In this document: positions 1 through 64,000 of the stretch, piece by piece | How positions within the stretch are numbered: the stretch's first letter is position 1 | How the letters are laid out: each line of letters starts with the position of its first letter | Position numbers and translations under genes: made by a program | The notes under the pieces: model-generated | What the model saw: only the letters and a program-made list of their open reading frames with translations | Database searches by the model: none | What the model was told of the DNA's origin: nothing | Origin: Lepisosteus oculatus | Taxonomy: Eukaryota; Chordata; Actinopteri; Semionotiformes; Lepisosteidae | DNA length: 64,000 nt | NCBI RefSeq assembly: GCF_040954835.1 | Contig: NC_090709.1 | Span: forward strand, 41,300,490-41,364,489 | Direction: 5' to 3'

Positions 1-637
1 TATAAGACTCAATGGACTGGGGTCCCCTGAGTTATAAGACTCATTGGACTGGGGACCCCTGAGCTGTAAGACTCACTGGACTGGGGACCCCTGAGCTGTG
101 AGACTCACTGGACTGGGGACCCCTGAGCTATAAGACTCACTGGACTGGGGTCCCCTGAGCTGTAAGACTCACTGGACTGGGGGACCCCTGAGCTATAAGA
201 CTCACTGGACTGGGGGACCCCTGAGCTATAAGACTCACTGGATTGGGGATCCCTGAGCTGTGAGACTCACTGGACTGGGGTCTCCAGCACCAGGACTGGG
301 GACCCCCGAGCTATGAGACTCACTGGACTGGGGACCCCTGAGCTGTAAGACTCACTGGACTGGGGTCTCCAGCACCAGGATTGGGGACCCCTGAGCTGTG
401 AGACTCACTGGACTGGGGACCCCTGAGCTATAAGACTCACTGGACTGGGGACCCCTGAGCTGTGAGACTCACTGGACTGGGGACCCCTGAGCTGTGAGAC
501 TCACTGGACTGGGGTCTCCAGCACCAGGACTGGGGACCCCCGAGCTATGAGACTCACTGGACTGGGGACCCCTGAGCTGAGACTCACAGGACTGGGGTCT
601 CCAGCACCAGGACTGGGGACCCCCGAGCTATGAGACG
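1..637. repeat. 31-32-bp minisatellite
   Basis: About 20 tandem copies of a unit built on 'gactcactggactgggga' plus 'cccctgagctgt'. Some units carry an inserted 'ctccagcaccagga' variant, giving a higher-order pattern. The array runs off the left edge of the window. No coding potential is claimed. Confidence 0.9.
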
Positions 638-719
638 ATAAGATCTAGAAGATGGGTGACTCACTGTTGTGCCCCTCCATATGGATGTGGACGCTCGTGT
701 TGATGTGTGAGCCTGTGAA

Positions 720-1240
720 GACAGAAGGTCAGCACGTCAGTCCTGTCCCAGCAGGCCCCAGTCACCCCACGGACTTACTGCTCCCCAATTTCGCCTGCAC
801 CCCAACATCCGGGCCACCCCCCTCGCCTGCTCCCCAATATCGCCGGCGCCCCATCGCCTGCACCCCAACATCGCCAGCGCCCCATTGCCTTCTCCCCAAT
901 ATCGGAACCCCAATATATCCACACCCCAATATCAATGCCACATAATCTGATCCCTGGTGTCTGCGCCCCAAGATCAGTGCCTCCCCAATATCGGTGCCCC
1001 AGAATCAATGCCACGTCGTCTGCTCCCCAACATCGCCAGCGCCCCATTGCCTTCTCCCCTGTATATCCACACCCCACTTTTCAGTGCCAATCTGATTCTT
1101 GATGTATGCACCCCAATACCAGCGCCCCCATATCAATGCCACATAATCTGATCCCTGTTGTCTGCGCCCCGAGATCAATGCCTCCCCAATACTGGTGCCC
1201 CAATATCAATGCCACGTCATCGGCTCCCCCACATCCGGGC
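720..1240. repeat. imperfect C-rich tandem repeats
   Basis: Degenerate repeats of 'ccccaatatc' joined to 'aatgccacataatctg' or 'gcctccccaatat'. A larger block of about 170-190 bp recurs at roughly 920-1020 and 1110-1210. Reading frames crossing it on both strands are repeat artefacts rich in Pro/Asn or Gly/Trp. No gene is seen here. Confidence 0.75.
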
Positions 1241-2010
1241 AACCCCACCGCCTGGCGGGGGGGGGGGGGGGCCGCCCGGGAAACGGGGTTTCCCCGCAGG
1301 GGCCGCGCAGGCGCAGAGACGGCGGCCGCGTCGGCTTCGGACTGCAGGGGGGCCGGGCAGCGCGGTTTCGCCGCGGTGAGTACCCCCAAACTTCACTAAA
1401 TTCCAGCGGGGAGAGTTTGTATTTATTTTTTCTGTACAAATCGGTGCTGTTGTGAAGATTCCACGCTGAGGAACATGCGAAACAACCGCTTTTAAGGGGG
1501 GAAAAATAAAATCGTATTGTCTACAGTACAGTAATTGCTGCTCATCGATTACAAACCGCCCGTAACGGCGGCCATTGGCCCGTCGAGGTTCTGTGTGTCG
1601 AGCGTTTTCCTATTCCTCCCCGCCTGGAAGGGGATTTCACTGTAGGAAAACCAGGCACCGTGTGTTGAGGGATAGCCTGGCGCTGAGGCACAGTGAAGAG
1701 GGAAAAAACACACACCCCGCCTTATCCGCGACGGCGAGCGAGGGTGTTTTTTGTATTATTTATTGGACGGTTAATTCCTCATAGCCTCACGGAGCGCCGT
1801 CGAGCGAGTGAAACGACATTAAAACGAGACTCTGGTGTGAAGACGCGGGTCGGTTTGAAACGGTCGTGCGCCGGGCATCCTGGGTAGAAGGGGGGGGCGG
1901 CCGTTGGCCTCCGGGGGCCGTTGCCTGGCAACGGGTTCAAACCCCGCGGCGGGCTGTGTCCGGGAGGGGCGCGCGCGCGCGCGGCCGCGTTTCCGGTCTC
2001 CGGCCCCCGG
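1240..2010. promoter_or_regulatory. CpG-rich probable promoter (RFX, ZNF143-like, NRF1-like sites)
   Basis: This is a GC- and CpG-rich block. It contains an NRF1-like site at 1305-1314 (gcgcaggcgc) and a plausible first-exon donor at about 1375 (cgccgcg|gtgagt, plus strand). On the minus strand a ZNF143/THAP11-like motif (cccaggatgcccggcg) lies at about 1870-1886. A near-palindromic RFX X-box, GTTGCCTGGCAAC, lies at 1920-1932. Such combinations are typical of TATA-less housekeeping or ciliary promoters. The gene it serves is not identifiable, since no convincing coding exon adjoins it. Confidence 0.5.
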
Positions 2011-2044
2011 CGTGACCAGAGCCGGCAGCTGGATCGACAGACTG

Positions 2045-2330
2045 GAGCAGCCCCAGCAGGTGTGTGAGCCCGGCCAGTCCCTGGAGGGGAGACTCCTGGG
2101 GAAAACTGAGGCTGCTGCTGGGAGAGGTGTTAGTGGGGCCAGCAGGGGGCGCTCTCACCCTGCGGTCTGCGTGGGTCCTGATGCCCCAGTATAGTGACGG
2201 GGGACACTGGGCTGTAAACAGGCGCCGTCAAACCGAGGTCCTGACTCTCTGTGCTCATTAACAATCCCGGGGTGTCTCTGGAGAAGAGTAGGGGTGTTAC
2301 CCCAGTATTGTACGTGATGCTGATAAAAGC
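2045..2330 (+). mobile_element. 5S rRNA-headed SINE, 3' truncated
   Basis: The head 'cggccagtccctggagggg' followed by 'agactcctgggg' matches the conserved 3' half of vertebrate 5S rRNA, including its internal promoter region. The body (ccagcagggggcgct, ccccagtatagtgac, aaaccgaggtcctgactc, gaagagtaggggtg) is shared with the copy at 38285-38670. The copy stops short of the usual tail. Confidence 0.75.
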
Positions 2331-2840
2331 AGAAAAGCAGACGCAAAAATAAAAAAATTTTCCCCCTCCTATGAGTTCAACGGTCTTGCCGTCCCGTCTC
2401 CTCACCATTGATCCGATCTGGACCTCGACTGAGCGCCCGTCCTGGCCAATCAATCCGGCATTTTTTTTTTTTTAAAAAGCATTTTTACAGTACTGAACTT
2501 TTGCCCGACGAGCACTTTCCCACGTGTCGTGTTTCCCCCGTGGATTGGTGGGGGGGGGGTGGGTGGAACTGGACCCCACAGCCAGTCGAGTTGATCGGTT
2601 TTGAATGTTTAGCGGTGGAGGTTGTTTGAACCGCCTGGACAGCGCTGTTCCGTGTCCGTGTCCGTGTCCGTGTCCGCGGACGGGAGCTCAGTCTGGCGAT
2701 TTGGTGCGATCAGTACCGTGGCCCACTCTAATTTTTGGACCGACATTTATTTATGCTCGACTTGACTTGGGCTTCATCATAAATAAACGAATACATAAAA
2801 AAAAAACAAGGGAAGTGTGATTATTATATATACATCATAC
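2331..2840. other. no recognisable gene
   Basis: This stretch holds poly-T and poly-A runs (about 2460-2475, 2800) and a short 'gtgtcc' repeat near 2648-2673. No splice-flanked coding exon or known element was recognised. Confidence 0.5.
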
Positions 2841-2843
2841 TTT

Positions 2844-3950
2844 GTCTCAGTCCCGATCAGCGCCGATGCGATTCAGATATTGTCTCAGTACCGATCAGCG
2901 CCGATGCGATTCAGATATTGTCTCAGTACCGATCAGCGCCGATTCAGAAATTGTCTCAGTACCGATCGGCACTGATCCGGCTCAGATATTGTCTCAGTCC
3001 CGATCAGCGCCGATGCGATTCAGAAATTGTCTCAGTACCGATCGGCACCGATGCGACTCAGATTTTGACTCAGTATCGATCAGCGCCGATTCAGATATTG
3101 ACTCGGTACCGATCGGCACTGATGCGATTCAGATATTGTCTCAGTCCCGATCGGCACTGATGCGACTCAGATATTGACTCGGTACCGATCGGCACTGATG
3201 CGATTCAGATATTGTCTCAGTCCCGATCAGCACCGATGCGGCTCAGATATTGACTCAGTACCGATCAGCGCCGATTCAGATATTGTCTCAGTACCGATCG
3301 GCACTGATGCGATTCAGATATTGTCTCAGTGCCGATCGGCACCGATGCGACTCAGATATTGTCTCAGTACCGATCAGCGCCGATTCAGAAATTGTCTCAG
3401 TACCGATCGGCACTGATCCGGCTCAGATATTGTCTCAGTCCCGATCAGCGCCGATTCAGAGTGTCTCAGTAACGATCGGCACTGATCCGGCTCAGATATT
3501 GTCTCAGTACCGATCAGCGCCGACTCAGATTTTGTCTCAGTACCGATTTGCGCCGATGCGACTCAGATTTTGTCTCAGTACCGATCAGCGCCGATGCGAC
3601 TCAGAAATTGTCTCAGTACCGATCAGCGCCGACTCAGATTTTGTCTCAGTACCGATTTGCGCCGATGCGACTCAGATTTTGTCTCAGTACCGATCAGCGC
3701 CGATGCGACTCAGAAATTGTCTCAGTACCGATCAGCGCCGATTCAGATATTGACTCGGTACCGATCGGCACTGATGCGACTCAGATATTGTCTCACTGCC
3801 GATCGGCACCGATGCGACTCAGATATTGACTCAGTACCGATCAGCGCCGATTCAGATATTGTCTCAGTACCGATCGGCACTGATGCGACTCAGATATTGA
3901 CTCAGTCCCGATCAGCGCCGATGCGGCTCAGAAGTGGTCTCAGCGCCGAT
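2844..3950. repeat. 33/38-bp CpG-rich satellite
   Basis: About 30 tandem units of 'gtctcagtaccgatcagcgc' plus 'cgatgcgactcagatatt' (38 bp), alternating with a 33-bp form lacking one 'gatgcgac'. Variants read ggcactgatg or tttgcgccg. The plus-strand Ser/Arg-rich frames across it are artefacts. Its last, decayed units grade into the exon at 4005-4050. Confidence 0.9.
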
Positions 3951-4004
3951 GCGATTAGTCCGCCTTGCGCTCGACCCCGGACCGATTCCAGCTCTCGTAC
4001 TTAC

Positions 4005-4050
4005 TGGCGAGGGAGACCAGCGCCGCTGCGATCAGGACCGAGACCCCCAT
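4005..4050 (-). CDS. isolated first coding exon, hydrophobic N-terminus, gene unknown
   Basis: On the minus strand a start codon in an excellent Kozak context (gccgccATGG) opens 15 codons, MGVSVLIAAALVSLA. A strong donor follows (gcca|gtaagtac), leaving phase 1. The peptide could be a signal peptide or the start of a membrane helix. The sequence upstream is CpG-rich and promoter-like. The next exon would lie at lower coordinates, but none was recognised before the left edge. The DNA of the exon closely matches the adjacent satellite unit, so it may be the source of the satellite or simply a decayed unit that looks like an exon. No gene family is assigned. Confidence 0.35.
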
Positions 4051-4170
4051 GGCGGCCGGCGGCTGTCGGCGAGGAGCAACCCGGGGCGGCTGAGACGCCG
4101 GCTTCGCCCGCTGCGCCTTTTCAGCGCCCGCCGGGGAAGGGTGACTAACGGGATGTGACGCCTGGCTGTA
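4051..4170 (-). promoter_or_regulatory. CpG-rich region upstream of the 4050 start codon
   Basis: A dense run of CpGs (ggcggccggcggc, cgccggcttcgcccgctgcgcc) lies directly upstream of the minus-strand ATG at 4050. It fits a small CpG-island promoter or 5' UTR. No TATA box is seen. Confidence 0.35.
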
Positions 4171-4329
4171 AATACGGCCTGTACTGCCCCTGGTCGGCCG
4201 GAATAGCTCTCAGTTTCCTCTCCCGGGACTATTTCTGTTTCTCCATATTGGTAGACGCGATTAAGAGCCGTTCTCAATTTTAGAAGGCGCCCCCACTCGT
4301 GGTTTAAATTAGAGGCCCACAGCCGCCTT

Positions 4330-4685
4330 TTTTTTTTTTGAGGTGTGGGTTGTCCGGTGCTTTTTGGCCTCAAAGGGAGTGAAGTGAGCTGGGGCAGCAG
4401 TTCTGGACCCCGGGGGTGCTGTCTGTGTGGAGTCTGCATGTTCTCTCTGAGTTTGTATGATGTCCCCTCCAGCTGCTCTGGTTTACTCCCTCAGTCCAGA
4501 GACAGGCTGGTGGGTGAATTGGCTTCTCAGAGAACTGACCCTGCTGTGAGTGTGTGTGTCCTGTGATGGACTGGTGTCCTGTCCAGGGTGTGTGAGTGTG
4601 TGTGTGTCCTTTGATGGACTGGTGTCCTGTCCAGGGTGTGTGAGTGTGTGTGTGTCCTGTGATGGACTGGTGTCCTGTCCAGGGT

Positions 4686-4737
<52 letters not shown>

Positions 4738-5255
4738 TGTGATGGTGATGGACTGGTGTCCCGTCCAGGGTGTGTGTGTGTGTCTGTGTGTGTCCTGTGA
4801 TGGACTGGTGTCCTGTCCAGGGTGTGTGAGTGTCTGTGTGTGTCCTGTGATGGACTGGTGTCCCGTCCAGGGTGTGTGAGTGTGTGTGTGTGTGTCCTGT
4901 GATGGACTGGTGTCCTGTCCAGGGTGTGTGAGTGTGTGTGTCCTGTGATGGACTGGTGTCCTGTCCAGGGTGTGTGAGTGTGTGTGTGTGTCCTGTGATG
5001 GACTGGTGTCCTGTCCAGGGTGTGTGTGTGTGTGTGTCCTGTGATGGACTGGTGTCCTGTCCAGGGTGTGTGAGTGTGTGTGTCCTGTGATGGACTGGTG
5101 TCCTGTCCAGGGTGTGTGAGTGTGTGTGTGTCTCCTGTGATGGACTGCTGTCCTGTCCAGGGTGAACCCTGCCTTGTGCCTCTTGCTTGCTGGGATAGAC
5201 TCTGGAGCCTCTGTGACCCTGGACTGGAAAAAGCTGTTAGTAAATGGATGGTAGT
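4330..5255 (+). mobile_element. SINE with internal minisatellite expansion, copy 1
   Basis: Left part: 'gaggtgtgggttgtccggtg', 'gtggagtctgcatgttctct', 'ctcagtccagagacaggctg', the typical central segment of a widespread fish SINE. The right end is 'ttgctgggatagactctgg' ... 'aaaagctgttagtaaatgg'. Between them, from about 4545 to 5165, the segment 'cctgtgatggactggtgtcc' plus 'tgtccagggtgtgtgag' is repeated about 13 times with variable (TG)n runs. Normal copies of this SINE carry that segment once. Confidence 0.75.
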
Positions 5256-5445
5256 TAAGTGGTAGTACTGCAGCTACACAATAACAGATTTAAATAACAG
5301 TTTTTAAAATATGTTCAGTGAATTTTACACTGTTTTTGCTGTTTTACCTGTAAGTCTATTAAACAGATGTAACTTTGAATCGACAGATTCTATGAATATT
5401 GTAGTATTAAATGTTCTTTCAGCACACAACTGTGTCTGGAGAGAG

Positions 5446-5755
5446 AAGCCGGGGTATCGGCTTCAACCACAGGGCTGGGCAGCTTGTTCCCCACCCCCAC
5501 CCCCCTCTGTGTACAGAAGAGCCCCCTGTCCTGACTGGAGGAGCTCACCCAGCTGTGTCTGAAGAGGAGCCAGGGTATCGGCTTCAACCACAGGGCTGGG
5601 CAGCTTGTTCCACACCCCCACCCCCCTCTGTGTACAGTAGATCCTCCTGTCCTGACTGGAGGAGCTCACCCAGCTGTGTCTGGAGAGGAGCCAGGGTATC
5701 GGCTTCAACCACAGGGCTGGGCAGCTTGTTCCCCACCCCCACCCCCCTCTGTGTA
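5446..5755 (-). repeat. 121-bp satellite from a CR1-like LINE 3' end, 3 copies
   Basis: Units contain 'gccagggtatcggcttcaac', 'cacagggctgggcagcttg' and 'ctgactggaggagctcaccc'. Read on the minus strand a unit encodes TQRVVGVGNKLPSPVVEA followed by DTLASLQTQLGELL. That resembles the conserved C-terminus of CR1/L2-type LINE ORF2 proteins (RVV..WN.LP..VV.A.S...FK..LD). The same unit recurs in six other places in the window. Confidence 0.7.
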
Positions 5756-5976
5756 GGTTTATTTTTTCACCTTTCAGCAGAGTGTGAATGAGTGGATACA
5801 CACAGGGTGAGAGGGAATGTCAAGTCCCTTCAGAATCTGAGCGCAGTGTTGTGTGTGAGTGTGTGCTGTCCAGCACTGTCTACTCATCCAGTCCAGCTGT
5901 AGGCTCAGCTGAATTGAAGGTTCCTATAATACTCTGTTTGATCACTTTGAGTTTGAGAAAAGGGGTATGCACCAAA

Positions 5977-5982
5977 TTTATT
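5977..5982 (-). terminator. poly(A) signal of Ig1
   Basis: AATAAA on the minus strand, about 180 bp past the Ig1 stop codon. The 3' UTR sequence here differs from that shared by Ig2 to Ig8. Confidence 0.5.
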
Positions 5983-6161
5983 TTTTTGTATGATATCCAC
6001 TCCAATCTTAGTCCCACACAAGTATTCAAAAAGCAAAAGAACTGGCAGTTCGTTTCCATTCATACGTAACACGCCCACAAACTTGAACACCACAAAGGGG
6101 CTGAAGAAGGAAAAGCAAAGATCATCACCAGGTGAGAGTCGGCGGGGGTCCGAGCGCCTCT

Positions 6162-9136
6162 CTAGGGGGTCTCTCCTGTCCGGGTCCCGCTGGCCTCTCT
6201 CCGTCTGGACCTGATCTCCGTCGCGATCACGGCGCTGACCAGTCCGGTCAGGCCGCAGGCCACCAGGGAGGTGTGCACTGTGTGGGAGGTGGAGCCCCCT
6301 GCTGGAGGGAAGAGGGTGGTGCAGGAGGGGGGTTAGTCTAGCAGTGGGGAGTCTGGGTTCTCACCCCCCTCCGTCTGCTGCAAGACCCCCAGCCAGCTGG
6401 TCACCCTGTTCCCTGAGGTGACCATCAGTCGCAGGACCAGTGAGGTCATGGAAGGGCAGAGAGGTCTTTGATGGTCAGTGGGACAGTCGGGGTTTCAGTA
6501 CCTGGACTGGGGCTCTCAGTGCTGGGGGCTTCAGCCGTCTTGGGGTCCCCTGAAAAGATGAAAACTCTTGTCTCATGTCTGTCAGATTTACCCGAGAAGG
6601 TCAATAATAGCATCAGGGAAGGAGAGAGAGACACAGGGAGAAGGAGAGGGAGAGACAGACAGGTGAAATCAGTGTGCAGGAGGAGTGAAGCAGCAGACAG
6701 TCGGGGTGTCGGTACCTGGACTGGGGCTCCCAGTGCCGGGGGCTTCAGTAATCTTGGAGTCCCCTGGAATCACAACACACAGGTGAAAGGAGCAACTTGT
6801 AGCAACACTGTGAAACAGCAACAGACAATGAAATCCCTCATCACTTCTGAAACAAATCACATCGCAGATGGACGGGGTCTCTAGTTGGTGGCTTGACTGA
6901 TTAACTGCAATTCCTGTTTACCTGGGGGATTCCTCTGGAGTCGAAGAGCCCCACAGACATGTCCTGGAGCTCAGGAGCAGCACAGGGCAAACTAGACACC
7001 TCCCTGACACCCCCCCCTTCCCCCAGCGTGCAACACAACACAACTTTTCCTGCTGCTCGGCCAGACTGATCTCGCCTCCCTGGTTATTGAGTGCACCTAT
7101 TTCTTAACTGCGTATTTATTTCTGCATTTCCTCTCTCCAGAAAGGTTTCGTTGCAATGATCTGTACCTTATGAATGGCTGTTATTTTAAAGCAACGGATC
7201 CTGTTTATCCTCCTTTCTTGTTATGAATGTTATTAATGTTCATATTTATGGCTTAAATAAGGACAAACAAGTTCAAGATCCTCACCTGCTGTCACCTGTA
7301 GAACCGCAGCAGGCTGCCAGTTACACCTGTACTGGCCAGCGTCTCCAGGTTGTATATTTGTTATCCGGAGGGAGGAATCGTCAAGCAGAGAGAATCTGTG
7401 CTGTGGATCATTAATGCCTTTACTCACTTGTCCATCCTGCTGTCTGGACACCACAAAGGAGATACCATCTCCCTTGAAGACTGTCCACTCTAATTGCTGA
7501 CCGACTGAGGGAGGCTTTCTCACAGCACAGATCAGGATTACAGATCCTCCCTCTGGGACAGTGACAGTGCGGCTCGCTGGACCTGTGGAAGAACAGTCTG
7601 GTGAAGAACAGAACAGGGGCTTGAGGTTTACAAACCATTTATGAGGAACATGGAAGAGGATGTTTCAGACACAAGTGCTGCAGCTGTGTGTATAACCAGT
7701 TAATTCAGTTTTCATTAATGTATATTCACTGTAGTCTTATCTCATTGTTTGTAGATGTTTTCTATTATTAACCGAAGTTCCTGTGTTTTATCATCGCAGG
7801 ATATTGCTATAATGGCCAGGACTGGGGCTCTGATGGGAGACAGTCCACTGGAGACAATTGTCTCCTGTCCAAGGACTGGGGCTCTCATGTGAGACAGTCC
7901 ACTGGAGACAGCTGTCTCCTGTCCCAGGACTGGGGCTCTCATGTGAGACAGTTGTTACTCAGTGCAGAAACTAATGGCGGAGAGTCCATAGAAAATCACA
8001 GGACATTGTGAAAATCAGACACTTGCAACATCTTTGCGCAGTTTCCTGTCCAACTGTTAACCTGCAGCTGAAATTTCCTTTTCACTGTGAAAACTGAAGC
8101 TCCTGCCTCACAGAGGTGAATTGAAGTTCAATTGAAGTTGAAGATGATCTTTGCTACGTTGAGGAGATGTTTTTTTTTTAAAACATCTCTTGTCCGCATG
8201 CAGGTTATCAAAATGTCTTGTGAAGAACATCCTTGTCCTTCAGGCAGCTCTGAGCCAGACAGTTTCTCCAGAAATACCGACCTCCTCATCCCAGAACTCA
8301 ACACGTCAGATCCCCAGAAGCCTTCAAAATCCGTCCCGTTCACAATCCGGATGTCGAAATAACATTTAGACACAGGCGTATAACACCAGTGTTTCCCTGA
8401 ATTCCACTGTTTTACATTATACTCAACAATTCAAACTAGCAATATCTGCGATACACTTATATGAGTATTTAATAACCCTTATCATGTTTTAGGCAAGAAA
8501 TGTTGGAAAAACATTATTATTAATAGAATTATAACTGTGTATTGGCACCTACTACACAAGTGTAATAGGTGTATAAAAGCAGTATTTCTCTTAGTAAAGT
8601 TGTATATATAAGGAAAACAATTGGTTTTATTCTTAAGTTTTGTTTTAGAGTACAATTATCTGCGGTACATTATATTTTGATGATGAAAACTGTAAATGCA
8701 ATTTAATCACATCGCGTGCCGATTTGAAATCCCTCAGGCTGTAGAAAACCCGTGCTGAAGAAACACTAGTGACGCAGTAGTGATACTAGTGATCGTGCGT
8801 CTGTAGTGACACGAGACCTGTCACTCCAGATGTGCTCCAGGTGTGTGAGACCAGCAGACAGGGGCCCCACTGCTGGAGCCTCAGGGGGGGTCAGAACAGT
8901 GTGGAAATCCTGCCCCCCCCCCCCACACTGACACTGGGAGCCCCCTCACTCTCCAGCCCCCCACACTGACACTGGGAGCCCCCTCACTCTCCAGCCCCCC
9001 ACACTGACACTGGGAGCCCCCTCACTCTCCAGCCCCCCCGAGAGAAGACAGTCCTGCTCTTACCTGAGAGGGATCCTCCGGCCAGGGAGAGGAGGACCAG
9101 CAGGAGAAGCTCTGGGGCTCCTCTGAGTCCCTCCAT
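6162..9136 (-). CDS. Ig1: single-Ig-domain membrane receptor
   Basis: Five exons are read (high to low): 9064-9136 signal peptide (MEGLRGAPELLLLVLLSLAG...), 7286-7582 V-like Ig domain, 6716-6763 and 6502-6549 stalk, and 6162-6301 membrane plus tail with stop. All have GT-AG borders in phase 1. The joined frame is 606 nt, 201 residues. The Ig domain has B-strand Cys (ILICAV), C-strand Trp (LEWTV) and F-strand Cys (GDAGQYRC). The stalk exons encode 16-residue Pro/Ser/Thr-rich pieces ending SPSPG. The last exon gives TSLVACGLTGLVSAVIAT and a short basic tail with no tyrosine. It is the most divergent minus-strand paralog (WTVFKGDGISFVV against WSVTPRGGVDHTV) and has its own 3' UTR. Family membership beyond Ig superfamily is unknown. 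Confidence 0.7.
7806..7950. repeat. 54-bp palindromic unit, 2-3 copies
   Basis: Units with 'agtccactggagacagctg' followed by 'tctcctgtcccaggactggg'. This is the same unit that forms the 17-copy array at 26397-27315. The centre is the palindrome GGAGACAGCTGTCTCC. Confidence 0.8.
8926..9040. repeat. 38-bp intron-1 minisatellite of Ig1, 3 copies
   Basis: Unit 'cacactgacactgggagccc' plus 'cctcactctccagccccc', just inside intron 1 near the exon 1 donor. The transcribed strand is G-rich. The same repeat occupies this position in Ig2 to Ig6 and Ig9. Confidence 0.85.
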
Positions 9137-9262
9137 GACTCTGCGCTCTGAGAGAGTGAACTGAGGGAGCTCAGCTCTTCCTCTCCTGCCTGCAGCTGTG
9201 TGTCTGTGACGGGGCTGGGCGAGAGAGGGGCTGTGATGTCACCCACCTGCCCCTAGAGGCTT
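9137..9262 (-). promoter_or_regulatory. Ig1 proximal promoter / 5' UTR
   Basis: The upstream block is conserved in Ig1 to Ig6. It carries an ETS/PU.1-type site (AGAGGAAG, 9177-9184) and a CRE-like TGACATCA (9234-9241) on the minus strand. No TATA box is seen. Function is inferred from conservation and motif type only. Confidence 0.45.
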
Positions 9263-9399
9263 TTTTGTAATAGAATAGCACTCATGGTTTCCTCTCCCAA
9301 CCTTATTTCTGTTTCTCCGTATTTAGACGCGAATAACAGCCGTACACAATTTTAGAAGGCGCATACAGAAGTTTAAATTAGAGGCCCACAGACGCTTTT

Positions 9400-10385
9400 T
9401 TTTTTTTGAGGTGTGGGATGTCCGGTGCTTTTTGGCCTCAAAGAGGTTGGGCAGTGCTGCCTCGCGGCTCTGGGGCTCCCGATACGATTCTGTACCTCGG
9501 GGTGCGGTCTGGGTGGAGTCTGCATGTTCTCCCTGCGTTTTGTATGGGGTTCCCTCCAGCTGCTCTGGTTTCCTCCCTCAGTCCAGAGACAGGCTGGTGG
9601 GTGAATTGGCTTCTCAGAGAACTGAGCCTGCTGTGAGTGTGTGTGTCCTGTGATGGACTGGTGTCCTGTCCAGGGTGTGTAAGTGTGTGTGTGTGTCCTG
9701 TGATGGACTGGTGTCCTGTCCAGGGTGTGTGAGTGTGTGTGTGTGTCCTGTGATGGACTGGTGTCCTGTCCAGGGTGTGTGTGTGTGTGTGTGTCCTGTG
9801 ATGGACTAGTGTCCTGTCCAGGGTGTGTGTGTGTGTGTCCTGTGATGGACTAGTGTCCTGTCCAGGGTGTGTGAGTGTGTTTGTGTGTCCTGTGATGGAC
9901 TGGTGTCCTGTCCAGGGTGTGTGAGTGTGTGTGTGTGTGTCCTGTGATGGACTGGTGTCCTGTCCAGGGTGTGTGAGTGTGTGTGTCCTGTGATGGACTG
10001 GTGTCCTGTCCAGGGTGTGTGAGTGTGTGTGTCCTGTGATGGACTGGTGTCCTGTCCAGGGTGTGTGAGTGTGTGTGTGTGTCCTGTGATGGACTGGTGT
10101 CCTGTCCAGGGTGTGTGAGTGTGTGTCTCCTGTGATGGACTGCTGTCCTGTCCAGGGTGTGTGAGTGTGTGTGTCCTGTGATGGACTGGTGTCCTGTCCA
10201 GGGTGTGTGAGTGTGTGTGTCCTGTGATGGACTGGTGTCCTGTCCAGGGTGTGTGAGTGTGTGTGTCTCCTGTGATGGACTGGTGTCCAGGGTGAACCCT
10301 GCCTTGTGCCTGTTGCTTGCTGGGATAGACTCTGGACCCCCTGTGACCCTGGACTGGAAAAAGCTGTTAGTAAATGGATGGTAGT
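9400..10385 (+). mobile_element. SINE with internal minisatellite expansion, copy 2
   Basis: Same element and flanks as 4330-5255: the 'aattttagaaggcgc' and 'gtttaaattagaggcccaca' segments upstream match too, so the two copies are a segmental duplication. The internal 'cctgtgatggactggtgtcc' segment is amplified about 14 times between 9640 and 10290. Confidence 0.75.
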
Positions 10386-10674
10386 TAAGTGGTAGTACTG
10401 CAGCTACATAATAACAGATTTAAATAACAGTTTTTAAAATATGTTCAGTGAATTTTACACTGTTTTTGCTGTTTTACCTGTAACTCTATTAAACAGATGT
10501 AACTTTGAACTTTGAATTATCGACAGATAATATGAATATTGTAGTATTAAATGTTCTTTCAGCACACAACTATGTCTTTGTCTTTTCTATATCATCATGG
10601 AAAGATAAGAACAGCTACAGGTGGGAGCTCATTTTGCCCATTGTTAGGTAGTAAGTGGGTAGTTGATTCATGGA

Positions 10675-11140
10675 GCTCACCCAGCTGTGTCTGGAGAGAA
10701 GCCAGGGTATCGGCTTCAACCACAGGGCTGGGCAGCTTGTTCCCCACCCCCGCCACCCTCTGTGTACAGAAGAGCCTCCTGTCCTGACTGCAGGAGCTCA
10801 CCCAGCTGTGTCTGGAGAGAGAAGCCGGGGTATCGGCTTCAACCACAGGGCTGGGCAGCTTGTTCCCCACCCCCACCACCCTCTGTGTACAGAAGAGCCT
10901 CCTGTCCTGACTGGAGGAGCTCACCCAGCTGTGTCTGGAGAGAAGCCAGGGTATCGGCTTCAACCACAGGGCTGGGCAGCTTGTTCCCCACCCCCGCCAC
11001 CCTCTGTGTACAGAAGAGCCTCCTGTCCTGACTGGAGGAGCTCACCCAGCTGTGTCTGGAGAGAAGCCAGGGTATCGGCTTCAACCACAGGGCTGGGCGG
11101 CTTGTTTCCCACCCCCACCCCCCTCTGTGTAGGTTTATTT
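10675..11140 (-). repeat. 121-bp CR1-derived satellite, 4 copies
   Basis: Four units, equivalent in position to 5446-5755 but with one more copy. The first begins after a unique stretch at 10575-10670. The frames open across it on both strands are repeat artefacts. Confidence 0.75.
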
Positions 11141-11547
11141 TTTCACCTTTCAGCAGAGGTGAATGAGTGGATACACACAGGGTGAGAGGGAATGTCAAGT
11201 CCCTTCAGAATCTGAGCGCAGTGTTGTGTGTGAGTGTGTGCTGTCCAGCACTGTCTACTCATCCAGTCCAGCTGCAGGCTCAGCTGAATTGAAGGTCATC
11301 AGCTTCTGCCCCTCCTCTAATACTCTGTTTGATCAGGACAGCTGTGGAAGCAATTGCTGTGATGTGTAGAAGCAGGGTTTGCAATACGACAGTGATTCTT
11401 ACAGTTAGTCTTCCAGCCACCAGAGGGCGCCAGTGCTTTATATATATTTGCCCACTGAGGGTTTCTAGAGGAGGGGATACCTGGGCGATTTGGGTACAAC
11501 TGAACAGAATTAATTACAGACTAAACAGCTTTAGAATTCATAGTCAG

Positions 11548-11553
11548 TTTATT
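11548..11553 (-). terminator. poly(A) signal of Ig2
   Basis: AATAAA on the minus strand (acaaaaataaactgac) in a 3' UTR block conserved in Ig2 to Ig8, about 270 bp past the stop. Confidence 0.65.
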
Positions 11554-11818
11554 TTTGTCTGATATGCCCACAGACTTGAGCAGCCCACAGAGCCTGAAGC
11601 AGTGGAAGTGAAGAAGAGACTGGTCCCAGTGCAGTGTCACAGCTGTGTGGAGGAGCCTGTAGACTCCAGTCAGGAGGCCGTCTCTCCCCCCAGCTGTCAG
11701 TGAGCTCATCCCAGCTGCGAGAGAGACCCTGCTGGGCTGGGCTGGGCTGGGGGCCCCAGGGCTGCAGCCGATCCCGAAGGCCCCCCAGGTGAGAGTCGGC
11801 GGGGGTCCGAGCGCCTCT

Positions 11819-14800
11819 CTAGGGGGTCTCTCCGGTCCGGGTCCCGTTGGCCGCTCTCCGTCTGGACCTGATCTCTGTCGCGATCACGGCGCTGACCAGT
11901 CCGGCCAGGCCGCAGGCCACCAGGGAGGTGTGCACTGTGTGGTAGGTGGAGCCCCCTGCTGGAGGGAAGAGGGTGGTGCAGGAGGGGGGTTAGTCCAGCA
12001 GTGGGGAGTCTGGGTTCTCACCCCCCTCCGTCTGCTGCAAGACCCCCAGCCAGCTGGTCACCCTGTTCCCTGAGGTGACCATCAGCCGCAGGACCAGTGA
12101 GGTCTTTGATGGTCAATAGAGGTCATTAAAGACCACAGAAGGTCATTAAGGGTCAGTGCAGATCAGTAAAGATCTGTGGAGGTCATAAGGGGTCAGTTGA
12201 GAACATTTAGAGTGGATGGAGGGTCAGTGGAGGTCAAGAATGGAAAGTGAAGGTCAATAGGGTCATGTAGGGGCAGTGGAGGTCGTGGAGGGGCAGTAGG
12301 GTCATGTAGGGGCAGTGTATGTCACGAGTGGGCAGTGGAGGTCATGAAGGTCATTACGATTCAGAAGACACACCAGCCAATCAGAGCGCAAGAGAGTGTG
12401 AAAACGTCCCGGCCCACACAGCTCGTTAGGCTGCTGTGGTTAATTGATGTGAGGACAGCAGGCAGTCTGGTTCTGGACAGGGTGTCAGTGTCGACCCAAG
12501 ACGGGAGGAGAGACAGAGAGAGGAACAGACAGACAGGTGAAATCAGTGTGGAGGAGGAGTGAAGCAGCAGTCAGTACCTGGACTGGGGCTCTCGGTCTCG
12601 TGCTCCTCAGAAAAACTGGAGTTCTCTGGAAAGAGATTACAGACATACTGTGTTTACTATTAACAGTACAGGGGAGGAGAGAAAGAAGGATAGAGGAACA
12701 GACAGACAGGTGAACTATTACAGGACAGGAGAGAGAGACACAGGGAGAATGAAAGAGGTAGAGAGAGAGGAACAGACAGTTTAAATATGTGTGCAGGAGG
12801 AGTGAAGCAGCAGACAGTCGGGGTTCTCAGTACCTGCGCTTGAGATCAGGATGTTATAGTCTTCATGACTGTTGGGGTTCCCTGGAAACAGATTGCAGAC
12901 ATATTCAATATTAAAAGAACAGGGGAGGAGAGAGAGAGAAGGAGAGAGAGGAATAGACAGACAGTTTAAATTTGTGTGAAGGAGGAGTGTAGCAGCAGAC
13001 AGTCGGGGTGTCAGTACCATTCCCGGAGATCAGAATGTCGAAGTCATCATCAGGAAAGGGGTTCCCTGGAAACAGATTGCAGACATATTCAATATTAAAA
13101 GTACAGGGGAGGAGAGAGAGAAATAGACAGACAGTTTAAATTTGCGTGCAGGAGGAGTGAAGCAGCAGACAGTCGGGGTGTCAGTACCATTCCCGGAGAT
13201 CAGAATGTCGAAGTCATCATCAGGAAAGGGGTTCCCTGGAAACAGATTGCAGACATATTCAATATTAAAAGTACAGGGGAGGAGAGAGAGAAATAGACAG
13301 ACAGTTTAAATTTGTGTGCAGGAGGAGTGAAGCAGCAGACAGACGGGGTGTCAGTACCATTCCCGGAGATCAGAATGTCGAAGTCATCATCAGGAAAGGG
13401 GTTCCCTGGAAACAGATTGCAGACAAGAGTATTTCCATGATTCAGAAGAGTCCTGTATCCTGTCACTGTGGTATTGTCCTGTAAGACTGTAAGAGAGGCT
13501 ACAGGTGTGAAGCTCCTCCTGCTTGAGTGGATCACCTGAGGATCTCATGCAGCCCTTTCCCAAAGGATCACCGGGAATCTGCCTCACATAGGAGCTAAGT
13601 GATCCAAGGATCCAATGTCCTGATAAATTCATCTCGGCTGCATTTCACAACGGGCCCTTTAGGAGGAACGTGTTGGAGAGACACAGCCTGAGCAGTGTGG
13701 CGCGAGGCGGGGGGCGTGGCCAGTGTGGAGGCGGAGCCCCGGTAGAAGGGCGGAGCCTGGCCTTCGCAGTCCCAGCTGCCTATAAAGGTGCACTGGACAC
13801 CCCACCGAGGGGAGGAGCAGGGCCACCCCCGGAGGGGGAGTTCCACACCGACAGTCCCGGAGGGGGATTGCACCAGGGTGAGGTGTTTCTTTCCCACCTG
13901 TCCCGCTGTGCAGTACCTCCGGGGCAGGCTGCTCCTTTTCCAGACTGGAGCCCGTTGAACAGGGGAAGCCCAGCCTGGAGGTCAAGAGGCACAGCGGTTT
14001 TTCCTTTTTGTTTTATTTTTCACCTCTCCTTTTGTAGTATTTTTGGTCCCCTGCTAACCTCACACTGGTGCTCCCGTCCCCCCACCAGTGGCGTGGACTT
14101 TTTTACCGGAGCTTGCCGCAGCGCCTCGCACACTGCACTGTCTCGCCAGGACCCTCCTCACAGACTCCTCCTGACAGCAGAGCAGCGTCTGCTGCTGCTG
14201 CTTCTCTTGCTCCACACTCCTCCGAGGCCAGAGCTGCTGCCAGCTGGGAGGAAACCCCTCTGGGCCAGACCAGCTCAGGACAGACACAGCAGGGAAGAGC
14301 TTCGGACTGCTCACCTGTCGTCACCTGTAAATCTGCCACCGGCTGCCTGTTACAGCTGTACAGTCCAGAGTCTCCAGGCTTCACACTCCATATCAAGAGG
14401 GAGGAATCGTCAAGCACAGAGAATCTTTTCTGTGGATCATCAACTCCTTTGACCAGACTTCCATCCTCAAGTCTGGACAGCACAGTGTGACCAACACCAT
14501 CTCTCAGAGTGACTGACCACCGTACTGGCTCATGGGAAGAAACAGGCTTTCTCACAGCGCAGATCAGGATTACAGCTCTTCCCTCTGGGACAGTGACAGT
14601 GTGGCTCGCTGGACCTGTGGAAGAACAGTCTGGTGAAGAACAGACTCAGAGCAACAGCCCCTCTGTCTACATGGGAGACAGACAAGACACACAGAAGGAG
14701 GGGCTGGGATTGGAAAATTGAAGAAAAGAACTTATTTCAATCAATCATCTTCCAGCTGTGTCTCATCCTGCTACAGAATGAGCTCAGGATCAGCTTCACT

Positions 14801-16413
14801 GATGACCTTCTGTACGTTTTTCTTTGACATCTCATTGTGTTTCTGCAGGGCATGAGCATCATGTGACAGAGCGCCGCCCTCCAGGGAGCACAGAGCAGTT
14901 ACAGACTCTCTGGGTCCTGACTGTCCCCTCACATTCCCCCGATTCAGGCATGAAGAGAAGCCGTTTCTCTGAGCTGTGTGTGCAGAGCTGCAACAGGTGA
15001 CAAAGCCATACAGAGTACAGTGTACAGTGTACAGTACAGTAGAGTGTAGTACAGTATTATAATGTGTAGTACAGTATAGTGTAGTACAGTATAGTATTGT
15101 ATATTGTAGTACACTAGTGTATTGTATAGTACGGTATAGTGTAGTATAGTATTATAATGTGTAGTACTGTTTAGTGTAGTATTTATTGTATATTGTAGTA
15201 CACTAGTGTATTGTATAGTACAGTAGAGTGCAGTACAGTATTAGACATGTAATACTGTACAGTGTAGTACAGTACAGTATTGTATTGTATATTGTAGTAC
15301 ACTAGTGTATTGTATACTACGGTATAGCAGAGCGTGGTATAGAATGCCCCAAAAAGATTTTTACAGATGACAATGCCATACAGTGTACAGTATTGTATTG
15401 TATAGTACAATATTATAGTATTAATACAGTATTATATATTGCTTTGTCATTCAGACAAGCTCAGTGTAGTGACTGAGAGATTCAACAAGCACTGGGTAAT
15501 ATCTGATGAGAGAACAGATATTACCCAGATCACACATCCCCAACATCTGTGCGCAGTTTCCTATCTAACAGTGACCACGGCCTGAGCCCTTGAACCACAG
15601 AGGTCATGTGTTTGAAGAGGCTCACTGCCATTTGTTACAGTAAGGAGAAGCTGTTGTTTTAAAATAGGCTCTTGTTGCCAAGCAGCTTCTCAAAAACTGT
15701 TTTGAACGGCATTTTCATCGCTCAGTGTGCTGGAAAGGGTGATGATCGCAGGGAGCTCTGAGCCAGACCCTTTCAGATAAGCTGACCTGTGAAGAAATCT
15801 CATCTCAGTGTCCATCAAGCCATCCCCAGAAACTGTCAAAATACTTTACGTGTTAGGAAATAAACAACATTCTAACATGGGTGTGTGAAACCAGTATATT
15901 TCCCTTATCAGCAGTGTTGTACGTTATATTCAGTAATAAAAGCTAGGAGCTGTCTGTTATATATCCGTATTCTCAATGTATCAGTGTTTTATACAAGAAG
16001 TATTGAACAAATGTTGATAATTGTGATGACGATTATTCTATGTGTGTGTTACTCACCAGCAGACAGGGGCGCAGCTGCTGGAGCCTCAGGGGGGTCAGAA
16101 CAGTGTGGAAATCCTGCCCCCCCCACACTGACACTGGGAGCCCCCTCACTCTCCAGCCCCCCACACTGACACTGGGAGCCCCCTCACTCTCCAGCCCCCC
16201 ACACTGACACTGGGAGCCCCCTCACTCTCCAGCCCCCCACACTGACACTGGGAGCCCCCTCACTCTCCAGCCCCCCACACTGACACTGGGAGCCCCCCTC
16301 ACTCTCCAGCCCCCCTGAGAGAAGGCAGTCCTGCTCTTACCTGAGAGGGATCCTCCGGCCAGGGAGAGGAGGACCAGCAGGAGAAGCTCTGGGGCTCCTC
16401 TGAGTCCCTCCAT
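11819..16413 (-). CDS. Ig2: single-Ig receptor with five stalk exons
   Basis: Exons (high to low): 16341-16413 signal peptide; 14315-14614 V-like Ig domain; stalk exons 13358-13405, 13188-13235, 13018-13065, 12834-12881 and 12578-12625; 11819-11958 membrane and tail. Each stalk exon is exactly 48 nt, phase 1 at both ends. The joined frame is 753 nt (250 residues). The Ig domain has Cys in ILICAV, Trp in VRWSV and Cys in SGLYSC. Three stalk exons encode nearly the same acidic peptide (NPFPDDDFDILISGNG), one a diverged form (NPNSHEDYNILISSAG) and one NSSFSEEHETESPSPG. The end is TSLVACGLAGLVSAVIAT plus EIRSRRRAANGTRTGETP. It is a near copy of Ig3. Ligand and cell type are unknown. Confidence 0.75.
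12080..12355. repeat. GGTCA-rich intron minisatellite with DR3 element (Ig2)
   Basis: Degenerate repeats of 'catgtaggggcagtggaggt' in the intron before the membrane exon. They end in a perfect DR3 nuclear-receptor-type element, AGGTCATGAAGGTCA, at 12339-12353. Confidence 0.7.
13640..14100 (+). other. antisense TATA-containing segment in the Ig2 intron
   Basis: Between the Ig exon and the first stalk exon lies a GC-rich segment absent from this position in Ig5. On the plus strand it has GC boxes, TATAAA at 13781-13786 and a good splice donor at about 13877 (ccagg|gtgagg). It could be a transposed promoter or an LTR-like fragment. No terminal repeats or target duplication were identified. Confidence 0.35.
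15003..15440. repeat. GTAC-rich AT satellite in Ig2 intron 1
   Basis: Irregular short repeats of 'tagtacagtatagtgtagta' and 'ttgtatattgtagtacacta', rich in the self-complementary gtac and tac/gta steps. Present in intron 1 of Ig2 to Ig6 and Ig9 at different lengths. Confidence 0.85.
15441..16115 (-). other. Ig2 intron 1, conserved non-repetitive part
   Basis: Sequence conserved in Ig3, Ig4, Ig5, Ig6 and Ig9 (for example 'aaggagaagctgttgtttta' and 'tactttacgtgttaggaaat'). No ORF with splice borders was seen. Confidence 0.55.
16116..16315. repeat. 38-bp intron-1 minisatellite of Ig2, 5 copies
   Basis: Same C-rich unit as in Ig1, with 5 copies next to the exon 1 donor. Confidence 0.85.
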
Positions 16414-16535
16414 GACTCTGCGCTCTGAGAGAGTGAACTGAGGGAGCTCAGCTCTTCCTCTTCTGGCTGCAGCTGTGTGTCTGTGACGGGGCTGGGCTAG
16501 AGAGGGGCTGTGATGTCACCCACCTGCCCCTAGAG
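16414..16535 (-). promoter_or_regulatory. Ig2 proximal promoter / 5' UTR
   Basis: Conserved block with the ETS-type AGAGGAAG replaced by a close variant (agaagaggaaga) and the CRE-like TGACATCA at 16511-16518. It matches the Ig4 promoter, including the 'cttctggctgcag' variant. The Ig3 3' end begins immediately beyond it. Confidence 0.45.
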
Positions 16536-16894
16536 GGAATGACAAGTCCCTTCAGAATCTGAGCGCAGTGTTGTGTGTGAGTGTGTGCTGTCCAGCACTG
16601 TCTACTCATCCAGTCCAGCTGTAGGCTCAGCTGAATTGAAGGTCATCAGCTTCTGCCCCTCCTCTAATACTCTGCTTGATCAGGACAGCTGTGGAAGCAA
16701 TTGCTGTGATGTGTAGAAGCAGGGTTTGCAATACGACAGTGATTCTTACAGTTAGTCTTCCAGCCACCAGAGGGCGCCAGTGCTTTATATATATTTGCCC
16801 ACTGAGGGTTTCTAGAGGAGGGGCCACCTGGGCGATTTGGGTACAACTGAACAGAATTAATTACAGACTAAACAGCTTTAGAATTCATAGTCAG

Positions 16895-16900
16895 TTTATT
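16895..16900 (-). terminator. poly(A) signal of Ig3
   Basis: AATAAA on the minus strand in the conserved 3' UTR, about 480 bp upstream of the Ig2 start codon. Confidence 0.65.
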
Positions 16901-17165
16901 TTTGTCTGATATGCCCACAGACTTGAGCAGCCCACAGAGCCTGAAGCAGTGGAAGTGAAGGAGAGACTGGTCCCAGTGCAGTGTCACAGCTGTGTGGAGG
17001 AGCCTGTAGACTCCAGTCAGGAGGCTGTCTGTCCCCCCAGCTGGCAGTGAGCTCATCCCAGCTGCGAGAGAGACCCTGCTGGGCTGGGCTGGGCTGGGGG
17101 CCCCAGGACTGCAGCCGATCCCGAAGGCCCCCCAGGTGAGAGTCGGCGGGGGTCCGAGCTCCTCT

Positions 17166-20100
17166 CTAGGGGGTCTCTCCGGTCCGGGTCCCGCTGGCCG
17201 CTCTCCGCCTGGACCTGATCTCCGTCGCGATCACGGCGCTGAGCAGTCCGGCCAGGCCGCAGGCCACCAGGGAGGTGTGCACTGTGTGGGAGGTGGAGCC
17301 CCCTGCTGGAGGGAAGAGGGTGGTGCAGGAGGGGGGTTAGTCCAGCAGTGGGGAGTCTGGGCCCCCCCGTCTGCTGCAAGACCCCCAGCCAGCTGGTCAC
17401 CCTGTTCCCTGAGGTGACCATCAGCCGCAGGACCAGTGAGGTCTTTGATGGTCAGTAGAGGTCATTAAAGACCACAGAAGGTCATTAAGGGTCAGTGCAG
17501 ATCAGTAAAGATCTGTGGAGGTCATAAGGGGTCAGTTGAGAACATTTAGAGTGGATGGAGGGTCAGTGGAGGTCAAGAATGGAAAGTGAAGGTCAATAGG
17601 GTCATGTAGGGGCAGTGAAGGTCGTGGAGGGGCAGTAGGGTCATGTAGGGGCAGTGTATGTCACGAGTGGTCAGTGGAGGTCATGTAGGGGCAGTGTATG
17701 TCATGAGTGGTCAGTGGAGATCATGTAGGGGCAGTGGAGGTCGTGGAGGGGCAGTAGGGTCATGTAGGGGCAGTGTATGTCACGAGTGGTCAGTGGAGGT
17801 CATGTAGGGGCAGTGGAGGTCGTGGAGGGGCAGTAGGGTCATGTAGGGGCAGTGTATGTCACGAGTGGTCAGTGGAGGTCATGAAGGTCATTACGATTCA
17901 GAAGACACACCAGCCAATCAGAGCGCAAGAGAGTGTGAAAACGTCCCGGCCCACACAGCTCGTTAGGCTGCTGTGGTTAATTGATGTGAGGACAGCAGGC
18001 AGTCCGGTTCTGGACAGGGTGTCAGTGTCGACCCAAGACGGGAGGAGAGACAGAGAGAGGAACAGACAGACAGGTGAAATCAGTGTGGAGGAGGAGTGAA
18101 GCAGCAGTCAGTACCTGGACTGGGGCTCTCGGTCTCGTGCTCCTCAGAAAAACTGGAGTTCTCTGGAAACAGATTACAGACATACTGTGTTTACTATTAA
18201 CAGTACAGGGGAGGAGAGAAAGAAGGATAGAGGAACAGACAGACAGGTGAACTATTACAGGACAGGAGAGAGAGACACAGGGAGAATGAAAGAGGTAGAG
18301 AGAGAGGAACAGACAGTTTAAATCTGTGTGCAGGAGGAGTGAAGCAGCAGACAGTCGGGGTGTCAGTACCATTCCCGGAGATCAGAATGTCGAAGTCATC
18401 ATCAGGAAAGGGGTTCCCTGGAAACAGATTACAGACATATTCAATATTAAAAGTACAGGGGAGGAGAGAGAGAGAAGGAGAGAGAGGAATAGACAGACAG
18501 TTTAAATTTGTGTGAAGGAGGAGTGAAGCAGCAGACAGACGGGGTGTCAGTACCATTCCCGGAGATCAGAATGTCGAAGTCATCATCAGGAAAGGGGTTC
18601 CCTGGAAACAGATTGCAGACATATTCAATATTAAAAGTACAGGGGAGGAGAGAGAGAAATAGACAGACAGTTTAAATTTGTGTGAAGGAGGAGTGTAGCA
18701 GCAGACAGACGGGGTGTCAGTACCATTCCCGGAGATCAGAATGTCGAAGTCATCATCAGGAAAGGGGTTCCCTGGAAACAGATTACAGACAAGAGTATTT
18801 CCATGATTCAGAAGAGTCCTGTATCCTGTCACTGTGGTATTGTCCTGTAAGACTGTAAGACAGGCTACAGGTGTGAAGCTCCTCCTGCTTGAGTGGATCA
18901 CCTGAGGATCTCATGCAGCTCTTTCCCAAAGGATCACCGGGAATCTGCCTCACATAGGAGCTAAGTGATCCAAGGATCCAATGTCCTGATAAATTCATCT
19001 CGGGTGCGTTTCACAACGGGCCCTTTAGGAGGAACGTGTTGGAGAGACACAGCCTGAGCAGTGTGGCGCGAGGCAGGGGGCGTGGCCAGTGTGGAGGCGG
19101 AGCCCCGGTAGAAGGGCGGAGCCTGGCCTTCGCAGTCCCCGCTGCCCCGCCCCAGCTGGGCGGGTCCTATAAAGGCGCACTGGACACCCCCCCCGAGGGG
19201 AGGAGCAGGGCCACCCCCGGAGGGGGAGTTCCACACCGACAGTCCCGGAGGGGGATTGCACCCGGGTGAGGTGTTTCTTTCCCACCTGTCCCGCTGTGCA
19301 GTACCTCCGGGGCAGGCTGCTCCTTTTCCAGACTGGAGCCCGTTGAACAGGGGAAGCCCAGCCTGGAGGTCAAGAGGCACAGCGGTTTTTCCTTTTTGTT
19401 TTATTTTTCACCTCTCCTTTTGTAGTATTTTTGGTCCCCTGCTAACCTCACACTGGTGCTCCCGTCCCCCCACCAGTGGCGTGGACTTTTTTACCGGAGC
19501 TTGCCGCAGCGCCTCGCACACTGCACTGTCTCGCCCGGACCCTCCTCACAGACTCCTCCTGACCGCAGAGCAGCGTCTGCTGCTGCTGCTTCTCTTGCCC
19601 CACACTCCTCCGAGGCCAGAGCTGCTGGCAGCTGGGAGGAAACCCCTCTGGGCCAGACCAGCTCAAGACAGACACAGCAGGGAAGAGCTTCGGACTGCTC
19701 ACCTGTCGTCACCTGTAAATCTGCCACTGGCTGCCTGTTACAGCTGTACAGTCCAGAGTCTCCAGGCTTCACACTCCATATCAGGAGGGAGGAATCGTCA
19801 AGCAGAGAGAATCTGTTCTGTGGATCATCAACTCCTTTGACCAGACTTCCATCCTCAAGTCTGGACAGCACGGTGTGATCAACACCAATTCTCAGAGTGA
19901 CTGACCACCGTATTGGCTCATGGGAAGAAACAGGCTTTCTCACAGCGCAGATCAGGATTACAGCTCTTCCCTCTGGGACAGTGACAGTGTGGCTCGCTGG
20001 ACCTGTGGAAGAACAGTCTGGTGAAGAACAGACTCAGAGCAACAGCCCCTCTGTCTACATGGGAGACAGACAAGACACACAGGAGGAGGGGCTGGGATTG

Positions 20101-22220
20101 GAAAATTGAAGAAAATAACTTATTTCAATCAATCATCTTCCAGCTGTGTCTCATCCTGCTACAGAATGAGCTCAGGATCAGCTTCACTGATGACCTTCTG
20201 TACGTTTTTCTTTGACATCTCATTGTGTTTCTGCAGAGCATGAGCATCATGTGACAGAGCGCCGCCCTCCAGGGAGCACAGAGCAGTTACAGACTCTCTG
20301 GGTCCTGACTGTCCCCTCACATTCCCCCGATTCAGGCATGAAGAGAAGCCGTTTCTCTGAGCTGTGTGTGCAGAGCTGCAACAGGTGACCAAGCCATACA
20401 GAGTACAGTGTACAGTGTACAGTACAGTTGAGTGTAGTACAGTATTATAATGTGTAGTACAGTATAGTGTAGTACAGTATAGTATTGTATATTGTAGTAC
20501 ACTAGTGTATTGTATAGTACGGTATAGTGTAGTATAGTATTATAATGTGTAGTACTGTTTAGTGTAGTATTGTATTGTATATTGTAGTACACTAGTGTAT
20601 TGTATAGTACAGTAGAGTGCAGTACAGTATTAGACATGTAGTACTGTACAGTGTAGTACAGTACAGTATTGTATTGTATATTGTAGTACACTAGTGTATT
20701 GTATAGTACAGTAGAGTGTAGTATAGTATTATAATGTGTAGTACTGTACAGTGTAGTACAGTACAGTATTGTATTGTATATTGTAGTACACTAGTGTATT
20801 GTATACTACGGTATAGCAGAGCGTGGTATAGAATGCCCCAAAAAGATTTTTACAGATGACAATGCCATACAGTGTACAGTATTGTATTGTATAGTACAAT
20901 ATTATAGTATTAATACAGTATTATATATTGCTTTGTCATTCAGACAAGCTCAGTGTAGTGACTGAGAGATTCAACAAGCACTGGGTAATATCTGATGAGA
21001 GAACAGATATTACCCAGATCACACATCCCCAACATCTGTGCGCAGTTTCCTATCTAACAGTGACCACGGCCTGAGCCCTTGAACCACAGAGGTCATGTGT
21101 TTGAAGAGGCTCACTGCCATTTGTTACAGTAAGGAGAAGCTGTTGTTTTAAAATAGGCTCTTGTTGCCAAGCAGCTTCTCAAAAACTGTTTTGAACGGCA
21201 TTTTCATCGCTCAGTGTGCTGGAAAGGGTGATGATCGCAGGGAGCTCTGAGCCAGACCCTTTCAGATAAGCTGACCTGTGAAGAAATCTCATCTCAGTGT
21301 CCAACAAGCCATCCCCAGAAACTGTCAAAATACTTTACGTGTTAGGAAATAAACAACATTCTAACATGGGTGTGTGAAACCAGTATATTTCCCTTATCAG
21401 CAGTGTTGTACGTGATATTCAGTAATAAAAGCTAGGAGCTGTCTGTTATATATCCGAATTCTCAATGTATCAGTGTTTTATACAAGAAGTATTGAACAAA
21501 TGTTGATAATTGTGATGACGATTATTCTATGTGTGTGTTACTCACCAGCAGACAGGGGCGCAGCTGCTGGAGCCTCAGGGGGGGTCAGAACAGTGTGGAA
21601 ATCCTGCCCCCCCCCCCCACACACTGACACTGGGAGCCCCCTCACTCTCCAGCCCCCCACACTGACACTGGGAGCCCCCTCACTCTCCAGCCCCCCACAC
21701 TGACACTGGGAGCCCCCTCACTCTCCAGCCCCCCACACTGACACTGGGAGCCCCCTCACTCTCCAGCCCCCCACACTGACACTGGGAGCCCCTTCACTCT
21801 CCAGCCCCCCACACACTGACACTGGGAGCCCCCTCACTCTCCAGCCCCCCACACACTGACACTGGGAGCCCCCTCACTCTCCAGCCCCCCACACTGACAC
21901 TGGGAGCCCCCTCACTCTCCAGCCCCCCACACTGACACTGGGAGCCCCCTCACTCTCCAGCCCCCCACACACTGACACTGGGAGCCCCTTCACTCTCCAG
22001 CCCCCCACACACTGACACTGGGAGCCCCCTCACTCTCCAGCCCCCCACACTGACACTGGGAGCCCCCTCACTCTCCAGCCCCCCACACTGACACTGGGAG
22101 CCCCCTCACTCTCCAGCCCCCCCGAGAGAAGACAGTCCTGCTCTTACCTGAGAGGGATCCTCCGGCCAGGGAGAGGAGGACCAGCAGGAGAAGCTCTGGG
22201 GCTCCTCTGAGTCCCTCCAT
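17166..22220 (-). CDS. Ig3: single-Ig receptor with four stalk exons
   Basis: Exons (high to low): 22148-22220 signal peptide; 19703-20002 Ig domain; stalk exons 18724-18771, 18554-18601, 18370-18417 and 18115-18162; 17166-17305 membrane and tail. All junctions are phase 1; the joined frame is 705 nt (234 residues). The Ig domain reads ILICAV ... IRWSV ... SGLYSC. It differs from Ig2 mainly in lacking the NPNSHEDYN stalk exon and in a much longer intron-1 minisatellite. The close similarity of Ig2 and Ig3, introns included, points to a recent tandem duplication of about 5.3-5.9 kb. Confidence 0.75.
17430..17895. repeat. GGTCA-rich intron minisatellite with DR3 element (Ig3)
   Basis: Expanded form of the Ig2 array, with two or three extra blocks of 'tcatgtaggggcagtgtatg'. 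Perfect DR3 at 17876-17890. Confidence 0.75.
19010..19490 (+). other. antisense TATA-containing segment in the Ig3 intron
   Basis: Duplicate of the Ig2 segment, with about 18 extra bases carrying GC boxes (ccgccccagctgggcggg) just before TATAAA at 19168-19173. The plus-strand donor is also kept, as cccgg|gtgagg at about 19265. Confidence 0.35.
20397..20925. repeat. GTAC-rich AT satellite in Ig3 intron 1
   Basis: Longer version of the Ig2 array. It has an additional block of 'gtacactagtgtattgtata' repeats. Confidence 0.85.
21612..22125. repeat. 38/40-bp intron-1 minisatellite of Ig3, about 13 copies
   Basis: The largest version of the C-rich array in the window. Some units have an extra 'ca' (40 bp). 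Confidence 0.85.
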
Positions 22221-22395
22221 GACTCTGCGCTCTGAGAGAGTGAACTGAGGGAGCTCAGCTCTTCCTCTCCTGACTGCAGCTGTCCTGCCCCTAGAGGGGG
22301 GACAGAGGGCTCCTCCTCTCCTGACTGCAGCTGTGTGTCTGTGACGTGGCTGGGCTAGAGAGGGGCTGTGATGTCACCCACCTGCCCCTAGAGGG
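22221..22395 (-). promoter_or_regulatory. Ig3 promoter with duplicated ETS-site block
   Basis: The 'cttcctctcctgactgcagc' block is duplicated here (second copy near 22315), as in Ig5 and Ig6. The promoter also has TGACATCA (22369-22376) and a gtgacgtggc variant instead of gtgacgggg. Confidence 0.45.
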
Positions 22396-22751
22396 AATGA
22401 CAAGTCCCTTCAGAATCTGAGCGCAGTGTTGTGTGTGAGTGTGTGCTGTCCAGCACTGTCTACTCATCCAGTCCAGCTGTAGGCTCAGCTGAATTGAAGG
22501 TCATCAGCTTCTGCCCCTCCTCTAATACTCTGCTTGATCAGGACAGCTGTGGAAGGAATTGCTGTGATGTGTAGAAGCAGGGTTTGCAATACGACAGTGA
22601 TTCTTACAGTTAGTCTTCCAGCCACCAGAGGGCGCCAGTGCTTTATGTATATTTGCCCACTGAGGGTTTCTAGAGGAGGGGCCACCTGGGCGATTTGGGT
22701 ACAACAGGACAGAATTAATTACAGACTAAACAGTTTAGAATTCATAGTCAG

Positions 22752-22757
22752 TTTATT
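22752..22757 (-). terminator. poly(A) signal of Ig4
   Basis: AATAAA on the minus strand in the conserved 3' UTR. Confidence 0.65.
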
Positions 22758-23022
22758 TTTGTCTGATATGCCCACAGACTTGAGCAGCCCACAGAGCCTG
22801 AAGCAGTGGAAGTGAAGGAGAGACTGGTCCCAGTGCAGTGTCACAGCTGTGTGGAGGAGCCTGTAGACTCCAGTCAGGAGGCCGTCTCTCCCCCCAGCTG
22901 TCAGTGAGCTCATCCCAGCTGCGAGAGAGACCCTGCTGGGCTGGGCTGGGCTGGGGGCCCCAGGGCTGCAGCCGATCCCGAAGGCCCCCCAGGTGAGAGT
23001 CGGCGGGGGTCCGAGCGCCTCT

Positions 23023-26000
23023 CTAGGGGGTCTCTCCGGTCCGGGTCCCGCTGGCTGCTCTCCGTCTGGACCTGATCTCCGTCGCGATCACGGCGCTGAC
23101 CAGTCCGGCCAGGCCGCAGGCCACCAGGGAGGTGTGCACTGTGTGGGAGGTGGAGCCCCCTGCTGGAGGGAAGAGGGCGGTGCAGGAGGGGGGTTAGTCC
23201 AGCAGTGGGGAGTCTGGGCTCCCCCCCCCTCCCCGACTGCTGCAAGACCCCCAGCCAGCTGGTCACCCTGTTCCCTGAGGTGACCATCAGCCGCAGGACC
23301 AGTGAGGTCATGGAGGGGCAGAGAGGTCTTTGATGGTCAGTGGAGGTCATGTAGAGTCAATGGAGGTCATTAAAGACTACTGAAGGTCATTAAGGGTCAG
23401 TGCAGATCAGTAAAGATCTGTGGAGGTCATAAGGGGTCAGTTGAGAACATTTAGAGTGGATGGAGGGTCAGTGGAGGTCAAGAATGGAAAGTGAAGGTCA
23501 ATAGGGTCATGTAGGGGCAGTGGAGGTCGTGGAGGGGCAGTAGGGTCATGTAGGGGCAGCGTATGTCACGAGTGGTCAGTGGAGGTCATGTAGGGGCAGT
23601 GGAGGTCGTGGAGGGGCAGTAGGGTCATGGAGGGGCAGTAGGGTCATGTAGGGGCAGTGTATGTCACGAGTGGTCAGTAGAGGTCATGAAGGTCATTACG
23701 ATTCAGAAGACACACCAGCCAATCAGAGCGCAAGAGAGTGTGAAAACGTCCCGGCCCACACAGCTCGTTAGGCTGCTGTGGTTAATTGATGTGAGGACAG
23801 CAGGCAGTCCGGTTCTGGACAGGGTGTCAGTGTCGACCAAAGACGGGAGGAGAGACAGAGAGAGGAACAGACAGACAGGTGAAATCAGTGTGGAGGAGGA
23901 GTGAAGCAGCAGTCAGTACCTGGACTGGGGCTCTCAGCGTTGGGGTCTTTAGTACTATCGGAACTTCCTGGAGTCACAGTGTTGGGGTCTTTAGTACTAT
24001 CGAGACTCCCTGGAGTCACAGTGCTGTGTCCTTTAGTACTGTTGGGGCTCCCTGGAGTCACAGTGCTGTGTCCTTTAGTACTGTTGGGACTCCCTGGAGT
24101 CACAGTGCTGTGGCCTTTAGTACTGTTGGGACTCCCTGGAGTCACAGTGCTGTGTCCTTTAGTACTGTTGGGGCTCCCTGGAGTCACAGTGCTGTGTCCT
24201 TTAGTACTGTTGGGGCTCCCTGGAGTCACAGTGGTGGGGTCTTTAGTACTGTTGGGACTCCCTGGAGTCACAGTGGTGGGATCTTTAGTACTGTTGGGGC
24301 TCCCTGGAGTCACAGTGCTGGAGTTTTGAGTTCTCTTGGGTTGCCCTGGAAACACAGTATGAGCCTCAGGTTAAAAGACGAACTTCAGTCACCAGAGAAG
24401 GAAGAAATGGTACGAACCGGTTTCTCAGTCTGACCACACTGCTCCTCATCCTCACCTCCCAGCACCTCCAGCTCTGCCACAGCCTGACTGTTACAGTAGT
24501 ACAGTCCAGAGTCGTCCAGCTCTACATCATGAATGTAAAGAGACCCACTGCTATAAACATGGTATTTCTTTTGTTCTGTGTTGGGTATCTTCCCTGTGAC
24601 GTCAGTGGCCTGTGTGTCCCCCTCTCTGTCCCTTCTGTATGTCCACTGGTCTGAGGTCCCCTGTGCTGGAGGAGGGTCACTGCAGTTCAGGAAGAGGTGG
24701 TGACCCTCAGGCACCGAGATTATCACTGTGGGACAGTGACACGGACACTGAGAGAGGCTGACTCCTGCTGTCAGGACAGGACGTAGGGAAAGCCAGTCTC
24801 TTGTCTGGACTACATTTCCTACATGGTGTCTGTTCTGTAGTCTGATACACTCATCACAGTGTCCCGTCACGTTTAGACACGTATAGACACATATAGATCC
24901 TCCATAGGTTCCTGCTGTAAGGGATTAAGAGTGTGTTCAGAGTTTCAACAACCTTTTACATGAATCTCAAATGTGCTTTAGTTCAGGAATAAGAGATGGG
25001 GACGTCATGTTTGACAGATGACCTCTGACCTCTGACCTCTGACCTCTGTGCCAGGATAACAGAGTGTTGATTCAGCTGATGCAGTAAAAGAATATCTGTT
25101 TTCCATATGTGAAGAAACAATTTGAATTTCTGATCTCTCCTGAGTCAGAAAGAGAGAGTATTTTATTAGAGAACAGAAGCTGTGGAGTTCAGTCATTGAA
25201 ACGTTTAATTCAAGACAGCGCTCTGTCCTGACAGCAGTCTGAGCACGAGCAAATTCATTTTGAATTCAGAAATGAAATGTACTTTCGGATTTAAAGGAGC
25301 TGTTTTGCAAGAAGATCTAGTGTGAGATCGCAACAGTCAAAACACAAACTGGACAAGAAGATCTCAAGACAGATCTAGGAAAAGAATAAGATGAAAGTCC
25401 TCACCTGTCGTCACCTGTAGTTCTGCCACCGGCTGCCTGTTACACCTGTACAGTCCAGCGTCTCCAGGCTTCACACTCGAGATCTGAAGGGAGGAATCGT
25501 CAAGCACAGAGAATCTGTTCTGTGGATCATCAGATCCTTTAAGCACTTGTCCGTCCTCAAGTCTCACCACCACAGTGTGACCAACACCATCTCTCTGAGT
25601 GACTGTCCACAGTACTGGCTCATGGAAAGAAGGAGGCTTTGACACAGCACAGATCAGGGTTACAGATCCTCCCTCTGGGACAGTGACAGTGCGGATCGCT
25701 GGACCTGTGGAAGAACAGTCTGGTGAAGAACAGACTCAGAGCAACAGCCCCTCTGTCTACATGGGAGACAGACAAGACACACAGACACAGAGGGGCTGGG
25801 ATTGGAAAATTGAAGAAAATAACTTATTTCAATCAAACATCTCCCAGCTGTGTCTCATCCTGCAACAGAATGAGCTCAGGATCAGCTTCACTGATGAACT
25901 TCTGTTCGTTTTTCTTTGACATCTCATTGTGTTTCTGCAGGGCATGAGCATCATGTGACAGAGGCGCCGCCCTCCAGGGAGCACAGAGCAGTTACAGACC

Positions 26001-29000
26001 CTCTGGGTCCTGACTGTCCCCTCACATTCCCCCGATTCAGGCATGAAGAGAAGCCGTTTCTCTGAGCTGTGTGTGCAGAGCTGCAACAGGTGAAAAGGCC
26101 ATACAGAGTACAGTGTACAGTATTGTATTGTATAGTACAGTATCTTGTAGTAGTATACACCAGTATAGTTTATACTGTAGTACACTGTTGTAGACTTTAG
26201 TACACTCTACTGTACTGTAGATTGTAGTATAGAATTCCCCAATAGACTGTAAGTGTGACTCAGCTATATTTTCTCACTCTGTACGAGTCTCAGTCCTTTT
26301 CCAACCTCCTTCCAGGTACAGGTACACCTTCCCCTGTCCTCATCACTACAGACTCTGACTCTGACTCTGAGACATTCAACACGGTCCAGCTGTCTGATGA
26401 GAGAGAGTCCACTGGAGACAGCTGTCTCCTGTCCAAGGACTGGAGCTGTAGTGGGAGACAGTCCACTGGAGACAGTTGTCTCCTGTCCAAGGACTGGAGC
26501 TGTAGTGGGAGACAGTCCACGGGAGACAGTTGTCTCCTTTCTAATGAGAGAAAGTCTACTGGAGACAGCTGTCTCCTGTCCAAGGACTGGGGCTGTGGTG
26601 GGAGAGAGTCCACTGGAGACAGCTGTCTCCTGTCCAAGGACTGGGGCTGTGGTGGGAGAGAGTCCACTGGAGACAGCTGTCTCCTGTCCAAGGACTGGGG
26701 CTGTGGTGGGAGAGAGTCCACTGGAGACAGCTGTCTCCTGTCCAAGGACTGGGGCTGTGGTGGGAGAGAGTCCACTGGAGACAGCTGTCTCCTGTCCAAG
26801 GACTGGGGCTGTGGTGGGAGAGAGTCCACTGGAGACAGCTGTCTCCTGTCCAAGGACTGGGGCTGTGGTGGGAGAGAGTCCACTGGAGACAGCTGTCTCC
26901 TGTCCAAGGACTGGGGCTGTGGTGGGAGAGAGTCCACTGGAGACAGCTGTCTCCTGTCCAAGGACTGGGGCTGTGGTGGGAGAGAGTCCACTGGAGACAG
27001 CTGTCTCCTGTCCAAGGACTGGGGCTGTGGTGGGAGAGAGTCCACTGGAGACAGCTGTCTCCTGTCCAAGGACTGGGGCTGTGGTGGGAGAGAGTCCACT
27101 GGAGACAGCTGTCTCCTGTCCAAGGACTGGGGCTGTGGTGGGAGAGAGTCCACTGGAGACAGCTGTCTCCTGTCCAAGGACTGGGGCTGTGGTGGGAGAG
27201 AGTCCACTGGAGACAGCTGTCCCCTGTCCAAGGACTGGGGCTGTGGTGGGAGAGAGTCCACTGGAGACAGCTGTCTCCTGTCCAAGGACTGGGGCTGTGG
27301 TGGGAGACAGAACAATGGAGGCGGTTGACAATAACAGATATGACCCAGATCACACACCCACAACATCTCTGCCCAGTTTCCTGTCTAACAGTGACCACGG
27401 CCTGAAACTAATGTGTGTGGAAAAAAAAAACCACACAGGTCATGTGTTTGAAGAGGCCGGCTGCTGTTAATTACGATAAGGAGAAGCTGTTGTTTTAAAA
27501 TAGGGTCTTGTCGCCAAGAACCTTCTGAACAAAAGAATCTTTTTGGTTCAGTCTGCTAGAGAGGGTGATGATCGCAGTGAGCTCTGAGCCAGACCCTTTC
27601 AGACAAGCTGACCTGTGGAATTCCTGGAGAAATCTCATCCCAGTGTCCAACAAGCCATCCCCAGAAACTGTTAAAAAGCTTTACGTTTTAGGAAATAAAT
27701 GATGAAATAGACCCGGGGCTTTTTTTGACTTTTTTACCAGTGCTCACACACTGCACTGTCTCGCCCGGACCCTCTTCACAGACTCCTCAATCAGTCTGCA
27801 GCGTCTGCTGCTGCTGCTTCTCTTGCTCCACACTCCTCTGAGGCCAGAGCTGCTGGCAGCTGGGAGGAAACCCCTCTGGGCCAGACCAGCTCAAGACAGA
27901 CACAGCAGGGAAGAGCTTTGGACTGCTTTTCCTTCCTGTTCAAGGAAAACCCGGGGGCTGGTGCTGTTTCCGATAACCCTCGTGAAAATAGCTCCTCCTC
28001 CTGCTCCTTAGGCTATTGGTGAAAAAGATTCTGGTCAGATTTTCCACATTTAACATGCAAGCACAAATGTGCTTTGTTTCAGTAATAAAGGACCCAGAAA
28101 TTATGTTTGAATCTGGATATGTGTGACCTCTGACCTTTCTGCCAGGACAACAGAGTGGTGATTCAGCCGATGAAGTATAAAAATCATTTTTCCAGATTTA
28201 AAGAAACAATTAGATATTGTGATCTTCAGAATCAGGAAGAGTCTCAGGTATCTCTTGACTATTCTGTCAGCAGAACAACCTGCCCTTTTATTCATTTTCA
28301 GTTTGTTTCACATCCCCTTCATATCGCAAAACAGAGTATTTTATTAGATAGCAGAAGCTGTGGAGTTCAGTCAAGACAACGCTCTGTCCTGAAAACAGGA
28401 GCGGTTGTGGAGGAAACTCCAGTGTGTGATCATAACAGTCAAAACACAAACTGGACAAGAAGATCTCAAGACAGATCTAGGAAAAGAGTAAGATGAAAGT
28501 CCTCACCTGTCGTCACCTGTAAATCTGCCACCGGCTGCCTGTTACAGCTGTACAGTCCAGAGTCTCCAGGCTTGACACTCCATATCAGGAGGGAGGAATC
28601 GTCAAGAAGAGAGAATCTGTTCTGTGGGTCATCAGCTCCTTTAAGCACTAGTCCGTCCTCAAGTCTCACCACCACAGTGTGATCAACACCACCTCTCGGA
28701 GTGACTGACCACTGTACTGGCTCATGGAAAGAAACAGGCTTTCTCACAGCACATTCCAGGGTTACAGATCCTCCCTCTGGGACAGTGACAGTGCGGATCG
28801 CTGGACCTGTGGAAGAACAGTCTGGTGAAGAACAGACTCAGAGCAACAGCCCCTCTGTCTACGTGGGAGACAGACAAGACACACAGGAGGAGGGGCTGGG
28901 ATTGGAAAATTGAAGAAAAGAACTTATTTCAATCAAACATCTTCCAGATGTGTCTCATCCCGCAACAGAATGAGCTCAGGATCAGCTTCACTGATGAACT

Positions 29001-30750
29001 TCTGTTCGTTTTTCTTTGACATCTCATTGTGTTTCTGCAGGGCTTGAGCATCATGTGACAGAGGCGCCGCCCTCCAGGGAGCACAGAGCAGTTACAGACC
29101 CTCTGGGTCCTGACTGTCCCCTCACATTCCCCCGATTCAGGCATGAAGAGAAGCCGTTTCTCTGAGCTGTGTGTGCAGAGCTGCAACAGGTGAACTTGTA
29201 CAGGTGAAAAGGCCATACAGAGTACAGAGTACAGTACAGTATTGTATAGTACAGTACAGTAGAGTAGAGTGTAGTACAGTATAGTATTGTATATTGTAGT
29301 ACAGTAGTCTATTGTATATTGCAGTACACTAGTATATTGTATAGTACAGTAGAGTGTAGTACAGTGTCATAATGTGTAGTATAGTATCGTATTGTACAGT
29401 AGAGTGTCGTACAGTACAGTATTTTAACATGCAGTACAGTATGGTATAGTACAGACCTGTGTGTGCTGGGTGGATCTGTCACAGCAGAGCTGTAACAGGT
29501 GAACTTGTACAGATGAAAAGGCCATACAGAGTACAGTGTACAGTACAATATTGTATTGTATAGTACAGTACAGTAGAGTGTAGTACAGTGTTATAATGTG
29601 TAGTACTGTATTGTAATATAGTATTGTATAATATACAGTATTCTGTAGGACAGTATTGAATCGTATAGTACTGTACTGTCCAGTGTAATACAGTATTGTA
29701 TAATATACAGTACTCTGTAGGACAGTATTGAATCGTATAGTACTGTACTGCCCAGTGTAATACAGTAATATATATTTCTTTGTCATTCAGACAAGCTCAG
29801 TGTAGTGACTGAGAGATTCAACAAGCACTGGGTAATATCTGATGAGAGAACAGATATGACCCAGATCACACATCCCCAACATCTCTGCGCAGTTTCCTGT
29901 CTAACAGTGACCACGGCCTGAGCTCTTGACCACACAGGTTATGTGTTTGAAGAGGCTCACTGCCGTTTTTTACAATAAGGAGAAGCTGTTGTTTTAAAAT
30001 AGGCTCTTGTTGCCAAGCAGCTTCTCAAAAACTGTTTTGAACGGCATTTTCATCGTTCAGTCTGCTGGAAAGGGTGATGATCGCAGGGAGCTCTGAGCCA
30101 GACCCTTTCAGATAAGCTGACCTGTGAAGAAATCTCATCTCAGTGTCCATCAAGCCATCCCCAGAAACTGTCAAAATACTTTACGTGTTAGGAAATAAAC
30201 AACATTCTAACATGGGTGTGTGAAACCAGTATATTTCCCTTATCAGCAGTGTTGTACATGATATTCAGTAATAAAAGCTAGGAGCTGTCTGTTATATATC
30301 CGTATTCTCAATGTATCAGTGTTTTATACAAGAAGTATTGAACAAATGTTGATAATTGTGATGACGATTATTCTATGTGTGTGTTACTCACCAGCAGACA
30401 GGGGCGCAGCTGCTGGAGCCTCAGGGGGGGTCAGAACAGTGTGGAAATCCTGCCCCCCCCACACTGACACTGGGAGCCCCCTCACTCTCCAGCCCCCCAC
30501 ACTGACACTGGGAGCCCCCTCACTCTCCAGCCCCCCACACTGACACTGGGAGCCCCCTCACTCTCCAGCCCCCCACACTGACACTGGGAGCCCCCTCACT
30601 CTCCAGCCCCCCACACACTGACACTGGGAGCCCCCTCACTCTCCAGCCCCCCCGAGAGAAGACAGTCCTGCTCTTACCTGAGAGGGATCCTCCGGCCAGG
30701 GAGAGGAGGACCAGCAGGAGAAGCTCTGGGGCTCCTCTGAGTCCCTCCAT
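23023..30750 (-). CDS. Ig4: three-Ig-domain receptor with a 10-unit mucin-like stalk
   Basis: Exons (high to low): 30678-30750 signal peptide; 28507-28806 first Ig-A domain; 25405-25704 second Ig-A domain; 24456-24725 Ig-B domain; 23920-24345 stalk; 23023-23162 membrane and tail. All junctions are phase 1; the joined frame is 1509 nt (502 residues). Ig-A domains have Cys in the B strand and in SGLYSC/AGLYRC, with Trp in VQWSV/VLWTV. Ig-B has LFLNC, QWTYRRD and DDSGLYYC. The stalk exon is ten tandem 14-residue units like GSPNSTKGHSTVTP, rich in Ser, Thr and Pro. Most units have an N-S-T glycosylation sequon. It is the largest and most complete gene of the cluster. It could instead be two partly merged genes, but no second promoter or membrane exon lies between the Ig exons. 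Confidence 0.7.
23330..23700. repeat. GGTCA-rich intron minisatellite with DR3 element (Ig4)
   Basis: Same array type as in Ig2, between stalk and membrane exons. Perfect DR3 at 23681-23695. Confidence 0.75.
23930..24330 (-). repeat. 42-bp coding VNTR inside the Ig4 stalk exon
   Basis: Tandem 42-bp units (ctttagtactgttggggctc plus cctggagtcacagtgctgtgtc on the plus strand) equal exactly 14 codons on the minus strand. There are about ten units here, against five in Ig8 and three in Ig6 and Ig7. The repeat stays in frame in all four genes. Confidence 0.9.
26096..26230. repeat. short GTAC-rich AT satellite between Ig4 Ig exons
   Basis: Brief array of 'gtattgtatagtacagtatc' type repeats. It is equivalent to the long arrays in intron 1 of the other genes and marks this as duplicated intron-1 sequence. 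Confidence 0.7.
26397..27315. repeat. 54-bp palindrome-bearing minisatellite, about 17 copies
   Basis: Units of 'ctgtctcctgtccaaggact', 'ggggctgtggtgggagagag', 'tccactggagacag' lie in the Ig4 intron between the two Ig-A exons. Later units are nearly identical. Each has the perfect 16-bp palindrome GGAGACAGCTGTCTCC with a central CAGCTG E-box. As 54 is divisible by 3 and the unit has no stop in most frames, long open frames arise on both strands by chance. Confidence 0.95.
27720..27930 (-). pseudogene. fossil of a lost Ig exon (Ig4)
   Basis: The sequence matches the intron downstream of the Ig exon in Ig2, Ig3 and Ig5 (ctcacacactgcactgtctc ... gacacagcagggaagagctt). At about 27928, where the Ig exon donor should follow, unrelated sequence begins. 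The flank survives without its exon, so Ig4 probably once had a further Ig-A exon. Confidence 0.55.
29210..29790. repeat. GTAC-rich AT satellite in Ig4 intron 1
   Basis: Two blocks of 'gtacagtattgtatagtaca' repeats, split by a partial duplicate of flanking sequence at 29455-29530. Confidence 0.85.
30458..30652. repeat. 38/40-bp intron-1 minisatellite of Ig4, 5 copies
   Basis: C-rich array next to the exon 1 donor. Confidence 0.85.
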
Positions 30751-30875
30751 GACTCTGCGCTCTGAGAGAGTGAACTGAGGGAGCTCAGCTCTTCCTCTTC
30801 TGGCTGCAGCTGTGTGTCTGTGACGGGGCTGGGCTAGAGAGGGGCTGTGATGTCACCCACCTGCCCCTAGAGGGA
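30751..30875 (-). promoter_or_regulatory. Ig4 proximal promoter / 5' UTR
   Basis: Ig2-type promoter (cttctggctgcag variant) with TGACATCA at 30848-30855. Confidence 0.45.
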
Positions 30876-31230
30876 ATGACAAGTCCCTTCAGAATCTGAG
30901 CGCAGTGTTGTGTGTGAGTGTGTGCTGTCCAGCACTGTCTACTCATCCAGTCCAGCTGTAGGCTCAGCTGAATTGAAGGTCATCAGCTTCTGCCCCTCCT
31001 CTAATACTCTGCTTGATCAGGACAGCTGTGGAAGGAATTGCTGTGATGTGTAGAAGCAGGGTTTGCAATACGACAGTGAGTCTTACAGTTAGTCTTCCAG
31101 CCACCAGAGGGCGCCAGTGCTTTATGTATATTTGCCCACTGAGGGTTTCTAGAGGAGGGGCCACCTGGGCGATTTGGGTACAACTGAACAGAATTAATTA
31201 CAGACTAAACAGTTTAGAATTCATAGTCAG

Positions 31231-31236
31231 TTTATT
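31231..31236 (-). terminator. poly(A) signal of Ig5
   Basis: AATAAA on the minus strand in the conserved 3' UTR, about 480 bp upstream of the Ig4 start codon. Confidence 0.65.
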
Positions 31237-31506
31237 TTTGTCTGATATGCCCACAGACTTGAGCAGCCCACAGAGCCTGAAGCAGTGGAAGTGAAGGAGA
31301 GACTGGTCCCAGTGCAGTGTCACAGCTGTGTGGAGGAGCCTGTAGACTCCAGTCAGGAGGCTGTCTCTCCCCCCAGCTGTCAGTGAGCTCATCCCAGCTG
31401 CGAGAGAGACCCTGCTATGCTGGGCTGGGCTGGGCTGGGGGCCCCAGGGCTGCAGCCGATCCCGAAGGCCCCCCAGGTGAGAGTCGGCGGGGGTCCGAGC
31501 GCCTCT

Positions 31507-34500
31507 CTAGGGGGTCTCTCCTGTCCGGGTCCCGCTGGCCGCTCTCCGTCTGGACCTGATCTCCGTCGCGATCACGGCGCTGACCAGTCCGGCCAGGCCG
31601 CAGGCCACCAGGGAGATGTGCACTGTGTGGGAGGTGGAGCCCCCTGCTGGAGAGAAGAGGGTGGTGCAGGAGGGGGGTTAGTCTAGCAGTGGGGAGTCTG
31701 GGCTCTCACCCCCCTCCGTCTGCTGCAAGACCCCCAGCCAGCTGGTCACCCTGTTCCCTGAGGTGACCATCAGCCGCAGGACCAGTGAGGTCATGGAGGG
31801 GCAGAGGTCTTTGATGGTCAGTGGAGGTCATGTAGAGTCAATGGAGGTCATGGAGGGTCAGTGGACACATTTTGAGTCAACGGAGGTGAGGAAAGGTCAG
31901 TGGAGGTCATGAATACACAGTGGCCTATAGAATCAGTCCAGTGGGGTTTACAGCCCTAATATCATCCAGCTCTGAGTTTCACAGCTGGAGCTGATCTTAC
32001 TGGGGTTTCAGTAGGCAAGGAAACAACAGTATGTGATACTATTCTCCTGCTCCTCCCTCTGTCTCCATTTCCTGACTCGTCACTGTTTGTCAGAGTCCTG
32101 TTATTAGTTAACCTTTATGCTCTATTTGATGTACATCAAACACATCGAGCCGATATCGATGTTAAAAATGTTGTGCTCTCAGACCTACTCGAGCTCAGTA
32201 ATATACATACCTGCACTTTCACCACAGTTTTCTCCTCTGTCTGCAGCTGGTTTCCCTGGGGAAGTCTTAGTTCTGGCAGTTGTACCTGTATCTCCTGTCC
32301 CTGGGGAGATTAGAACATTAGAAAGGTGATGAAGTAGACCCGGGGCTTTTGTTACTTTTTACCAGAGCTCACACACTGCACTGTCTCGCCCGGACCCTCC
32401 TCACAGACTCCTCCTGACAGCAGAGCAGCATCTGCTGCTGCTTCTCTTGCCCCACACTCCTCTGAGGTCAGAGCTGCTGCCAGCTGGGAGGAAACCCCTC
32501 TGGGCCAGACCAGCTCAAGACAGACACAGCAGGGAAGAGCTTCGGACTGCTCACCTGTCGTCACCTGTAAATCTGCCACCGGCTGCCTGTTACAGCTGTA
32601 CAGCCCAGAGTCTCCAGGCTTCACACTCAATATCAGGAGGGAGGAATCATTAAGCAGAGAGAATCTGTTCTGTGGATCATCAGCTCCTTTGACCACACTT
32701 CCATCCTCAAATCTGGACAGCACAGTGTGATCAACACCACCTCTCGGAGTGACTGACCACCGTACTGGCTCATGGGAAGAAACAGGCTTTCTCACAGCAC
32801 AGTTCAGGGTTACAGATGCTCCCTCTGGGACAGGGAGAGTGTGGCTCGCTGAACCTGTGGAAGAACAGTCTGGTGAAGAACAGACTCAGAGCAACAGCCC
32901 CTCTGTCTACATGGGAGACAGACCGACACACAGAAGGAGGGGCTGGGATTGGAAAATTGAAGAAAATAACTTATTTCAATCAATCATCTTCCAGCTGTGT
33001 CTCATCCTGCTACAGAATGAGCTCAGGATCAGCTTCACTGATGAACTTCTGTTCGTTTTTCTTTGACGTCTCATTGTGTTTCTGCAGGGCATGAGCATCA
33101 TGTGACAGAGGCGCCGCCCTCCAGGGAGCACAGAGCAGTTACAGACTCTCTGGGTCCTGACTGTCCCCTCACATTCCCCCGATTCAGGCATGAAGAGAAG
33201 CCGTTTCTCTGAGCTGTGTGTGCAGAGCTGCAACAGGTGACAAAGCCATACAGAGTACAGTGTACAGTGTACAGTACAGTAGAGTGTAGTACAGTATTAT
33301 AATGTGTAGTACAGTATAGTGTAGTACAGTATAGTATTGTATATTGTAGTACACTAGTGTATTGTATAGTACAGTAGAGTGCAGTACAGTATTAGACATG
33401 TAGTACTGTACAGTGTAGTACAGTACAGTATTGTATTGTATATTGTAGTACACTAGTGTATTGTATCCTACAGTATAGCAGAGCGTGGTATAGAATGCCC
33501 CAAAAAGATTTTTACAGATGACAATGCCATACAGTGTACAGTATTGTATTGTATAGTACAATATTATAGTATTAATACAGTATTATATATTGCTTTGTCA
33601 TTCAGACAAGCTCAGTGTAGTGACTGAGAGATTCAACAAGCACTGGGTAATATCTGATGAGAGAACAGATATTACCCAGATCACACATCCCCAACATCTG
33701 TGCGCAGTTTCCTATCTAACAGTGACCACGGCCTGAGCCCTTGAACCACAGAGGTCATGTGTTTGAAGAGGCTCACTGCCATTTGTTACAGTAAGGAGAA
33801 GCTGTTGTTTTAAAATAGGCTCTTGTTGCCATGCAGCTTCTCAAAAACTGTTTTGAACGGCATTTTCATCGCTCAGTGTGCTGGAAAGGGTGATGATCGC
33901 AGGGAGCTCTGAGCCAGACCCTTTCAGATAAGCTGACCTGTGAAGAAATCTCATCTCAGTGTCCAACAAGCCATCCCCAGAAACTGTCAAAATACTTTAC
34001 GTGTTAGGAAATAAACAACATTCTAACATGGGTGTGTGAAACCAGTATATTTCCCTTATCAGCAGTGTTGTACGTGATATTCAGTAATAAAAGCTAGGAG
34101 CTGTCTGTTATATATCCGTATTCTCAATGTATCAGTGTTTTATACAAGAAGTATTGAACAAATGTTGATAATTGTGATGACGATTATTCTATGTGTGTGT
34201 TACTCACCAGCAGACAGGGGCGCAGCTGCTGGAGCCTCAGGGGGGGTCAGAACAGTGTGGAAATCCTGCCCCCCCCCCCACACACTGACACTGGGAGCCC
34301 CCTCACTCTCCAGCCCCCCACACTGACACTGGGAGCCCCCTCACTCTCCAGCCCCCCACACTGACACTGGGAGCCCCCTCACTCTCCAGCCCCCCACACA
34401 CTGACACTGGGATCCCCCTCACTCTCCAGCCCCCCACACTGACACTGGGAGCCCCCTCACTCTCCAGCCCCCCACACTGACACTGGGAGCCCCCTCACTC

Positions 34501-34727
34501 TCCAGCCCCCCACACACTGACACTGGGAGCCCCCTCACTCTCCAGCCCCCCACACACTGACACTGGGAGCCCCCTCACTCTCCAGCCCCCCACACTGACA
34601 CTGGGAGCCCCCTCACTCTCCAGCCCCCCCGAGAGAAGACAGTCCTGCTCTTACCTGAGAGGGATCCTCCGGCCAGGGAGAGGAGGACCAGCAGGAGAAG
34701 CTCTGGGGCTCCTCTGAGTCCCTCCAT
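31507..34727 (-). CDS. Ig5: single-Ig receptor with a distinct 30-codon stalk exon
   Basis: Exons (high to low): 34655-34727 signal peptide; 32555-32854 Ig-A domain; 32211-32300 stalk; 31507-31646 membrane and tail. All junctions are phase 1; the joined frame is 603 nt (200 residues). The Ig domain has LNCAV, VRWSV and SGLYSC, with LLILSV where paralogs have LLIWSV. The stalk exon is unlike any other in the cluster. It encodes GTGDTGTTARTKTSPGKPAA and then DRGENCGESA, so it has one unpaired Cys that could form a disulfide-linked dimer. It has good borders (atctccccag|GG, GCAG|gtatgt). This is the shortest unit of the array (about 4.0 kb). Confidence 0.65.
31800..31925. repeat. short GGTCA repeat region in the Ig5 intron
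   Basis: Short form of the GGTCA minisatellite seen in the other genes, here without the terminal DR3. Unique sequence follows to 32210. Confidence 0.6.
33243..33590. repeat. GTAC-rich AT satellite in Ig5 intron 1
   Basis: Shorter version of the Ig2 and Ig3 array; flanks nearly identical to both. Confidence 0.85.
34278..34628. repeat. 38/40-bp intron-1 minisatellite of Ig5, about 9 copies
   Basis: C-rich array next to the exon 1 donor. One unit carries a gatccccctc variant. Confidence 0.85.
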
Positions 34728-34902
34728 GACTCTGCGCTCTGAGAGAGTTAACTGAGGGAGCTCAGCTCTTCCTCTCCTGACTGCAGCTGTCCTGCCCCTA
34801 GAGGGGGGACAGAGGGCTCCTCCTCTCCTGACTGCAGCTGTGTGTCTGTGACGTGGCTGGGCTAGAGAGGGGCTGTGATGTCACCCACCTGCCCCTAGAG
34901 GG
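34728..34902 (-). promoter_or_regulatory. Ig5 promoter with duplicated ETS-site block
   Basis: Ig3-type promoter: duplicated 'cttcctctcctgactgcag' or tcctctcctgactgcag block and TGACATCA at 34876-34883. Confidence 0.45.
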
Positions 34903-35258
34903 AATGACAAGTCCCTTCAGAATCTGAGCGCAGTGTTGTGTGTGAGTGTGTGCTGTCCAGCACTGTCTACTCATCCAGTCCAGCTGTAGGCTCAGCTGAA
35001 TTGAAGGTCATCAGCTTCTGCCCCTCCTCTAATACTCTGCTTGATCAGGACAGCTGTGGAAGGAATTGCTGTGATGTGTAGAAGCAGGGTTTGCAATACG
35101 ACAGTGATTCTTACAGTTAGTCTTCCAGCCACCAGAGGGCGCCAGTGCTTTATGTATATTTGCCCACTGAGGGTTTCTAGAGGAGGGGCCACCTGGGCGA
35201 TTTGGGTACAACAGGACAGAATTAATTACAGACTAAACAGTTTAGAATTCATAGTCAG

Positions 35259-35264
35259 TTTATT
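35259..35264 (-). terminator. poly(A) signal of Ig6
   Basis: AATAAA on the minus strand in the conserved 3' UTR. Confidence 0.65.
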
Positions 35265-35529
35265 TTTGTCTGATATGCCCACAGACTTGAGCAGCCCACA
35301 GAGCCTGAAGCAGTGGAAGTGAAGGAGAGACTGGTCCCAGTGCAGTGTCACAGCTGTGTGGAGGAGCCTGTAGACTCCAGTCAGGAGGCCGTCTCTCCCC
35401 CCAGCTGTCAGTGAGCTCATCCCAGCTGCGAGAGAGACCCTGCTGGGCTGGGCTGGGCTGGGGGCCCCAGGGCTGCAGCCGATCCCGAAGGCCCCCCAGG
35501 TGAGAGTCGGCGGGGGTCCGAGCGCCTCT

Positions 35530-38500
35530 CTAGGGGGTCTCTCCTGTCCGGGTCCCGCTGGCTGCTCTCCGTCTGGACCTGATCTCCGTCGCGATCACGG
35601 CGCTGACCAGTCCGGCCAGGCCGCAGGCCACCAGGGAGATGTGCACTGTGTGGGAGGTGGAGCCCCCTGCTGGAGGGAAGAGGGTGGTGCAGGAGGGGGG
35701 TTAGTCCAGCAGTGGGGAGTCTGGGCTCCCCCCCCGTCTGCTGCAAGACCCCCAGCCAGCTGGTCACCCTGTTCCCTGAGGTGACCATCAGCCGCAGGAC
35801 CAGTGAGGTCATGGAGGGGCAGAGAGGTCTTTGATGGTCAGTGGAGGTCATGTAGAGTCAATGGAGGTCATTAAAGACCACTGAAGGTCATTAAGGGTCA
35901 GTGCAGATCAGTAAAGATCTGTGGAGGTCATAAGGGGTCAGTTGAGAACATTTAGAGTGGATGGAGGGTCAGTGGAGGTCAAGAATGGAAAGTGAAGGTC
36001 AACAGGGTCATGTAGGGGCAGTGGAGGTCGTGGAGGGGCAGTAGGGTCATGTAGGGGCAGTGTATGTCACGAGTGGGCAGTGGAGGTCATGGAGGGGCAG
36101 TAGGGTCATGTAGGGGCAGTGTATGTCACGAGTGGGCAGTGGAGGTCATGTAGGGGCAGTGGAGGTCGTGGAGGGGCAGTAGGGTCATGTAGGGGCAGCG
36201 TATGTCACGAGTGGTCAGTGGAGGTCATGGAGGGGCAGTAGGGTCATGTAGGGGCAGTGTATGTCACGAGTGGGCAGTGGAGGTCATGGAGGGGCAGTAG
36301 GGTCATGTAGGGGCAGTGTATGTCACGAGTGGGCAGTGGAGGTCATGTAGGGGCAGTGGAGGTCGTGGAGGGGCAGTAGGGTCATGTAGGGGCAGTGTAT
36401 GTCACGAGTGGTCAGTGGAGGTCATGAAGGTCATTACGATTCAGAAGACACACCAGCCAATCAGAGCGCAAGAGGGTGTGAAAACGTCCCGGCCCACACA
36501 GCTCGTTAGGCTGCTGTGGTTAATTGATGTGAGGACAGCAGGCAGTCCGGTTCTGGACAGGGTGTCAGTGTCGACCCAAGACGGGAGGAGAGACAGAGAG
36601 AGGAACAGACAGACAGGTGAAATCAGTGTGGAGGAGGAGTGAAGCAGCAGTCAGTACCTGGACTGGGGCTCTCGGTGTTGGGGTCTTTAGTACTATCAGG
36701 GCTCCCTCTCGTCACAGTGTTGGGGTCTTTAGTACTGTTGGGGCTCCCTGGAGTCACAGTGCTGGAGTTTTGAGTTCTCTTGGGTTGCCCTGGAAACACA
36801 GTATGAACCTCAGGTTAAATGACGAACTTCAGTCACCAGAGAAGGAAGAAATGGTACGAACCGGTTTCTCAATCTGACCACACTGCTCCTCATCCTCACC
36901 TCCCAGCACCTCCAGCTCTGCCACAGCCTGACTGTTACAGTAGTACAGTCCAGAGTCGTCCAGCGATACATCATGAATGTAAAGAGACCCACTGCTATAA
37001 ACATGGTATTTATTTTCTTCTGTGTTGGGTATCTTCCTTGTGACGTCAATGGCCTGTGTGTCCCCCTCTCTGTCCCTCCTGTATGTCCACTGGACTGAGG
37101 TCCCCTGTGCTGGAGGAGGGTCACTGCATTTCAGGAGGAGGTGGTAACCCTCAGGCACAGAGATTCTCCCTGTGGGACAGTGACACGGACACTGAGAGAG
37201 GCCGACTCAGGGAAAGCCAGTCTCTGTTAGAGGGCAGTAGGCTGGAGGTGCTTGTCTGGACTACATTTCCTACATGGTGTCTGTTCTGTAGTCTGATACA
37301 CTCATCACAGTGTCCCAACACGTATAGATCCTCCATAGGTTCCTGCTGTAAGGGATTAAGAGTGTGTTCAGAGTTTCAACAACCTTTAACATGAATCTCA
37401 AATGTGCTGTAGTTCAGGAATAAGAGATGGGGACGTCATGTCTGACAGATGACCTCTGACCTCTGACCTCTGTGCCAGGATAACAGAGTGTTGATTCAGC
37501 TGATGCAGTAAAAGAACATCTGTTTTCCATATGTGAAGAAACAGTTTGAAATTCTGATCTCTCCTGAGTCAGAATGAGAGAGTATTTTATTAGAGAACAG
37601 AAGCTGTGGAGTTCAGTCATTGAAACTTTTAATTCAAGACAGCGCTCTGTCCTGACAGCAGTCTGAGCACAAGCAAATTCATTTTGAATTCAGAAATGAA
37701 ATCTACTTTCAGATTTAAAGGAGCTGTTTTGCAAGAAGATCTAGTGTGAGATCGCAACAGTCAAAACACAAACTGGACAAGAAGATCTCAAGACAGATCT
37801 AGGAAAAGAATAAGTCTGTAGTCTGATATACTCATCACAGTGTCCCGTCACATATGGACACATAGACACGTATAGATCCTCCATAGGTTCCTCCTGTAAG
37901 GGATTAAGAGTGTGTTCAGAGTTCAACAACTTTCAACATCTCAAATGTGCTTTAGTTCAGGAATAAGAGATGGGGACGTCATGTCTGACAGATGACCTCT
38001 GACCTCTGACCTCTGTGCCAGGATAACAGAGTGGTGATTCAAATTAAAAAGTAAAAAACATCTGTTTTCTATATTTGAAGAAACAATTGAACAATTGAGA
38101 GATCAGAGTCTCAGGTTCCTCTTGACTGTGTTCTGTCAGCAGAACAACCTGCCCTTTTATTCATTTTCAGTTTGTTTCACATCCCCTTCATATCGCAAAC
38201 AGAGAGTATTTTATTACATAACAGAAGCTGTGGCGTTCATGCCAGCAGCCATGTCACCCTGCAACTCACAACTGGCAGCCCCACTGAAGCCCAGCAGGTG
38301 TGAGCCTGGCCAGTACCTGGAGGGGAGACTCCTGGGAAAAACTAAGGTTGCTGCTGGGAGAGGTGTGAGTGGGGCCAGCAGGGGGCGCTCACCCTGCGGT
38401 CCATGTGGGTCCTGAAGCCCCAGTATAGTGACCGGGGACACTGGACTGTAAACAGGCGCCGTCCTTCGGATGAGATATCAAACCGAGGTCCTGACTCTCT

Positions 38501-40933
38501 GTGGTCATTAAAAATCCCGGGGTGTTTCTCGAAAAGAGTAGGGGTGTATCTCCGGCGTCCTGGCCAAATTTCCCATGCCTTCTAATAATCCTAATAATAA
38601 TCCTAATAATCCCCCTCTATGAATTGGCTACATTACTTTGTTCTCCTCCCCCCCCTCCCACTCCGGCATCAGATTCTTTGACCACACGTCCACCCTCAAG
38701 TCTGGACAGCACAGTGTGATCAACACCACCTCTCTGAGTGACTGTCCACTGTACTGGCTCAATGAAAGAAACAGGCTTTCTCACAGCACAGTCCAGGGTT
38801 ACAGATCCTCCCTCTGGGACAGTGACAGTGTGGCTCGCTGGACCTGTGGAAGAACAGTCAGGTGAAGAACAGACTCAGAGCAACAGCCCCTCTGTCTACA
38901 TGGGAGACGGACAAGACACACAGGAGGAGGGGCTGGGATTGGAAAATTGAAGAAAAGAACTTATTTCAATCAGACATCTTCCAGTTGTGTCTCATCCTGC
39001 TACAGAATGAGCTCAGGATCAGCTTCACTGATGAACTTCTGTACGTTTTTCTTTGACATATCATTGTGTTTCTGCAGGGCATGAGCATCATGTGACAGAG
39101 GCGCCGCCCTCCAGGGAGCACAGAGCAGTTACAGACCCTCTGGGTCCTGACTGTCCCCTCACATTCCCCCGATTCAGGCATGAAGAGAAGCCGTTTCTCT
39201 GAGCTGTGTGTGCAGAGCTGCAACAGGTGAACTTGTACAGGTGAAAAGGCCATACAGAGTACAGAGTACAGTACAGTATTGTATAGTACAGTACAGTAGA
39301 GTAGAGTGTAGTACAGTATAGTATTGTATATTCTAGTACAGTAGTCTATTGTATATTGCAGTACACTAGTATATTGTATAGTACAGTAGAGTGTAGTACA
39401 GTATCATAATGTGTAGTATAGTATCGTATTGTACAGTAGAGTGTCGTACAGTACAGTATTTTAACATGCAGTACAGTATGGTATAGTACAGACCTGTGTG
39501 TGCTGGGTGGATCTGTCACAGCAGAGCTGTAACAGGTGAACTTTTACAGGTGAAAAGGCCATACAGAGTACAGAGCACAGTACAATATTGTATTGTATAG
39601 TACAGTACAGTAGAGTGTAGTACAGTGTTATAATGTGTAGTACTGTATTGTAATATAGTATTGTATAATATACAGTACTCTGTAGGACAGTATTGAATCG
39701 TATAGTACTGTACTGTCCAGTGTAATACAGTATTGTATAATATACAGTACTCTGTAGGACAGTATTGAATCGTATAGTACTGTACTGCCCAGTGTAATAC
39801 AGTAATATATATTTCTTTGTCATTCGGACAAGCTCAGTGTAGTGACTGAGAGATTCAACAAGCACTGGGGCTCTGATGAGAGAACAGATATTACCCAGAT
39901 CACACATCCCCAATATCTCTGCGCAGTTTCCTGTCTAACAGTGACCACGGCCTGAGCTCTTGACCACACAGGTTATGTGTTTGAAGAGGCTCACTGCCGT
40001 TTGTTACAATAAGGAGAAGCTGTTGTTTTAAAATAGGCTCTTGTTGCAAAGCAGCTTCTCAAAAACTGTTTTGAACGGCATTTTCATCGTTCAGTCTGCT
40101 GGAAAGGGTGATGATCGCAGGGAGCTCTGAGCCAGACCCTTTCAGATAAGCTGACCTGTGAAGAAATCTCATCCCAGTGTCCAACAAGCCATCCCCAGAA
40201 ACTGTCAAAATACTTTACGTGTTAGGAAATAAACAACATTCTAACATGGGTGTGTGAAACCAGTATATTTCCCTTATCAGCAGTGTTGTACATGATATTC
40301 AGTAATACAAGCTAGGAGCTGTCTGTTATATATCCGTATTCTCAATGTATCAGTGTTTTATACAAGAAGTATTGAACAAATGTTGATAATTGTGATGACG
40401 ATTATTCTTTGTGTGTGTTACTCACCAGCAGACAGGGGCGCAGCTGCTGGAGCCTCAGGGGGGTCAGAACAGTGTGGAAATCCTGCCCCCCCCACACTGA
40501 CACTGGGAGCCCCCTCACTCTCCAGCCCCCCACACTGACACTGGGAGCCCCCTCACTCTCCAGCCCCCCACACTGACACTGGGAGCCCCCTCACTCTCCA
40601 GCCCCCCACACTGACACTGGGAACCCCCTCACTCTCCAGCCCCCCACACTGACACTGGGAGCCCCCTCACTCTCCAGCCCCCCACACTGACACTGGGAAC
40701 CCCCTCACTCTCCAGCCCCCCACACTGACACTGGGAGCCCCCTCACTCTCCAGCCCCCCACACTGACACTGGGAGCCCCCTCACTCTCCAGCCCCCCACA
40801 CTGACACTGGGAGCCCCCTCACTCTCCAGCCCCCCCGAGAGAAGACAGTCCTGCTCTTACCTGAGAGGGATCCTCCGGCCAGGGAGAGGAGGACCAGCAG
40901 GAGAAGCTCTGGGGCTCCTCTGAGTCCCTCCAT
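35530..40933 (-). CDS. Ig6: receptor with a broken Ig-A exon and an intact Ig-B exon
   Basis: Exons (high to low): 40861-40933 signal peptide; (broken Ig-A exon 38670-38843); 36900-37169 Ig-B domain; 36658-36789 stalk; 35530-35669 membrane and tail. A 5S-SINE cuts the Ig-A exon after the C' region, so the F-strand Cys and the donor are lost. Because every junction is phase 1, skipping the dead exon joins signal peptide to Ig-B in frame (615 nt, 204 residues). The Ig-B domain has LLLKC, QWTYRRD and DDSGLYYC. The stalk has three 14-residue units and ends SPSPG. It may be a functional Ig-B-only receptor or a decaying gene; sequence alone does not decide. Confidence 0.5.
35820..36435. repeat. GGTCA-rich intron minisatellite with DR3 element (Ig6)
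   Basis: The longest GGTCA array in the window, with repeated 'catgtaggggcagtgtatgt' and 'cacgagtgggcagtggaggt' blocks. Perfect DR3 at 36419-36433. Confidence 0.8.
37730..38060 (-). other. duplicated Ig6 intron segment at a recombination junction
   Basis: At about 37815, where Ig4 and Ig9 continue into an Ig-A exon donor (aagatgaaagtcctcacctg), the sequence jumps instead to a second copy of the region seen at 37280-37480. This marks an unequal exchange that removed an Ig-A exon from this place. Confidence 0.55.
38285..38669 (+). mobile_element. 5S rRNA-headed SINE inserted into the Ig6 Ig exon
   Basis: The head 'gcctggccagtacctggagg' followed by 'ggagactcctgggaaaaact' matches the 5S rRNA 3' half. 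The body includes ccagcagggggcgct, tccttcggatgagatatc, gaccgaggtcctgactctc-type sequence and 'ctatgaattggctacattac'. It ends close to 38669, abutting Ig-A coding sequence. Confidence 0.8.
38670..38843 (-). pseudogene. broken Ig-A exon of Ig6
   Basis: It has the normal acceptor and N-terminal half (TVTVPEGGSVTLDCAV, VQWTVTQRGGVDHTV), then stops at the SINE near residue 58. The F-strand Cys, G strand and donor are absent. Confidence 0.7.
39243..39820. repeat. GTAC-rich AT satellite in Ig6 intron 1
   Basis: Two blocks with the same split as in Ig4 intron 1, so Ig4 and Ig6 share intron-1 ancestry. Confidence 0.85.
40490..40837. repeat. 38-bp intron-1 minisatellite of Ig6, 9 copies
   Basis: C-rich array next to the exon 1 donor. 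Two units have ctgggaacccc. Confidence 0.85.
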
Positions 40934-41108
40934 GACTCTGCGCTCTGAGTGAGTGAACTGAGGGAGCTCAGCTCTTCCTCTCCTGACTGCAGCTGTCCTG
41001 CCCCTAGAGGGGGGACAGAGGACTCCTCCTCTCCTGACTGCAGCTGTTTGTCTGTGACGTGGCTGGGCTAGAGAGGGGCTGTGATGTCACCCACCTGCCC
41101 CTAGAGGG
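40934..41108 (-). promoter_or_regulatory. Ig6 promoter with duplicated ETS-site block
   Basis: Ig3-type promoter with the duplicated block and TGACATCA at 41082-41089. Confidence 0.45.
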
Positions 41109-41464
41109 AATGACAAGTCCCTTCAGAATCTGAGCGCAGTGTTGTGTGTGAGTGTGTGCTGTCCAGCACTGTCTACTCATCCAGTCCAGCTGTAGGCTCA
41201 GCTGAATTGAAGGTCATCAGCTTCTGCCCCTCCTCTAATACTCTGCTTGATCAGGACAGCTGTGGAAGGAATTGCTGTGATGTGTAGAAGCAGGGTTTGC
41301 AATACGACAGCGAGTCTTACAGTTAGTCTTCCAGCCACCAGAGGGCGCCAGTGCTTTATATATATTTTCCCACTGAGGGTTTCTAGAGGAGGGGCCACCT
41401 GGCTGATTTGGGTACAACTGAACAGAATTAATTACAGACTAAACAGTTTAGAATTCATAGTCAG

Positions 41465-41470
41465 TTTATT
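41465..41470 (-). terminator. poly(A) signal of Ig7
   Basis: AATAAA on the minus strand in the conserved 3' UTR. Confidence 0.65.
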
Positions 41471-41735
41471 TTTGTCTGATATGCCCACAGACTTGAGCAG
41501 CCCACAGAGCCTGAAGCAGTGGAAGTGAAGGAGAGACTGGTCCCAGTGCAGTGTCACAGCTGTTTGGAGGAGCCTGTAGACTCCAGTCAGGAGGCCGTCT
41601 CTCCCCCCAGCTGTCAGTGAGCTCATCCCAGCTGCGAGAGAGACCCTGCTGGGCTGGGCTGGGCTGGGGTGCCCAGGACTGCAGCCGATCCCGAAGGCCC
41701 CCCAGGTGAGAGTCGGCGGGGGTCCGAGCGCCTCT

Positions 41736-44700
41736 CTAGGGGGTCTCTCCTGTCCGGGTCCCGCTGGCCGCTCTCCGTCTGGACCTGATCTCCGTCGCGA
41801 TCACGGCGCTGACCAGTCCGGCCAGGCCGCAGGCCACCAGGGAGATGTGCACTGTGTGGGAGGTGGAGCCCCCTGCTGGAGGGAAGAGGCTGGTGCAGGA
41901 GGGGGGTTAGTCCAGCAGTGGGGAGTCTGGGCTCCCCCCCCCCCCCGTCTGCTGCAAGACCCCAGCCAGCTGGTCACCCTGTTCCCTGAGGTGACCATCA
42001 GCCGCAGGGGCAGAGAGGTCTTTGATGGTCAGTGGAGGTCATGTAGAGGCAATGGAGGTCATTAAAGACCACAGAAGGTCATTAAGGGTCAGTGCAGATC
42101 AGTAAAGATCTGTGGAGGTCATAAGGGGTCAGTTGAGAACATTTAGAGTGGATGGAGGGTCAGTGGAGGTCAAGAATGGAAAGTGAAGGTCAACAGGGTC
42201 ATGTAGGGGCAGTGGAGGTCGTGGAGGGGCAGTAGGGTCATGTAGGGGCAGTGTATGTCACGAGTGGGCAGTGGAGGTCATGGAGGGGCAGTAGGGTCAT
42301 GTAGGGGCAGTGTATGTCACGAGTGGGCAGTGGAGGTCATGTAGGGGCAGTGGAGGTCGTGGAGGGGCAGTGGAGGTCATAGAGGGTCAGTAGGGTCATG
42401 TAGGGGCAGTGTATGTCATGAGTGGTCAGTGGAGATCATGTAGGGGCAGTGGAGGTCGTGGAGGGGCAGTAGGGTCATGTAGGGGCAGTGTATGTCACGA
42501 GTGGTCAGTGGAGGTCATGTAGGGGCAGTGGAGGTCGTGGAGGGGCAGTAGGGTCATGTAGGGGCAGTGTATGTCACGAGTGGTCAGTGGAGGTCATGAA
42601 GGTCATTACGATTCAGAAGACACACCAGCCAATCAGAGCGCAAGAGGGTGTGAAAACGTCCCGGCCCACACAGCTCGTTAGGCTGCTGTGGTTAATTGAT
42701 GTGAGGACAGCAGGCAGTCCGGTTCTGGACAGGGTGTCAGTGTCGACCCAAGACGGGAGGAGAGACAGAGAGAGGAACAGACAGACAGGTGAAATCAGTG
42801 TGGAGGAGGAGTGAAGCAGCAGTCAGTACCTGGACTGGGGCTCTCGGTGTTGGGGTCTTTAGTACTATCAGGGCTCCCTCTCGTCACAGTGTTGGGGTCT
42901 TTAGTACTGTTGGGGCTCCCTGGAGTCACAGTGCTGGAGTTTTGAGTTCTCTTGGGTTGCCCTGGAAACACAGTATAAGCCTCAGGTTAAAAGACGAACT
43001 TCAGTCACCAGAGAAGGAAGAAATGGTACGAACCGGTTTCTCAATCTGACCACACTGCTCCTCATCCTCACCTCCCAGCACCTCCAGCTCTGCCACAGCC
43101 TGACTGTTACAGTAGTACAGTCCAGAGTCGTCCAGCGATACATCATGAATGTAAAGAGCACCATTGGACCTCTGCCTGCAACAAGCTGCCCAGCCCTGTG
43201 GTTGAAGCCGATACCCTGGCTTCTCTGCAGACACAGCTGGGTGAGCTCCCCCAGTCATGACAGGAGGCTCTTCTGTACACAGAGGGTGGTGGGGGTGGGG
43301 AACAAGCCGCCCAGCTTGATGAGGAGGAGATCCTCCACTGAATTATTTCCTAAGTATCAAAAGGGCTCGATAAGCCTCATCGCCTCCTCTCGTTCATGAC
43401 CTTGCCCCATTTTCTCATGTGTTTTGGGACAAAAATGAAAAATGCACAAATTCTGTCATAAGTAGTCTGGTGAACACAGAAACCAGGTTCAATCTGCTCA
43501 CCTGTCGTCACCTGTAAATCTGCCACCGGCTGCCTGTTACAGCTGTACAGTCCAGAGTCTCCAGGCTTCACACTCCATATCAGGAGGGAGGACTCGTCAA
43601 GCAGAGAGAATCTGTTCTGTGGATCATCAGCTCCTTTGACCAGACTTCCATCCTCAAGTCTGGTCACCACAGTGTGATCAGAACCACCTCTCGGAGTGAC
43701 TGACCACTGTACTGGCTCATGGAAAGAAACAGGCTTTCTCACAGCACAGATCAGGGATACAGATCTTCCCTCTGGGACAGTGACATTGCGGATCACTGGT
43801 CCTGCGGAAACAGTTTTTCTCATTGAAACACTGATCCTGAACACGCACACCGAAATACTACCACAGATCATCCACAGACAGATGATATTCTACCACCCTG
43901 TGGTGTAAATGGGTTTTTAGCTGTTGTTGCTTCAGAAAACGTTTACACAACATAAATACTGTATCTATCCTATAGTTTTTCTTATGTGTAGTCACTGCTT
44001 TCATTTTAACCAGTAAAAATATCGTTAATAGTCACTAGGAATTTACGTGAATGTATTGCTTTAAGCACCCAATTAAAAAATATTACATTTGACTTTGCTA
44101 ATAAACAAGAGACGAATAACTGAACTTAATGCAGCTAAATAATATTTTCAATGATGAGTAAGCCGACGTTAATCCCACTGAAAACCAGAAAGAAAACACA
44201 ACTTTTTGGTTATACAGCCTTCTTCTGGTCTCCAGTGTGAGATGACACCTACTTGTCTACTTTTCTAGTAGTTTTCACACCCAAAACCACAGCACAGCTT
44301 AGCCTCATGTTCTCTCATTGGCAGCAGTTAATTTCATTCACCAAATAACCCATTACAACTCAATTGTTAAATTAAAAATTACACTTCAGCATTGAGTTAA
44401 AACAACCTAGAGCATTATTTTGCTGTCTGTCAAAGCCTGACTATTATCACAGCTCCTGTACGTTGTGTGAAACATTTTAATCGTATTAAGAAACAATGTT
44501 GGGATTATACAATATTTTTCTAATACGGTTGCAATTTCACATTTCATTTTTCTGTCCGCATATTTTTAACGTTACATCTCTGGTCAAAACAGTTAAATAC
44601 GAATGGAAAATTCTCGAATCAAAATCGTTAATAATTCAATCTACAGCTAATCTGAAAGTAAATGTCACATCTATATACTGAAGCCATAACTAAGGTAGGA

Positions 44701-44917
44701 TGTATTTGTGTACACTTTTTGTAATTAAGTGCAAATAGCCATCTTCAATTCTACTGGAGGAGAACTATCCCCCTCACACCCCCACAACCTAGCTCTGCTG
44801 AGATCAGGCTCAGTAAGGCAGAGACCGAGCCGGTGTCTTACCTGTCTGGGCCAGAGGGGCGCTCCCACAGAGCAGGAGACAGATCCACAGAGCACCGGAC
44901 ACAGCTGAGCCCGTCAT
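41736..44917 (-). CDS. Ig7: single-Ig receptor with an alternative signal peptide
   Basis: Exons (high to low): 44842-44917 signal peptide; 43502-43801 Ig-A domain; 42830-42961 stalk; 41736-41875 membrane and tail. All junctions are phase 1; the joined frame is 648 nt (215 residues). The signal peptide, MTGSAVSGALWICLLLCG and then SAPLAQT, is unrelated to that of Ig1 to Ig6. So are its promoter and intron 1, which is AT-rich with no minisatellite. The Ig domain has LICAV, VQWSV and SGLYSC. The stalk has three 14-residue units. A 3' remnant of an Ig-B exon (43072-43163) remains but lacks a usable phase-1 acceptor. Ig8 is a close duplicate. Confidence 0.7.
42020..42610. repeat. GGTCA-rich intron minisatellite with DR3 element (Ig7)
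   Basis: Long array of the shared type. Perfect DR3 at 42591-42605. Confidence 0.8.
43072..43163 (-). pseudogene. truncated Ig-B exon of Ig7
   Basis: Only the E-G strand part survives (LYIHDVSLDDSGLYYC and AVAELEVLGG, with donor). At 43163 it is replaced by a CR1-derived satellite unit. The new upstream AG (gttgcag) would put the exon in the wrong phase. Confidence 0.7.
43164..43330 (-). repeat. single CR1-derived satellite unit in Ig7
   Basis: One 121-bp-type unit (plus strand cccagccctgtggttgaagc) lies in the opposite orientation to the big arrays. It joins directly to the truncated Ig-B exon. Confidence 0.7.
43880..44840 (-). other. Ig7 intron 1, AT-rich unique sequence
   Basis: AT-rich, non-repetitive DNA, duplicated nearly unchanged at 49420-50370. 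No exon with coding potential and splice borders was found. Confidence 0.55.
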
Positions 44918-44944
44918 CAGGAGGCTGACCCTCTCCAGCTTCTC

Positions 44945-45790
44945 CAGCGGTCACTGGGCTGCGTCTCTTCGACAGCAGGGACACCCTCACAGCCCTGGTC
45001 TGCGGAGATCAGGTTCAGCAAAGAGGAAGATCCAGGGAGAGGTGGACAGGTCTGTCTGCAAGAGTGCTGAGGAGAAGACAGTGCTGGTCAGCCGTGTTCA
45101 ATGGGCTGTGTCTCTTCTACAGCAGGGACACCCTCACAGCCCTGGTCTGCGGAGATCGGGGTCAGTCAAGAGGAAGATCCAGAGAGAGGTGGACAGGTCT
45201 GTCTGCAAGAGTGCTGAGGAGATGACAGTGCTGGTCAGCTGTGTTCAGTGAGCTGTGTCTCTTCGACAGCAGGGACACCCTCACAGCCCTGGTCTGCGGA
45301 GATCAGGTTCAGCAAAGAGGAAGATCCAGAGAGAGGTGGACAGGTCTGTCTGCAAGAGTGCTGAGGAGAAGACAGTGCTGGTCAGCCGTGTTCAGTGAGC
45401 TGTGTCTCTTACAGAGCTAGAGCACGCCCACAGCCCTGGTCAGCGGAGATCAGGTTCAGCAAAGAGGAAGATCCAGAGAGAGGTGGACAGGTCTGTCTGC
45501 AAGAGTGCTGAGGAGAAGACAGTGCTGGTCAGCCGTGTTCAGTGAGCTGTGTCTCTTCTACAGCAGGGACACCCTCACAGCCCTGGTCTGCGGAGATCAG
45601 GCTCAGCAAAGAGGAAGATCCAGAGAGGTGAACAGGTCTGTCTGCAAGAGCGCAGAGGAGAAGACAGTGCTGGTCAGCCGTGTTCAGTGAGCTGTGTCTC
45701 TTGCAGAGCTAGAGCACGCCCACAGCCCTGGTCTGCGGAGATCGGGGTCAGAGACCGTGCGAACTCAGAACGCAGCGCTGATGAGCTGTG
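44945..45790. repeat. 147-bp satellite upstream of Ig7, about 5.6 copies
   Basis: Units include 'gcagggacaccctcacagcc', 'aggtggacaggtctgtctgc' and 'aagacagtgctggtcagccg'. Spacing of the second motif is 148, 147, 147 and 144 bp. The array sits directly 5' of the Ig7 start, where a promoter is expected. Confidence 0.85.
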
Positions 45791-46078
45791 GTCGGGTCAG
45801 TCATGACACTCTTCTGATGACAGACACTTTCTGCTGACACCGGCCACGCGGACCAAAAATAACACCCCCGTTCGGCTGCTCACTCCCCCCCTCTCGCCAC
45901 TGACGCGAAAGAGCAGAGCGGGGACGTGCCCACAGCCCGGGGGGGGGGGCTGAGATCAGAGGAGAGACAGGCGCAGGAGGATGATGACACCAGCTGTGGT
46001 GAGGGGTGAGCCGAGTCACGTGGCCTCTTCCGAGAAGAGGAACAGCATCGGACCCAGACTGGGACTTCGGCGTCCTTT

Positions 46079-46770
46079 GTGTGCGTGTCTGGAGAGAAGC
46101 CAGGGTATCGGCTTCAACCACAGGGCTGGGCAGCTTGTTCCCCACCCCCACCACCCTGTGTGTACAGAAGAGCCTCCTGTCCTGACTGGAGGAGCTCACC
46201 CAGCTGTGTCTGGAGAGAAGCCAGGGTATCGGCTTCAACCACAGGGCTGGGCAGCTTGTTCCCCACCCCCACCACCCTGTGTGTACAGAAGAGCCTCCTG
46301 TCCTGACTGGAGGAGCTCATCCAGCTGTGTCTGGAGAGAAGCCAGGGTATCGGCTTCAACCACAGGGCTGGGCGGCTTGTTCCCCACCCCCGCCACCCTC
46401 TGTGTACAGTAGAGCCTCCTGTCCTGACTGGAGGAGCTCACCCAGCTGTGTCTGGAGAGAAGCCAGGGTATCGGCTTCAACCACAGGGCTGGGCAGCTTG
46501 TTCCCCACCCCCACCACCCTGTGTGTACAGAAGAGCCTCCTGTCCTGACTGGAGGAGCTCATCCAGCTGTGTCTGGAGAGAAGCCAGGGTATCGGCTTCA
46601 ACCACAGGGCTGGGCGGCTTGTTCCCCACCCCCGCCACCCTCTGTGTACAGTAGAGCCTCCTGTCCTGACTGGAGGAGCTCACCCAGCTGTGTCTGGAGA
46701 GAAGCCAGGGTATCGGCTTCAACCACAGGGCTGGGCGGCTTGTTTCCCACCCCCACCCCGCTCTGTGTAG
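46079..46770 (-). repeat. 121-bp CR1-derived satellite, 6 copies
   Basis: The longest array of this unit in the window, with exact 121-bp spacing. Alternate units differ (ccaccctgtgtgta against cgccaccctctgtgta), suggesting amplification of a two-unit block. It lies between the Ig7 upstream region and the Ig8 3' end. Confidence 0.8.
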
Positions 46771-47184
46771 GTTTATTTTTTCACCTTTCAGCAGAGGTGA
46801 ATGAGTGGATACACACAGGGTGAGAGGGAATGTCAAGTCCCTTCAGAATCTGAGCGCAGTGTTGTGTGTGAGTGTGTGCTGTCCAGCACTGTCTACTCAT
46901 CCAGTCCAGCTGCAGGCTCAGCTGAATTGAAGGTCATCAGCTTCTGCCCCTCCTCTAATACTCTGCTTGATCAGGACAGCTGTGGAAGGAATTGCTGTGA
47001 TGTGTAGAAGCAGGGTTTGCAATACGACAGTGATTCTTACAGTTAGTCTTCCAGCCACCAGAGGGCGCCAGTGCTTTATATATATTTGCCCACTGAGGTT
47101 TCTAGAGGAGGGGCCACCTGGGCGATTTGGGTACAACAGGACAGAATTAATTACAGACTAAACAGCTTTAGAATTCATAGTCAG

Positions 47185-47190
47185 TTTATT
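47185..47190 (-). terminator. poly(A) signal of Ig8
   Basis: AATAAA on the minus strand in the conserved 3' UTR. Confidence 0.65.
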
Positions 47191-47455
47191 TTTGTCTGAT
47201 ATGCGCACAGACTTGAGCAGCCCACAGAGCCTGAAGCAGTGGAAGTGAAGGAGAGACTGGTCCCAGTGCAGTGTCACAGCTGTGTGGAGGAGCCTGTAGA
47301 CTCCAGTCAGGAGGCTGTCTGTCCCCCCAGCTGGCAGTGAGCTCATCCCAGCTGCGAGAGAGACCCTGCTGGGCTGGGCTGGGCTGGGGGCCCCAGGGCT
47401 GCAGCCGATCCCGAAGGCCCCCCAGGTGAGAGTCGGCGGGGGTCCGAGCGCCTCT

Positions 47456-50448
47456 CTAGGGGGTCTCTCCTGTCCGGGTCCCGCTGGCCGCTCTCCGTCT
47501 GGACCTGATCTCCGTCGCGATCACGGCGCTGACCAGTCCGGCCAGGCCGCAGGCCACCAGGGAGGTGTGCACTGTGTGGGAGGTGGAGACCCCTGCTGGA
47601 GGGAAGAGGGTGGTGCAGGAGGGGGGTTAGTCCAGCAGTGGGGAGTCTGGGTTCTCACCCCCCTCCGTCTGCTGCAAGACCCCCAGCCAGCTGGTCACAC
47701 TGTTCCCTGAGGTGACCATCAGCCGCAGGACCAGTGAGGTCTTTGATGGTCAATAGAGGACATTAAAGACCACAGAAGGTCATTAAGGGTCAGTGCAGAT
47801 CAGTAAAGATCTGTGGAGGTCATAAGGGGTGAGTTGAGAATATTTAGAGTGGATGGAGGGTCAGTGGAGGTCAAGAATGGAAAGTGAAGGTCAATAGGGT
47901 CATGTAGGGGCAGTGAAGGTCGTGGAGGGGCAGTAGGGTCATGTAGGGGCAGTGTATGTCACGAGTGGTCAGTGGAGATCATGTAGGGGCAGTGGAGGTC
48001 GTGGAGGGGCAGTAGGGTCATGTAGGGGCAGTGTATGTCACGAGTGGTCAGTAGAGGTCATGAAGGTCATTACGATTCAGAAGACACACCAGCCAATCAG
48101 AGCGCAAGAGAGTGTGAAAACGTCCCGGCCCACACAGCTCGTTAGGCTGCTGTGGTTAATTGATGTGAGGACAGCAGGCAGTCCGGTTCTGGACAGGGTG
48201 TCAGCGTCGACCCAAGACGGGAGGAGAGACAGAGAGAGGAACAGACAGACAGGTGAAATCAGTGTGGAGGAGGAGTGAAGCAGCAGTCAGTACCTGGACT
48301 GGGGCTCTCAGCGTTGGGGTCTTTAGTACTATCAGGGCTCCCTCTCGTCACAGTGTTGGGGTCTTTAGTACTATCGAGACTCCCTGGAGTCACAGTGCTG
48401 TGTCCTTTAGTACTGTTGGGGCTCCCTGGAGTCACAGTGCTGTGTCCTTTAGTACTGCTGGGGCTCCCTGGAGTCACAGTGCTGGAGTTTTGAGTTCTCT
48501 TGGGTTGCCCTGGAAACACAGTATGAGCCTCAGGTTAAAAGACGAACTTCAGTCACCAGAGAAGGAAGAAATGGTACGAACCGGTTTCTCAATCTGACCA
48601 CACTGCTCCTCATCCTCACCTCCCAGCACCTCCAGCTCTGCCACAGCCTGACTGTTACAGTAGTACAGTTCAGAGTCGTCCAGCGATGCATCATGAATGT
48701 AAAGAGCACCATTGGACCTCTGCCTGCAACAAGCTGCCCAGCCCTGTGGTTGAAGCCGATACCCTGGCTTCTCTCCAGACACAGCTGGGTGAGCTTCCCC
48801 AGTCAGGACAGGAGGCTCTTCTGTACACAGAGGGTGGTGGGGGTGGGGAACAAGCCACCCAGCTTGATGAGGACGGGATCCTCCACTGAATTATCTCCTA
48901 AGTATCAAACGGGCTCGATAAGCCTCATCGCCTCCTCTCGTTCATGACCTTGCCCCATTTTCTCATGTGTTTTGGGACAAAAATGAAAAATGCAAATATT
49001 CTGTCATAAGTAGTCTGGTGAACACAGAAACCAGGTTCAATCTGCTCACCTGTCATCACCTGTAAATCTGCCACCGGCTGCCTGTTACACCAGTACAGTC
49101 CGGAGTCTCCAGGCTTCACACTCCATATCAGGAGGGAGGACTCGTCAAGAAGAGAGAATCTGTTCTGTGGATCATCAGCTCCTTTGACCAGACTTCCATC
49201 CTCAAGTCTCACCACCACAGTGTGATTAGGACCACCTCTCAGAGTGACTGACCACAGTACTGGCTCATTGAAAGAAACAGGCTTCGACACAGCACAGATC
49301 AGGGATACAGATCTTCCCTCTGGGACAGTGCGGATCACTGGTCCTGCAGAAACAGTTTTTCTCATTGAAACACTGATCCTGAACACGCACACCGAAATAC
49401 TACCACAAATCATCCACAGACAGATGATATTCTACCACCCTGTGGTGTAAATGGGTTTTTAGCAGTTGTTGCTTCAGAAAACGTTTACACAACATAAATA
49501 CTGTATCCTATAGTTTTTCTTATGTGTAGTCACTGCTTTCATTTTAACCAGTAAAAATATCGTTAATAGTCACTAGGAATGTACGTGAATGTTTTGCTTT
49601 AAGCACCCAATTAAAAAATATTACATTTGACTTTGCTAATAAACAAGAGACGAATAACTGAACTTAATGCAGCTAAATAATATTTTCAATGATGAATAAG
49701 CCGACGTAAATCACACTGAAAACCAGAAAGAAAACACAACTTTTCGGTTATACAGCCTTCTTCTGGTCTCCAGTGTGAGATGACACCTACTTGTCTACTT
49801 TTCGAGTAGTTTTCACAACCAAAACCACAGCACAGCTTAGCCTCATGTTCTCTCATTGGCAGCAGTTAATTTAATTCACCAAATAACCCATTACAACTCA
49901 ATTGTTAAATTAAAAATTACACTTCAGCATTGAGTTAAAACAACCTAGAGCATTATTTTGCTGTCTGTCAAAGCCTGACTATTATCACAGCTACTGTACA
50001 TACTTTGTGTTAAACATTTTAATCGTATTAAGAAAATGTTTGAATTGTACAATATTTTTCTAATATGGCTGCAATTTCACATTTCATTTTTCTGTCCACA
50101 TATTTTTAACGTTACATCTCTGGTCAAAACAGTTAAATATGAAAGGAAAATTCATAAGTTAATAATTCAATCTACAGCTAATCTGAAAGTAAATGTCACA
50201 TCTATATACTGAACCCATAACTAAGGTAGGATGTATTTGTGTACACTTTTTGTAATTAAGTGCAAATAGCCATCTTCAATTCTACTGGAGGAGAACTATC
50301 CCCCTCACACCCCCACAACCTAGCTCTGCTGAGATCAGGCTCAGTAAGGCAGAGACCGAGCCGGTGTCTTACCTGTCTGGGCCAGAGGGGCGCTCCCACA
50401 GAGCAGGAGACAGATCCACAGAGCACCGGACACAGCTGAGCCCGTCAT
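47456..50448 (-). CDS. Ig8: single-Ig receptor, close paralog of Ig7
   Basis: Exons (high to low): 50373-50448 signal peptide (same as Ig7); 49050-49343 Ig-A domain; 48294-48509 stalk; 47456-47595 membrane and tail. All junctions are phase 1; the joined frame is 726 nt (241 residues). The Ig exon is 6 nt shorter than usual, as two codons near the N-terminus are missing (RTVPEG for RNVTVPEG), and reads LICAV, VLWSV and SGLYWC. The stalk has five 14-residue units, two more than Ig7. A truncated Ig-B exon (48620-48711) is present as in Ig7, so that damage predates their duplication. Confidence 0.7.
47730..48070. repeat. GGTCA-rich intron minisatellite with DR3 element (Ig8)
   Basis: Short array of the shared type. 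Perfect DR3 at 48055-48069. Confidence 0.75.
48620..48711 (-). pseudogene. truncated Ig-B exon of Ig8
   Basis: Same break as in Ig7 (LYIHDASLDDSELYYC). The F-strand context has further decayed from DDSGLYYC to DDSELYYC. Confidence 0.7.
48712..48880 (-). repeat. single CR1-derived satellite unit in Ig8
   Basis: Same insertion and junction as in Ig7. Confidence 0.7.
49420..50370 (-). other. Ig8 intron 1, AT-rich unique sequence
   Basis: Near copy of the Ig7 intron with small deletions. No further exon was seen. Confidence 0.55.
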
Positions 50449-50474
50449 CAGGAGGCTGACCCTCTCCAGCTTCT

Positions 50475-51000
50475 CCAGCGGTCACTGGGCTGCGTCTCTT
50501 CGACAGCAGGGACACCCTCACAGCCCTGGTCTGCGGAGATCAGGTTCAGCAAAGAGGAAGCTCCAGAGAGAGGTGGACAGGTCTGTCTTCAAGAGTGCTG
50601 AGGAGAAGACAGTGCTGGTCAGCCGTGTTCAGTGAGCTGCGTCTCTTACAGAGCTAGAGGACGCCCACAGCCCTGGTCTGCGGAGATCGGGGTCAGTCAA
50701 GAGGAAGATCCAGAGAGAGGTGGACAGGTCTGTCTGCGAGAGCGCTGAGAAGACAGTGCTGTCAGCCGTGTTCAGTGAGCTGTGTCTCTTACAGAGCTAG
50801 AGCACGCCCACAGCCCTAGTCTGCGGAGATCAGGTTCAGCAAAGAGGAAGCTCCAGAGAAAGGTGAACAGGTCTGTCTGCAAGAGTGCTGAGGAGAAGAC
50901 AGTGCTGGTCAGCCGTGTTCAGTGAGCTGCGTCTCTTACAGAGCTAGAGCACGCCCACAGCCCTGGTCCGCGGAGATCGGGGTCAGAGAGCAGCCAGGAC
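50475..51000. repeat. 147-bp satellite upstream of Ig8, about 3.5 copies
   Basis: Same satellite as upstream of Ig7, with fewer units and about 145-bp spacing. Confidence 0.8.
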
Positions 51001-51366
51001 CGTGCGAACTCAGAACGCAGCGCTGATGAGCTGTGGTCGGGTCAGTCTTGACACTCTGATGACAGACACCGCGGGGGACTGACAGACACTTTCTGCTGAC
51101 ACCGGCCACGCGGACCAAAAATAACGCCCCCGTTCGGCTGCTCGCTCCCTCCCTCTCACCACTGACACGAAAGAGCAGAGCGGGGACGTGCCCACAGCCC
51201 GGGGGGGGGGGGGGCGGGTTGAGATCAGTCACAGACGCGCTCAGCGGAGGAGAGACAGGCGCAGGAGGATGATGACGCCAGCTGTGGTGAGGGGTGAGAG
51301 GAGTCACGTGGCCTCTTCCGAGAAGAGGAACAGCATCGGACCCAGACTGGGACTTCGGCGTCCTTT

Positions 51367-51700
51367 GTGTGCGTGTCTGGAGAGAAGCCAGGGTATCGGC
51401 TTCAACCACAGGGCTGGGCAGCTTGTTCCCCACCCCCACCACCCTCTGTGTACAGAAGAGCCCCCTGTCCTGACTGGAGGAGCTCATCCAGCTGTGTCTG
51501 GAGAGAAGCCAGGGTATCGGCTTCAACCACAGGGCTGGGCAGCTTGTTCCCCACCCCCACCACCCTCTGTGTACAGAAGAGCCTCCTGTCCTGACTGGAG
51601 GAGCTCATCCAGCTGTGTCTGGAGAGAAGCCAGGGTATCGGCTTCAACCACAGGGCTGGGCAGCTTGTTCCCCACCCCCACCACCCTTGTGTTAAAATAA
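51367..51700 (-). repeat. 121-bp CR1-derived satellite, 3 copies
   Basis: Array between Ig8 upstream DNA and the broken 3' end of Ig9. Two 30-bp units (gaccagaggtcacagacccc) follow at 51738-51800. Confidence 0.75.
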
Positions 51701-51838
51701 GCCCATTAAAACCTGACAAATCATGGTTTTCTACTTACTGGACCAGAGGTCACAGACCCCTGGACTGACTGGACCAGAGGTCACAGACCCCTGGACTCAC
51801 TGGCTTCTCAATCTGACCACACTGCTCCTCATCCTCAC

Positions 51839-54800
51839 CTCCCAGCACCTCCAGCTCTGCCACAGCCTGACTGTTACAGTAGTACAGTCTAGAGTCGTCC
51901 AGCGATACATCATGAATGTAAAGAGCACCACTGCTATAAACATGGTATTTCTTTTGTTCTGTGTTGGGTATCTTCCCTGTGATGTCAGTGGTCTGTGTGT
52001 CCCCCTCTCTGTCCCTCCTGTATGTCCACTGGACTGAGGTCCCCTGTGCTGGAGGAGGGTCACTGCAGTTCAGGACGAGGTGGTGACCCTCAGGCACAGA
52101 GATTCGCCCTGTGGGACAGTGACACGGACACTGAGAGAGGCCGACTCAGGACAGAACGTAGGGAAAGCCAGTCTCTGTGAGAGGGCAGTAGGCTGGAGGT
52201 GCTTGTCTGGACTACATTTCCTACATGGTGCCTGTTCTGTTGTCTGATACACTCATCACGGTGTCCCGACACGTATAGATTCTCCATAGGTTCCTGCTGT
52301 AAGGGATTAAGAGTGTGTTCAGAGTTTCAACAACCTTTAACATGAATCTCAAATGTGTTTTAGTTCGGGAATAAGAGATAGGGACGTCATGTCTGACAGA
52401 TGACCTCTGACCTCTGACCTCTGTGCCAGGATAACAGAGTGTTGATTCAGGTGATGCAGTAAAAAAACATCTGTTTTCCATATGTGAAGAAACAATTTGA
52501 ATTTCTGATCTCTCCTGAGTCAGAAAGAGAGAGTATTTTATTAGAGAACAGAAGCTGTGGAGTTCAGTCATTGAAACGTTTAATTCAAGACAGCGCTCTG
52601 TCCTGACAGCAGTCTGAGCACAGGCAAATTCATTTTGAATTCAGAAATGAAATCTACTTTCAGATTTAAAGGAGCTGTTTTGCAAGAAGATCTAGTGTGA
52701 GATCGCAACAGTCAAAACACAAACTGGACAAGAAGATCTCAAGACAGATCTAGGAAAAGAGTAAGATGAAAGTCCTCACCTGTCGTCACCTGTAAATCTG
52801 CCACCGGCTGCCTGTTACAGCTGTACAGTCCAGCGTCTCCAGGCTTCACACTCCATATCAGGAGGGAGGAATCGTCAAGCACAGAGAATCTGTTCTGTGG
52901 ATCATCAGATCCTTTGACCAGACTTCCATCCTCAAGTCTGGTCACCACAGTGTGATCAACACCTCTCTGAGTGACTGACCACTGTACTGGCTCATGGGAA
53001 GAAACAGGCTTTCTCACATCACAGTCCAGGATTACAGATCCTCCCTCTGGGACAGTGACAGTGCGGATCGCTGCACCAGACTGGAAGAACAGTCTGGTGA
53101 AGAACAGACTCAGAGCAACAGCCCCTCTGTCTACATGGGAGACGGGCCGACACACAGGAGGGGCTGGGATTGGAAAATTGAAGAAAATAACTTATTTCAA
53201 TCAAACATCTTCCAGTTGTGTCTCATCCTGCTACAGAATGAGCTCAGGATCAGCTTCACTGATGAACTTCTGTTCGTTTTTCTTTGACATCTCATTGTGT
53301 TTCTGCAGGGCATGAGCATCATGTGACAGAGGCGCCGCCCTCCAGGGAGCACAGAGCAGTTACAGACCCTCTGGGTCCTGACTGTCCCCTCACATTCCCC
53401 CGATTCAGGTATGAAGAGAAGCCGTTTCTCTGAGCTGTGTGTGCGGAGCTGCAACAGGTGAACTTGTACAGGTGACCCAGCCATACAGAGTAGAGTACAG
53501 TACAGTATTGTATAGTACAGTACAGTAGAGTGTAGTACAGTATTATAATGTGTAGTACTGTTTAGTGTAGTACAGTACAGTATTGTATTGTATATCGTAG
53601 TACACTAGTGTATTGTATAGTACAGTAGAGTGTAGTATAGTTTTATAATGTGTAGTACTGTACAGTGTAGTACAGTACAGTATTGTATTGTATATTGTAG
53701 TACACTAGTGTATTGTATACTACGGTATAGCAGAGCGTGGTATAGAATGCCCCAAAAAGATTTTTACAGATGACAATGCCATACAGTGTACAGTATTGTG
53801 TTGTATAGTACAATATTATAGTATTAATATAGTATTATATATTGCTTTGTCATTCAGACAAGCTCAGTGTAGTGTGAGAGATTCAACAAGCACTGGGGCT
53901 CTGATGAGAGAACAGATATGACCCAGATCACACATCCCCAACATCTCTGCGCAGTTTCCTGTCTGTCAGTGACCACGGCCTGAGCTCTTGACCACACAGG
54001 TTATGTGTTTGAAGAAGCTCACTGCCGTTTGTTACAATAAGGAGAAGCTGTTGTTTTAAAATAGGCTCTTGTTGCAAAGCAGCTTCTCAAAAACTGTTTT
54101 GAACGGCATTTTCATCGTTCAGTCTGCTGGAAAGGGTGATGATCACAGGGAGCTCTGAGCCAGACCCTTTCAGACAAACTGACCTGTGGAATTCCTGGAG
54201 AAATCTCATCCCAGTGTCCAACAAGCCATCCCCAGAAACTGTCAAAATACTTTACGTGTTAGGAAATAAACAACATTCTAACATGGGTGTGTGAAACCAG
54301 TATATTTCCCTTATCAGCAGTGTTGTACGTTATATTCAGTAATAAAAGCTAGGAGCTGTCTGTTATATATCCGTATTCTCAATGTATCAGTGTTTTATAC
54401 AAGAAGTATTGAACAAATGTTGATAATTGTGATGACGATTATTCTTTGTGTGTGTTACTCACCAGCAGACAGGGGCGCAGCTGCTGGAGCCTCAGGGGGG
54501 GTCAGAACAGTGTGGAAATCCTGCCCCCCCCCCCCACACACTGACACTGGGAGCCCCCTCACTCTCCAGCCCCCCACACTGACACTGGGAGCCCCCTCAC
54601 TCTCCAGCCCCCCACACTGACACTGGGAGCCCCCTCACTCTCCAGCCCCCCACACTGACACTGGGAGCCCCCTCACTCTCCAGCCCCCCACACTGACACT
54701 GGGAGCCCCCTCACTCTCCAGCCCCCCACACTGACACTGGGAGCCCCCTCACTCTCCAGCCCCCCACACTGACACTGGGAGCCCCCTCACTCTCCAGCCC

Positions 54801-54940
54801 CCCACACTGACACTGGGAGCCCCCCTCACTCTCCAGCCCCCCCGAGAGAAGACAGTCCTGCTCTTACCTGAGAGGGATCCTCCGGCCAGGGAGAGGAGGA
54901 CCAGCAGGAGAAGCTCTGGGGCTCCTCTGAGTCCCTCCAT
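51839..54940 (-). CDS. Ig9: Ig-A plus Ig-B gene lacking stalk and membrane exons
   Basis: Exons (high to low): 54868-54940 signal peptide; 52780-53070 Ig-A domain; 51839-52108 Ig-B domain. The Ig-A acceptor has moved: the usual site is altered and the next AG (ctggtgcag|CG) restores phase 1, giving a 291-nt exon. Ig-A has ILDCDV, VQWSV and AGLYSC. Ig-B has LVLNC, QWTYRRD and DDSRLYYC. Below 51839 the expected stalk, membrane exon and poly(A) block are replaced by short repeats and CR1-satellite, and the Ig8 signal exon follows. Reading through the Ig-B donor reaches a stop near 51750, which would give a soluble protein. Splicing on into Ig8 exons would also stay in phase. It may be a pseudogene. 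Confidence 0.5.
53475..53850. repeat. GTAC-rich AT satellite in Ig9 intron 1
   Basis: Shared array type with Ig2- and Ig3-like flanks. Confidence 0.85.
54530..54843. repeat. 38-bp intron-1 minisatellite of Ig9, 8 copies
   Basis: C-rich array next to the exon 1 donor. Confidence 0.85.
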
Positions 54941-55300
54941 GACTCTGCGCTCTGAGAGAGTGAACTGAGGGAGCTCAGCTCTTCCTCTCCTGCCTGCAGC
55001 CCAGTTCTGCACACTTCCTGCGTGAAGCTCTGTGTTTCTCCACTCTGCGCGTTTCCTCTGAGAGGGAAGGTCTAAGACTCTCTCTCTGCTGCCACACTTG
55101 ACTGTTCAACTCTCTCGACCTCCCTGTCGAGAGTCGGTGATGTCAGTGGGGGCCCTGTGAGGGTCTGGTTCCTCATCAGCCAGAACAGACACGGCAGCGG
55201 TTTCCTCTGCGACTCCTGCAGTGAATCCTGGGAGCCGGAGGGCCGCGGCTGTGCCGGCGAGCGAGATCGGGCCGGCAGCGGCGGAACGAGACCCTCTGAA
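54941..55300 (-). promoter_or_regulatory. Ig9 upstream region with replaced promoter
   Basis: The conserved promoter block is kept only to about 55000 (cttcctctcctgcctgcag). The part with the CRE-like site is replaced by unrelated, partly CpG-rich sequence (ccggagggccgcggctgtgc). Confidence 0.4.
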
Positions 55301-55304
55301 TGGA

Positions 55305-55835
55305 CACAGCTTGCTCCCCACCCCCACCACCCTCTGCGTAAAGATGCACTTCCTGTCCTGACTGGAGGAGCTCACCCAGCTGTGTCCTGAGAGAAGCCAG
55401 GGTATCGGCTTCAACCACACGGACTGGGCGGCTTGTTCCCCACACCCACCACCCTCTGCGTACAGAAGAGCCTCCTGTCCTGACTGGAGGAGCTCACCCA
55501 GCTGTGTCTGGAGAGAAGCCAGGGTATCGGCTTCAACCACACGGACTGGGCGGCTTGTTCCCCACACCCACCACCCTCTGCGTACAGAAGAGCCTCCTGT
55601 CCTGACTGGAGGAGCTCACCCAGCTGTGTCTGGAGAGAAGCCAGGGTATCGGCTTCAACCACACAGACTGGGCAGCTTGTTCCCCACCCCCACCACCCTC
55701 TGCGTACAGAGGAGCCTCCTGTCCTGACTGGAGGAGCTCACCCAGCTGTGTCTGGAGAGGAGCCAGGGTATCGGCTTCAACCACACGGACTGGGCAGCTT
55801 GTTCCCCACCCCCACCCCCCTCTGTGTAAACTAGG
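55305..55835 (-). repeat. 122-bp CR1-derived satellite, about 4-5 copies
   Basis: A diverged subfamily of the unit: 'cacggactgggcggcttgtt' replaces 'cacagggctgggcagcttgt'. Minus-strand peptide TLASLQTQLGELLQSGQEA. Confidence 0.75.
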
Positions 55836-56220
55836 ACCTTTGAAAATTCCCAGCCTTTGTCCGTGGACCCTATCCCCCAATTCCAACCTTATTTCCTTGC
55901 ATTGCCGTGTCTGTTGGAAAGGGCTTTCAGGGAGGGGAAGTGTTGAAACTTTATCTCCAGGCTCCTCGGCTCAAATTCTTAAGCAATTTCCCCCTCACTG
56001 CTCTGCTCACTACATGAGTCGCTCGCTCCTTTTGATGACCAGGGGTTTGCTGGAATGCAGCTGCTTTACCCAGAGGAAGTGTGACAGGGCAGTCCTTAAG
56101 AAGAAAACAGTAATCGCATCACGCTTCTTTCTGGAAAGTTGGCAAACTGTGTCACTTACCAGGGTCAAGTAAGGGACGCAGATGTTCAAAAGAGTCCTCT
56201 GTCATACCCTGTGAGCGGAT
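55836..56220. other. intergenic, no recognised gene
   Basis: Unique sequence between the LINE satellite and the 48/50-bp array. A plus-strand frame at 55840-56172 has no supporting splice or domain signal. Confidence 0.5.
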
Positions 56221-56224
56221 TTAA

Positions 56225-58435
56225 AAGGATACAGAGAGATGACCATGTCAGAGTGTCTTCTACAAGCCCTTCCAGTGTCCAGAGAGATGACCACATCAGA
56301 GTGTCTTCTACAAGCCCCTGGCCAGTGTCCAGAGAGATGACCGCGTCAGAGTGTCTTCTACAAGCCCCTCCAGTGTCCAGAGAGATGACCACGTCAGAGT
56401 GTCTTCTACAAGCCCCTCCAGTGTCCAGAGAGATGACCACGTCAGAGTGTCTTCTACAAGCCCCTGGCCAGTGTCCAGAGAGATGACCACGTCAGAGTGT
56501 CTTCTACAAGCCCCTCCAGTGTCCAGAGAGATGACCACGTCAGAGTGTCTTCTACAAGCCCCTCCAGTGTCCAGAGAGATGACCGCGTCAGAGTGTCTTC
56601 TACAAGCCCCTCCAGCGTCCAGAGAGATGACCGCGTCAGAGTGTCTTCTACAAGCCCCTCCAGCGTCCAGAGAGATGACCATGTCAGAGTGTCTTCTACA
56701 AGCCCCTGGCCAGTGTCCAGAGAGATGACCGCGTCAGAGTGTCTTCTACAAGGGCCAGTGTCCAGAGAGATGACCATGTCAGAGTGTCTTCTACAAGCCC
56801 CTCCAGCGTCCAGAGAGATGACCGCGTCAGAGTGTCTTGTACAAGCCCCTGGCCAGTGTCCAGAGAGATGACCACATCAGAGTGTCTTCTACAAGCCCCT
56901 GGCCAGTGTCCAGAGAGATGACCACATCAGAGTGTCTTCTACAAGCCCCTGGCCAGTGTCCAGAGAGATGACCACGTCAGAGTGTCTTCTACAAGCCCCT
57001 CCAGCGTCCAGAGAGATGACCACGTCAGAGTGTCTTCTACAAGCCCCTGGCCAGTGTCCAGAGAGATGACCACGTCAGAGTGTCTTCTACAAGCCCCTCC
57101 AGCGTCCAGAGAGATGACCACGTCAGAGTGTCTTCTACAAGCCCCTCCAGCGTCCAGAGAGATGACCACGTCAGAGTGTCTTCTACAAGCCCCTGGCCAG
57201 TGTCCAGAGAGATGACCATGTCAGAGTGTCTTCTACAAGCCCCTGGCCAGTGTCCAGAGAGATGACCACGTCAGAGTGTTTTCTACAAGCCCCTGGCCAG
57301 CGTCCAGAGAGATGACTGCGTCAGAGTGTCTTCTACAAGCCCCTCCAGTGTCCAGAGAGATGACCACATCAGAGTGTCTTCTACAAGCCCCTCCAGCGTC
57401 CAGAGAGATGACCACGTCAGAGTGTCTTCTACAAGCCCCTCCAGTGTCCAGAGAGATGACCGCGTCAGAGTGTCTTCTACAAGCCCATGGGCAGCGTCCA
57501 GAGAGATGACCACGTCAGAGTATCTTCTACAAGCCCCTAGCCAGTGTCCAGAGAGATGACTGCGTCAGAGTGTCTTCTACAAGCCCCTCCAGTGTCCAGA
57601 GAGATGACCGCGTCAGAGTGTCTTCTACAAGCCCCTCCAGCGTCCAGAGAGATGACCGCGTCAGAGTGTCTTCTACAAGCCCCTCCAGTGTCCAGAGAGA
57701 TGACCGTGTCAGAGTGTCTTCTACAAGCCCCTCCAGTGTCCAGAGAGATGACCACGTCAGAGTGTCTTCTACAAGCCCCTCCAGTGTCCAGAGAGATGAC
57801 CGCGTCAGAGTGTCTTCTACAAGCCCCTCCAGTGTCCAGAGAGATGACCGCGTCAGAGTGTCTTCTACAAGCCCCTCCAGTGTCCAGAGAGATGACCACA
57901 TCAGAGTGTCTTCTACAAGCCCCTGGCCAGCGTCCAGAGAGATGACCACATCAGAGTGTCTTCTACAAGCCCCTGGCCAGCGTCCAGAGAGATGACCACA
58001 TCAGAGTGTCTTCTACAAGCCCCTCCAGTGTTCAGAGAGATGACCACGTCAGTGTCTTCTACAAGCCCCTCCAGTGTTCAGAGAGATGACCGCGTCAGAG
58101 TGTCTTCTACAAGCCCCTGGCCAGCATCCAGAGAGATGACCACGTCAGAGTGTCTTCTACAAGCCCCTCCAGCGTCCAGAGAGATGACCATGTCAGAGTG
58201 TCTTCTACAAGCCCCTCCAGCGTCCAGAGAGATGACCGCGTCAGAGTGTCTTCTACAAGCCCCTGGCCAGTGTCCAGAGAGATGACCACGTCAGAGTGTC
58301 TTCTACAAGCCCCTCCAGTGTCCAGAGAGATGACCACGTCAGAGTGTCTTCTACAAGCCCCTCCAGTGTCCAGAGAGATGACCACTTCAGAGTGTCTTCT
58401 ACAAGCCCCTCCAGTGTTCAGAGAGATGTTACAGG
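56225..58435. repeat. 48/50-bp minisatellite, about 45 copies
   Basis: Units of 'gagagatgaccacgtcagag', 'tgtcttctacaagcccctcc' and agtgtcca (48 bp) alternate with a 50-bp form (ctggccagtgtcca). The base before the 'tca' varies (cacg, cgcg, catg, caca), mostly by CpG-type changes. Frames on both strands are artefacts. The array separates Ig9 from Ig10. Confidence 0.95.
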
Positions 58436-58960
58436 TTTTCTTGCTTTATAGTAAGAATATGAAAGACATTGACAGAATGTGTAGATACATATTGTACTAT
58501 GCAGTACTAGAAAGTATTGAACTTGAGGTAAATGAAAAGAGTAGATGATAATATATAACTAGGGTTAATATTTTATTTCTTTCCAAATGAGTGCCCAGGT
58601 CATTTAAAGTATAACGTCTGTTAACGTGGGACAATACTTTTTTTTTATTGTTATTGTTATGTTAGGAAAATATCTACTTTCCTGACTGGATGATACAGCT
58701 AAAATTACCAACGATGAGCCGAAGGGCCTGATTTGTCATCTGCTTCCTGTTTTCATCTCTAGGTTGACATCCGAAGAGCCGGCAACACCTAGGTCACAGT
58801 CTGTCACTTATCGGTCCAGTTCAGGCCCGGACAACAAGTTCTGGGGCTTCGTCTGCACGACAATGATCTTTTTGGGCTTTTTTTTTTACGTTTTTGTGAT
58901 AGATATTCTACAGGCCTTCTGATTATGAACGTATTAGCCAGAAAAATACTACCCCAACCT
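58436..58960. other. intergenic, no recognised gene
   Basis: AT-rich sequence with poly-T tracts (58639, 58868). Nothing identifiable. Confidence 0.5.
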
Positions 58961-59009
58961 CCGCTGAGGTCACCAATAGGAATTCAGTGCAAGGGCTACC
59001 TTTGGTATG

Positions 59010-59340
59010 TAATAGGCCGTGCTGCTTTGCACAGAGAGTGGTGGGTGTTGTGGACAAGCAGTCCAGCAGTGCTCTGGCGGGTGATCCTTCGTGTTCCACC
59101 CCTACCAAGGGATTTGATGAGGCGTTGTGTTACATCTGCTGCTTTAAAGCCAAGAGAAGTGAACTCACGAAGGCGTTTCGCTCCTCGGAAGTTTCATAAG
59201 CTGTTTCCGACACCCGTTGGTTCTCCGTGGTCGAGGTTTTTGTTTTTGTCGCGTGTCAAAATGTTCCGATTTGACATCTTTACGCAAAGGGTGGCGGGGG
59301 CGTGGAACAGGCGGCCCCGCCGTACGGTATGGTACTGAAG
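59010..59340 (+). mobile_element. decayed CR1-like LINE 3' fragments
   Basis: Two plus-strand fragments encode CFAQRVVGVVDKQSSSALAG (about 59018-59080) and FRFDIFTQRVAGAWNRRPRR (about 59260-59325). Both resemble the C-terminal motif of CR1-type ORF2 proteins. They are diverged relatives of the source of the 121-bp satellite. Confidence 0.5.
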
Positions 59341-59714
59341 CAGGGGTCCTCGGCTTCAGTTTTGTCCGGCGGGTTTTGTGGGTCTCTCTAAAGCTCTGGC
59401 TTCTCGAGGACAAGAAAAAGTTTTTGCCGTTTTAATGAGACAAACAATGCGCACTGAATCAGTCAGCAGCTCATTTTTTAATTTTTTGTGTGTGTGTGTG
59501 TTCTCTGCTCTGCCAAGCCCCCTTCCACAGAGATTCAGTGCGGCCCAGTTCCGGGCAGCAGAGGAAACCACCTAACGGGTTTCACAACCCTTTCCTCCTG
59601 TCTAATCAAAACGCCTTCACTCGCTCACAGCTCCTGAGACTTCTGCGTGTCTCTCAATAAAGGGATGATGCCGTGCCTTTACGGATGTTTGCTTTTATGT
59701 TTTTCTTTTTTGTT

Positions 59715-59935
59715 TAATAATAATAATAATAATAATTAATTAATAATAATTGCTTACACTTATATAGCGCCTTGCTGGACCCTCCCCTCAGAGCTCTTCC
59801 CAGGTCAGGGGGATCCCCTCCAGCCCCCCCAGTGTGCAGCCCCCACCTGGATGATGCTCCAGTCCGCTCAGCACACAGCAGCTCTCAGTGGGGAGGAGAG
59901 CAGAGGGATGGAGCCAGTTCAGAGAGGGGGGTGAT
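59715..59935 (-). mobile_element. SINE 3' tail (minus strand) with TAA microsatellite
   Basis: On the minus strand: 'gaactggctccatccctctg', 'ctctcctccccactgagagc', 'ctggaggggatccccctgac', gcgctatataagtgtaagc, then (ATT)n. This is the standard tail of the 5S-headed SINE family; the head is missing here. The (TAA)n microsatellite is its 3' end. Confidence 0.7.
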
Positions 59936-60454
59936 TAGGAGGCCATGATGGGTAAGGGCCAATGGGAAATTTGTGGTTTAATTAATGGTTTAATTCTCCT
60001 GTGCCTTACCCATGTACCCCTGTACCCACGTATACATGTGCTGGTGGTGTCACAGAGTCGGATGAGACAGCTTAGTGACGTCACACTCCTGAACTCCGGT
60101 GTTGAGGGGGGCTGCCCCTTTGGCGTAGGGGTTCGGCACAGAGGTGTGGTAGCCGTTGGGAGACGCACAACCAGTGGGCCCACGTGGAAATTGTGCGCGA
60201 GTGGGTTGAAAGCCCGAGGACTGGACGAACTGTCCGTACGCAGAGGGTGGTGGGAACTGGGGAACAAGCTGCCCGGCCATGTTTTTGAAACCGGTCTTAA
60301 GCTGAGGGCTTTCCAACCCCACCCAGGCAAAACTCCGCGCAAAAGGAAAATCAAAACAAAACAGGAAGCACCAGAAGCAGAACTTGTCTGGGGGGAGGAC
60401 GTGACAGCGTTGGGTTTGCAACACTTCCTGCCTGCGCACACACCGAGGGGCACC
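59936..60454 (+). promoter_or_regulatory. Ig10 upstream region
   Basis: About 500 bp before the Ig10 start codon. It holds another CR1-like relic (about 60237-60310, frames RRGWWELGNKLPGHVFETGL) and a purine-rich stretch close to the ATG (caaaacaggaagcaccagaa), with ETS-like aggaag. The promoter cannot be placed precisely. Confidence 0.3.
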
Positions 60455-63400
60455 ATGGAGCGTGGCGGTCCTGTTCCAGCGTTTCTCCTGCTGACGCTCC
60501 TGGTCCGGAGCTCCCGGTCAGGTAGGACAGTGACCCCCCTCGGGGATCGTGGGATGTGTTGCTGGGCCCGGGTCTCGGCACGCCAGGCGTTGACGCTAGG
60601 AAGAGAAGCTGATGTCAGAGTGGAGTGAGGGATGAGAATATTCAGTGAGGATGTTCTCGAGTGAGATGAGTTATTCTGTCCCTTCGCCTGTGTCACTCAT
60701 GACTCAGAATTCACTTAGCGTGATTTCTGTCACACGTCTGTGTCACCCGTCACAACTGGGGTGGGGAGGTCGGGTTGTCCTGTCTGTATCACACTGTCCA
60801 GACTGTGGTTGGACTGTCCAGGCCTGTCTGTCCCCCACTGTCCAGACTCTGGTTGGACTGTCCAGGCCTGTCTTTCCCCCACTGTCCAGACTCTGGTTGG
60901 ACTGTGTTGTCCTGTCTGTCCCCCACTGTCCAGACTCTGGCTGGACTGTGTTGTCCTGTCTGTCCCCCACTGTCCAGACTCTGGCTGGACTGTGTTGTCC
61001 TGTCTGTCCCCCACTGTCCAGACTCTGGTTGGACTGTGTTGTCCTGTCTGTATCACACTGTCCAGACTCTGGTTGGACTGTCCAGGCCTGTCTGTATCAC
61101 ACTGTCCAGACTCTGGTTGGACTGTGTTGTCCTGTCTGTCCCCCACTGTCCAGACTCTGGTTGAACTGCGTTAGCTGTCTGTATCACACTGTCCAGACTC
61201 TGTAATATATTAACAAGTTATAAATAGTTAATAATATTAAAGGTTGCTAATAGTTTTAATAACATTGTAGTAATGCCCCTAATTATTATTAACATGTTTA
61301 GTAACCTGAGCAGCAGGAGGACTGAGGCAGATCGCTGCCACACCCTGGGCCTCTCCCGCCAACCCAGACTCAGTGGGGCTGTGTGGGTTGTGTTTAGTGC
61401 CGGGGGGGGTGATGATCTGAATGAAGGTTCATTGCAGACAACATTAACCTCTACCCTGATCTTCCACAGGGCTGACACATCACTCTGTCCCAGAGGGAGA
61501 TCCAGTAACCCTGGAGTGTGGCATGTCAAACCCCCCTTCTCCCAGTGAGCTACTGCAGTGGACAGTCACTCCGAGAGGTGGTCCTGATCACACTGTGGTG
61601 ACCAGACATGAGGATGGACATGTGGTCAAAGGCGTTAATGATCCACAGAACAGATTCTCTCTGCTTGATGATTCCTCCCTCCTGATATGGAGTGTGAAGC
61701 CTGGAGACGCTGGACTGTACAGCTGTAACAGGCAGCCGGTGGCAGATTTACAGGTGACGACAGGTGAGGATCTTGAACTTGTTTGTCCATATCTTGCTCC
61801 TGTCTGATGTGACCGTTTATCAGGCATCTTGCGGCAGACCGACAGCTGACGAGAGGGCGGTGGAGTTAAGTCTGGCAGCCGGATCAGAATCCCAGTTATT
61901 CCCACTCCCCTGTCCTCTCCGCCCGGGAAGAGCATCCCTGGGGACGTTTACTGACGGAGACTGCCTGACACCTCCTGTCGTGCTGCTCAGTTCCACCCCC
62001 TGCTGGCGAACTGGAGCCAAGCGACCGGACAGTACTGGGTCCTTTCTGCTCTGTAGGCCCAGTGTGGGTGAGCTGGGCCGGTCGTCCTTAATGGCCAATT
62101 ACACCCCCAAAAACAATACTAGTGAATCAGTCAAGCCACAGTTCAGAGACCCTTCCCAACTGTGGCCTGTCTTGTGTCTTAACTTATTAGGGCTTTCGCT
62201 GTTGACGATGTTTCGTTGTGTGGCAGAAGGTGGTTTTTTTTTTTAAATGTCAGTGCGTTGTGATTCCAGGGGACCCCGTGATTACTGAAGCCCCCGGCAC
62301 TGAGAGCCCCGGTCCAGGTACCGACACCCCGACTGACTGCTGCTTCACTCGTCCTGCACACAGATTTCACCTGTCTGTCTGTTCCTCTCCCTGTCTCTCT
62401 CTCTCTCTCGCTCCCTGTACTCTGTTACATGGGGTAAGGGGGGGTCTGGGCTGTCGCTAAGACACCCTGTACTTCTGGGGTGACCAGAGGGCTGCTGCTG
62501 CTCTGGGGGGTCAGCGAGGTCGCGGTCATGCCCTCCTGTCCAGTGTGGAGACAAGAGACAGGTACCTGCAGGCCAGTAACGCCTCCCCCCTCGTGGGAGA
62601 GCTCACTCACCAGTTCAGTGTCTCTGGTTGGCCTCGTTGCTGTGGGACAGCAGTAGCTGCCTGTTGTCGAAATGAAATGGAGATGATAACGTCAGGGGCA
62701 GCAGAGAAGGAGTTTCTGTGTGGAGTTCGCACGTTCGCTCTAGTGTTGGGTGGGTCCAAAGACATGCTGATGGGGGTGTGTGAGTGTGAGTGTGTGTGTC
62801 CTGTGATGGACTGCTGTCCTGTCCAGGGTGTGTGTGTGTCCTGTGACGGACTGGTGTCCTGTCCAGGGTGTGTGAGTGTGTGTGTGTCCTGTGATGGACT
62901 GGTGTCCTGTCCAGGGTGTGTGAGTGTCTGTCCTGTGATGGACTGGTGTCCTGTCCAGGGTGTGTGAGTGTGTATGTGTGTCCTGTGATGGACTGCTGTC
63001 CTGTCCAGGGTGTGTGAGTGTGTGTGTGTGTCCTGTGATGGACTGGTGTCCTGTCCAGGGTGTGTGAGTGTGTGTGTGTGTCCTGTGATGGACTGCTGTC
63101 CTGTCCAGGGTGTGTGAGTGTGTGTGTGTCCTGTGATGGACTGGTGTCCTGTCCAGGGTGTGTGTGTGTGTGTCCTGTGATGGACTGCTGTCCTGTCCAG
63201 GGTGTGTGAGTGTGTGTGTGTCCTGTGATGGACTGGTGTCCTGTCCAGGGTGTGTGTGTGTGTGTGTGTCCTGTGATGGACTGCTGTCCTGTCCAGGGTG
63301 TGTGTGTGTCCTGTGATGGACTGGTGTCCTGTCCAGGGTGTGAGTGTCTGTCCTGTGATGGACTGGTGTCCTGTCCAGGGTGAGCCCTGCCTTGTGCCTG

Positions 63401-63959
63401 TTGCCTGCTGGGACAGACTCCAGCTCCCCCAGTCCCCCCAGTGGCCCTGGACTGGAGGGAGCTGTGGGAATTTGGACGGAGGGATGATGATGTCCTCAGT
63501 GCTGCAGTCCCAGGTCATGTGAGAGGGGTCTGCTCTGCCTCTCTCTCACAGTCCAGCCTCAGACACTGGGACGCCACCAGAGCGGGCACAGGGGCCGGGA
63601 GCCCAGCCCTGCACCGGGAGACACCTTTCTCCCTTGTCTGTCCACGCAGGGAGAGACGCGGGAGACGACACGGCCACGGGTAACACAGGATCCCCCACCG
63701 CCGCAGGTAGGAGAGAGAGGGCGGGCTGTACCGCGGACGGACGAGGCGCTGAGCCGCCGTCCCCCCAGCCTCACCGCCCGATCCCAGCGCCACAGCGCCA
63801 CCTGGTGGAGGCCGGTGCGCACTGCCCCCCTCCTCCCTCTCCCTCTCCCTCTCTCTCTCTCCGCAGTCGTGGCGGCGGTGGCCTCCCCCCTCTGCGCGCT
63901 GGTCCTCCTGCTCGGACTGGCCCTGCTCTGGAGGAGGTCCAGGAGACGCCGGGCCGCAG
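60455..63959 (+). CDS. Ig10: divergent plus-strand Ig receptor, 3' end beyond window
   Basis: Exons (low to high): 60455-60521 signal peptide (MERGGPVPAFLLLTLLVRSS...); 61470-61763 Ig-A domain; 62270-62317 stalk (DPVITEAPGTESPGPG); 63650-63706 second stalk piece (RDAGDDTATGNTGSPTAA); 63867-63959 membrane. All junctions are phase 1. The Ig domain has LECGMS, LQWTV and AGLYSC and is clearly related to the minus-strand family. The membrane exon differs: a strong helix (VAAVASPLCALVLLLGL...) followed by RRSRRRRAA, then a donor (GCAG|gtaggg). At least one more cytoplasmic exon therefore lies past 64000. It could be the long-tailed member of the family. The inverted orientation and absence of shared promoter or intron repeats mark it as an old paralog. 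Confidence 0.65.
60770..61205. repeat. 44-bp minisatellite in Ig10 intron 1, about 10 copies
   Basis: Units of 'ccccactgtccagactctgg' plus 'ttggactgtgttgtcctgtctgt' style sequence. Frames on both strands are artefacts. Confidence 0.9.
61764..62269 (+). other. Ig10 intron 2
   Basis: Unique sequence between Ig and stalk exons. The open frame that crosses it is Ig exon read-through plus intron; no separate exon was recognised. Confidence 0.5.
62690..63480 (+). mobile_element. SINE with internal minisatellite expansion, copy 3
   Basis: Left flank 'tgtggagttcgcacgttcgc' and 'gggtccaaagacatgctgat'; right end 'gcctgctgggacagactcca' and 'ggccctggactggagggagc'. Between about 62785 and 63385 the 'cctgtgatggactgctgtcc' segment is repeated about 12-14 times. 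Its flanks differ from copies 1 and 2, so this is an independent insertion and expansion, in the Ig10 intron before the second stalk exon. Confidence 0.7.
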
Positions 63960-64000
63960 GTAGGGGGCTCGCCGCTCTGGGGCTCTGTGAGGGGGGGCAG

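Follow-up and report, generated by a model that had tools for sequence, protein, structure and literature searches.

Does the tandem array of immunoglobulin (Ig) superfamily genes on chromosome C14 belong to one of the named families of clustered fish receptors, or is it an undescribed family? We analysed a window of 64,000 nucleotides, the whole stretch of DNA considered here (C14:41300490-41364489 of a 1.2-Gb genome), in which nine Ig loci lie on the minus strand and one on the plus strand. The original prediction was of nine minus-strand genes and one plus-strand gene sharing signal, Ig, stalk and membrane exons. The strand count and the sharing of exons stand, but all four exon classes and a complete open frame, encoding 200-502 amino acids, occur in only seven of the ten genes (G1-G5, G7 and G8), G6 being truncated and G9 and G10 incomplete. 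The loci are as follows, with coordinates counted from the start of the window.

G1, 6162..9136, minus strand: leader L1 9064-9136; IgA 7286-7582; stalk 6716-6763 and 6502-6549; membrane/tail 6162-6301; 201 aa
G2, 11819..16413, minus strand: leader L1 16341-16413; IgA 14315-14614; five 48-nt stalk exons in 12578-13405; membrane/tail 11819-11958; 250 aa
G3, 17166..22220, minus strand: leader L1 22148-22220; IgA 19703-20002; four 48-nt stalk exons in 18115-18771; membrane/tail 17166-17305; 234 aa
G4, 23023..30750, minus strand: leader L1 30678-30750; IgA 28507-28806 and 25405-25704; IgB 24456-24725; Ser/Thr-rich 14-aa-repeat stalk 23920-24345; membrane/tail 23023-23162; 502 aa
G5, 31507..34727, minus strand: leader L1 34655-34727; IgA 32555-32854; stalk 32211-32300; membrane/tail 31507-31646; 200 aa
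G6, 35530..40933, minus strand: leader L1 40861-40933; truncated type A exon 38668-38841; IgB 36900-37169; stalk 36658-36789; membrane/tail 35530-35669
G7, 41736..44917, minus strand: leader L2 44842-44917; IgA 43502-43801; IgB 3' remnant 43073-43168; stalk 42830-42961; membrane/tail 41736-41875; 215 aa
G8, 47456..50448, minus strand: leader L2 50373-50448; IgA 49050-49343; IgB 3' remnant 48621-48716; stalk 48294-48509; membrane/tail 47456-47595; 241 aa
G9, 51839..54940, minus strand: leader L1 54868-54940; IgA about 52780-53070; IgB about 51839-52108; borders placed by eye
G10, 61470..62317, plus strand: IgA 61470-61763; stalk 62270-62317; borders placed by eye

The shared layout comprises a leader exon of one of two types (L1 in seven window genes, L2 in G7 and G8), one or two V-set exons of type A (IgA), sometimes a V-set exon of type B (IgB), between one and five exons for the stalk and, last, a membrane exon that contains the stop codon; G4 combines two type A exons with one of type B. 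Every intron of G1-G5, G7 and G8 is in phase 1, and 67 of the 68 junction sites in the eight models G1-G8 are canonical, the odd one being a G6 coordinate placed 3 bases off. The type A exon of G6 ends after about 58 codons, and the frame running through leader, IgB, stalk and membrane exons is open without it. In G9 the usual IgA acceptor is altered, with an in-frame AG close by, and no stalk or membrane exon follows its IgB; for G10, the search turned up neither a leader nor a membrane exon of a known type.

An exact search for the landmark sequence that had been reported to recur at eight positions returned exactly these eight in the window, against 0.02 expected in shuffles:

Landmark sequence: 5821, 11196, 16543, 22401, 30880, 34908, 41114, 46834

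The copies at 16543, 22401, 30880, 34908 and 41114 each precede a leader exon by 130-181 bases, and those at 5821, 11196 and 46834 adjoin a 121-base tandem repeat with no leader beside them. The array extends about 45 kb beyond the window, to about C14:41.41 Mb, and includes three more plus-strand type A copies there. Within the window, tblastn with one Ig exon found eleven type A and two type B exons, and G9 contains a third complete copy of type B at 51840-52109. Genome-wide, a type A exon query gave 21 matches among 41 candidates, all on C14. Fourteen of these are 64-100% identical and lie at C14:41.31-41.41 Mb (ten minus and four plus, the truncated copy counted); the other seven are only 31-36% identical, and of these three are cluster exons of type B or C, the remaining four lying at C14:39.67-39.78 Mb. 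The type B query (15 of 15 matches, 39 candidates) and the membrane exon query (9 of 9 matches, one beyond the window) matched only within the cluster. As far as single-protein and DNA searches can detect, with the membrane exon searched genome-wide as DNA only, close copies of the Ig and membrane exons are confined to one locus. The array arose by local tandem duplication.

The profile search and structure prediction suggested earlier for these proteins both returned V-set domains. All ten Ig exons submitted to Pfam, out of the 13 found by tblastn in the window, matched V-set above the cut-off, the hits being to general Ig models, and the predicted IgA fold is a V-set model (mean pLDDT 84) whose structural matches are solved V domains. 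IgA and IgB, both V-set by Pfam, are 29-38% identical to each other by tblastn, and each domain has one cysteine pair. The stalks are of several kinds: Ser/Thr-rich, mucin-like 14-residue repeats in G4 and G6-G8, mostly acidic 16-residue units with one exon per unit in G2 and G3, and other short types in G1 and G5. The membrane span of 21 residues has a histidine near its outer end and only moderate hydrophobicity (1.5-1.9), and in none of the eight models does it contain Lys, Arg, Asp or Glu. It is followed by a tail, alike in the eight models, of EIRSRRR and eleven further residues, with the stop codon inside the membrane exon in all eight. The last 40 residues contain no tyrosine, and the tail no signalling motif, in any of them. 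According to two accounts (PMC3031540, PMC3022915), the usual rules for receptor signalling call for an ITIM or for adaptor pairing through a basic membrane residue; with neither a tail tyrosine nor a basic residue in the span, both routes are closed by these rules.

Where the copies differ is uneven along the gene. Eight copies of leader L1, seven in the window and one beyond it, share the same 75 bases, and the eight window membrane exons are near-uniform (dS 0.037), with a dN/dS of 0.59 that reflects too little change to be read; the same holds for IgB (dN/dS 1.33, four copies, dS 0.032). The type A exons are far more divergent than the L1 leaders and the membrane exons. Pairwise counting over 13 related type A copies, three of them outside the window and with the truncated G6 copy dropped, gave a dN/dS of 1.96 for codons 1-56 (bootstrap 95% 1.27-3.05) and 0.48 for codons 57-99 (0.25-0.93), intervals that are too narrow if conversion is common; over the whole exon the value, 1.20 (0.83-1.75), is not different from 1. 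The split at codon 56 was picked after a sliding-window scan, and a contrast as large as that between the two halves was reached by none of 10,000 random column splits. The earlier description of a tandem, fast-evolving Ig receptor cluster is supported. On the predicted fold, with strand names read from the strand list of the model, the fast half covers strands A, B, C, C' and C'' together with the loops that resemble CDR1 and CDR2, and the slow half covers strands D to G with the CDR3-like loop. The constraint on the second half indicates that the copies make protein, or did so until lately.

Selection is not the sole cause of this diversity, as synonymous change in the exon exceeds the level of the introns. 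Among the L2 genes, namely G7, G8 and a single copy from beyond the window, the flanking introns differ at 3.0% of sites (90/2986), and the exon at 7.0% nonsynonymous and 6.4% synonymous. Across the six copies of the L1 group, a 500-base stretch of upstream intron differs at 5.9% (426/7279, the indel-rich part included), and the exon at 9.5% nonsynonymous and 8.0% synonymous; the 450 alignment columns beside the exon differ by 0-6%, and those within it by up to 12%. Part of the diversity is therefore older or imported. If exons were exchanged between genes, whether by conversion or by unequal crossing-over, similar exons would be left in unrelated introns, and the comparison of G7 with G9 has this form: 94.2% of the exon is shared, and the flanks agree at only 42% and 40%, which is to say that the introns are unrelated.

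Several named families can be set against this anatomy. In nearly all medaka NITRs (PMC2442602) the V and/or I domain is followed by a J or J-like motif, FGXGTXLXV; it is absent here, all ten aligned window IgA exons ending in CN.QP.A.LQV with no FGXG. The same text gives the I domain six conserved cysteines where it is present and describes some NITRs without an I domain, so the six-cysteine comparison bears on IgB only, which has two cysteines in each of its three window copies. Neither the ITIM of most NITRs nor the charged membrane residue of the activating ones occurs in any of the eight models. There is likeness in the clustering of V-set receptors and, for part of the NITRs (PMC2442602), in separate leader and Ig exons. 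Judged by these features (no J-like motif, no six-cysteine I domain, no ITIM), the cluster is not NITR.

NILT Ig domains have, according to PMC3022915, a second cysteine pair spaced CX3C, CX6C or CX7C; IgA and IgB have two cysteines each and no such pair. Nor was any ITAM or ITIM found on cytoplasmic exons past the membrane exon, where the reading frame has already stopped in all eight models. V-type Ig domains, phase-1 introns and a connecting peptide are shared with NILTs, and most salmon NILTs have a near-uniform first intron (PMC3022915). Judged by the absence of CX3C-type extra cysteines, cytoplasmic exons and ITIMs, the cluster is not NILT. For most CD300 domains, the V domain is described as having two pairs of cysteines, with WCR as the motif of its strand C (PMC3031540); the domains here have one pair, and strand C reads VQWSVT or similar. 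This comparison extends to MDIR only through the similarity stated in that source.

The Ig receptor cluster lies on the chromosome that bears the MHC. MHC class I searches gave 33 matches among 44 candidates, of which C14 has 32 and C13 one; the ten strongest lie at C14:38.59-39.15 Mb, more than 2 Mb from the cluster, and the nearest are three weak matches (E 3.6e-7 to 1.7e-4, over the family cut-off) at C14:41.092-41.132 Mb, at least 174 kb from the first membrane exon. All six MHC class II beta matches (10 candidates) lie at C14:38.79-39.05 Mb. DICPs are MHC-linked and occur in tandem clusters, with two Ig classes, D1 and D2, of which D1 is V-type; variation in D1 is concentrated on the front-sheet strands, and many DICPs carry ITIMs. 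The present cluster resembles them in its place on the MHC chromosome, 174 kb from weak and more than 2 Mb from strong class I matches, and in having two distinct Ig classes, IgA and IgB, both of them V-set. Set against the front-sheet pattern of DICPs, strands C, C' and C'' vary here, A and B vary too, and the front-sheet strands F and G are conserved; the eight tails have no tyrosine, whereas many DICPs have ITIMs.

Because the cluster is MHC-linked, as DICPs are, DICP is the main candidate name, a likeness drawn from description rather than from sequence. That the family may be undescribed, as originally suggested, agrees with the missing hallmarks of NITR, NILT and most CD300 domains, and DICP, which fits in outline, may be its name. 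We consider it probable that the array encodes single-pass cell-surface receptors of a DICP-like kind, arranged in tandem and linked to the MHC, and that the host is a holostean fish. Clustered and diversified Ig receptors are a known kind in fish, and this array is one of them, perhaps already named; it is either DICP or a close unnamed relative. Our literature search, whose coverage lay outside the main DICP papers, returned no account of the cluster.

A serious contender, though held with less confidence, is that the array forms an unnamed family of its own on the MHC chromosome; the true DICPs of this host would then lie elsewhere, for instance among the V-set exons at C14:39.67-39.78 Mb. 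Those exons lie about 1.5 Mb from the cluster and nearer to MHC class II, have other motifs and share only 31-35% identity with type A, which favours such a separation, as does the one signal-less tail common to the eight membrane exons. The two Ig classes, the MHC linkage and the variation of strands C to C'' speak against it insofar as they fit DICPs, by description only.

That the products are not receptors at all, and are instead ligands or adhesion molecules diversified like chicken BG genes and read by receptors on other cells, seems unlikely to us. The tails without tyrosine and spans without Lys, Arg, Asp or Glu in all eight models, the mucin-like stalks of G4 and G6-G8, and the MHC chromosome all suit this reading, and BG genes (PMC4046983) are likewise V-domain genes of the MHC region with rapid expansion and many hybrid genes. 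However, the same source describes many small heptad-repeat cytoplasmic exons and no obvious homogenisation in BG, whereas here there is one short tail exon, the repeats lie in the outer stalk and the leaders are homogenised (PMC4046983). A decaying array with few working genes, which the broken G6 and G9, the IgB remnants of G7 and G8 and the incomplete G10 might suggest, is very improbable given that seven of the ten genes are open and that constraint acts on the latter half of the Ig exon.

As DICP-like receptors, the products would each consist of a leader, one or more V-set domains, a stalk (mucin-like in G4 and G6-G8), a membrane span and a short tail, and the fast half of the first domain would form the ligand-binding face. 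The copies may diversify by gene conversion and unequal crossing-over, with no loss of uniformity in their leader and membrane exons, which makes the cluster a case for how such exons stay uniform as a binding domain changes. The putative ligands would be variable surface molecules, MHC class I-like or microbial, and the features of tail and span suggest that the proteins signal through a partner, or serve as adhesion molecules, ligands or decoys. More speculatively, and in our judgement doubtful, the array could be an undescribed, MHC-linked and haplotype-variable family with signal-less tails, its binding face driven by change in MHC class I-like molecules of the same chromosome. Class I and class II are linked in bowfin (pseudochromosome 14), tetrapods and cartilaginous fishes and unlinked in teleosts, according to PMC8423624; if this last reading were true, a fish with the ancestral linkage would have preserved a receptor and its ligand side by side in its MHC. 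The likeliest host is a holostean, perhaps bowfin, with the occurrence of the same linkage in tetrapods and cartilaginous fishes counting against bowfin in particular. A diversified Ig cluster on a chromosome of this kind offers in any case a way to ask whether the innate receptors of fish and MHC ligands started out as neighbours.

Other loci were also seen in the surroundings and elsewhere in the genome. V-set exons are dense on C18 and occur on C4 as well, both counts being lower bounds, as the genome survey scored 150 of 2007 candidates and missed the cluster itself. Closer by, 62-65 kb left of the window, lie three exons, all of which tested as coding for C-type lectin domains.

One and the same 38-base repeat closely follows the leader exon in all seven window genes that carry leader type L1, with a copy number ranging from 3 to 13, and can serve as a copy-number marker:

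window 8919-9038
window 16119-16315
window 21615-22122
window 30455-30652
window 34276-34629
window 40488-40835
window 54532-54842

Farther along, between G9 and G10, a 48-base unit with 93% matches is repeated in tandem over 2.2 kb (window 56232-58428).

Two further exons lie to the right of the window, and the type C exon shares 40-55% identity with type B copies:

L030:4737-4850, minus strand, divergent membrane exon of the cluster family
L032:9318-9599, plus strand, single type C V-set exon

On the left, 62-65 kb from the window, are three C-type lectin domain exons (L049:4569-8015).

Elsewhere on the same chromosome, several V-set exons with motifs differing from those of the cluster lie at C14:39.66-39.79 Mb (L044, L045 and L046), some 1.5 Mb away from that cluster and nearer to MHC class II; these are possibly DICP or CD4/LAG3-like genes. 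Thirteen MHC class I alpha-2-like exons are dispersed across about 26 Mb at C14:6.5-33.0 Mb. All 13 share an identical E-value (3.4e-15, host-genome search) and have open frames of 223-232 amino acids; the pattern looks as if one class I exon had recently spread.

On C18, a host-genome V-set scan that scored 150 of 2,007 candidates found V-set exons dispersed across about 16 Mb (3.3-19.1 Mb), perhaps representing the IgH and TCR loci. Pairs of these exons recur 930-940 kb apart (for example, at 7.387 and 8.317 Mb), a spacing that would reflect either a large recent duplication or an assembly effect.
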